Source: Rhodocyclales bacterium | GTDB taxonomy: Bacteria > Pseudomonadota > Gammaproteobacteria > Burkholderiales > Rhodocyclaceae | DNA length: 37,447 bases | Reading direction: 5' to 3' | NCBI GenBank assembly: GCA_016192435.1 | Contig: JACPUD010000019.1 | Coordinates: forward strand, 1 to 37,447 | Shown: one piece after another, positions 1-37,447 of the stretch | Layout: every line of letters starts with the position of its first letter | How positions within the stretch are numbered: position 1 is the stretch's first letter | Program-made: the position numbers and the translations under genes | Notes under the pieces: model-generated | What the model saw: only the letters and a program-made list of their open reading frames with translations | Told to the model about the DNA's origin: nothing | The model's database searches: none

Positions 1-8
1 CGCCGCCG

Positions 9-839
9 CTACCGCCAGCGGTTGATCGCGTCCCGCGTTTCCAGCGCCACCTGACGCGCCGCGGCGGCGTAGTCTTCACCCTTGCCAGCGTAGAGGATGG
101 CGCGCGAGGAGTTGATCATCAGGCCGCTGCCGGCAGTCGTTTTGCCGGCATTCACCGTGGCTTCGATGTCGCCGCCCTGGGCGCCGATGCCGGGCACCAG
201 GAGCGGCATCTCGCCGACGATCTGGCGCACGCGGGCGATCTCGCCGGGGAAGGTGGCGCCGACCACGAGCCCCAACCGACCCGCATATTTGCCATCCGGG
301 TTCCAGTCCTCGGCTACCATGCGGGCGACCAGTTCGTATATCGGCGTGCCACCAGCACCAACTTTCAGGAATTGCAGATCGCTGCCGCCGGGGTTCGAGG
401 TGCGGCAAAGCAGGATCACGCCCTTGTCCGGGTAGGCCAGCCAGGGCTCGACCGAGTCGCGGCCCATGTAGGGGTTCACCGTCACGGCGTCGGCCCGGTA
501 GCGTTCGAAGGCCTCGATCGCATACTGCTCGGCGGTACTGCCGATGTCGCCGCGCTTGGCGTCGAGGATCACGGGCACGCCCGGATGCCTGTCGTGGATG
601 TGGGCGATCAGCGCTTCGAGCTGGTCCTCGGCTCGGCGCGCGGCGAAGTAGGCGATCTGCGGCTTGAAGGCGCAGGCGAGGTCGGCCGTGGCGTCGGCGA
701 TTTCGGCGCAGAAGCGCAAGATCGCGTCGGGTTTGTCCTGCAAATGTGCGGGAAATCTCGCCGGGTCTGGATCGAGGCCGACGCAGAGCAGGGAGTCGTT
801 CTTTGCCCAGGCCGCGGCGAGCTGTTCCGTGAACTTCAT
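9..839 (-). CDS. pyrF: Orotidine 5'-phosphate decarboxylase
   Basis: Decarboxylates OMP to UMP, the last step of de novo pyrimidine synthesis, in the cytoplasm. The 276-residue protein fits the longer group-2 PyrF type. The catalytic Asp-Lys-Asp set is visible in DAKRGD (D93, K95, D98), and a phosphate-binding segment SNPGGSD follows. The ATG overlaps the glnS stop by four bases (ATGA), so the gene is probably translationally coupled to glnS and shares its promoter. Residues 159-165 (KVGAGGT) are encoded by a copy of the dispersed 22-bp motif and look like a small insertion relative to usual PyrF sequences (from memory of the family). The frame stays open far upstream through glnS, but that is a GC-rich shadow. 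Function is secure. Confidence 0.95.
344..365 (-). repeat. Dispersed 22-bp motif, copy in pyrF
   Basis: Matches the window consensus (three A followed by GTTGGCGCTGGCGCCACGG) at 18 of 22 positions by eye. It lies sense to pyrF and encodes K-V-G-A-G-G-T from residue 159. Confidence 0.6.
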
Positions 840-2605
840 TTCTTGCTCCAGGAATCCTTCAGCGTCACGGCGCGGTTGAACACCGGCGCGCCGGGCCTGG
901 AATCGACGCGGTCGGCGACGAAATAGCCGTGGCGCTCGAACTGGAAGCGCTCCTCGGTGGCGGCATCCTTCAGCGCGGCTTCGAGTTGCGCGCGGATCAC
1001 CCGCTTCGAATCCGGGTTGAGGTCGGCGATGAAATCGCGGCCGCCTTCGCCGGGCGCCTCGACCGCGAACAGGCGGTCGTAGAGCCTCACCTCGGCGGCG
1101 TAGGCGTGCCGCGCCGAGACCCAGTGGATGTTGCCTTTGACCTTGTAGTTGTCCGCACCCGGCGTGCCGGATTTGGAGTCGGCCATGTACTCGCAATGCA
1201 CGGCGGTGATCTGCCCGTCGGCGTTCTTGTCGCAGCCGACGCACTTGACCACGAAGCCGTAGCGCAGGCGCACGGTGTTGCCGGGGAAGAGGCGGAAGTA
1301 GCCCTTGCTCGGCACTTCCATGAAGTCCTCGCGTTCGATCCAGAGTTCCCTTGAAAACGGTACCGGGCGCTTGCCCCACTCCGGTTTCTGCGGGTGGTTC
1401 GGCGCCAGGCATTGCTCTTCCTGGCCCTCCGGATAGTTGTCGATGACGAGCTTGACCGGGTCGAGCACGGCGATGCGGCGCGGCGCGGTTTCGTTGAGGT
1501 GCTCGCGCTGGCATTCCTCGAGCACGCTGATGTCGATCCAGGAATCCGACTTGGTCACGCCTATCATCTCGGCGAAGCGGCGGAAGCCCTCCGGCGTGAA
1601 GCCGCGGCGGCGCGCGCCGACCAAGGTCGGCAGGCGCGGATCGTCCCAGCCGTCGACGTGCTTTTCCGCGACCAGCTGGATCAGCTTGCGCTTGGACAGC
1701 ACGACGTAGGACAGGTTGAGGCGGGCAAACTCGATCTGTTGCGGCAGCGGCGTATTGACGCAATCCAGCTCGGCCAGCCGCGCCAGCAGCCAGTCGTAGA
1801 AGGGCCGCTGGTCCTCGAACTCGAGGGTGCAGATCGAGTGGGTGATGTTCTCCAGCGCATCCTCGATCGGGTGGGCGTAGGTGTACATCGGGTAGAGGCA
1901 CCAGGCGTCGCCGGTGGCGTGGTGCGTGGCGTGGCGGATGCGGTAGATGGCCGGATCGCGCAGGTTGATGTTGCCCGAGCCCATGTCCACCTTGGCGCGC
2001 AGGATGTGCGTGCCGTCGGCGAATGCGCCGGCCTTCATGCGACGAAAGAGATCGAGGTTCTCGGCCGGCGTGCGCCCGCGGTAGGGCGAATTGCGGCCGG
2101 CCTCGGTCAGCGTGCCGCGGCTGGCGCGCATTTCCTCGGCGCTCTGCGAATCGACATAGGCATGGCCGGCCTCGATCAGCTTCTCGGCGAAGTCGTACAT
2201 CCACTGGAAATAGTCTGACGCCAGGTACAGGTTGGTTTCGTCGCCAAAGCGCCAGTCGAAGCCCAGCCAATGCACCGCGTCGATGATGGAATCGACGTAT
2301 TCCTGCTCTTCCTTTTCCGGATTGGTGTCGTCGAAGCGCAGGTGGCAGGCGCCCTGGTAATCCAGCGCCAGGCCGAAATTCAGGCAGATCGACTTGGCAT
2401 GGCCGAAATGCAGGTAGCCGTTCGGCTCCGGCGGGAAACGGGTGCGAATTTTCGCCTCATCCACCGTGGCGCCAGCGCCAACTTTCTGCTGCGCGGCCGG
2501 CCCGGGCTGGCCGCTCCAGCGACGCGACGCGTACTTGCCGGCCCTGAGGTCGGCGTCGATGATGTGGCGGATGAAGTTCGAAGGTTTGGCGTCTGTATCC
2601 GACAT
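836..2605 (-). CDS. glnS: Glutaminyl-tRNA synthetase
   Basis: Class I aminoacyl-tRNA synthetase that charges tRNA-Gln with glutamine. The 589-residue protein has the HIGH-type motif as HFGH (residues 66-69, within [14 protein letters not shown]) and the KMSKS-type loop as VLSKRK. The C-terminal beta-barrel anticodon-binding region is complete. The start ATG (MSDTDAK) is preferred because [11 protein letters not shown], the usual N-terminal block, follows directly. Between that block and the HFGH region, residues 25-54 form an extra low-complexity stretch that includes KVGAGAT (residues 41-47), encoded by a perfect copy of the dispersed motif. Typical GlnS proteins have a much shorter linker here (family knowledge). 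It is first in a two-gene unit with pyrF. Confidence 0.96.
2464..2485 (-). repeat. Dispersed 22-bp motif, copy in glnS
   Basis: Perfect 22 of 22 match to the consensus, sense to glnS, encoding K-V-G-A-G-A-T at residues 41-47 inside an apparent linker insertion. Confidence 0.7.
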
Positions 2606-2633
2606 GATCAGGGTCGTGTGCTGCAAAGCCGCA

Positions 2634-2677
2634 ATTCTACCGAGGGAAGCGGCTCCAGCGCGAGGGTCGGGCATAAT
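2634..2677. promoter_or_regulatory. Divergent promoter region, glnS-pyrF / DUF1857 gene
   Basis: The 78-bp gap between divergent starts holds a minus-strand -10-like TAGAAT (2639-2634) facing glnS and a plus-strand CATAAT (2672-2677) facing the DUF1857 gene. No convincing -35 is seen for either. The plus-strand -10 is only six bases from the ATG, so that transcript would be leaderless or nearly so if this site is used. Confidence 0.3.
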
Positions 2678-2683
2678 TCGCCC

Positions 2684-3151
2684 ATGCGCTTCGAACATCT
2701 TGTCGCCATCAACGATCCGGGCCTGCCGCTGGTCGCCGAACTGAGCCGGGAGCAGGTCTGGTCCGGACTGATGCATCGCGTCGAGGATGCGCGGCGCTTT
2801 TTGCCCGGCCTCGACCGCTGCCTGATCCTGGCACGAAGCGAAGGCCTCGTCGAACGCGAACTGCACTTCGGCGCAACGCGGATTCTCGACCGCGTCGTCT
2901 GCACCGAAAACGAATGGGTGCGCTTCGAGACTGCCGCCACCGCATCCCACGGCGGCGGCTCGCTCACGGTCCGCATCGAGGAGCCGGATACGGGCTGGTT
3001 GATGTTGCGCTTCATCTACGAAACGACCCATGCCATCGGCACGGAGGCGGAATACGCCGCCTTTGAGGATTATCTGCGGCAGGCCTACGAAGCCGCCGAC
3101 ATCGATACCGTGCGCATCATTCGCGAACTGGCCGCGGAGGCCAGGCACTGA
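2684..3151 (+). CDS. AtaL-like / DUF1857 family protein (SRPBCC fold)
   Basis: Small cytoplasmic protein of 155 residues recognised as the DUF1857/AtaL type of the START-like SRPBCC superfamily. These proteins have a hydrophobic ligand cavity, and most have no known ligand. The start MRFEHLVAIND and the segment LSREQVWSGLMHRVEDARRFLPGL are typical of the family. No signal peptide or membrane segment is present. It is divergent from glnS and ends 13 bases before crcB, so crcB and hrpA probably share its transcript. The family call is fairly sure; the biological role is unknown. Confidence 0.8.
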   Translation: MRFEHLVAINDPGLPLVAELSREQVWSGLMHRVEDARRFLPGLDRCLILARSEGLVERELHFGATRILDRVVCTENEWVRFETAATASHGGGSLTVRIEEPDTGWLMLRFIYETTHAIGTEAEYAAFEDYLRQAYEAADIDTVRIIRELAAEARH

Positions 3152-3164
3152 TGGCGGTCGGTCG

Positions 3165-3548
3165 ATGAGCGGCATGCCTTTGCTGGCCATCGGCGGCGGC
3201 GCCGTGCTCGGCGCCTGGCTGCGCTACGGCCTGGGCCTCTGGCTCAACCCGCTGTTCGTCACGGTGCCGCTGGGCACCCTGGCCGCCAACCTGGTCGGCG
3301 GCTATCTGGTCGGCGCCGCGGTGATGGTGTTCCACCTCAATGCCGAAATGCCGCTCGAACTCAAGCTGTTCTTCATCACCGGCTTTCTCGGCGCGCTGAC
3401 CACCTTCTCGACCTTCTCCGCCGAAGTCGTGCACCTGATCCAGAACGCGCGCTACGGCTGGGCGGCGGGCGCCGCCGCCTTGCACCTGTTCGGTTCGCTC
3501 TTGATGACCGGGCTCGGCATCTTCACGATACACAAGCTGGCGCAATGA
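3165..3548 (+). CDS. crcB: Fluoride ion channel CrcB/FluC
   Basis: Inner-membrane fluoride channel of 127 residues with four hydrophobic helices. It acts as an antiparallel dimer that lets fluoride leave the cell. Diagnostic blocks are GGGAVLGAWLRYGLG near the N-terminus, GTLAANLVGGYLVG in helix 2 and GFLGALTTFSTFS in helix 3, which carries the TTFSTF signature. The ATG at 3165 is chosen because the earlier in-line ATG at 3151 meets a stop after five codons. Its stop overlaps the hrpA start (ATGA). No fluoride riboswitch-like structure was recognised upstream. Confidence 0.93.
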   Translation: MSGMPLLAIGGGAVLGAWLRYGLGLWLNPLFVTVPLGTLAANLVGGYLVGAAVMVFHLNAEMPLELKLFFITGFLGALTTFSTFSAEVVHLIQNARYGWAAGAAALHLFGSLLMTGLGIFTIHKLAQ

Positions 3549-6500
3549 AGTTCGACCCCGAGGCGCGGCGGGCGGCGCGGCCCGCGCTCTGCTATGACGA
3601 AGCACTGCCGGTCAACCAGCGCCGGACGGAAATCGGCGAAGCCATACTCAAGCATCAGGTCGTCGTCGTCTGCGGCGAGACCGGTTCGGGCAAGACCACG
3701 CAGTTGCCCAAGATCTGCCTCGACATCGGCCGCGGCCTGCATGGCCTGATCGGCCATACCCAGCCGCGGCGCATCGCCGCGCGCGCCACGGCAGCGCGCA
3801 TCAGCGAGGAACTGAAAGCGGAACTCGGCCGCCATGTCGGCTTCAAGATCCGCTTCACCGACAAGGTCACGCCGTCCTCCTACATCAAGCTGATGACCGA
3901 CGGCATCCTGCTCGCGGAAACCCAGACCGATCCGCTGCTGCGCCAGTACGACACGATCCTGATCGACGAGGCGCACGAGCGCAGCCTCAACATCGACTTC
4001 CTGCTCGGTTACCTCAAACAACTCCTGCCGCAGCGGCGCGACCTGAAAGTCATCGTCACCTCGGCGACGCTCGATGCCGAGCGCTTCAGCAAGCATTTCG
4101 ACGGTGCGCCGGTGATCGAGGTATCGGGACGACTGTATCCGATCGAGACCCGTTACCGCCCCTTCGACGAGAAGAAGGACATGGATCTCAACGATGCCAT
4201 CGTCGATGCCGTCGACGCGGCGCATCGCACCGGCCCTGGCGACGTGCTGGTGTTCCTGCCCGGCGAGCGCGAGATCCGCGAGGCGGCCGAGGCGCTGCGC
4301 AAACACTCATTTGGCAAACTCGCGCCCGGGCTTGAGGTATTGCCGCTGTTCGCGCGCCAGACCGCGGTCGAGCAGGGCCGCGTCTTTGCCGCGCACCAGG
4401 GCCAGCGCGTGGTGCTGGCGACCAATGTGGCCGAGACTTCGCTGACCGTGCCCGGCATCCGCTACGTGATCGACGCGGGCCTGGCCCGGGTCAAGCGCTA
4501 CTCGCATCGCAGCAAGGTTGAAGCTTTGCAGGTCGAGCCGATTTCGCGCGCGGCGGCCAGCCAGCGCGCCGGGCGCTGCGGCCGCGTCTCGGCGGGTGTT
4601 TGCTTCCGGCTCTACGACGAGGAGGATTTCAACCAGCGCCCGGCCTATACCGAGCCCGAGATCCTGCGCTCCAGCCTGGCCGGCGTGATCCTGCGCATGA
4701 AGTCGCTGCACCTGGGCGACGTCGAGGACTTCCCTTTCCTCGAAGCGCCGGCGCCGCGCATGATCGCCGACGGCTACCAACTCCTGACGGAGTTGGGGGC
4801 TTTGACCGCACCCCCTCCCAGCCTCCCCCGCCGAGCGGGGGAGGTGACTGATCAGCCCGCTGACGCGGGATTTGAAAAGTGGCAGCTGACGCCGCTTGGC
4901 CGCGAACTGGCGAAGCTGCCGCTCGACCCGAAGATCGGCCGCATGATCCTCGCCGCGCGCGAGCACGGTTGCCTGCGCGAAGTGCTGATCATCGCTGCCG
5001 CCCTGGGCAGCCAGGACCCGCGCGACCGGCCGCAGGAACACGCGGCGGCGGCCGACCAGGCCCATGCCAAGTGGAAGGACGAGAAATCCGAATTCCTTTC
5101 CTACCTCAAGCTCTGGGCCGCCGGCGACGAAGTCTGGAAGCACGAGACCACCAACAAGCAACGCCAGTGGTGCCGGCAGAACTTCATCAACTGGCTGCGT
5201 CTGCGCGAATGGCGCGACGTGCATGCGCAGTTGATGACGCTGTGTCACGAACATTCGTGGCGCGAGAACGAGATTCCTGCAAGTTACGAGGCCATCCACA
5301 AGGCCCTGCTGACCGGCCTGCTCGGCCACGTCGGCCTCATCGTCGAGGAAGACAAGAACTACCTCGGCGCACGCGGCATCCGCTTCTACATCCATCCGGG
5401 TTCCAGCCTGCTGAAGAAGGCCGGGCGCTGGATCGTCGCCGCCGAGATCGTCGAGACTTCGCGCCTGTTCGCGCGCTGCATCGCCAAGATCGAGCCGGAA
5501 TGGCTGGAGCAGGTCGGCGCCCACCTGATCCGCAAGCATGTCTATGAACCGCACTGGGAGAAGGGGCCGGGCCAGGTCGTGGCCTGGGAGCGCGTCACGC
5601 TGCACGGCCTGATGATCCATGCCAAGCGGCGCGTGCACTACGGTCCGAGCGATCCGAAACTGGCGCGCGAAATCCTGCTCCGCGAGGCGCTGGTCGCAGG
5701 CCAGGTCGGCGAGGACTGGGTCAGGAAGTGGCGCTTCTTCCAGCACAACGCCAAGCTCATGAAGGAGATCCAGGCGCTGGAACACAAGTCGCGGCGGCCC
5801 GATGTGCTGGTCGATGACGAACTCATATACGCCTTCTACGACGCTAAAGTTCCAGAGGGCATCATCACCCTGGCGGCCTTCGACCACTGGCGGCGCGAGG
5901 CGGAAGCGGCCAACCCGAAACTGCTCTGCCTGGAAAAGGAACAATTGATGCGCCACGAGGCGGCGGGCATCACCACCGACGCCTTTCCGCCGGCTCTCGT
6001 GCATCGCGGCCAGAGCTTCAAGCTCGCTTACCACCACGATCCCGGCGCTGCCGACGACGGCGTCACGCTGACGCTGCCGCTGCCCGCGCTGAACCAGTTG
6101 CCGGCCAACCGCTGCGAGTGGCTGGTGCCGGGTCTGCTCAAGGAGAAGGTGCTGGCGCTGCTGAAGACCCTGCAGCAGAAGTACCGCCATCGCCTGCAGC
6201 CGCTCGACGAGTTCGCGCGCGATTTTTGCGATGCCGAACCTGACCTCGACGAGCCGCTGGTGCGCGCCCTGACGCGCGCGGCCGAGGAGCATCTGGCCAT
6301 GAAGCTGCCGCTCGATGCCTTGCGCACCGGCGAGTTGCGGCCGCATTTGTTCATGAACTTCCGTCTCACCGACGAGCATGGCGGCACGCTGGCGGTATCG
6401 CGCAACCTGGCGGAACTGCGCGCCGAGTATCGCGGCCGCGTCGAGCAGGCCTATGCCACGGCCGAGGTGCAGCACGAAGCGGCGGCCGGCGACTTGTCCG

Positions 6501-7354
6501 GCCTTACCGCATGGAGCTTCGGTACCCTGCCCGAACTCATGGAGCTAAGAGTTGGCGCTGGCACCACGGTGGGTTTTCCGGCGCTGGTGGACATGGGCGA
6601 GGCGGTGCGCCTGACCGCCTTCGATACGGAAGAAAAGGCGCGCGCCGAACATAGGCGCGGCCTGGCGCGGCTGTTCGCGCTGCAGCTGGCGGCCCAGGTC
6701 AAGGCCATCGAGAAGCTGCCCGGCCTGCGCGAACTTGCACTGCAATTCGTGTCGCTGGGCACCGAGAAAGAGCTGCGCGAACAACTGATTGCCGTGACCC
6801 TGGAGCGCACCTGTTTGATGGCTCCGCTGCCCGCCGACGAGGCGTCCTTCGCGGCGCGGCGCGAGGCGGCGCGCGGCCGCATCCTGCTCGTCGCGCAGGA
6901 AATCCTGCGCCTGCTCGGGACGATACTGGCCGAGCATGCCGTGCTGACGAAGAAGCTTGCCTCGCTGCAGAAGGCTTTCCCGCAGGCCTGCGCCGACATC
7001 GGCACGCAACTGGCCGAGTTGATGCCGAAGAGATTCATCGCCGCCACGCCCTTCGAGCGCCTGCAGCACTATCCGCGCTACCTCAAGGCGATCAGCCTGC
7101 GCCTCGACAAGGCGCGCGCGGACCCGGCGCGCGATGCGCGCCTGATGGCCGACTGGCAGGGCCTGGGCCGTCCCTGGGAACGCGAACGCAATACCATGCT
7201 TAAATCCGGCCAGCAGGGCGATGCCTTCCTCGACGAATTCCGCTGGCTGCTCGAAGAGCTGCGCGTGGCGCTGTTCGCGCAGGAACTCAAGACCACGTCG
7301 CCGGTCTCGGTGAAACGCCTGCAGAAGATGTGGGATAGTCGGCTGCACAAATGA
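3545..7354 (+). CDS. hrpA: ATP-dependent RNA helicase HrpA
   Basis: DEAH-box RNA helicase of 1269 residues, close to the usual length of about 1300. In E. coli HrpA is linked to mRNA processing and rescue of stalled ribosomes. Walker A is GETGSGKT (44-51), the DEAH box is D141-E-A-H144, motif III is SATLDAERF, and the C-terminal half matches the DUF3418 extension. Two foreign-looking patches are present. Residues about 422-440 (PPPSLPRRAGEV and following) come from an in-frame palindromic repeat, and residues 1002-1008 (RVGAGTT) come from the dispersed 22-bp motif. It starts inside the crcB stop, which suggests coupled translation. Confidence 0.95.
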   Translation: MKFDPEARRAARPALCYDEALPVNQRRTEIGEAILKHQVVVVCGETGSGKTTQLPKICLDIGRGLHGLIGHTQPRRIAARATAARISEELKAELGRHVGFKIRFTDKVTPSSYIKLMTDGILLAETQTDPLLRQYDTILIDEAHERSLNIDFLLGYLKQLLPQRRDLKVIVTSATLDAERFSKHFDGAPVIEVSGRLYPIETRYRPFDEKKDMDLNDAIVDAVDAAHRTGPGDVLVFLPGEREIREAAEALRKHSFGKLAPGLEVLPLFARQTAVEQGRVFAAHQGQRVVLATNVAETSLTVPGIRYVIDAGLARVKRYSHRSKVEALQVEPISRAAASQRAGRCGRVSAGVCFRLYDEEDFNQRPAYTEPEILRSSLAGVILRMKSLHLGDVEDFPFLEAPAPRMIADGYQLLTELGALTAPPPSLPRRAGEVTDQPADAGFEKWQLTPLGRELAKLPLDPKIGRMILAAREHGCLREVLIIAAALGSQDPRDRPQEHAAAADQAHAKWKDEKSEFLSYLKLWAAGDEVWKHETTNKQRQWCRQNFINWLRLREWRDVHAQLMTLCHEHSWRENEIPASYEAIHKALLTGLLGHVGLIVEEDKNYLGARGIRFYIHPGSSLLKKAGRWIVAAEIVETSRLFARCIAKIEPEWLEQVGAHLIRKHVYEPHWEKGPGQVVAWERVTLHGLMIHAKRRVHYGPSDPKLAREILLREALVAGQVGEDWVRKWRFFQHNAKLMKEIQALEHKSRRPDVLVDDELIYAFYDAKVPEGIITLAAFDHWRREAEAANPKLLCLEKEQLMRHEAAGITTDAFPPALVHRGQSFKLAYHHDPGAADDGVTLTLPLPALNQLPANRCEWLVPGLLKEKVLALLKTLQQKYRHRLQPLDEFARDFCDAEPDLDEPLVRALTRAAEEHLAMKLPLDALRTGELRPHLFMNFRLTDEHGGTLAVSRNLAELRAEYRGRVEQAYATAEVQHEAAAGDLSGLTAWSFGTLPELMELRVGAGTTVGFPALVDMGEAVRLTAFDTEEKARAEHRRGLARLFALQLAAQVKAIEKLPGLRELALQFVSLGTEKELREQLIAVTLERTCLMAPLPADEASFAARREAARGRILLVAQEILRLLGTILAEHAVLTKKLASLQKAFPQACADIGTQLAELMPKRFIAATPFERLQHYPRYLKAISLRLDKARADPARDARLMADWQGLGRPWERERNTMLKSGQQGDAFLDEFRWLLEELRVALFAQELKTTSPVSVKRLQKMWDSRLHK
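4811..4872 (+). repeat. Palindromic repeat inserted in frame in hrpA
   Basis: A perfect 10-bp stem (4822-4831 with 4835-4844, arms CCTCCCCCGC and GCGGGGGAGG) is followed by GTGACTG and a second short inverted repeat around 4853-4862. The layout and the GTGACTG link resemble the intergenic elements at 8088 and 33834. It adds about 20 residues between two conserved HrpA blocks without breaking the frame. Confidence 0.65.
6548..6569 (+). repeat. Dispersed 22-bp motif, copy in hrpA
   Basis: Matches 20 of 22 consensus positions, sense to hrpA, encoding R-V-G-A-G-T-T from residue 1002. Here it replaces rather than lengthens the usual sequence. Confidence 0.65.
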
Positions 7355-7376
7355 GAAGTCGCAATGAAAGACAGCC

Positions 7377-8090
7377 ATGGTTGAAGTGTTTGCCGCATTT
7401 ACCAGATCCTTGCGCGACCTGACACGGCCCGAGGTGCTCTGGCAGGCCTTGTGGCCGCCGCTGTTGGCCCTGCTGCTGTGGCTTGTCGCCGGTTACGTGT
7501 TCTGGGCCCAGGGCGTGGCGCTGATGACGCGCATCCTGCCGCAACTGCCCTGGTCGGGCTGGGAATGGGTGGCGCAGTGGGCCGCGGCCTTCCTGGTGCT
7601 GGCGGCGTGCGCCGCGCTGATGTATTTCACGGCGATCCTGCTGGTGGCGGTGTTCGCCCTGCCGCGCCTGATCAACCTGGTGGCGGCGCGCGACTACCCC
7701 GATCTCGGACGTCATGGCGAGAATGTGTTCTGGGGCAGTCTGGGCAATACGCTGGGGGCCGGTGGGATATTCGTGCTCGGCAGCCTGGTCCTGCTGCCGC
7801 TGCTGCTGATTCCCGGCGTCCTGCTGGTGCTGCCGCTGGCCTGGGGCGCCTGGCTGAACCAGCGCACCTTCCGCTTCGATGCCCTCGCCGAGCATGCGAC
7901 GCGCAGCGAAATGCAGGGACTGCTGCGCGCCAAGCGCAAGCAGTTTTATGCCGCCGGACTGGGTACCGCCGCGCTGGCGCATGTGCCGCTGCTCAATCTG
8001 CTGGCGCCGGCCCTGACCGCGCTGGTGTTCGTCCATCTCGGGCTGGCGGCGCTGCGTCGCCAGCGGCAGCAAAGTGGAGTGGAACTGTGA
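7377..8090 (+). CDS. EI24 domain-containing membrane protein
   Basis: Integral inner-membrane protein of 237 residues belonging to the EI24 (DUF540, CysZ-like) family. Hydrophobic segments lie near residues 23-50, 65-100, 120-155 and 190-220. The short soluble stretch YPDLGRHGENVFWGSLGNT between helices 2 and 3 is typical of the family. E. coli CysZ is a sulfate channel, but this gene has no sulfur-assimilation neighbours, so transport of sulfate should not be assumed. It follows hrpA by 22 bases. Its stop lies at the edge of the intergenic hairpin element that separates it from the CinA-like gene. Confidence 0.8.
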   Translation: MVEVFAAFTRSLRDLTRPEVLWQALWPPLLALLLWLVAGYVFWAQGVALMTRILPQLPWSGWEWVAQWAAAFLVLAACAALMYFTAILLVAVFALPRLINLVAARDYPDLGRHGENVFWGSLGNTLGAGGIFVLGSLVLLPLLLIPGVLLVLPLAWGAWLNQRTFRFDALAEHATRSEMQGLLRAKRKQFYAAGLGTAALAHVPLLNLLAPALTALVFVHLGLAALRRQRQQSGVEL

Positions 8091-8196
8091 ACGACATATC
8101 CCCCATCCCCTTTCCCAGGAAAAGGGGTGACTGCGGCTCGCTGCGCTCGCAGGGTATTGGAGGGGCTGCCTTGGGGCGGCCCGGCGGCAGGCCGTG
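8088..8196 (+). repeat. Multi-hairpin intergenic element, copy A
   Basis: Three inverted repeats in a row: CCCCTTT / AAAAGGGG (8107-8127), CTGCGCTCGCAG (8141-8152), and a stem with arms GGGCTGCC (8163-8170) and GGCAGGCC (8186-8193). The last arm touches the GTG start of the next gene. The segment from GGGGTGACT to the start codon is nearly identical to copy B upstream of lptC, and similarity reaches back to the preceding stop codon. Confidence 0.8.
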
Positions 8197-8952
8197 AAAG
8201 GCATAGGCGCGATCATCATCGGCGACGAGATCACGCGCGGCAAACGCCCGGACAAGCATTTCCCCAAGCTGGTCGAGATCCTCGCCGCGCGCGGCCTGGT
8301 ACTGGACTGGACGCTCTACATCGGCGACGACCGCGAGCGCCTGACCGAGACCTTGCGCCGCACGCTGGCCGGCGAGGACATCGTGTTCAGCTTCGGCGGC
8401 ATCGGCAATACGCCCGACGACCATACCCGGCAGGCCGCCGCCGCCGCGGCGGGCGTCGAACTGGTGCTGCATCCGGATGCCGAACGCGAGATCCGCGCGC
8501 GCTTCGCCGAGCTCAAGTTCGAGCTCACCGATATGCAACTGGCGCTGGGCAATTTCCCGCGCGGCAGCCGCATCATTCCCAATCCCTTCAACCGCATCCC
8601 GGGCTTTACGCTGGGCCAGCACCATTTCGTGCCCGGTTTCCCGCAGATGGCCTGGCCGATGGTGGAGTGGGTGCTCGACAGTTTCTATTCCTGGCGCTTC
8701 CATGCACATCCCAGCGACGAGGCGGCGCTCTTGGTGTGGAAGGGCAGCGAGGGCGCGCTGATTCCGCTGATGCGGCGCGTCGAAGCCGAGTTTCCCGGGA
8801 TCAAGGTTTTCAGCCTGCCCTTCCTCGGCTCCAAGCAAGTCCAGCGGCATATCGAGCTCGGCGTGCGCGGCCTTCCCGACCAGGTGCCGGCCGCCATGGC
8901 GGCACTACGGCACGGCGTCGAGGAATTAGGTTACGCCTATGACGAAAAATGA
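8194..8952 (+). CDS. CinA-type molybdopterin-binding domain protein
   Basis: Protein of 252 residues with the MoaB/Mog-like fold found at the N-terminus of CinA (competence/damage-inducible protein A). Blocks seen are GAIIIGDEITRGKRPDKHF at the start and FSFGGIGNTPDDHT, the counterpart of the GGTGxTxxD motif. The C-terminal nicotinamide-nucleotide amidase domain of long CinA proteins is absent, so deamidase activity should not be assumed. GTG is chosen as start because the conserved K-G-I-G-A-I-I-I-G-D-E begins immediately; no closer ATG fits. Initiation takes place right beside the last hairpin of the repeat element. Confidence 0.82.
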   Translation: MKGIGAIIIGDEITRGKRPDKHFPKLVEILAARGLVLDWTLYIGDDRERLTETLRRTLAGEDIVFSFGGIGNTPDDHTRQAAAAAAGVELVLHPDAEREIRARFAELKFELTDMQLALGNFPRGSRIIPNPFNRIPGFTLGQHHFVPGFPQMAWPMVEWVLDSFYSWRFHAHPSDEAALLVWKGSEGALIPLMRRVEAEFPGIKVFSLPFLGSKQVQRHIELGVRGLPDQVPAAMAALRHGVEELGYAYDEK

Positions 8953-8976
8953 GCTTGTCGCAAGGCCGGCGTTTTT

Positions 8977-9006
8977 TTGCGGCCGCTGCGCTTTGTGATT
9001 TATGCT
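8977..9006 (+). promoter_or_regulatory. Possible sigma-70 promoter for the cNMP-GGDEF gene
   Basis: TTGCGG (8977-8982) and TATGCT (9001-9006) are separated by 18 bp. Each matches the consensus at four of six positions. The site lies about 35 bases before the chosen ATG at 9042. Confidence 0.3.
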
Positions 9007-9041
9007 GTGCGTCTCGTTGTGAGGAATTGGCAGGAACGGTC

Positions 9042-9986
9042 ATGATCGATAGCATGGATCGCGAGTATGTGCAGCGGGCGAAGCTGTTCGCCAATGTCAG
9101 CCTGGAAAGCGTCGAGCATCTGTTTGAGGGCTGCCAGCGGATCAGGCTGGAACGCGGCGATCGCCTGCTGCAGCCCGGCGTGGCCAACAGCCACCTGTAC
9201 CTGATTTTCGACGGCGAGCTGCGCGTCTATCTGGAGGATCGCAGCATGCCGGAGCAGGCGGTCCTCGGCGCCGGCGACTGCGTCGGCGAAATGTCCCTGC
9301 TCGACGGCCAGGCGGCCTCGGCCCTGGTGCTGGCGGCGCGCGACAGCCAGCTCCTGGCGATCCCCCACGACGTGCTCTGGTCATTGGTGGACTGCTCCCA
9401 CGGCGTGGCGCGCAACCTGCTGGCGATCATGGCCGGCCGCATGCGCGAAAGCAATCAGTCGCTGGTGACCTTGCAGACCCGCAGCCTCGAATTCGAACAG
9501 GCGGCCAGCGTCGATGCCCTGACCGGAATCTACAACCGGCACTGGCTGCTGGAAGCCTTTCCGCGCGCCATCGCCCGTTGCGAGCGGGATGGCGCGCCGC
9601 TGTGCCTGGTGATGGCCGACATCGACCTGTTCAAGCATTTCAACGAACGCTTCGGCTATCTCTCCGGCGATGCCCTGCTGCGCCGCATGGCACGCCGCCT
9701 GGCCGACGGCCTGCGCGCGCAGGACCTGATCGCGCGCTACGGCGGCGAGGAATTCCTGATCCTGTTGCCGCACACCAGCGTCGACGAGGCGCTGCCGATT
9801 GCCGAACGCCTGCGCGAGCTGGTGGCGATTGGTTGCGGGCTGCCGACGGGCGAAGGTGTCACGCTGAGTTGCGGCGTGGCCCCGATGCTCGGCGGCGAAT
9901 CGCTGGAGGCGCTGATCGCCCGTGCCGACGCGGCATTGAAGCGCGCCAAGGAAAATGGCCGCGATCGGGTGGAAGTCGCGGTTTAG
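9042..9986 (+). CDS. Cyclic-nucleotide-binding domain diguanylate cyclase
   Basis: Protein of 314 residues that should make cyclic-di-GMP. An N-terminal CRP-like cNMP-binding domain (about residues 5-125; FDGELRVYLEDR, GDCVGEMSLLDG) is followed by a short helical linker and a GGDEF domain (about 160-310). The active site reads GGEEF (234-238). The inhibitory I-site RAQD lies five residues before it, so product feedback is likely. The ATG at 9042 is preferred over one at 8949 that overlaps the previous gene, because AGGAAC lies ahead of it and the extra N-terminus is not domain-like. What ligand the cNMP domain senses cannot be told. Confidence 0.88.
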   Translation: MIDSMDREYVQRAKLFANVSLESVEHLFEGCQRIRLERGDRLLQPGVANSHLYLIFDGELRVYLEDRSMPEQAVLGAGDCVGEMSLLDGQAASALVLAARDSQLLAIPHDVLWSLVDCSHGVARNLLAIMAGRMRESNQSLVTLQTRSLEFEQAASVDALTGIYNRHWLLEAFPRAIARCERDGAPLCLVMADIDLFKHFNERFGYLSGDALLRRMARRLADGLRAQDLIARYGGEEFLILLPHTSVDEALPIAERLRELVAIGCGLPTGEGVTLSCGVAPMLGGESLEALIARADAALKRAKENGRDRVEVAV

Positions 9987-10016
9987 CGCGGTCTGGCGGA
10001 AGATCCCCGCGCCGGC

Positions 10017-11474
10017 TCAGCCGGTCCCGCCCACCGTCAGTCCGTCGATGCGCAGCGTCGGCTGGCCGACGCCGACCGGCACGCTCTGGCCTTCCTTGCC
10101 GCAGGTGCCGACGCCCGAATCGAGCGCCATGTCGTTGCCGATCATGGCGACCCGGGTCATCGCCTCGGGGCCGCTGCCGATCAGCGTGGCGCCCTTGACC
10201 GGGGCCGTGATCCTGCCGTTTTCGATCAGGTAGGCCTCGGCCGTCGAAAACACGAACTTGCCGCTGGTGATATCGACCTGGCCGCCGCCGAAGTTGGCCG
10301 CGTAGAGGCCTTTCTTCACCGACTTGATGATTTCCTGCGGATCGTGGCTGCCGTTGAGCATCGTGGTGTTGGTCATGCGCGGCAGCGGCAGGTGGGCGAA
10401 GGATTCGCGGCGGCCGTTGCCGGTGGGCTGTACATTCATCAGCCGCGCGTTCAGCGTGTCCTGCAGGTAGCCGACCAGGATGCCGTCCTCGATCAGCACC
10501 GTGCGCTGCGTCGGGTTGCCTTCGTCGTCGACGGTCAGCGAGCCGCGCCGGTCGGCAATCGTGCCGTCATCGACCACGGTGACGCCTTTCGCTGCGACGC
10601 GCTGGCCGATGCGTCCGGCGAAGGTCGAACTGCCCTTGCGGTTGAAATCGCCTTCGAGGCCGTGGCCGACCGCTTCGTGCAGCAGGATGCCGGGCCAGCC
10701 GGGCCCCAGCACCACGGTCATTTCGCCGGCCGGAGCGGGCTTGGCGGCGAGATTGACGCTGGCCTGGTGCACGGCGCGCGTCGCGTAGTCCTGCAGCACG
10801 GCGTCGCTGAAGTAAGCATAATCGAAGCGTCCGCCGCCGCCGGCGGAACCCTGCTCGCGCCGACCCTTTTCTTCCATGATCACCGAAATCGAAATGCGCA
10901 CCAGCGGCCGCACGTCGGCCGCCATGTGGCCATCGGAGCGGGCCACCAGCACCACTTCCCAGGTACCGGCAACGGATGCCATGACTTCCCTGACGCGCGG
11001 GTCGGCGGCACGCGCCATGGCTTCGAGCCGCTCCAGCAGCCTGACCTTGGCGGCGTCGTCGAGCGAGGCGATCGGATCGCTCGCGGCATACAGCGCGGCC
11101 GGCTGCTTGCGGCGCTGCAGCAGCGGCGCCAGGCGCTGGGCGCCCGCGGCGGCGATCGCCCGGGTGGCGCCGGCGGCGGCCTGCAGCGCGGCCATGCTGA
11201 TGTCGTCGGAATAGGCGAAGGCGGTTTTCTCGCCGCTCAGCGCGCGCACGCCGACGCCCTGTTCGATGTTGAAGCTGCCCGACTTGACGATGCCCTCTTC
11301 GAGACTCCAGGCCTCCGAACGCGCGTACTGGAAATACAGGTCGGCGTAATCGACGTGGTTGCCGAACAACTGGCCGAACACCCGTTCCAGTTGATGGGGC
11401 GCCAGTCCGTGCGGCTTGAGCAGGGTCTGTTCGGCGATTTCGAAGAGGGGGGTGGGGCTGGCGGGAGCGTTCAT
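10017..11474 (-). CDS. tldD: Metalloprotease TldD
   Basis: Zinc metalloprotease subunit of 485 residues that works with TldE/PmbA; the pair degrades unfolded peptides and processes microcin B17 and CcdA in E. coli. The zinc motif HEAVGH (H266, E267, H271) is intact. The N-terminal block DYADLYFQY and the C-terminal glycine-rich GLTVGGTG are as expected. It starts 17 bases after the nitrilase gene on the same strand, and TldD is commonly found beside yhdP in beta- and gammaproteobacteria. No tldE is in this window. Its 3' end converges on the cNMP-GGDEF gene, with only 30 bases between the stops and no clear terminator. Confidence 0.95.
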
Positions 11475-11491
11475 GGCTTTCCTTGAGTTTT

Positions 11492-12373
11492 TTACAGTAT
11501 GCGGTGTTTCAGGGCCGGCAGACTGGTTCTGGTGTCGACCAGGGATTGTCGATTCAGTTCGGCAAGCACCACGCCCTCGCCCTTGTCCATACGCGCCAGG
11601 ATCTCACCCCAGGGGTCGATGATCATGCTGTTGCCATGGGTCAGGCGCCCCGTCGGGTGCCGCCCACCCTGGGCTGCCGCCAGAACGTAGCACTGGTTTT
11701 CCACGGCGCGCGCGCGCAGCAGTATTTCCCAGTGCGCGCGGCCGGTGGTTTCGGTGAAGGCGGCGGGCAGCACCAGCAGATCCAGCGGGTTTGGCAACGG
11801 GTTTGTGTCCTGCGCCAGCGCACGGAACAGCTCGGGGAAACGCAGGTCGTAGCAGATCGCGACGCCGACGCGGCCGAGCGGGGAGTCGAAGCTCACCAGC
11901 TTGTCGCCGCGTTCGATGGTGGCGGCTTCGTCGTAGGCTTCGTTGCCCTTGTGGAAATTGAACAAGTGGATCTTGTCGTAGCGCGCCACGCGCTCGCCCT
12001 GCGGGTCATACACCAGGCAGCTGTTGCGCAGCTTGGCGGGATCCTGCGCCATCAGGGGAATCGAGCCGCCGACCAGCCACAGGCCGTGGCGGCGCGCGGT
12101 CGCGGCCAGGAAGTCCTGCATCGGCCCGGCCCCATCCGTCTCGCGCGCCGCGAGGCGGTCGGCATCGGTGGCGCCGATCAGCGGAAAGTATTCGGGCAGA
12201 GCCACCAACTGCGCGCCCGCGGCGGCGGCCTCGGCGATCAGGCGGCCGGCGGTGGCGAGATTGGCTGCCACCCCGGGTCCGGAAATCATCTGCACTGCGG
12301 CGATCCTGGTGCAGGCCGCTGCGCCCGCCGCCGATGAATCCGGCCCTGACTGCGACTGATGCTCGGTGTTCAT
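11492..12373 (-). CDS. Carbon-nitrogen hydrolase (nitrilase superfamily, Nit1-like)
   Basis: Amidase of 293 residues with the complete Glu-Lys-Cys triad of the nitrilase superfamily: E61 in LPEYFP, K134 in RYDKIHLF and C174 in ICYDLRFPE. The nearest family is Nit1/Nit2, whose members remove deaminated glutathione (omega-amidase type). This fits the sequence [10 protein letters not shown], but the substrate is inferred from family only. The ATG overlaps the yhdP stop (ATGA), so it should be co-translated with yhdP. The first 20 residues are a low-complexity tail before the conserved TRIAAVQM strand. Confidence 0.87.
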
Positions 12374-15300
12374 TTGCCTTCCTCCGCGGGTTTGGGTGAC
12401 GTCTGTCCCAGTTTCTCGACCTTCGGGTCGGCCCAGCTGCCGGTCACCGCGTATTCGAAGGCAAAAGCCTGGTCCAGCGGGTCGCGGAAAAGCTTCTGCG
12501 CGGCCCAGACCACCGCGCCGGCCACCGGGTTGGCGATCATGGCGCCGACCGCCAGCGATTCTCCCACGGCCGGCTGCACGCGGACCTTGAGGTTCTGCGT
12601 TTCGGCGCCGAGGCTGACCGTGCCGTTCATCAGCACCTTGGCCGCGGGCCCCTTGATCTCCAGATTCGCGGTCTCCATCACGCCGCGGTTCACCGCGAAA
12701 TTGCCGGATATGCTGTCGAAGGCGAAGCCTTCGCTGAACACATCGCGGAAATCCAGCGTGATGCGTCGCGGCAGGGATTGCAGGCTGAGGATGCCGAGCA
12801 GGCGGCCGACGCCCGGTTCCAGCTTGACGAACTGGCCATTGGCGGCGTCGAGGCTGAGCTTGCCGGCGAGCGAGGCATAGTCGATGGTGAAGGGCGAACC
12901 GCTCCATGCCAGGTCGCCGGCGAGGTTGGCGCTGCCGCGGCGCACCGCGTCGGGATAGCCGACGCGCGCCAGCATCTTTTCGATGCTCCGGGCGCCGAGC
13001 TTGAACTTGACCTGGGTGGCGGCCTGGGTCGGGCCGGGCCGCCAGCGACCGCTGGCCTCCAGCGTGCCGTCGTCGTTCTTCATCTCGATCTGGGTGCTCC
13101 ACGAGCCGTCGACGTTTTCCGCCGCGATGCGCACGGTGCCCAGGGCGCGGTCCTTGTACGCCAGCTGGTCGACCGTGATGTCGAGCGCGGGAATCTGCTC
13201 GATGACTTCGCTGGCCTTGGCCTGGAGGGCTTCCGGCGTGGCGACCACGGGCGGAATCGAGAACTGGGCGATGCGTCCGGACAGCTTGCCCTTGCCGGCG
13301 CTGTTCCACTCGAAGCTGCCGGCCAGCTCGCGGCTTTTCATGTCGAAACGCGTGCTGCTGCCCGCCTCGGGCCGGCTGCCGCCGATGCGGACCTCGTGGA
13401 AGTGCTTGTCGTGCAGGCGCAGGTCGGCGGTGCGCAGGTCGAACTGCACCATGGGCAGCGGCAGCGGCGGTCCGTCCTTGCCGTTGTCATTGGCGGGCCG
13501 GGGCAGCAGACCGCGCCAGAAATCGGCGTCGACCTGCGGCAGATTGACCGCCAGCATCAGGTTGCGTTCGGGCATCGCGGCGCTGACCTCGCCGACCGTC
13601 AGCAGGCCGCGCATGACCGCCGCCGGCGTCACGTCGTGACGGCGCACCAGCTGCAGGCGCAGCACGCGGCCGAGGCTGAGGTCGAGCATGTCCTGCGCCG
13701 TGCCGCCCTTTGCCGCCGTGGCGTCAGCGCCAACTCTTGGCGCGCCGCGTGCGGCGGCCTCGGGCGGCGGCTTGCGCTCGAAGCTGAAGGCCAGCGCGTC
13801 GGTGGCCGGCTTGTTGAAGGGCGCGGGCAGGCTCGACGACAGGCCGACCAGGTTGGAAGTAAGCCTGACTTCCGCGACTTTCTTCCTGACTTGCACGTTG
13901 GCGGCCCATTTCGCGCCGCCGGCCAGGTGGTCGAACACCGGTTGTTGCGGGTATTCGCGGCGCAGCGTGGCGACGGCGATTTCGCCCGCGGCGTCGACCT
14001 GGACGTTGCCCGCGCCGGCCGTCCTCACGTCGACCGTCAGCGGTGATCCGAGCAGCGTGCCGCGGATGCCGCGCGCTTCGAGATGGTCGGCGGAAAAGCG
14101 CAGCTTGCCGCGCACCTCGGCCAGCGGCGGCAGGTCGTCATCCACGGTGAGGCGGTTGTCGTCGAAACGATAGCTGCCATCGACGCTGGAATTCGCCAGG
14201 CGGCGCAGGGGCAGGGCGAGCTTGAGTTCGAGTTCGCCGCGGCCTTCCGCCCGCATCTCCTCGGTGAAATGGTCGATGCGCTCGCCCACCGGGCTGGCCT
14301 CGATGAAACGCAGGAAATCCGCAGTCGGCCCGGCGGCCTTGCCGCTCACCGTGAGCAACTCGTCGGCCTGCTCGATATCGGCGATTTCGGCGCGCACCTC
14401 GCGCAGGTCGACGCCGAAGATGCGGCCCGTCTTGCCGGTGATCAGCATGCGCTGCCCGGCGAACAGCAGTTCGCCTTCGATGCCCTTGATCTCCGGCCAG
14501 CTTTCGGCATAGCGCAGCGTCGCGTCGCGGAACTTGCCGCGCACCTCGAACACGCCGCCCGCGCCGTCGCGGAACGGAAACTGGCGCAGATCGCCGCGCA
14601 GCTTGAGCGTGGCCTCGCTGGCCTTGCCGCCGACGATGGCGACTTGCAGCCAGTCGCGCACGTTCTTGCCCACCGCCAGCGGCATGTAGCGCCAGACCGA
14701 GGCGCCGCTGCCGCGCGTGAGGCGGGCGTCGAGATCGAGCCGGCCGGGACCCGCGTCCAGCGCGTGCCAGATGCCGCTGGCCTCGCCGGCGGCATCCTTG
14801 TTGTGGAAGGAGGCCTTCTGCAGCTGCACCTGCAGGCCATCGGCCGCCGCCTTCCAGTCGAGCTCGGCGGCGAAGGCTTCCAGTTCCAGCCGCGCTTCGG
14901 CGAATACGGTGGGCAGTTCGAAGGCGGCGCGCTGGCCGTCCAGCCTGAGCTTGCCGCTGCTCTGGTCGCCATCGACGCGGCCGTTGATTCCGGCGATGCC
15001 CGGCACCGGCCCCAGGGCGGTGAGCCCGAGGCCCTCGAAGCGCCCCTTGACGCTCCATTTTTCGAGCGTCGGGCTGTTCCCGGCTGCGCCCTTCCAGTCC
15101 AGCTTGAGGTCGAAGACGCGGCCGCGCGGCGCGTGGCGCGCCAGCCGGGCGCGGCTCGCGTCGTCCAGCGGCAGGTGGGCGGCAAGGCGCGCCAGGACGT
15201 CGAGGTCGAGACCGTTGGCGGTCGCCGAACCCTGGGGCGGGCGGTTGGCGGCGGCTCCCTGCCAGACGAGTTTCAGGTCGGTCGGCGCCAGCGCCAGGCC

Positions 15301-16338
15301 GTCCCGGGTGGCCAGCGTCAGGTGCTTGAGTTCGGCCTCGAAGCCGGCATCGCGGCGCTGTCCCGCCAGGCGTCCTTCGAGCAGGACCAGATCGAGTTCG
15401 GGCAGGTCGGGCCGCAGTTGCACGCGCACGTCGGCCAGGCGCACGTCGGCGGTGGTCGACACCAGGCGCCGGTCGGCAATGCCCAGCCACAGCCGCAGCG
15501 CGCCGCTGCCTTGCGGCACGGCCACCGGATAATCGACCCAGGCGCGCCAGCCGGCGAGATCGGCGTAATCCAGCTCGGCATACAGCTCGCCCTTCCAGGC
15601 CGGCAGCTGGTCGAGGCTCTGCCCGTTGAAATCGCCGCGGATGTCGATGCGCGCCGCCAGGTGCGGCGGCGGTTCGGCGGTCAGGCCGAAGCGATGGCGG
15701 CTGCCGCTGTTGTTGAGCTGGAAGTCGAGGTGCTTCAGTTCCAGCGCCGGCGCGCCGCGCTTCTCGTCGTGCCAGGCGATGCCGGCGTTGCGGATGATGA
15801 TCCGTTCCTGCACCAGCAGCCAGTCGGCAAAGCCCGCGTCGGACTCGGGCCGCGGCGTGATTTCGAGCCCGGCGGCGAACAGGCGGCCCTCGCGGTCGCG
15901 TCTCAGCATCAGGTTCGGCGCGTCGATTTCGAGCCGCGCCAGCCGCAGTTCGAAATGCCACAGCGAACTCCAGGAAAGCTCGGCCTCGACCTGGTCGAAG
16001 CCCAGCGCCGCGCGTCCTTCGGTGTCGCGAATTTCGAGGCCGCCGAGGGTCAGCGCCGGGCGCAGGCCGGCCCAGTGCGCCTCGATGCGGCCTATCCCGA
16101 CCGGGCGATTGATCGCCGTGCCGATCATCTGTTCGACGTTGCCGCGATAGTTCTCGATCTGCGGCAGGATGGCGTAGCGCAGGGACAGCAGCAGCAGGGC
16201 GAAGGCGAAGTAGCCTGCCGTCAGCCCCCACAGCGTCACGCGCAGCAGCACGCCCAGCCAGGGGTGGGCGCGCAGCGGAAGGCGCAGGCCGGTACGCAGG
16301 CGGGAAGCGATGGCAGTGAGGGTGGTCGATGCCGACAT
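12370..16338 (-). CDS. yhdP: YhdP family AsmA-like envelope protein
   Basis: Large inner-membrane-anchored periplasmic protein of 1322 residues. One N-terminal membrane helix (about residues 30-52, GLTAGYFAFALLLLSL) precedes a long beta-rich body. The family (TIGR02099, DUF3971 and AsmA-C domains) forms bridge-like tubes thought to carry phospholipid to the outer membrane. The end of the protein (SIEKMLARVGYPDAVRRGSANLAGDLAWSG and following) is the AsmA-C region. A tolerated linker at residues 868-874 (RVGADAT) is encoded by the dispersed motif. It heads a coupled cluster yhdP-nitrilase-tldD and is divergent from glnE across 69 bp. Confidence 0.93.
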   Translation of the reverse strand: MSASTTLTAIASRLRTGLRLPLRAHPWLGVLLRVTLWGLTAGYFAFALLLLSLRYAILPQIENYRGNVEQMIGTAINRPVGIGRIEAHWAGLRPALTLGGLEIRDTEGRAALGFDQVEAELSWSSLWHFELRLARLEIDAPNLMLRRDREGRLFAAGLEITPRPESDAGFADWLLVQERIIIRNAGIAWHDEKRGAPALELKHLDFQLNNSGSRHRFGLTAEPPPHLAARIDIRGDFNGQSLDQLPAWKGELYAELDYADLAGWRAWVDYPVAVPQGSGALRLWLGIADRRLVSTTADVRLADVRVQLRPDLPELDLVLLEGRLAGQRRDAGFEAELKHLTLATRDGLALAPTDLKLVWQGAAANRPPQGSATANGLDLDVLARLAAHLPLDDASRARLARHAPRGRVFDLKLDWKGAAGNSPTLEKWSVKGRFEGLGLTALGPVPGIAGINGRVDGDQSSGKLRLDGQRAAFELPTVFAEARLELEAFAAELDWKAAADGLQVQLQKASFHNKDAAGEASGIWHALDAGPGRLDLDARLTRGSGASVWRYMPLAVGKNVRDWLQVAIVGGKASEATLKLRGDLRQFPFRDGAGGVFEVRGKFRDATLRYAESWPEIKGIEGELLFAGQRMLITGKTGRIFGVDLREVRAEIADIEQADELLTVSGKAAGPTADFLRFIEASPVGERIDHFTEEMRAEGRGELELKLALPLRRLANSSVDGSYRFDDNRLTVDDDLPPLAEVRGKLRFSADHLEARGIRGTLLGSPLTVDVRTAGAGNVQVDAAGEIAVATLRREYPQQPVFDHLAGGAKWAANVQVRKKVAEVRLTSNLVGLSSSLPAPFNKPATDALAFSFERKPPPEAAARGAPRVGADATAAKGGTAQDMLDLSLGRVLRLQLVRRHDVTPAAVMRGLLTVGEVSAAMPERNLMLAVNLPQVDADFWRGLLPRPANDNGKDGPPLPLPMVQFDLRTADLRLHDKHFHEVRIGGSRPEAGSSTRFDMKSRELAGSFEWNSAGKGKLSGRIAQFSIPPVVATPEALQAKASEVIEQIPALDITVDQLAYKDRALGTVRIAAENVDGSWSTQIEMKNDDGTLEASGRWRPGPTQAATQVKFKLGARSIEKMLARVGYPDAVRRGSANLAGDLAWSGSPFTIDYASLAGKLSLDAANGQFVKLEPGVGRLLGILSLQSLPRRITLDFRDVFSEGFAFDSISGNFAVNRGVMETANLEIKGPAAKVLMNGTVSLGAETQNLKVRVQPAVGESLAVGAMIANPVAGAVVWAAQKLFRDPLDQAFAFEYAVTGSWADPKVEKLGQTSPKPAEEGK
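13716..13737 (-). repeat. Dispersed 22-bp motif, copy in yhdP
   Basis: 20 of 22 matches, sense to yhdP, encoding R-V-G-A-D-A-T from residue 868 in a low-complexity linker rich in Ala and Gly. Confidence 0.65.
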
Positions 16339-16407
16339 GGAGGGGGATGGCGCCCGCGCCCACGCTAAAATGGGCGTTCACAGCGCTTGACGTGCAAATT
16401 CTAACCG

Positions 16408-19158
16408 ATGCCTCCCCTCGCAGAGATCGCCGAAACATCCCGTTACCTCAAGCGCTTGCTGGCGGCCAACGCGCCGCTGGCAGCCGAAGTCGCGGCGCGT
16501 CTGGAGCAGCCGGTGACGGCCGCCGAGTTGTCGGCCTGGCTCGCCGCGCAGCCGATGAGCGAAGAGCGGCTCAAGCCGGTTTTGCGCCAGCTCAAGCAGC
16601 GCGCCTATGCGCGCGTCGCGGCGCGCGATCTGGCCGGCCTGGCTCCGCTGGCCGAAGTCACCGAATGCATGACGCTGATCGCCGAGCTGGCCGTGGCCGA
16701 GTCGATCAGGGTGCTCGGCCAGGGCCTGGCGGCGCGCTATGGCACGCCGCGCGGCGCGGGCGCGGCCGGTGTGGGCAATGCCTCGGGCCGCGCCCAGGAA
16801 CTGATCGTGGTCGGCATGGGCAAGCTGGGCGGGCGCGAACTCAACGTGTCGTCGGACATCGACCTGATCTTCGTCTATCCCGAGGACGGCGAGACGGACG
16901 GCGCCAGGCCGATTTCCAACTTCGAGTACTTCACGCGCCTGGGCCGCGCGCTGATCAACGCCATCGCCGACATCACCGGGGACGGCCAAGTGTTCCGCGT
17001 CGACATGCGGCTGCGCCCCAACGGCGATTCCGGCCCGCTGGTCTGCTCCTTCGACATGCTGGAAAACTACTTCATCAGCCAGGGCCGCGAATGGGAGCGC
17101 TATGCCTGGATCAAGGCGCGGCCGCTGACCGGCAACGGCGCGGGCAACGGCGCGGGCAACGGCGCGGGCGAGGGCGCTGGCAACGGCACGAAGAGCCGTT
17201 GGGACGAGCTGGAGGCGATCCGCCGTCCCTTCGTCTTCCGCAAGTACCTCGACTTCGGCGCCATCAACGCCATGCGCGAGCTGCACGCGCAGATCCGCCA
17301 GGAAGTGGCGAAGAAGGACATGGCCGACAACGTCAAGCTCGGCCCCGGCGGCATCCGCGAAATCGAGTTCATCGCCCAGGTGTTCCAGCTGATCCGCGGC
17401 GGGCGCGACCCGGCGCTGCAGATCAAGCCGACGCTGCAGGTGCTGGCGCTGCTCGCCGCGCAGGGACTGCTGGCGCCCGAAGCGGCGGCCGAGCTGGCCG
17501 CCGCCTACGATTTCCTGCGCCGCGTCGAGCACCGCCTGCAATACCTCGACGATGCGCAGACCCACATGCTGCCCACCGGCGAGGCGGACCGCGCCATTGT
17601 CGCCCGCGCCATGGGCTATGGCTCCTACGAGGGCCTGCTCAACGAGCTGGACGACCACCGCGCCGCCGTGGCGCGCCATTTCGAGGCGGTGTTCGCCGAC
17701 CCCAACCGCGGTGAGCACAAGCTGGCCGGCATGTGGCGCGGCGCCGGCGGCGAGGAGCAGGGCGAGGAATTCGCCAATCTCGGTTACCGCCAGCCGGCCC
17801 AGGCCGCGCAGCGCGTCGCCGCCCTGCGCGAAGGGCCGCGCTACCAGCAGCTGGCCGCCGGCATCCGCGAACGTTTCGACGCCCTGGTGCCGCAGCTGAT
17901 CCAGGCCGCGGCCGAGATGCCGAATCCCGACGCGACGCTGGCGCGCAGCTTCGACCTGCTGGAAACCATTTCGCGCCGCGCCGCCTATCTCGCGCTGTTG
18001 CAGCAGTACCCGCAGGCGCTGCGCAAGGTGGCCGAGCTGGTCAGCAGTTCGAGCTGGGCCGCCGAGTATCTGCAGCGCCATCCGATCCTGCTCGACGAGC
18101 TGCTCGACCCGCGCCTGCTCGACGTGCTGCCCGACTGGAGCGGCGTGCGCGAACAACTCGCGGCGCGCCTGCAGGAGCTGGAGCCCGACACCGAACGGCA
18201 GATGGACCTGCTGCGCGAGACCCACCACGCCCAGGTGTTCCGCCTGCTGGCGCAGGACGTGGCCGGCCTCTACACCGTGGAGCGGCTGGCCGACCATCTC
18301 TCGGAACTGGCCGACATCCTGCTCGACGCCGCCTTGCAGCGCGCCTGGCTGAAAATGCCCAAGCGCCACGTCGAGACGCCGAAATTCGCCGTCATCAGCT
18401 ACGGCAAGCTGGGCGGCAAGGAGCTCGGCTTCGCTTCCGACCTCGATCTGGTGTTCCTCTTCGACGACCCGGCGCCCGAGGCCGGCGAGAACTATGCCCG
18501 CCTCGGCACGCGGCTCAACACCTGGCTCTCGGCGCAGACCGCCGCCGGCCAGTTGTTCGAGACCGACCTGCGGCTGCGGCCCAATGGCGATTCCGGGCTG
18601 GTGGTCAGCTCGATGGAAGCCTTCCGCAAGTACCAGCTCGAATCGGCCTGGGTCTGGGAACACCAGGCCCTGACGCGGGCCCGTTTTTCGGCCGGCGATC
18701 CGGTCGTGGGCGAGGCCTTCGAGAAGATCCGCTGCGAAGTGCTGTGCCAGCGGCGCGACCTCGACAAGCTGCGCGCCGACATCGTCGACATGCGGCAGAA
18801 GATGATGGACAGCCACGCCACGCGCGGCGACCTGCGCGATACCGTGTTCGACCTCAAGCACGATCCCGGCGGCCTGGTCGATGTCGAATTCATCGTGCAA
18901 TACCTGGTGCTGGGTTATTCGCACGCCCATCACGAGCTCACCTGCAACAAGGGCAACATCGCGCTGCTGAAAATGGCCGCCGATGCCGGGCTGATTCCCG
19001 CCGCGCTGGCCGAGACCGTGCGCAACGCCTACCGCGATTACCGCCGCATGCAACATGGATTGCGCCTCAACGGCACCAAGGCGCGCGTCGCGCCGGAAGA
19101 AGTTGGCGCTCGCGTTACGGCGGTGCGGGAGTTGTGGCGCCGGGTGTTTGGCGAGTAG
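16408..19158 (+). CDS. glnE: Glutamine synthetase adenylyltransferase/adenylyl-removing enzyme
   Basis: Bifunctional enzyme of 916 residues that adds AMP to, or removes it from, glutamine synthetase according to nitrogen status. Both nucleotidyltransferase halves are seen: GMGKLGGRELN with SSDIDLIFVY (from about residue 136, the deadenylylating half) and SYGKLGGKELG with SDLDLVFLF (from about 662, the adenylylating half). An oddity is a 20-residue (Gly-Asn-Gly-Ala)-type tandem repeat at residues 242-261, where relatives have only a short loop (family knowledge). The extreme C-terminus carries a dispersed-motif copy (EVGARVT, 898-904). A TAAAAT -10-like box lies at 16366-16371 upstream, without a clear -35. 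Confidence 0.95.
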   Translation: MPPLAEIAETSRYLKRLLAANAPLAAEVAARLEQPVTAAELSAWLAAQPMSEERLKPVLRQLKQRAYARVAARDLAGLAPLAEVTECMTLIAELAVAESIRVLGQGLAARYGTPRGAGAAGVGNASGRAQELIVVGMGKLGGRELNVSSDIDLIFVYPEDGETDGARPISNFEYFTRLGRALINAIADITGDGQVFRVDMRLRPNGDSGPLVCSFDMLENYFISQGREWERYAWIKARPLTGNGAGNGAGNGAGEGAGNGTKSRWDELEAIRRPFVFRKYLDFGAINAMRELHAQIRQEVAKKDMADNVKLGPGGIREIEFIAQVFQLIRGGRDPALQIKPTLQVLALLAAQGLLAPEAAAELAAAYDFLRRVEHRLQYLDDAQTHMLPTGEADRAIVARAMGYGSYEGLLNELDDHRAAVARHFEAVFADPNRGEHKLAGMWRGAGGEEQGEEFANLGYRQPAQAAQRVAALREGPRYQQLAAGIRERFDALVPQLIQAAAEMPNPDATLARSFDLLETISRRAAYLALLQQYPQALRKVAELVSSSSWAAEYLQRHPILLDELLDPRLLDVLPDWSGVREQLAARLQELEPDTERQMDLLRETHHAQVFRLLAQDVAGLYTVERLADHLSELADILLDAALQRAWLKMPKRHVETPKFAVISYGKLGGKELGFASDLDLVFLFDDPAPEAGENYARLGTRLNTWLSAQTAAGQLFETDLRLRPNGDSGLVVSSMEAFRKYQLESAWVWEHQALTRARFSAGDPVVGEAFEKIRCEVLCQRRDLDKLRADIVDMRQKMMDSHATRGDLRDTVFDLKHDPGGLVDVEFIVQYLVLGYSHAHHELTCNKGNIALLKMAADAGLIPAALAETVRNAYRDYRRMQHGLRLNGTKARVAPEEVGARVTAVRELWRRVFGE
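17131..17190 (+). repeat. 12-bp tandem repeat in glnE
   Basis: Five 12-bp units: three identical GGCAACGGCGCG copies (17131-17166) and two variant units (17167-17178 and 17179-17190). Unit length is a multiple of three, so gain or loss of a unit would keep the frame. Confidence 0.9.
19099..19120 (+). repeat. Dispersed 22-bp motif, copy in glnE
   Basis: 18 of 22 matches, sense to glnE, encoding E-V-G-A-R-V-T near the C-terminus. Confidence 0.5.
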
Positions 19159-19489
19159 CGACGGGGGCCGCGCGCGGGCCGGCCGCGTCACCGGCCCTGG
19201 GTCGCCGGCCTGCGGCTGCCCTTGCTGCGGGGCCGCGCCAGGCCGCTGGCTAAACTAGCCGCCGCCGATAGAGCCGGCGGCGTCGTCGGACAGCGCCAGC
19301 GGACACCCCCTGGCACGGCTCCTCGCCGCGGCGGCTCCCAAGGGCCGGCACCGCGACCGGCCCGCCCTCGTGCTGGACGGAGAATTGACGTTGGCGAATT
19401 CTGAACAAAAACAGGTCGACCAGGCCGTCGCTTGGCACCATGCAGTGGACTTGGATTTCGGGAGGCGAAAAATAGTCAATCTGTCGTGA
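19159..19489. other. Intergenic region after glnE, no gene seen
   Basis: Very GC-rich sequence with several inverted repeats, the clearest an 8-bp stem CGCCGCCG / CGGCGGCG (19260-19267 with 19275-19282). It lacks a T-run, so it is not a typical Rho-independent terminator. Short reading frames here have no recognisable protein features. Composition drops towards AT from about 19440, marking the edge of the accessory island. Confidence 0.5.
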
Positions 19490-19557
19490 CGGCTAAACGG
19501 GATAAGGGAAAGCCAAGACGCAGTTTTGGGCCGCCCCTCTCGACGAAATTGTTAGGG
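19490..19557 (-). other. Degenerate attC-like site (tentative)
   Basis: Directly after the stop of the two-helix gene, the minus strand reads CCCTAACAATTTCGTCGAG. This resembles the R''-L'' start of integron attC sites (RYYYAAC, then AATTCGTTCAAG). About 60 bases on comes GTTTAGC, one base off the GTTRRRY core. Arm complementarity is weak, and no integrase is in the window. Confidence 0.2.
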
Positions 19558-20280
19558 CTATACGTGACCGAGCACCTTCATGTTCTCGATCCATTTGGTA
19601 AACAGCTTCTGAACCTCAGCCGTCTGCGAGTGAAGCCGTACCTTTAGTCTGTCGTACTCAGCAACTTTTTCTGCATCATAGGCAATCATTTCTCTGTCCA
19701 TATTTAGATGCGGAGTTAAGCAGTATCGGTAGTCCCCATCTGCCGAGCAGATGTTCTGAAGTACAAAAAAATTCGTGCCGACAAACTCTTCGAGTTGTTT
19801 TGCGGAAGCAGCAAAGGCTTGATAAGCCGACACAGTCGAAGGATGCTGGAAGTTACACTCTGGTTTTAGGAAATGCACCGAAACATCCAAAAACACAGAG
19901 TGGAAACTTGAGTTATAAGAGTGGTCATCAACAAGGTTGGAGAGGTAGTACCTGACCTTTTCAATCTGAACGGTGGCGGCTAAGAATGTTAATTTGTCAG
20001 CTTTGATTTTGGCTTCCCAAGGGTCGATGACGAAGTGCTTATATGCCAGAAGCCCGAGGCCCGCGAGTATCTGGGCTATTGCAAGCTGCCATTGGTAATC
20101 GACATTAACTACAACGCTTACTTTTTCTAGTAAGGCGATAAGAACACCCTGCCACCACGGGCCAGTTAGAGTGGTCAAACCACTCAAAACCAATAGAAGC
20201 CCTAGCGCAACAAAAACGTGGCGTTTGATAGATAGTGACCAACTGCCGGTCGATGCGTCGCGTGATAGTTCGATAGACAT
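19558..20280 (-). CDS. Orphan two-helix membrane protein
   Basis: Unrecognised protein of 240 residues. Two hydrophobic helices (about 22-45 and 62-82) are followed by a soluble domain with DKLTFLAATVQ, VDDHSYNSSFHSVFLDV and a C-terminal helical, charged tail. The soluble part vaguely recalls uncharacterised two-helix proteins with a conserved DHxFxxSF stretch, but this is only an impression. ATG at 20280 is chosen; an upstream TTG at 20295 is the alternative. Neither has a strong ribosome-binding site. Composition is much more AT-rich than the neighbouring housekeeping genes, consistent with recent acquisition. It sits beside an apparent transposase fragment. Confidence 0.55.
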   Translation of the reverse strand: MSIELSRDASTGSWSLSIKRHVFVALGLLLVLSGLTTLTGPWWQGVLIALLEKVSVVVNVDYQWQLAIAQILAGLGLLAYKHFVIDPWEAKIKADKLTFLAATVQIEKVRYYLSNLVDDHSYNSSFHSVFLDVSVHFLKPECNFQHPSTVSAYQAFAASAKQLEEFVGTNFFVLQNICSADGDYRYCLTPHLNMDREMIAYDAEKVAEYDRLKVRLHSQTAEVQKLFTKWIENMKVLGHV

Positions 20281-20387
20281 CTTGTGAGTTAACAAGGCTG
20301 TAGAAAAAACCTGTTCATGACGGCATTCTGCTTTGAATCAAACGGGATATCAGGTGTCATAGGGTCGTCCTGTTTGGAAAACACGCC

Positions 20388-20552
20388 ATGGCCCGCTACA
20401 AACCGATCGACGCCAGCTGGCGCTTTATTGCGGTTGATCTCAATGCTAAGGCTCGCTCTTCCGGCGTCAGCCTTCGCCCTCAATACGATCTGCCCTTCAT
20501 GCGATGGCTTGCTCGGTGGCGGGTCACCCGAGCTGCCCTATTAATTAACTAA
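20388..20552 (+). pseudogene. Fragment resembling the N-terminus of an IS1182-type transposase
   Basis: A 54-codon frame starts MARYKPIDASWRFIAVDL. This closely resembles the start of IS1182-family transposases as I remember them (MARYKP followed by an AVDL strand). The similarity stops after about 20 residues, and the rest (WLARWRVTRAALLIN) is unrelated. No catalytic residues or element ends can be identified, so it is at most a remnant. An inverted repeat GCTCGG / CCGAGC lies at its end (about 20511-20533). It sits in the 342-bp gap between two orphan minus-strand genes; the rest of that gap shows nothing recognisable. Confidence 0.4.
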
Positions 20553-20622
20553 TCCTAGTCGAGTAGCAAGCAAATAAAAAAGAAATTAAAACGAATAGTT
20601 GAAAATCCGCCTGCGAAAAACT

Positions 20623-21504
20623 CTATTTACTCATGGATCTAATGAACTTTTCTCTATCTGCCTGATCATCGGCCTTTCTCTTAGTCTCCATAGTAGTTGC
20701 ATTCGTTTCGTTTATGTATATTTTATCTGCCTCATTTGCTGCGATGCCTTTCAAGCACACAAATGGTTTCACCTCCCAGTTATTATTTTTCGCATCACCA
20801 ATTACCTGAGAAATGTATGCAACTTCAATGATGGTTGGGGTATTTTGTCTAACGTATTTAATACAATTGGCGTTACTATTAGAATATGAGCATGAGCATT
20901 CTTCTTTAGAGTAATAACCTAGCCAACCATCGCTCTTCAGGTTTTCCTGAAACATTTTTATCGATTTAAAATGATTTCTACAGCTATTTCCCTTCGATAT
21001 CTCCCAGGTCTCATTGCCAATAAATGACAAAACTTCACCTTTGCATAAATCCTTTTCTTTTTTAAATTGAATACCCACAGCTTGAATATCGAATTTCACA
21101 ATTTCGTATTTATATTGTGAACTACTGCTCAGTAAAACATAGGGAACTCCAATACTAATCCCAAGCAATGAATACGGCTGCTCATGCGCGCATCTGAAAT
21201 TCTTTTGCGTTTCATTCAAACCTGAATGCTCTATCCAGCCGGTATACTTTATATGGTCACATGATGTAAACCCGTCTTCCTTTGCGGTATCTTTCGTACC
21301 GGATGCTCGGAGTTTCCATTTTGGATAATTAGGCGCTTTCAATTGAGTTTCTTGAGACTTTTGAGAGATGGACTTTTCGTTATCAGGAGAGCAGCCAACG
21401 AGCCCAATAAGTAGAAAGCCCATAACGGTTCTTGTATTACAAACAGAAAACAGAATTTCTTTGTTTCTTTTAATCTTTTTGCAAATGAGTGCGTTTATAA
21501 ACAT
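20623..21504 (-). CDS. Orphan lipoprotein, function unknown
   Basis: Unrecognised 293-residue protein with a basic N-terminus (KKIKRNK), a hydrophobic stretch and a lipobox-like LVGC (Cys about residue 38), so probably a lipoprotein. The mature part is polar, has many cysteines (for example CSCSYSNSNANC) that could form disulfides, and ends in a charged tail. AAGGAT lies ten bases before the ATG and supports this start. The gene is clearly AT-rich and uses codons unlike its surroundings. No terminator hairpin is obvious after it. It may be cargo of a lost mobile element. Confidence 0.6.
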   Translation of the reverse strand: MFINALICKKIKRNKEILFSVCNTRTVMGFLLIGLVGCSPDNEKSISQKSQETQLKAPNYPKWKLRASGTKDTAKEDGFTSCDHIKYTGWIEHSGLNETQKNFRCAHEQPYSLLGISIGVPYVLLSSSSQYKYEIVKFDIQAVGIQFKKEKDLCKGEVLSFIGNETWEISKGNSCRNHFKSIKMFQENLKSDGWLGYYSKEECSCSYSNSNANCIKYVRQNTPTIIEVAYISQVIGDAKNNNWEVKPFVCLKGIAANEADKIYINETNATTMETKRKADDQADREKFIRSMSK

Positions 21505-21579
21505 GTCAGAATATCCTTGATATCGTATTAATGGACTACTGTGCTGTGCTGACCTGTCCCCTCTGACGATGCCAGCTAT

Positions 21580-21690
21580 TCAGAAGTCACAAGGTAATAG
21601 TGGACTATGATTCTCTTGCCCTCCACACATCCCGATCATCCCCGCCGTCAGCGCTACGGCCAGCAGCGCGTTCTGTAGCCTTGCCTTCAT
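21580..21690 (-). pseudogene. Signal-peptide mini-ORF, probably a truncated secreted-protein gene
   Basis: A 36-codon frame starts MKARLQNALLAVALTAGM, a good signal-peptide pattern (two basic residues, then a hydrophobic core), and continues IGMCGGQENHS to an early stop. GAGGA lies about eight bases before the ATG. The most likely reading is the 5' end of an exported or lipoprotein gene cut by rearrangement. A genuine small secreted peptide cannot be excluded. Confidence 0.4.
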
Positions 21691-21778
21691 CACTCATCCT
21701 CGCTCCGAGCCGTCGCACCAACGCCGATCCTTCAATGCCATCCGCATTACGAACCCTAATGTCATTCCCGGTGAGATA

Positions 21779-21890
21779 AGGGTCCAGACTCGAATTGATT
21801 CACCATAGTCGTGAATGTCGGTACTGGCAAGAGGGCGATAGGCAGGGGATCGTCATCGAAAGCTAATGGGGTCAGCTTCGAATTAATTTC
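21779..21890 (+). repeat. REP-like direct repeat pair
   Basis: Two same-direction copies of a GGGTCAG..TCGAATT..ATT sequence: 21779-21801 (GGGTCCAGACTCGAATTGATT) in its core and 21867-21888 (GGGGTCAGCTTCGAATTAAT). Such sequences flank REP-associated tyrosine transposase genes in many proteobacteria (from memory). No such transposase gene is present here. Confidence 0.4.
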
Positions 21891-21986
21891 CTGGCCAAAA
21901 GGCGTCAGAGTGATTTGGTTTTCTCAAATTCCTCCGACATCTTTGATCTTCCTCCGCGCCGCTTTGCATTTCATTGACCGAATAGC

Positions 21987-22008
21987 CTGTCTCGCCAGCG
22001 CCGACTTT
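21987..22008 (-). repeat. Dispersed 22-bp motif, island copy
   Basis: 18 of 22 matches on the minus strand, in sequence with no supported gene. Confidence 0.45.
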
Positions 22009-22169
22009 TGCAGTAGCGCCGCATCGTCGCGCAACCCATTCGGGATCATGGTTTCACATGCATGAAAGTCGGAGCTGACAATACGGCGATCCGGATATCT
22101 GCCGATGCCGCCCTCGCACGCAATACACAGCTTGTCCCTGGCATGGCGAATCGCTATCCTAGCGACACC

Positions 22170-22484
22170 ATGAATGCCGCAGCCGCCATCGAAGAAGCCC
22201 GCAAGCGCCTGATGCAGTCCCTGCATCCGGAGCGGATCATCCTGTTCGGTTCCCACGCGTGGGGAACACCGGGGCCGGACAGCGACTTCGACTTGCTGGT
22301 TATCGTCGGCGAATCCGATCTGCCGCCGCACAAGCGCGCCCAGGCTGCCTATCGTTCGCTTTCCGGGCTTGGCGTGCCCTGTGATGTGATCGTCCATACC
22401 CGCGAAGAAGTCGAGCGCCTGGATCGTGTTGCCACTTCGCTGACCCACCGCGCCTTGCGCGAAGGCGAGCTTCTGCATTGCTGA
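22170..22484 (+). CDS. MNT-type nucleotidyltransferase domain protein
   Basis: Minimal nucleotidyltransferase of about 104 residues. The core motif is FGSHAWGTPGPDSDFDLLVIV, with the G-S and D-x-D metal-binding residues intact. A third acidic residue follows in CDVIV. Proteins of this kind often act as the MNT half of HEPN-MNT toxin-antitoxin pairs and AMPylate the toxin, but no HEPN gene is adjacent, so this one is an orphan. The start ATG at 22170 (MNAAAAIEEARKRL) best fits the family length. The frame stays open upstream to an ATG at 22062, which lies just before a dispersed-motif-like sequence; neither start has a clear ribosome-binding site. Confidence 0.7.
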   Translation: MNAAAAIEEARKRLMQSLHPERIILFGSHAWGTPGPDSDFDLLVIVGESDLPPHKRAQAAYRSLSGLGVPCDVIVHTREEVERLDRVATSLTHRALREGELLHC

Positions 22485-22559
22485 CGCAGCTTCAGGCCGT
22501 CTCCGCTCGCCGCCGCCCGTGGAGTAAGATTGTCGCCACCGTTGCACAGGAGGCCAGCC

Positions 22560-22790
22560 ATGCCTGATTTGCTTACCGAGTTGTCGGAACGTGCTCGCGA
22601 ACTTACTTCGGAGGATCGAGCGCGTCTTGCCGAGGAACTGCTTGCCTCATTGGAAGGCGACCTTGAGCCCATGGTGGATGAGGCCTGGGACGCCGAGCTG
22701 CGCAAGCGCATCGCGGAAATCGATCAGGGCGCCGTCAAGCTTGTACCCGCCGATGAGGTATTTGCGCGAGTCCGCCGTTCCCTTTCTTGA
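22560..22790 (+). CDS. Addiction-module antitoxin (ParD/RelB-like, PF09720 type)
   Basis: Acidic helical protein of 76 residues: LLTELSERARELTSEDRARLAEELLASLE, then DEAWDAELRKRIAEIDQGAVKLVPADEVFARVRR. This is the pattern of putative addiction-module components that pair with ParE/RelE toxins. A strong CAGGAGG lies seven bases before the ATG. The stop overlaps the start of the toxin remnant, as expected for an antitoxin-toxin operon. The antitoxin looks intact although its toxin does not. Confidence 0.82.
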   Translation: MPDLLTELSERARELTSEDRARLAEELLASLEGDLEPMVDEAWDAELRKRIAEIDQGAVKLVPADEVFARVRRSLS

Positions 22791-22903
22791 AGCCGGTTTG
22801 CTTTCACCCTGAGGCAGAAGTCGAACTGACCGCGGAAGCCAGGTACTACGAAGCATTTCCCCGAAAGCCTGCGTACTGGCGCGAACGAAGCCGAGGCGCC
22901 TGA
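22787..22903 (+). pseudogene. Truncated ParE/RelE-like toxin
   Basis: From a TTG overlapping the antitoxin stop, the frame reads KPVCFHPEAEVELTAEARYYEA, a typical ParE N-terminus. It then diverges to FPRKPAYWRERSRGA and a stop after 38 codons. Full toxins are about 95 residues, so the beta-sheet core and active end are missing. A deletion after codon 23 is the simplest explanation; a frameshift is less likely because no other frame restores a ParE pattern. Confidence 0.65.
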
Positions 22904-22931
22904 GCCGGTGCAAGATCGGTAGTTCTCACGG

Positions 22932-22953
22932 TCACCCCGCCAACGCCGACTTT
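22932..22953 (-). repeat. Dispersed 22-bp motif, degenerate intergenic copy
   Basis: About 15 of 22 matches, upstream of argJ. Included because the first half (AAAAGTCGGCG) is shared with the island copy at 21987. Confidence 0.25.
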
Positions 22954-23008
22954 TCCCGGCAAGCGGATAAACTGCGCGCTTTCCCCTGAACCTGCGCAGG
23001 CTCCGACC

Positions 23009-24256
23009 ATGCCCGTCAATTACGCCACCCCCGCCCCTGAAGCCCTGTTCCCCGTCGCCGGCGTGCGCCTCGGCACCGCCGAGGCGGGCATCCGCAAGAA
23101 GGACCGGCGCGACCTGACCCTGATCGAATTCGCCCCGGGCAGCCGCGCCGCCGGCGTATTCACCCAGAACCGCTGCTGCGCGGCGCCGGTCACGCTGTGC
23201 CGCGAACATCTGGCGGCCGGCAGCGACATCCGCGCGCTGGTGATCAACACCGGCATCGCCAACGCGGCGACCGGCGAGCAGGGCATGCGCGCGGCGCGCG
23301 AGACTTGCGACGCGGTGGCGGCGTTGCTTGGGTGTTCGCCGCGCGAGGTGCTGCCGTTTTCGACCGGTGTGATCCTCGAACACCTGCCGGTGGATCGCCT
23401 GATCGCCGGGCTGCCGGCGGCGCAGGCGGATTTGCGGGTGGACCACTGGCACGCCGCGGCGCACGCCATCATGACCACCGACACCGTGGCCAAGGCCGCT
23501 TCGCGCCGCATCGAGCTCGGCGGCAAAACTGTCACCATCACCGGCATCAGCAAGGGCGCCGGCATGATCCGGCCCAACATGGCGACCATGCTCGGCTTCG
23601 TCGCCACCGATGCCGGGATTCCCGCCGCCCTGCTGGCGCAGCTGGCGAAGGAGGCGGCCGATGCCAGCTTCAACTGCATCACGGTCGATGGCGACACCTC
23701 GACCAACGATTCCTTCGTCGTGATCGCCACCGGCGCGGCGGGCATCGAGCTTGATGCCGTTTCACCGCACTGGCCGGCCCTGCGTGCGGCGCTGATCGGC
23801 GTGGCGCAGGAGCTGGCGCAGGCCATCGTGCGCGACGGCGAGGGCGCGACCAAGTTCATCACCGTGAAAGTTGGCGCTGGCGCCACGGCGGCGGAATGCC
23901 GCAAGGTGGCCTATGCCATAGGCCATTCGCCGCTGGTGAAGACGGCCTTCTTCGCTTCCGACCCCAACCTCGGTCGCATCCTCGCCGCGATCGGCTACGC
24001 CGGGATCGAGGATCTGGATGCCGCCGGGGTGCGCGTCTGGCTGGGCAGCAATGACAAAAATGCGGCCGGGGAGGTGCTGGTGTCCGAGAAGGGCGGGCGC
24101 GCCGCCAGCTACCGCGAGGAGGAGGGTGCCCGCATCATGAAAAATGCCGAAATCACGGTGCGTGTCGACCTCGGCCGAGGTCAGGCTGCAGCCACGGTGT
24201 GGACCTGCGATTTCTCCTATGATTACGTGAAGATCAACGCCGATTACCGCTCTTAA
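23009..24256 (+). CDS. argJ: Bifunctional glutamate N-acetyltransferase / N-acetylglutamate synthase
   Basis: Arginine biosynthesis enzyme of 415 residues that moves the acetyl group from N-acetylornithine to glutamate. The precursor self-cleaves before a Thr nucleophile, here T193 in [22 protein letters not shown] and [18 protein letters not shown] are further family blocks, and the C-terminal [16 protein letters not shown] is intact. Whether it also uses acetyl-CoA cannot be read from sequence. Residues 287-293 (KVGAGAT) come from a perfect dispersed-motif copy that replaces, without lengthening, a variable stretch. The gene lies just right of the accessory island. Confidence 0.95.
23867..23888 (+). 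repeat. Dispersed 22-bp motif, copy in argJ
   Basis: Perfect 22 of 22 match, identical to the glnS copy, sense to argJ, encoding K-V-G-A-G-A-T at residues 287-293. Confidence 0.7.
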
Positions 24257-24273
24257 TCCATTCCGAGGACACC

Positions 24274-24873
24274 ATGACCATTGCCGACCAAGCCCGTTTC
24301 GACCGCGCCATCGCGCTGTTCGATGCCGCCAACGCCGAGGACCCGAACCAGGACCAGGGCCAGCCCAAGGAACTGCTCTACGCCAAACGCATGACGGAGA
24401 TGATAGTCCGCTACGCGCCGGACGCCAGCGAGGTCGCCCAGCTTGCCGTGCGCGCCCAGCACATCAAGCGCTGGACGGTGCCGCGCAACAGCTATGCGAT
24501 GACCAAGGAAGGTTACCTGGCCTGGCGCACCGGGCTCTACAAGTTCCACGCCGAGACAGCCGGCGAGCTGATGCGCCAGGCCGGCTACGACCAGGCGATG
24601 ATCGACCAGGTGAAAATGGCGGTCGGCAAGCGCCAGCTGAAGGTGAATGCCGACACGCAGATGATGGAAGACGTCACCGACCTGGTGTTCATTGAGCACT
24701 ACATGGCCGGTTTCGCCGGCCAGCACGCCGAATACAGCGAGGAGAAGTGGCTTGACATCATCCGCAAGACCTGGAAGAAGATGTCGGAGCGCGCCCACCA
24801 ATTCGCCACTGGCGGCGGCATCAAGCTGCCGGAACAGCTGGTGCCGTTGATACTCAAGGCGATCGGCGCCTGA
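24274..24873 (+). CDS. DUF4202 domain protein
   Basis: Soluble protein of 199 residues matching the DUF4202 family: RFDRAIALFDAANAEDPNQ at the start, LAVRAQHIKRWTVPRNSYAMTKEGYLAWR in the middle and EDVTDLVFIEHYMAGFA later. Conserved His and Asp residues suggest a helical metal-binding fold, but the function is unknown. It follows argJ by 17 bases and is probably co-transcribed. Confidence 0.78.
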   Translation: MTIADQARFDRAIALFDAANAEDPNQDQGQPKELLYAKRMTEMIVRYAPDASEVAQLAVRAQHIKRWTVPRNSYAMTKEGYLAWRTGLYKFHAETAGELMRQAGYDQAMIDQVKMAVGKRQLKVNADTQMMEDVTDLVFIEHYMAGFAGQHAEYSEEKWLDIIRKTWKKMSERAHQFATGGGIKLPEQLVPLILKAIGA

Positions 24874-24914
24874 CACAAGACAAGACAGCAAACCCGAGAG
24901 AGAGGAGAAATGAC

Positions 24915-25790
24915 ATGCAAGTAGGATTCATAGGCCTCGGCCTGATGGGCCGGCCGATGGCGCTGCACCTGGAGAAGGCCGGACATGCGCTGCATCTGTG
25001 GGCACGGCGGCCGGAGTCGCTGGCGCCCTTCAAGGCGGTCAACGCGAAGACGCATGCCACGCCCGCCGAAGTCGCGGCGCATGCCGAGGTGGTGATCGTC
25101 ATGGTCGCCGATGCGCCCGACGTGGAGCAGGTCTGCCTCGGCGCGGATGGTCTCGCCAGCGCCGGCAAGGCGGGCCTGATCGTGGTCGACATGTCGACCA
25201 TCAACCCGAATGCGGCGCGCACCATCGGCCTGCGTCTGGCGGAAAAGGGTATCGAGTTCGTCGATGCGCCGGTGTCGGGCGGCGAGATGGGCGCGATCAA
25301 TGCCGCGCTGACCATCATGGCCGGTGGCAAGGCGGCGGCCTTCGAGAAGGTCAGGCCGCTGCTGGAGAAGATGGGCAAGTCGGTGACGCTGATCGGCGAT
25401 TCCGGCGCCGGCCAGGTGGCCAAGGCCTGCAACCAGATCCTGACCGGGGTCGGCGTGCTGGCGGTGGCCGAGGCCTTCAATTTCGCGGCCAAGAGCGGCG
25501 TCGATCCGGCCAAGGTGCGCGAGGCGCTGTTGGGCGGCTTCGCTTATTCGAAGATCCTCGAAAACCACGGCCAGCGCATGCTCGACCGCAATTTCAAGCC
25601 CGGCTTCAAGGCCTGGATGCACCAGAAGGATCTGCGCATCATCATGGAAGAGGCGCACCGCATGGGCCTCATGCTGCCCTCGGCGGCGGCCACGGCGCAG
25701 CTGTTCAACGCCATCGTCGGCAGCGGCATGGGCGAGAACGATTCGATCACCGCCCTGCAACTGCTGGAGAAGATGAGCACGCCGGAGTAG
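24915..25790 (+). CDS. Beta-hydroxyacid dehydrogenase (GarR / HIBADH family), first copy
   Basis: NAD(P)-dependent 3-hydroxyacid dehydrogenase of 291 residues. The Rossmann motif GFIGLGLMGRPMA opens the protein. The substrate motif DAPVSGGEMGA and the catalytic lysine K170 in GQVAKACNQI are intact. Likely substrates are tartronate semialdehyde or 3-hydroxyisobutyrate; sequence alone does not decide. GAGAGGAG lies ahead of the ATG. The next gene, a paralogue, starts five bases after its stop. Confidence 0.87.
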   Translation: MQVGFIGLGLMGRPMALHLEKAGHALHLWARRPESLAPFKAVNAKTHATPAEVAAHAEVVIVMVADAPDVEQVCLGADGLASAGKAGLIVVDMSTINPNAARTIGLRLAEKGIEFVDAPVSGGEMGAINAALTIMAGGKAAAFEKVRPLLEKMGKSVTLIGDSGAGQVAKACNQILTGVGVLAVAEAFNFAAKSGVDPAKVREALLGGFAYSKILENHGQRMLDRNFKPGFKAWMHQKDLRIIMEEAHRMGLMLPSAAATAQLFNAIVGSGMGENDSITALQLLEKMSTPE

Positions 25791-25795
25791 TTGCG

Positions 25796-26665
25796 ATGAA
25801 TCTGGGATTCATCGGCTTCGGCGCCATGGGCGCACCGATGGCCGGGCATTTGCTGAATGCCGGACACTCGCTGTGCGTCTGGAGTCGCCGTCCCGCCAGC
25901 GTCGACTTTTTGCTGGCGCAGGGGGCGCGCTGGTGCGATTCGCCCGCTGCCGTGGCCGGCGCCAGCGAGATCGTCTGCACCAACGTGACCGGCAGCGCCG
26001 ACGTGGAAGGACTGGCGGCGCAACTGGCGACGGGCTTCGCGCGCGGCGGCATCCATCTCGATTTCTCGACCATCGCGCCGAGCGCGGCGCGGCGCATCGC
26101 GGCGCTGTATGCGCCGCGCGGCGTCGACTTCGTCGATGCGCCGGTGTCGGGCGGCAGCGGCGGCGCCCGGGCCGCCACGCTGGCGATCATGTGGGGTGGC
26201 AAGTCGGCGCTGGCGCCCCGCCTGCAGCCGATATTCGCGGCACTCGGCAAGACCGTGGTGCATGTCGGCGACGCCGGCGCCGGCCAGGTGGCCAAGGCCT
26301 GCAATCAGATGGTGATGGTGGCGGCGATCGAGGCCTGCGCCGAGGCGGCAAGGCTGGCGACGGCGGCCGGCGTGGATTTTGCCAAGGTGCATGCGGCAAT
26401 GCTGGGCGGATCGGCCGGTTCGCGGGTGCTCGAGGTTTTCGGCGCGCGCATGGCGACGCGCGATTTCGCGGCAGGCGTCGAGGCGCGGCTGCATCACAAG
26501 GATTACGCGCTGCTGATGGACGAGGCGGCACGCATCGGCGCCGCTTTGCCGGTTTCCGCCACGGTGTGGCAGCAACTCAACGCATTGATGGCACAGGGCC
26601 GCGGCAAGCAGGACACCAGCTCCCTGCTGCGCGTGCTGGAAACCGGCGCCGGACCGGCGCGATGA
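25796..26665 (+). CDS. Beta-hydroxyacid dehydrogenase (GarR / HIBADH family), second copy
   Basis: Paralogue of 289 residues with GFIGFGAMGAPMA, DAPVSGGSGGA and catalytic K167 in GQVAKACNQM. Divergence from the first copy is substantial (for example LAIMWGGK against LTIMAGGK), which indicates an old duplication or separate origin with different substrates rather than a fresh copy. Its stop overlaps the start of the PAS-GGDEF-EAL gene (ATGA). An antisense dispersed-motif match lies at 25888-25909 (18 of 22). Confidence 0.86.
   Translation: MNLGFIGFGAMGAPMAGHLLNAGHSLCVWSRRPASVDFLLAQGARWCDSPAAVAGASEIVCTNVTGSADVEGLAAQLATGFARGGIHLDFSTIAPSAARRIAALYAPRGVDFVDAPVSGGSGGARAATLAIMWGGKSALAPRLQPIFAALGKTVVHVGDAGAGQVAKACNQMVMVAAIEACAEAARLATAAGVDFAKVHAAMLGGSAGSRVLEVFGARMATRDFAAGVEARLHHKDYALLMDEAARIGAALPVSATVWQQLNALMAQGRGKQDTSSLLRVLETGAGPAR
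25888..25909 (-). repeat. Dispersed 22-bp motif, antisense match
   Basis: 18 of 22 matches on the minus strand inside a plus-strand gene, and the only good genic match not in the sense direction. It encodes R-P-A-S-V-D-F, a stretch where paralogues vary. Confidence 0.35.
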
Positions 26666-29244
26666 TCGGCGGCCCGCCGGCGCCGCCGCCGAAGAAGGCC
26701 GCTCTCGAACTCAGTGCGATTTTCGAGAACGCCACGGTCGGCATCGTATTCACCCACAATCGCCGGCTGGTGCAGGCCAACCGGCTGTGCGCCGAGATGT
26801 TCGGCTATACCCTGGATGAATTCGTCGACCAGTCGGCGCTGATGCTCTATCCCGATCAGGATGCCTATTCGGCCCTCGGCCGCGAGGCCGGGCCGGTGCT
26901 TGCCGCGGGGCGTCCGTTTCGCGCCGAGACCCAGCTCAAACGCAAGGACGGCAGCCTGTTCTGGTGCCGGGTTTCGGCCAAGGCGGTGGACCCGGAACGT
27001 CCGCGCGACGGCACTTTGTGGATCATCGAGGACATCGCCGAAGACCGCCTGATGCTGGAGGCGCTCGAAGGCAGCACGCGCGAACTGTCCGCCATCCTCG
27101 ATACCGCCTCGATGGGCATTGCCGTGGTGCGCAACCGCGTGGTGGTGCGCTGCAACCGGCGTTTCGAGGAATTGTTCGAGCTGCCGCAGGCCAGCCTGGT
27201 CGGACATTCGGTGCGGCAGCTGTTCAGCAGCGAGGAGGAATTCGAGCGCATCGGCGCGCAGGTCTATGCCGAGTTCGCCGCCGGCGCGGTGCATCACCGC
27301 GAGCAGCTGCTGCAGCGGCGCGACGGCAAGCCGCGCTGGCTGCGCGTCAGCGGCAGCGCCTTCGACGCGGCCAATCCGCATCTCGGTTCGGTCTGGCTGG
27401 CGGAGGACTATACGGCGACGCGCGAGGCCGAAGCGCGTGCGCGGCAGGCCTTCGACGAACAGCAACTGATTTTCGACAACGCGGCGGTGGGCATCCTGTT
27501 TGCGCGGGATCGCCTGGTGCAGCGGTGCAACCGTCGTCTGGCCGAGATTTTCGGCTACCAGCCGGAGGAACTGGCGGGACGCTCGACGCGCGTGTTCTAT
27601 CTCGGCGAGGAGGACTACCAGCGTCACGGTGCCGAAGTCATACCGGTGGTCACGGCCGGCGCCACCTATGTCGGCGAGAACCGCGTGCGGCACCGCGACG
27701 GCCATCCCTTCTGGGTGCGCGCGACGGGGCGCCGGGTCGCCAGCCAGGCCGGCAGCGTCGACCTGATCTGGATTTTCGAGGACGTCACCGAGCGGCATCA
27801 GGCGGAGGAAGCGCTGCTGCGCGCCCACGAGGTGCTGGAGCAGCGCGTGGTCGAACGCACCGCCGAACTGGCGAACGCCAACACCCAGCTGCAGGAAGAA
27901 GTGTTCGAAAGGATGCAGGCCGAGCAGCGCATCTGGCATGTCGCGCATCATGACAGCCTGACCGGCCTGCCCAACCGCGCCCTGCTGCACGACCGGCTGC
28001 AGCAGACGCTGGCGCAGGCGCAGCGCGGGCGCCATCGCGTGGCGGTGATGTTCCTCGATCTCGACCGCTTCAAGACGGTCAACGACACCCTCGGCCATGC
28101 CATCGGCGACGAATTGCTGAAGCATGTCGCGCAGCGCCTGACCGGCGTGGTGCGGGCGGTTGATACCGTTTCGCGCCTGGGCGGCGACGAGTTCGTCATT
28201 GTGCTGCACGAGATGTCCTCGCCCGACGATGCGGTGCAGGTCGCGGAGAAGATCCTCGGCGCCCTGGCCACGGTGGTGACCATCGACAATCACCAGCTGC
28301 GCGCCACGCCCTCGATCGGCATCAGCATCTTCCCCGATGACGGTGACGAGGTGTTCGCCCTCATGAAGAACGCCGACACGGCGATGTATCACGCCAAGGC
28401 AGCCGGGCGCAACAACTTCCAGTTCTTCGCCCGGCGCATGAACGAGCAGGCGGCGCACTTCTTCACCCTGGAGAACCGCCTGCGTCAGGCTATCGAGGGC
28501 GGGGCCTTGCTGCTGCACTACCAGCCGCTGATCGACTGGCCGCGCCGCGCGGTCTGCGGCATGGAAGCGCTGCTGCGCTGGAACGATCCCGAGCACGGCA
28601 TGATCGCGCCGGGCGAGTTCATCCCGATTGCCGAGGAAACCGGACTCATCGTGCCGATCGGCGAATTCGTGCTGGGCGAGGCCCTGCGCCAGAACCGCGC
28701 CTGGCAGCAGGCGGGCCGGCCGCTGCTGCCGGTCTCGGTCAATCTGTCGCCGCGCCAGTTCCGGCAGAAGGATCTGGTCGACACCCTGCGCCGCATCCTG
28801 GCCGACACCGGACAGCCGGCGCGGCTGCTGGAACTGGAGATCACCGAATCGACCCTGATGCACGACATCGAGGAAACCCAGGCCCGGCTGCAGGAGATCT
28901 CAGCGATGGGCGTGCAACTGGTCATCGACGATTTCGGCACCGGGTATTCGAGCCTGAGCTATCTCAAGCGTTTCCCGGTGCACAAGCTGAAGGTCGACCA
29001 GAGTTTCGTGCGCGACCTGACCATCGACCCCGAGGATGAGGCCATCGTCACGGCCATCATCGGCCTGGCCAGGAGCCTGGGCCTCGACACGCTGGCGGAG
29101 GGCGTCGAAACCCTGCGCCAGCTCGATGTCCTGCGCGGACTCGGCTGCGGGAAATTCCAGGGCTTTCTGTTCGCGCCTCCCATGCCGCCGGCCGCGGCCG
29201 ACGAAATCTTCAGTCCGCCGTTGATCCGGGGCACTGGGGCATAA
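26662..29244 (+). CDS. PAS-PAS-PAS-GGDEF-EAL cyclic-di-GMP enzyme
   Basis: Cytoplasmic signalling protein of 860 residues without membrane segments. Three PAS domains (about 15-130, 140-255 and 265-385) are followed by a coiled coil (about 385-425), a GGDEF domain (430-590; GGDEF near residue 507, I-site RAVD before it) and an EAL domain (600-845; EAL at 635-637, DDFGTGYSS near 756, and the catalytic SVNLSP). Both active sites look intact, so it could make or break cyclic-di-GMP depending on the PAS input. ATG overlap with the preceding dehydrogenase suggests coupled translation. No haem or flavin ligand residue could be assigned in the PAS domains. Confidence 0.93.
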
Positions 29245-29245
29245 T
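29240..29245 (+). promoter_or_regulatory. Possible -10 box for the FKBP gene
   Basis: GGGCATAAT straddles the end of the preceding gene, the same nonamer as before the DUF1857 gene at 2669-2677. No -35 at proper spacing is seen. Confidence 0.25.
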
Positions 29246-29281
29246 GCGGGCCTTCAACCATCACAAATCTGGAGCAGCGCA

Positions 29282-29626
29282 ATGAGTCAAATCACCACGG
29301 CCAGCGGCCTTGTGTTCGAAGACGTGCTAGTCGGCGAGGGCGCGGAAGCCCGCGCCGGGCAATTGGCCACGGTGCATTACACGGGCTGGCTCACCGACGG
29401 TTCGAAATTCGATTCGAGCAAGGACCGCAACGATCCTTTCCAGTTCGCGCTGGGCCGTGGACAGGTCATCGGCGGCTGGGACGAGGGCGTCCAGGGCATG
29501 AAGATCGGCGGCACGCGCAAGCTGACCATTCCACCCGCGCTCGGCTACGGCGCGCGCGGCGCAGGAGGCGTGATTCCGCCCAATGCGACGCTGGTGTTCG
29601 AGGTGGAACTGCTCGGCCTGGATTGA
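29282..29626 (+). CDS. FKBP-type peptidyl-prolyl isomerase
   Basis: Single-domain cytoplasmic FKBP of 114 residues that speeds cis-trans isomerisation of proline bonds. The family core is complete: [48 protein letters not shown] and [14 protein letters not shown]. No signal peptide or dimerisation extension is present. It lies between the cyclic-di-GMP enzyme and an aminotransferase gene and probably has its own promoter. Confidence 0.93.
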
Positions 29627-29690
29627 ATCCGGCGCGCGGCGGCGTACTGCCTGCGCCGCCGCGCCGCCCCATCATTGTCCACTGACCGCC

Positions 29691-30863
29691 ATGGCGCTCT
29701 ATCCCGCTTCCCGCCTGCCCAACGTCGGCACCACGATTTTCACCGTCATGTCGCGGCTTGCCGCGGAGCATGGGGCGATCAACCTGTCGCAGGGCTTTCC
29801 CGATTTCTCGCCCGCGCCGCGGCTGCTGGAGCGCGTGACGCACCACATGGCGGCCGGCGCCAACCAATATCCGCCGATGGCCGGCGTGCCGTCCTTGCGC
29901 GCGGCGATTGCGGAAAAGGTCGAACGGCTCTACCTGGCCGCCTACGATCCGGAAAGCGAAGTGACGGTGACCGCCGGCGCGACCCAGGCGATCTATACCG
30001 CGATCGCCGCCTGCGTCAGGCCCGGCGACGAGGTGATCGTGTTCGCGCCGGTGTATGACTCCTACGTCCCCGGCATCACGCTCAACGGCGGCCACGCCGT
30101 GTACGCCCATCTGCGCTTTCCCGAGTTCCGACCCGACTGGGACGAGGTGCGCGCGCTCGTCACGCCGCGCACGCGCATGATCATCATTAATTCGCCGCAT
30201 AACCCGAGCGGCTCGGTGTGGTCGGCGGACGACCTCGCCATGCTGGAGACCCTGGTGCGCGACACCAAGATCGTGGTAGTCAGCGACGAGGTTTATGAAC
30301 ACGTGGTGTTCGACCAGGACGACGGCAGCGGCGGCAAGCTGCGCCATGAGAGCGTGACGCGCTACCCCGGATTGCGCGAACGCAGTTTCGTGGTTTCGAG
30401 TTTCGGCAAGACTTACCACGTGACAGGCTGGAAAGTCGCCTACTGCCTGGCGCCGCGCAGCCTGATGAACGAATTTCGCAAGGCGCACCAGTTCATCGTA
30501 TTTACCGTGCACCACCCGGCGCAGCTGGCACTGGCGGATTTCATGCGCGAGCACCCGGAGTTCGCCGACGAGTTGGCGGCCTTCTACCAGGCCAAGCGCG
30601 ATTTCTTCCGCCTGCAACTGGAGGGGTCGCGCTTTGAGCTGCTGCCCTGCGCCGGCACCTACTTTCAGCTCGCTTCCTACGGCGCAATCAGCGACGAGCC
30701 GGATACCCGCTTCGTCCAGCGCCTGACCAAGGAGCACGGCGTCGCGGCGATTCCCGTGTCGGTGTTCAATCCCGACGGCGACGACCGGCGTGTGATCCGC
30801 TTTTGTTTCGCCAAGAACGAAACCACCCTGGCCGCGGCCGGGGAGCGGCTGCGCCAGCTGTAA
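29691..30863 (+). CDS. Class I PLP-dependent aminotransferase (methionine aminotransferase-like)
   Basis: Aminotransferase of 390 residues. The PLP lysine is K240 in SSFGKTYHVTGWK, and NSPHNPSGS and SDEVYEHVVFD are the usual cofactor-contact blocks. Overall pattern (INLSQGFPDF, AGANQYPPMAG) is that of YbdL/kynurenine aminotransferase-type enzymes active on methionine and aromatic amino acids; the exact substrate is inference. The start MALYPASRLPNVGTTIF is chosen because the conserved region begins there. A dyad plus T-run follows at 30928-30960. Confidence 0.88.
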   Translation: MALYPASRLPNVGTTIFTVMSRLAAEHGAINLSQGFPDFSPAPRLLERVTHHMAAGANQYPPMAGVPSLRAAIAEKVERLYLAAYDPESEVTVTAGATQAIYTAIAACVRPGDEVIVFAPVYDSYVPGITLNGGHAVYAHLRFPEFRPDWDEVRALVTPRTRMIIINSPHNPSGSVWSADDLAMLETLVRDTKIVVVSDEVYEHVVFDQDDGSGGKLRHESVTRYPGLRERSFVVSSFGKTYHVTGWKVAYCLAPRSLMNEFRKAHQFIVFTVHHPAQLALADFMREHPEFADELAAFYQAKRDFFRLQLEGSRFELLPCAGTYFQLASYGAISDEPDTRFVQRLTKEHGVAAIPVSVFNPDGDDRRVIRFCFAKNETTLAAAGERLRQL

Positions 30864-30866
30864 TCG

Positions 30867-30888
30867 CCGCTGCGCCAGCGCCAACTTT
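30867..30888 (-). repeat. Dispersed 22-bp motif, intergenic copy
   Basis: 20 of 22 matches on the minus strand, three bases after the aminotransferase stop. It is the best copy outside a gene. Confidence 0.55.
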
Positions 30889-30927
30889 CCGCGGTCCCGG
30901 GATATCGTCCCCGCCGTCGGCGCACAC

Positions 30928-30960
30928 TTGAACAGGGAAATCCCGGTTCAAATGTTTTTT
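30928..30960 (+). terminator. Rho-independent terminator of the aminotransferase gene
   Basis: Arms TTGAACAGGGA and TCCCGGTTCAA with a two-base centre and one mismatch, followed by ATG and six T. Confidence 0.75.
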
Positions 30961-30970
30961 GCGGGATGAA

Positions 30971-31003
30971 TAAAAAAGACCCGATGCATTGCGGCATCGG
31001 GTC
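30971..31003 (-). terminator. Rho-independent terminator of the phasin gene
   Basis: On the minus strand a perfect 10-bp stem (GACCCGATGC / GCATCGGGTC, loop of six) is followed by TTTTTTA. It faces the terminator of the convergent aminotransferase gene. Confidence 0.9.
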
Positions 31004-31053
31004 TGAAACCAGCCCCTTTGCGGGGCCGGAGGAGGAGTCGTTACGAAAGTCGC

Positions 31054-31614
31054 TCAGGCGGCTTTCTTGGCGGCCTTCGGCGCGCCGGTGCCGACGGCCT
31101 TGACGGTCGCGGTGGTGGCCGCGGCGACGTTGGCTTCGGCGATTTCGGCAACTTGCTTGGCAGCCTTGGTCATGCTGTCGTAGGCCGAGTTGGCGGCGGC
31201 GATCGCCGACTTCACGGCAGCCACGGCGACATCGGAGCCGGCCGGGGCGTTCTTGACGGCCTTGTCGAGGGCGGACGTGACATTCTTGTTCAGTTCGGAG
31301 AACTGGCCTTCGACGACCTTGGACAGTTCTTCCTGGGTCTGGGTGGCGATCTCATACACGCTACGCGAGTAGGCGACGGCCTTCTCGACGGCGGGCTGGG
31401 CCAGCGTGGTCTGCATCGCGATCAGTTGCTGCACGTCCTTGACGCCGAGCAGGGCCTTGGCGTTGGCAACGCTGTCTTCCAGCATGGCGCGGGCGGTGTT
31501 GAGGTTCAGCGCGGCAAGGCGCTCGGCGCTGGCGAAAGCTGTGTTGGCAATGGTCAGCAGGGTTTCTACGGTGGCCTTGTTGGCCGTGGCGAATTGTTCG
31601 GTGGTGGCGTTCAT
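31054..31614 (-). CDS. phaP: Phasin, PHA granule-associated protein
   Basis: Protein of 186 residues coating polyhydroxyalkanoate storage granules. It is almost wholly helical and amphipathic: ATVETLLTIANTAFASAERLAALNLNTARAMLEDS, then VQQLIAMQTTLAQPAVEKAVAYSRSVYEIATQTQEELSK. It ends in an Ala-Lys-Pro-rich tail (GAPKAAKKAA). AGGAGA lies nine bases before the ATG. It is a single-gene transcription unit with its own consensus promoter and terminator, as expected for an abundant protein. The presence of a phasin implies that the organism stores PHA. Confidence 0.92.
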   Translation of the reverse strand: MNATTEQFATANKATVETLLTIANTAFASAERLAALNLNTARAMLEDSVANAKALLGVKDVQQLIAMQTTLAQPAVEKAVAYSRSVYEIATQTQEELSKVVEGQFSELNKNVTSALDKAVKNAPAGSDVAVAAVKSAIAAANSAYDSMTKAAKQVAEIAEANVAAATTATVKAVGTGAPKAAKKAA

Positions 31615-31629
31615 GTTGTTGATCTCCTG

Positions 31630-31667
31630 GGATTGGTATCAAATCGGCAATGTGGCGGATTGGTATC
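31630..31667 (-). promoter_or_regulatory. Direct repeat in the phasin 5' leader
   Basis: Two copies of GATACCAATCC (minus strand), at 31630-31640 and 31657-31667, 27 bp apart, between the transcription start and the ribosome-binding site. They could be an operator, for instance for a PHA regulator, but no regulator is identified. Confidence 0.4.
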
Positions 31668-31714
31668 GCTCACCCCTGACCACCGGGGCGATGTTGCAGT
31701 GCATCATGGTTTCC

Positions 31715-31742
31715 ATTATAGGGATGAAAAATGCCCTGTCAA
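31715..31742 (-). promoter_or_regulatory. Consensus sigma-70 promoter of phaP
   Basis: Exact TTGACA (31742-31737) and exact TATAAT (31720-31715) with a 16-bp spacer, and A/T tracts just upstream that could be an UP element. Predicted start is near 31708, which gives a leader of about 95 bases. Confidence 0.92.
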
Positions 31743-31807
31743 GAGTTTTTTGGTGCGACGCAACAAAATTTTTTGATGCATGGTTAATCAGCCTGAAACA
31801 ATGGCTT

Positions 31808-31838
31808 GCAAAAACAAAAAAGGCCCCTGAGGGCCTTT
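31808..31838 (-). terminator. Rho-independent terminator after the enoyl-CoA hydratase gene
   Basis: Stem AAAGGCCC / GGGCCTTT with a four-base loop, followed on the minus strand by a T-rich run. It closes the kdsD-to-hydratase unit. Confidence 0.88.
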
Positions 31839-31861
31839 GATGCTGCGATGCGGAAGCCGGA

Positions 31862-32638
31862 TCAGACGTCGCGGAAAGCCGCCTTGCGCTTTTCGACGAA
31901 GGCCGTCATGCCTTCCTTCTGGTCGGCCAGGGCGAAGGCCGAGTGGAAGGTACGGCGTTCGAACAGCAGGCCTTCCTGCAGGCTGGATTCGTAGGCGCGA
32001 TTGACCGATTCCTTGATCATCATGACCACCGGCAGCGAAAAGCCGGCGATGGTCTGCGCCGCCGCGAGGGTTTCGTCGAGCAGTTGGTCGGCAGCGATGA
32101 TGCGCGCCACCAGGCCGGCACGTTCGGCCTCCTGGGCATCGATGAAGCGGGCCGTGAGGCACATGTCCATGGCCTTGGCCTTGCTAACGGCACGCGGCAG
32201 GCGCTGGGTGCCGCCGGCGCCGGGCAGGATGCCGAGCTTGATCTCGGGCTGGCCGAACTTGGCGGTGTCGGCGGCGTAGATCATGTCGCACATCATAGCC
32301 AGTTCGCAGCCGCCGCCCAGCGCGAAACCGGCAACGGCGGCGATGATCGGCTTGCGGCAGCGGGCGATGCGATCCCAGTTGCGGCTGATGTAGTTGGCCT
32401 TGTAGACGTCCATGAAGTCCCAGCCGGCCATGGCGCCGATGTCGGCGCCGGCGGCGAAGGCCTTTTCCGAGCCGGTGATGACCATGCAGCCGATGTTCGG
32501 GTCGGCCTCGAAGCCGTCCAGAGCGGTCCCGATCTCGTCGATCAGGCCGTCGTTGAGGGCGTTCATGGCCTTGGGCCGGTTGAGCGTGATGAGGCCGACC
32601 TTGCCGCGGGTTTCGACGATGATGTTTTCGTAATTCAC
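31862..32638 (-). CDS. Enoyl-CoA hydratase/isomerase family protein
   Basis: Crotonase-fold enzyme of 258 residues. The oxyanion-hole blocks [11 protein letters not shown] and [14 protein letters not shown] and both catalytic Glu residues (in GGGCELA and [21 protein letters not shown]) are present, as expected for a true hydratase of fatty-acid or aromatic-acid beta-oxidation. It starts with GTG overlapping the lptA stop (GTGA), behind a strong AAGGAGG. This position after lptA is normally taken by lptB, so the coupling to lipopolysaccharide genes is unusual. It could provide hydroxyacyl-CoA for PHA, but that is inference. Confidence 0.92.
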
Positions 32639-33261
32639 TGTGCTGCCTCCTTGTGCGGGCTGAGGTTTTCGGCGCCCTTCAGCGCCGGGGCTGTGTCGGC
32701 GGGGCTTTGCGCCGCCGCGCCGGAGCTCTTGTCTTTCGGCTGGATCACGGCGCGCACGCGCTCGCTGCTGCCTGGTTTGGCGCGCGTGCCGTTGGGGCCG
32801 CTGGTGACGAAGTAGTTCTCGGTCAGTGCGTTATAGGAAATGAACTGGCCGCGGACTTCGTCGCGCCCGCTTCTGACCCGGGCACGGTTGAAAAACTCGG
32901 TTTTCTCGGCCTTGGCGTCGTGCTCGATGCGCTCGGCTTCGCCATCGATGTATTCGTCCAAGCCCTCACGCTTTTGCCTGAAGCTCGCCAGCCCGTTGGC
33001 GCCGCCGGTGGCCACGCCGCGCTGGTAACCGTTGTCGTCCTGGGTGACCACGATGCGTGCGGCGCGGATGACCAGAGTGCCCTTCTTCAATTGCACATTG
33101 CCTTCGAAGGTCTGCATCTTTTTTTGATCGTCGACCGAAACCCGGTCGGCCTCGATGTTGACCGGCTTGTCCTGGTCGGCTTTTTCCGCCCTTGCCATGC
33201 CCGCGGCAAGCATGACGCCGGCAAGACCGGCAATGACGGCGTGGCGAAGAAGAAATTTCAT
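32635..33261 (-). CDS. lptA: Lipopolysaccharide transport periplasmic protein LptA
   Basis: Periplasmic bridge protein of 208 residues that carries lipopolysaccharide from LptC to LptD. The signal peptide [21 protein letters not shown] is cleaved probably after ARA (about residue 25). The jelly-roll OstA domain follows: [29 protein letters not shown] and [23 protein letters not shown]. The start overlaps the lptC stop (ATGA) and the end overlaps the next gene (GTGA). The C-terminal tail is a low-complexity Ala/Ser/Pro stretch. Confidence 0.92.
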
Positions 33262-33833
33262 GGTGTCTCGGTCCGGTTGCGATGGAGGGTGCCCGTCACG
33301 CGGCCGTGCAGCACCGTGATGCCGGACTTGTTGTCTAGCTCTAGCCCAGTGCCGTGCATGACGCTGTTGCCCTGGGTGATGACGACGGGATCGCGGGTGC
33401 GGGCCTTTTCATCATCGGGAAATACCGTCAGCGTCCTGGTTTCCAGCACGGTGGCGGGCGCGCCGTCCGCCACACCGTGACGGATCACCCTCACCTCATC
33501 GACCAGCTTGATTTCCTTGCCGTCGCGGCCGACGTAGGCCACGCGGGCGGAGACTTCCGACGGTGGCTGCTGGCGGTAGCTGATGTGCGGCGCGGTGACG
33601 ATCGCGGTGTCGTCGTCGGGGTAATGCACCAGCTTGTCGCCGACCAGGGTGTGCTGCAACTGGCCGTCGATATCGAAGCGGCGCACCTCGAAGCGTTCGA
33701 CCCAGTAGTCGGGATCGTGCCGCTGCGGGCCGCGCGGCTTGTCGTCCTGGATCAGGCGGTTGAGCCAGAAGGTCAGCGCGGCCAGCAGCACCAGCATGGC
33801 CAGCGGAAACAGCGAGGCGCCGCGATCTTTCAT
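33258..33833 (-). CDS. lptC: Lipopolysaccharide export protein LptC
   Basis: Bitopic inner-membrane protein of 191 residues: one helix (about 9-26, LFPLAMLVLLAALTFWL), then a periplasmic beta-jelly-roll (YWVERFEVRRFDIDGQLQHTLVGDKLVHYPDDDTAIV). It receives lipopolysaccharide from LptB2FG and hands it to LptA. The ATG sits directly beside the last hairpin arm of repeat element B. The only purine-rich sequence near the start is GGCGGCAG inside the hairpin arm, so structure may affect translation. Confidence 0.9.
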   Translation of the reverse strand: MKDRGASLFPLAMLVLLAALTFWLNRLIQDDKPRGPQRHDPDYWVERFEVRRFDIDGQLQHTLVGDKLVHYPDDDTAIVTAPHISYRQQPPSEVSARVAYVGRDGKEIKLVDEVRVIRHGVADGAPATVLETRTLTVFPDDEKARTRDPVVITQGNSVMHGTGLELDNKSGITVLHGRVTGTLHRNRTETP

Positions 33834-33999
33834 GGTCTGCCGCCGGGCCGCCCCAAGGCAGACCCACCATCAGCCTGCGAGCGCAGCGAGCCAAAGTCAC
33901 CCCTTTTAGTTACGGCCGCTGCGCTTAACGCCGAAAAGCCTGGCGTTAGCCTCCACTGAAACTTCGTTTTCCCGGAAAAGGGGCTGGGGGAATAGTCGT
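33834..33999 (-). repeat. Multi-hairpin intergenic element, copy B
   Basis: It fills the gap between kdsC and lptC. On the minus strand it shares with copy A the stretch from GGGGTGACT to the downstream start codon and the start TGAACGAC at the upstream stop. Stems: GGTCTGCC / GGCAGACC (33834-33841 with 33857-33864, perfect) and CTGCGAGCGCAG (33875-33886). It carries about 60 extra bases with a further stem TAACGCC / GGCGTTA (33926-33932 with 33942-33948). Confidence 0.8.
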
Positions 34000-34536
34000 T
34001 CATGCCAGATACTCGGCCATCGCGGCGTCCCACTTGCCCTGCGCGCGCAGGATCAGGTCGCAGACTTCGCGCACGGCACCGCGCCCGCCGCCCTTGCTGG
34101 CGACATAATCGACGCGGGCGCGAACTTCGTCGTGGGCGTCGGCCACCGCGGCGGAAAAGCCGCAGGCACGCAGGATCGGCAGATCGACCACGTCGTCGCC
34201 CATGTAGCCGGCCTGGGCCAGCACGATGCCGCGCTGCGCCGCAAGTTCGGTCATCAGCCCGCGCTTGTCCTCGACCCCCATGTGCAGGGCCGCGATGCCG
34301 AGATTCTGTGCGCGCAGCTCCAGTGCCCGCGAACTGCGCCCGCTGATGATGGCCACCTCGACGCCGGCGCGCTGCAGCAGCTTCAGGCCGTGGCCGTCGA
34401 GGCTGGAGAAAGCCTTGATCTCGTCGCCCTGCGAACTGAAATAGAGCGTGCCGTCGGTCAACACGCCGTCGACGTCGAATCCCATCAGCGCGACTTGCGC
34501 CGCCCGGGTGTTCGCGGTCGTCGTGCAGCCGCCCAT
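34000..34536 (-). CDS. kdsC: 3-deoxy-D-manno-octulosonate 8-phosphate phosphatase
   Basis: HAD-type phosphatase of 178 residues that turns Kdo-8-phosphate into Kdo for lipopolysaccharide. Nucleophile D21 and acid/base D23 lie in FDVDGVLTDG. SGR and GYMGDDVVDLP, the later HAD motifs, are present, and GGGRGAVREVCDLIL closes the protein. The start MGGCTTT is chosen because it overlaps the kdsD stop by one base (TGATG); a start further upstream would lie inside kdsD. Confidence 0.93.
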   Translation of the reverse strand: MGGCTTTANTRAAQVALMGFDVDGVLTDGTLYFSSQGDEIKAFSSLDGHGLKLLQRAGVEVAIISGRSSRALELRAQNLGIAALHMGVEDKRGLMTELAAQRGIVLAQAGYMGDDVVDLPILRACGFSAAVADAHDEVRARVDYVASKGGGRGAVREVCDLILRAQGKWDAAMAEYLA

Positions 34537-35549
34537 CAGACCACCTTGGCGCGGAACAGGTCGTGCATGTTCAAGGCACCGCAAAGCCGGCCGGCTTCAT
34601 CGGTCACCAGCAGCTGGTTGATCTTGTTGGCCTCCATCATCTCGACCGCCTCGACCGCCAGGCGGCGGGCGCCGATGCTGCGCGGATGGCGCGTCATGAC
34701 CGCGGCTACCGGCGTCCCGCGCAAGTCGCCGAGACGCTCCATGGCGCGCCGCAGATCGCCGTCGGTGAAAATGCCGGTGATGCCCGCCTGCGCATCGAGT
34801 ACCACCGCCATGCCCATGCCGCCCTTGGTCATCGCCGCCAGCGCGACGGGAACCGCCGCGCTTTCGTCCAGCGTCGGCACGTCGCTGCGCATGACGTCGG
34901 CAACATGGGTCAGCAGTTTGCGGCCCAGCGCGCCGCCCGGATGCGAGCGGGCGAAGTCGGTGGCCGAGAAGCCGCGCGCGTCGAGCAGGGCCACCGCGAG
35001 CGCGTCGCCCAGCGCCAGCGCGGCGGTGGTGCTGGCGGTCGGCGCCAGGTTGAGCGGGCAGGCTTCCTGGTCGACGCGGGCGTCGAGATGGATGTCGGCT
35101 TCCTGGGCCAGCGAGGAGGTTTCGTTGCCCGTGATGGCGATCAGCTTGCCGCCGAGGCGCTTCACCAGCGGCACGATGGTCAGCAGCTCGTCGTTCTCGC
35201 CGGAATTGGAAATCGCGATCAGCACGTCGTCGCGCGTGATCATGCCGAGGTCGCCATGCACGGCTTCCCCGGCATGCACGAAATAGGCCGGGGTGCCGGT
35301 GCTGGCGAAGGTGGCGGCGAGCTTGCGCGCGATGTGGCCCGACTTGCCGATGCCGCTGACAACCACCCGGCCGCGGCTTTCGAGGATCAGCACCACCGCC
35401 TTGCCGAACTCGCCGCCCAGGCGCTGCCCCAGTGCGGCGACTGCCGCCGCTTCGATGTCCAGCACCTGGCGGCCCATGAGCACGGCGCGATCGAGGTCAT
35501 GGACGCGAAGCGCGGACGATGGCGCGGGCGACTTGGTGGCTTGGTTCAT
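34536..35549 (-). CDS. kdsD: Arabinose-5-phosphate isomerase
   Basis: Converts ribulose-5-phosphate to arabinose-5-phosphate, the first step towards Kdo. The 337-residue protein has a SIS domain (about 45-185; GIGKSGHIARKLAATFASTGTPAYFVHAGEAVHGD, ISNSGENDEL) and a C-terminal pair of CBS domains (about 215-335; MRSDVPTLDESAAV, ITGIFTDGDLRR). It is the first gene of the kdsD-kdsC-lptC-lptA-hydratase run, read from the extended -10 promoter at 35578-35586. Confidence 0.94.
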   Translation of the reverse strand: MNQATKSPAPSSALRVHDLDRAVLMGRQVLDIEAAAVAALGQRLGGEFGKAVVLILESRGRVVVSGIGKSGHIARKLAATFASTGTPAYFVHAGEAVHGDLGMITRDDVLIAISNSGENDELLTIVPLVKRLGGKLIAITGNETSSLAQEADIHLDARVDQEACPLNLAPTASTTAALALGDALAVALLDARGFSATDFARSHPGGALGRKLLTHVADVMRSDVPTLDESAAVPVALAAMTKGGMGMAVVLDAQAGITGIFTDGDLRRAMERLGDLRGTPVAAVMTRHPRSIGARRLAVEAVEMMEANKINQLLVTDEAGRLCGALNMHDLFRAKVV

Positions 35550-35577
35550 CGGGGGCTGGCGTTTATGATGGAACCAA

Positions 35578-35586
35578 ATTATAGCA
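35578..35586 (-). promoter_or_regulatory. Extended -10 promoter of the kdsD cluster
   Basis: Minus strand TGCTATAAT: a perfect TATAAT with the TG extension, which can compensate for the absence of a recognisable -35. The predicted start is about 20 bases before the kdsD ATG. Confidence 0.65.
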
Positions 35587-35636
35587 ACCGCGCCCCGCAC
35601 TCCTGCGCATCTTGTTCGCTGGTATCCACTTGCACC

Positions 35637-37447
35637 ATGACCGACGTCCTGCCCCTGATTCTGTTGCTGCTTGCCGCCGCCGTGGTTGTCGTGGTGATCT
35701 TCCGCATGCTCGGCCTGCCGCCGATCATGGGCTACCTGCTGGTCGGAGCGGCGCTGGGGCCGCATGCCGCGGGATGGGTGCCGGATACCGAGCAGACCCG
35801 GCATCTGGCCGAGTTCGGCGTGGTGTTCCTGATGTTCAGCATCGGCCTCGAATTCTCCCTGGCGCGGCTCTACAGCATGAAGCGCATCGTGTTCGGCCTG
35901 GGGCTGGCGCAGGTGTTGGTGACCGTGCTGGCGGCGACCCTGCTGGCGCGATGGGCCGGTATTCCGTGGCTGGCGGGCATCGCCCTGGGCGGCGCGCTGG
36001 CGATGTCGTCGACCGCCATGCTGTCGAAGCTGCTGGCCGAGCGCGGCGAACTCGATGCGCCGCACGGGCGCGAGGTGATCGGCGTGCTGCTGTTCCAGGA
36101 CATCGCCGTGGTGCCGCTGCTGGTGCTGATCCCGGCCCTGTCGCAACCGGTCGAGGTGATGGCCGAAGCCCTGCTGCTGGCGGCCCTCAAGGCCACGGTG
36201 CTGCTGAGCCTGGTGCTGTTCATCGGGCAGCGCGTCCTCTCCGCCTGGTTCTACATGGTGGCGCGCCGCAAGTCCGCCGAGCTGTTCATGCTCAATGTGC
36301 TGCTGATCACCCTCGGCCTGGCCTGGCTGACCGAACTGGCGGGCCTGTCACTGGCGCTGGGGGCCTTCACCGCGGGCATGCTGATCGGTGAAACCGACTA
36401 CCGCTATCAGGTGGAAGAGGACATCAAGCCCTTCCGCGATGTCTTGCTGGGCCTGTTTTTCATCGCCATCGGCATGCGCCTGAACGTGCCGCAGATCATC
36501 GGTCAATGGACGCTGGTGGCGGGCCTGCTGGTGGCGCTGGTGGCGTTCAAGCTGGCGATCGTCGGTGCCGCCTCGCGGCTGCTCGGCGCTTCGCCGGGCA
36601 CCGCGCTGCGCAGCGGCCTGTGGCTGTGCGCCGGCGGCGAATTCGGCTTTGTGGTGCTGGCGCGCGCCGGCGACGTGAATCTGCTCAGTGCGGCGATGCT
36701 GCAGCCGGTGCTGGCGGCCATGGTGCTGTCGCTGCTGCTGGCGCCGCTGATCGTGCATTTTTCCGACCGGCTGGTGTTTCGCTTCGTCGCCTCGGAATGG
36801 CTGCTGCGCTCGATGCAGTTGACGCAGCTTGCGGCGCAATCGCTCAGCACCGACAAGCACGCCATCATCTGCGGCTACGGCCGCACCGGCCAGCATCTGG
36901 CGCGCTTTCTCGAAGCCGAGGGCGTCTCCTTCATGGCCCTCGACCTCGATCCCGAACGCGTGCGCGAGGCCAACAAAGGTGCCGAGGCGGTCTCCTACGG
37001 CGACTCGTCGAGGAAGGAGACCCTGCAGGCGGCCGGCTTGTCGCGGGCCAGCGTGGTGATCATCACTTTCGCCGACATCGATGCCGCCTTGCGGGTGATA
37101 CACCGGGTCAGGGAATTGCGTCCCGATATCGCCATCGTGTCGCGCGCCAGGGAGCAGGACGATGTCGAAAAGCTCTACGCCGCGGGTGCCGCCGAGGTGG
37201 TGCCGGAGGCCCTCGAATCCAGCGTGATGCTGGCCACCCATGCGCTGGCCCTGTCGGGCATCCCGATGCACAAGGTGATCAAGCGCCTGCGCGGGGTGCG
37301 TGAACAGCACTACGCCCTGCTGCGCGGCTTCTTCCATGGCGCCGCCGACGCCGGCGCCCACCTGGCCGATGCCGAGCAGCCGCGCCTGCATGCGGTGACG
37401 CTGGCCCCCGGCAGCTGGGCCATCGGGCGTCAGGTGGGCGAACTCGA
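35637..37447 (+). CDS. KefB-like CPA2 monovalent cation:proton antiporter (3' end outside window)
   Basis: Partial gene; 603 residues are visible and the frame is open at the window end. The first 390 residues hold about 12 membrane helices of the CPA2 Na+/H+ exchanger fold (GLPPIMGYLLVGAALGP, FGVVFLMFSIGLEFS, GVLLFQDIAVVPLL). From about residue 403 a RCK/TrkA-N nucleotide-binding domain follows (IICGYGRTGQHLARFLE, ALDLDPERV), and a TrkA-C domain appears to begin near the edge. Relatives are potassium/proton antiporters such as KefB/KefC. Glutathione gating is not implied. It is divergent from kdsD, a common arrangement in betaproteobacteria. Confidence 0.92.
   Translation, partial: MTDVLPLILLLLAAAVVVVVIFRMLGLPPIMGYLLVGAALGPHAAGWVPDTEQTRHLAEFGVVFLMFSIGLEFSLARLYSMKRIVFGLGLAQVLVTVLAATLLARWAGIPWLAGIALGGALAMSSTAMLSKLLAERGELDAPHGREVIGVLLFQDIAVVPLLVLIPALSQPVEVMAEALLLAALKATVLLSLVLFIGQRVLSAWFYMVARRKSAELFMLNVLLITLGLAWLTELAGLSLALGAFTAGMLIGETDYRYQVEEDIKPFRDVLLGLFFIAIGMRLNVPQIIGQWTLVAGLLVALVAFKLAIVGAASRLLGASPGTALRSGLWLCAGGEFGFVVLARAGDVNLLSAAMLQPVLAAMVLSLLLAPLIVHFSDRLVFRFVASEWLLRSMQLTQLAAQSLSTDKHAIICGYGRTGQHLARFLEAEGVSFMALDLDPERVREANKGAEAVSYGDSSRKETLQAAGLSRASVVIITFADIDAALRVIHRVRELRPDIAIVSRAREQDDVEKLYAAGAAEVVPEALESSVMLATHALALSGIPMHKVIKRLRGVREQHYALLRGFFHGAADAGAHLADAEQPRLHAVTLAPGSWAIGRQVGEL

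Follow-up and report, generated by a model that had tools for sequence, protein, structure and literature searches.

A 25-bp motif dispersed through genomes of a Rhodocyclaceae clade: a candidate DNA uptake signal

Copies of the motif in the window

The window, i.e. the whole stretch of DNA that was analysed (37,447 nt), contains ten copies of a sharp-edged 25-bp motif, RARAGTYGGCGCTGGCGNNACGGCG, when up to three mismatches are allowed. Six of them lie in sense within pyrF, glnS, hrpA, yhdP, glnE and argJ, each of which scored above the cut-off of an NCBIfam model. The pyrF copy (342..366, - strand) has three mismatches and encodes KVGAGGT. The glnS copy (2462..2486, - strand, one mismatch) falls in a variable N-terminal linker and encodes KVGAGATV. 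Two mismatches are present in the hrpA copy (6547..6571, + strand), which gives RVGAGTTV; RVGADATA is encoded by the yhdP copy (13714..13738, - strand, one mismatch) and EVGARVTA by the glnE copy (19098..19122, + strand, two mismatches). The argJ copy (23866..23890, + strand) is perfect and encodes KVGAGATA, which aligns without gaps to the V-E-G-G loop of relatives.

A further copy (25886..25910, - strand, one mismatch) is antisense within a hydroxyacid-dehydrogenase-like gene whose family matches stayed below cut-off. By the gene calls, the copy at 21985..22009 (- strand, three mismatches) is intergenic between glnE and argJ, and after correction of these calls the one at 22064..22088 (+ strand, three mismatches) lies upstream of a small nucleotidyltransferase-like gene. 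Another intergenic copy (30865..30889, - strand, one mismatch) directly follows the end of an aminotransferase gene (29691-30863). A weak copy with four mismatches (26199..26223, + strand) was left outside the ten. The corrected gene calls include at least one doubtful gene, at the window end (34563-37445). The short motif announced in a preliminary description of this DNA, and the places given for its copies, were borne out by the ten copies of the refined 25-mer. Its statement that sense and frame are always the same held for the six housekeeping genes of the window and failed elsewhere, including at the antisense copy 25886.

Copy number, placement and distribution

The source genome was searched for the 25-mer with at most three mismatches. 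This returned 564 copies, about one per 6 kb, and none for the reversed control. A 19-mer with at most two mismatches was found 384 times genome-wide, 192 times per strand (control, 0). With at most three mismatches, the window has 7 matches to the 19-mer, where 100 shuffles gave an expectation of 0.05. The genome-wide count, which the preliminary description had proposed to compare with chance, was far above it. In 0.8 Mb of genome G001, perfect, one-, two- and three-mismatch copies numbered 46, 48, 38 and 15; an order-5 Markov control gave 0, 0, 0 and 1. The corresponding numbers for 430 kb of G000 were 17, 28, 14 and 12, against 0, 0, 0 and 0. The consensus is therefore very strong and set apart from the background, perfect copies rivalling single-mismatch ones in both genomes. 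The motif extends over 25 bp and does not vary at synonymous positions. The inverted repeat TGGCGC-TG-GCGCCA, initially taken as a feature of the motif, is not conserved, because its 3' arm would need CC where two positions vary freely and because the common C at position 7 disrupts the outer pair.

On the two strands of G001, a complete genome, the 22-bp core occurs in 148 and 154 perfect copies. Both strands carry the motif in each of eight 100-kb bins, and copies are spaced fairly evenly (mean 5.36 kb, CV 0.85, n=145). A role as a terminator was considered and discarded: only 4 of 211 neighbouring pairs were closer than 300 bp.

Reading frame and context were scored for 218 copies in 1.23 Mb of the source genome and G001. 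Intergenic copies made up 79/218, although only 15.1% of this DNA is noncoding (P about 1e-14). The 132 wholly coding copies were split unequally over the six frames (60/32/21/15/3/1). The frame giving K/R-V-G-A-x-x-T was the commonest (60/132); the other sense frames accounted for 15 and 1 copies, and 56 copies were antisense. If the share of coding copies in this sample applies throughout, G001 has some 370 of them. A single sense and frame does not therefore apply genome-wide.

Hundreds of copies were found in 55 of 395 family genomes. These genomes span six genera, which fall in one clade of an HrpA tree. Records with the motif bear names such as Sulfuritalea, Rhodocyclaceae, Sulfurisoma and Rugosibacter, and one of them is that of Sulfurisoma sediminicola BSN1. 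The motif is missing from most of the remaining genera among the 395 genomes. Motif-poor genomes are nested within the motif-rich clade (G016, 28 copies; G341, 0 copies); G021, G025 and G146 also belong to this nested group. Dialects were compared in G000, G001, G120 and G146, and differ by GTT vs GTC and by a final A vs G. Position 7 is T in 53/63 copies of G000 and C in 142/143 copies of G001; at the final position, A is present in 18/20 copies of G120 and G in 135/143 copies of G001. G146 is enriched in GTCGACGCTGG forms.

Relatives were also searched for other motifs, with 160 kb of G001 as positive control (z 16). No rival motif as strong as this control was found in 160 kb each of G032, G036 and G124 or in 100 kb of G034, a search that weaker or differently built signals may escape. 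G016, searched over 224 kb, showed no replacement dialect; the top 10-mer was GGCAAGACCA (z 7.8, 13 bins), which presumably reflects codons of an ATP-binding motif.

Some phages carry near-perfect copies. In the motif-bearing phage records, copies per kb are fewer than in the hosts. Of 20 inspected phage copies, 12 fall within the final fifth of the protein; these proteins are unrelated terminases and portals. Viral genes were called with host codon statistics, which led to under-calling (41% noncoding), and the phage intergenic count was not used.

Origin of the copies

Homologues were aligned across motif sites. Twenty of 23 alignments were ungapped, and none of the 23 showed, at the site, the 8-9-residue gap that a 25-bp insertion would leave. 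In ArgJ, no gap at the motif site was present in 28/28 genomes, sister species have partial motifs at the same position, and most outgroups have a loop of the V-E-G-G-K/R type. HrpA is of equal length in most relatives, and most motif-free ones have a V-A-G-R or V-G-G-R loop at the site of the window copy. The loop is longer in G201 (+23 residues) and in G117 (+8 residues). The ArgJ and HrpA outgroup loops also answer the possibility that the encoded peptide is ancestral in each family: it is not. From these few alignments, copies appear to arise mostly by gap-free point change in pre-existing sequence.

A motif-free outgroup homologue was at hand for 10 of the 132 coding sites; in this small sample, two of the ten alignments were gapped at the site vs 0.6 expected. 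Indels were commoner at motif sites (10/22) than elsewhere (6.8%), the excess falling only partly at the motif itself. Both observations count against an uptake signal. As a separate oddity, short palindromes were found inserted inside the motif.

Candidate function

The motif is interpreted, by analogy with DUS and USS, as a probable signal for the uptake of self-DNA during natural transformation, one that would have evolved separately (probability about 0.74). Of the three readings offered initially, a DNA-uptake-type signal is the one that fits the genome-level tests. It agrees with the copy number, the consensus, the balanced strands, the noncoding excess and the tolerated frames, as well as with the mostly ungapped origin, the dialects, the fact that the motif declines in nested lineages, and comEC being present. 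Competence genes, whose search had been advised, were found: comEC in 7/7 genomes searched and N-methyl pilins in 8/8. The proposed pathway would begin at the cell surface, where a receptor, most probably a minor type IV pilin, would bind fragments that bear the motif. Once bound, fragments would enter via the pilus and the ComEC pathway and be recombined into homologous DNA. Better-matching fragments would be taken up more often, and recombination would therefore spread chance point changes towards the motif where they are tolerated. In this way copies would accumulate between genes, in protein regions that tolerate them and in frames that give harmless peptides.

To our knowledge, DUS and USS uptake signals occur only in Neisseriaceae and Pasteurellaceae. 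The DUS receptor of Neisseriaceae is ComP, and ComN/PpdA is the proposed USS receptor of Pasteurellaceae. Like DUS, the motif occurs in hundreds to thousands of near-perfect copies on both strands, with a noncoding excess and dialects, and its betaproteobacterial hosts have type IV pilins and comEC. DUS differs in measuring about 10-13 bp with a CTG core and in belonging to Neisseriaceae; the motif is another sequence in another family, and the CTG inside its 25 bp was not counted as evidence for DUS membership. DUS also form inverted pairs that act as terminators, which the motif does not, and no counterpart of ComP was singled out here. The available parts of PMC1939737 and PMC1626085 print a similar list of properties for DUS/USS and a count of 1965 uptake-sequence copies in N. 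gonorrhoeae. From the same parts, USS resembles the motif in its long footprint, point-change origin and sporadic loss, and its excess of perfect copies is stronger. USS belongs to a different class of bacteria and differs in sequence, with a GCGG core (AAGTGCGGT/ACAAGCGGT) and AT-rich 3' segments; the motif has a continuous GC-rich core and no such segments.

Several findings count against an uptake signal. The comEC gene and the pilin cluster occur equally in relatives without the motif, and motif-poor G016 retains comEC and pilin genes. The argJ copy is absent from motif-rich G003 and G009, and the hrpA copy from motif-rich genera outside g1 (e.g. G139 and G109). Neisseria DUS are denser than the motif, and its fixed sequence is longer than that of known uptake signals, described as 9-12 nt. 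A FimT-like minor pilin is present, very variable, and also found in motif-free relatives. Selection of a receptor by presence or absence was tried: FimT-like, PilE-like and PilV/W-like pilins were found in motif-bearing and motif-free genomes alike, and none was singled out.

The motif might instead be bound inside the cell by a protein with a role in chromosome organisation, segregation or protection, whether a nucleoid protein or one that reads Chi- or KOPS-like sites. About 600 fairly evenly spread copies, the sharp 25-bp footprint and the near-perfect copies in phages would suit such a site, which we consider unlikely. Chi and KOPS are likewise short over-represented chromosomal words; they are about 8 bp long and oriented with replication, whereas the motif has 25 bp and an orientation independent of replichore. 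Strands are unbiased along the chromosome, locally and globally, so that a chromosome-organising site, another of the initial readings, finds no support as one that acts by polarity. For an essential site, moreover, the near-perfect consensus, the dialect switching and the near-absence in nested lineages would be unexpected, and the lower copy density of the motif-bearing phages also speaks against it. A somewhat less probable reading is a mark of self-identity read in the cell, e.g. by a protein linked to a nuclease or to defence that leaves motif-bearing DNA intact. Phages of these hosts would then be under selection to carry one or a few near-perfect copies where these are tolerated, for instance in the tails of terminases and portals, and so pass as self.

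A tiny in-frame mobile element, also put forward at the outset, would resemble Rickettsia palindromic elements or REP, which are equally short, dispersed and found in frame inside genes. The excess of indels at motif sites, the position of phage copies near protein ends, the longer HrpA loops and the existence of genuine palindromic inserts, though within the motif, could be read in this way. However, 25 bp is no multiple of a codon, the palindrome is unconserved, all contexts are occupied (antisense and intergenic copies are common), sister species have partial motifs at the same place, and the 23 alignments give no clean insertion signature; this origin is very improbable. The commonest coding frame, which gives KVGAGxT, recalls a by-product of codon usage or of a favoured peptide. 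With so many intergenic and antisense copies, fixed synonymous positions, a nearly empty Markov control and most other genera of the family devoid of the motif, we give this next to no credence.

An uptake signal remains the preferred reading, and the motif may represent a third such signal, of independent origin, serving transformation through type IV pili in environmental betaproteobacteria. Nothing in the literature searched joins Sulfuritalea with natural transformation or an uptake sequence, and the available parts of PMC4212676 and PMC9238386 report no new uptake motif. If true, a third independent case would allow a comparative test of why uptake signals evolve, of how receptor and signal change together and of what ends such signals, and it would bring its own dialects and repeated declines. 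Phages with the motif raise the further point of whether they spread by transformation or merely acquire it while resident. Accumulation of USS in Pasteurellaceae prophages is mentioned in the accessible part of PMC7371117.

The motif and its sequence context

A 25-bp motif, RARAGTYGGCGCTGGCGNNACGGCG, with random flanks on either side, was defined from an alignment of 85 sites. Allowing up to three mismatches, ten copies were found in the window, of which only that in argJ is perfect, and 564 in the source genome (3.52 Mb in 148 contigs, 83% complete), where the reversed pattern gave none. Mismatch counts in 1.23 Mb of this genome and of a complete relative (G001) were bimodal, with a class at 0–3, a dip at 4–5 and background beyond; an order-5 Markov copy of the sequence had almost nothing in the 0–3 class.

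Gene calls were redone because antisense open reading frames are long at 64.5% G+C, and the corrected set was used to classify the sites. The 218 sites comprised 79 intergenic, 7 gene-edge, 76 sense and 56 antisense copies. The single sense and single frame of the preliminary description were thus a small-sample result, since several frames are used: K/R-V-G-A-x-x-T (60), E-S-A-L-A-x-R (15) and a third (1) in sense, and A-V-x-P-A-P-T (32), R-R-x-A-S-A-D-F (21) and a third (3) in antisense. The two nearly empty frames are those whose translations are richest in arginine and tryptophan. The excess of sense over antisense copies was not significant (P = 0.10). Noncoding DNA, which makes up 15.1% of the sample, accounted for 36% of all sites (P about 1e-14). 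In the complete G001 genome, the 22-bp core occurs without mismatch 148 times on the forward and 154 times on the reverse strand. Over two 400-kb blocks, both strands were present in every 100-kb bin, and copies lay on average 5.36 kb apart (coefficient of variation 0.85, n = 145), a spacing slightly more even than random. Just 4 of 211 neighbouring pairs were less than 300 bp apart, and a terminator arrangement was therefore rejected.

Distribution within the family

Copies were present in all 31 genomes searched of the Sulfuritalea-like genus (28 to about 650 per genome); 30 genomes of other genera and families had 0–4 copies each. The search was then widened to 395 genomes from 68 genera of the family, allowing up to two mismatches. 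Hundreds of copies (at least 123) were found in 55 genomes from six genera: g1 (22 of 23 genomes), g32 (1 of 1), g43 (18 of 19), g62 (1 of 1), g70 (4 of 4) and g88 (9 of 9). The two exceptions within these genera are G016 (28 copies) and G341 (none). One g47 genome had 27 copies, one g69 genome had 25 and the remainder 0–14; the reversed control gave at most one in every genome. A quick HrpA tree of 30 rows placed the rich genera in a single clade of 17 rows (support 97), which includes the poor genomes G016, G341 (on a long branch), G146, G124 and G183. An ArgJ plus GlnS tree placed G016 inside the genus and paired G025 (178 copies) with G022 (586 copies) as sisters. On these trees of one or two proteins, the simplest reading is a single origin followed by several losses or declines.

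Five of the eight copies of motif-poor G183 are clustered (C1:1461265-1502267), as are seven of the nine of motif-poor G228 (C1:1.67-2.01 Mb), and perfect copies occur among these few. The pattern suggests that mobile DNA was acquired recently. A contig of a Sulfuritalea MAG (L054) carries six exact copies on one strand within 6.1 kb, in two groups of three.

Origin and change at individual sites

In ArgJ, the motif site replaces a V-E-G-G-K/R-type loop of most outgroups and is gap-free in 28 of 28 genomes; partial matches were seen in sister species, and the ancestral form is retained in motif-rich G003 and G009. In HrpA, a V-A/G-G-R loop is replaced at equal length by K-V-G-A-G-T-T-V in the Sulfuritalea-like genus, copy-poor G016 keeps a decayed-looking K-V-G-S-G-T-T, and no copy was found at this loop in motif-rich genera such as those of G139 and G109. 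The loop has extra residues in G117 (8), G201 (23), G119 (1) and G147 (1); those of G201 (L495) form an expanded peptide repeat that comes after a motif-like stretch. The GlnS site lies within an N-terminal linker of variable length (window 2462-2540); next to the motif, members of the genus differ by 9 to 30 bp.

A motif-free outgroup homologue was to hand for 10 of the 132 coding sites. Over the nine motif residues, eight alignments were ungapped (one with gaps immediately beside) and two were gapped by 2–3 residues, 0.6 being expected from the gaps in the remaining windows of these alignments. Motif-poor members of the clade supplied thirteen further alignments, partly of sites already counted, in which a single gap was found, again in the GlnS linker. 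A mobile element is unlikely; the loss of 8–9 residues expected of an inserted 25-mer was seen in none of the 23 alignments. An indel was found in or at 10 of 22 sites compared between G001 and a second species (G000), versus 6.8% of random 25-mers, and this excess speaks against a purely substitutional story. On inspection, the motif survives in five of the ten, accompanied by a small shift in the adjoining sequence or in the alignment. In three, a 24-bp insert interrupts the G001 copy; at the last two G001 has no motif, and at one of these it has 27 extra bases. Motif sites thus lie in indel-tolerant places.

The motif has dialects. At position 7, 53 of 63 G000 copies have T and 142 of 143 G001 copies have C, and 12 of 12 ungapped conserved pairs of the two species are T versus C. 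G120 (g43) has a final A in 18 of 20 copies and G001 a final G in 135 of 143, and GTCGACGCTGG forms are enriched in G146 (g69). Concerted change of one fixed position in unrelated genes suggests that something acting in trans reads the motif. Most probably, we infer, the motif works like an uptake signal; a possible rival is an intracellular binding site.

REP-like short palindromic inserts (GCGAAGCGG-A/T-AT-C/T-CCCGG...) interrupt the motif at two recurring points (L155:9476, L161:8181, L170:13290, L440:6113 in G001 and L027:587 in G000; L164:622, L167:2319, L171:10919, L173:3435 in G001, L102:3126 and L117:6303). Their net length was 24 bp, with the frame kept, in the three cases compared with G000. 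Similar palindromes were found outside the motif too, and the motif looks like a preferred target.

Comparison with uptake signals, competence genes and viral copies

Two papers on uptake sequences (PMC1939737, PMC1626085) list as properties of such signals the lack of a palindrome and of orientation bias, a noncoding excess, an anomalously strong consensus, an origin by substitution and sporadic loss of competence. The present motif shares with the DUS and USS those printed properties open to testing, substitution origin on a small sample. Dialects are described for Neisseriaceae in PMC3630211, and according to PMC12616744 motifs of this sort are known from just two families. The present motif belongs neither to the DUS nor to the USS family proper. 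In the literature searched, with bioRxiv and many subscription papers outside its scope, no report was found of natural transformation in Sulfuritalea, or joining an uptake sequence with Sulfuritalea, Rhodocyclaceae, Betaproteobacteria or neighbouring orders.

All 7 genomes searched for comEC have it, three of them relatives with no or almost no copies of the motif, and type IV pilins were present in 8 of 8. One member of a FimT-PilV-PilW-like cluster in G001 is a variable minor pilin that weakly matches, below cut-off, the model "prepilin peptidase-dependent protein"; the proposed USS receptor, PpdA/ComN, is likewise described as such a protein in PMC12616744. Judged by sequence, this pilin may be a receptor candidate, a lead and not an identification, and the model matched may not be PpdA. 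An ORF of 60 residues in G001 (L439:4146-4326) resembles a pilin, carries an N-methyl-type signal and is apparently a truncated major pilin. The glnE-argJ interval of the window contains a small MntA-like nucleotidyltransferase gene of antitoxin type (22143-22484; match below the curated cut-off).

The exact 22-bp core occurs in at least 120 stretches of IMG/VR viral contigs. Twenty copies were chosen from 59 wholly coding viral ones and the proteins that contain them were scanned against PHROGs. All 20 matched phage families, terminases, portals, anti-repressors, a methyltransferase and a reverse transcriptase among them; in 12 of these the copy falls within the final fifth of the protein, in either orientation. 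Forty-eight viral records scanned whole, which were selected for carrying a copy and are not a survey, had 116 copies in 1.24 Mb, or one per 18 kb once one seed copy per record was removed, versus about one per 6 kb in hosts. According to PMC7371117, the build-up of uptake sequences can stand as a measure of how mobile elements and their host have coevolved, as shown for Pasteurellaceae prophages; copies in phages therefore fit with an uptake signal. Five copies lie in a repeated unit of one viral contig (L298:881-2239), the first four at 316-bp intervals. Repeats beside the motif in four stretches of the viral collection (L280, L279, L303, L309) look like integron attC sites, so that gene cassettes may be carrying the signal.
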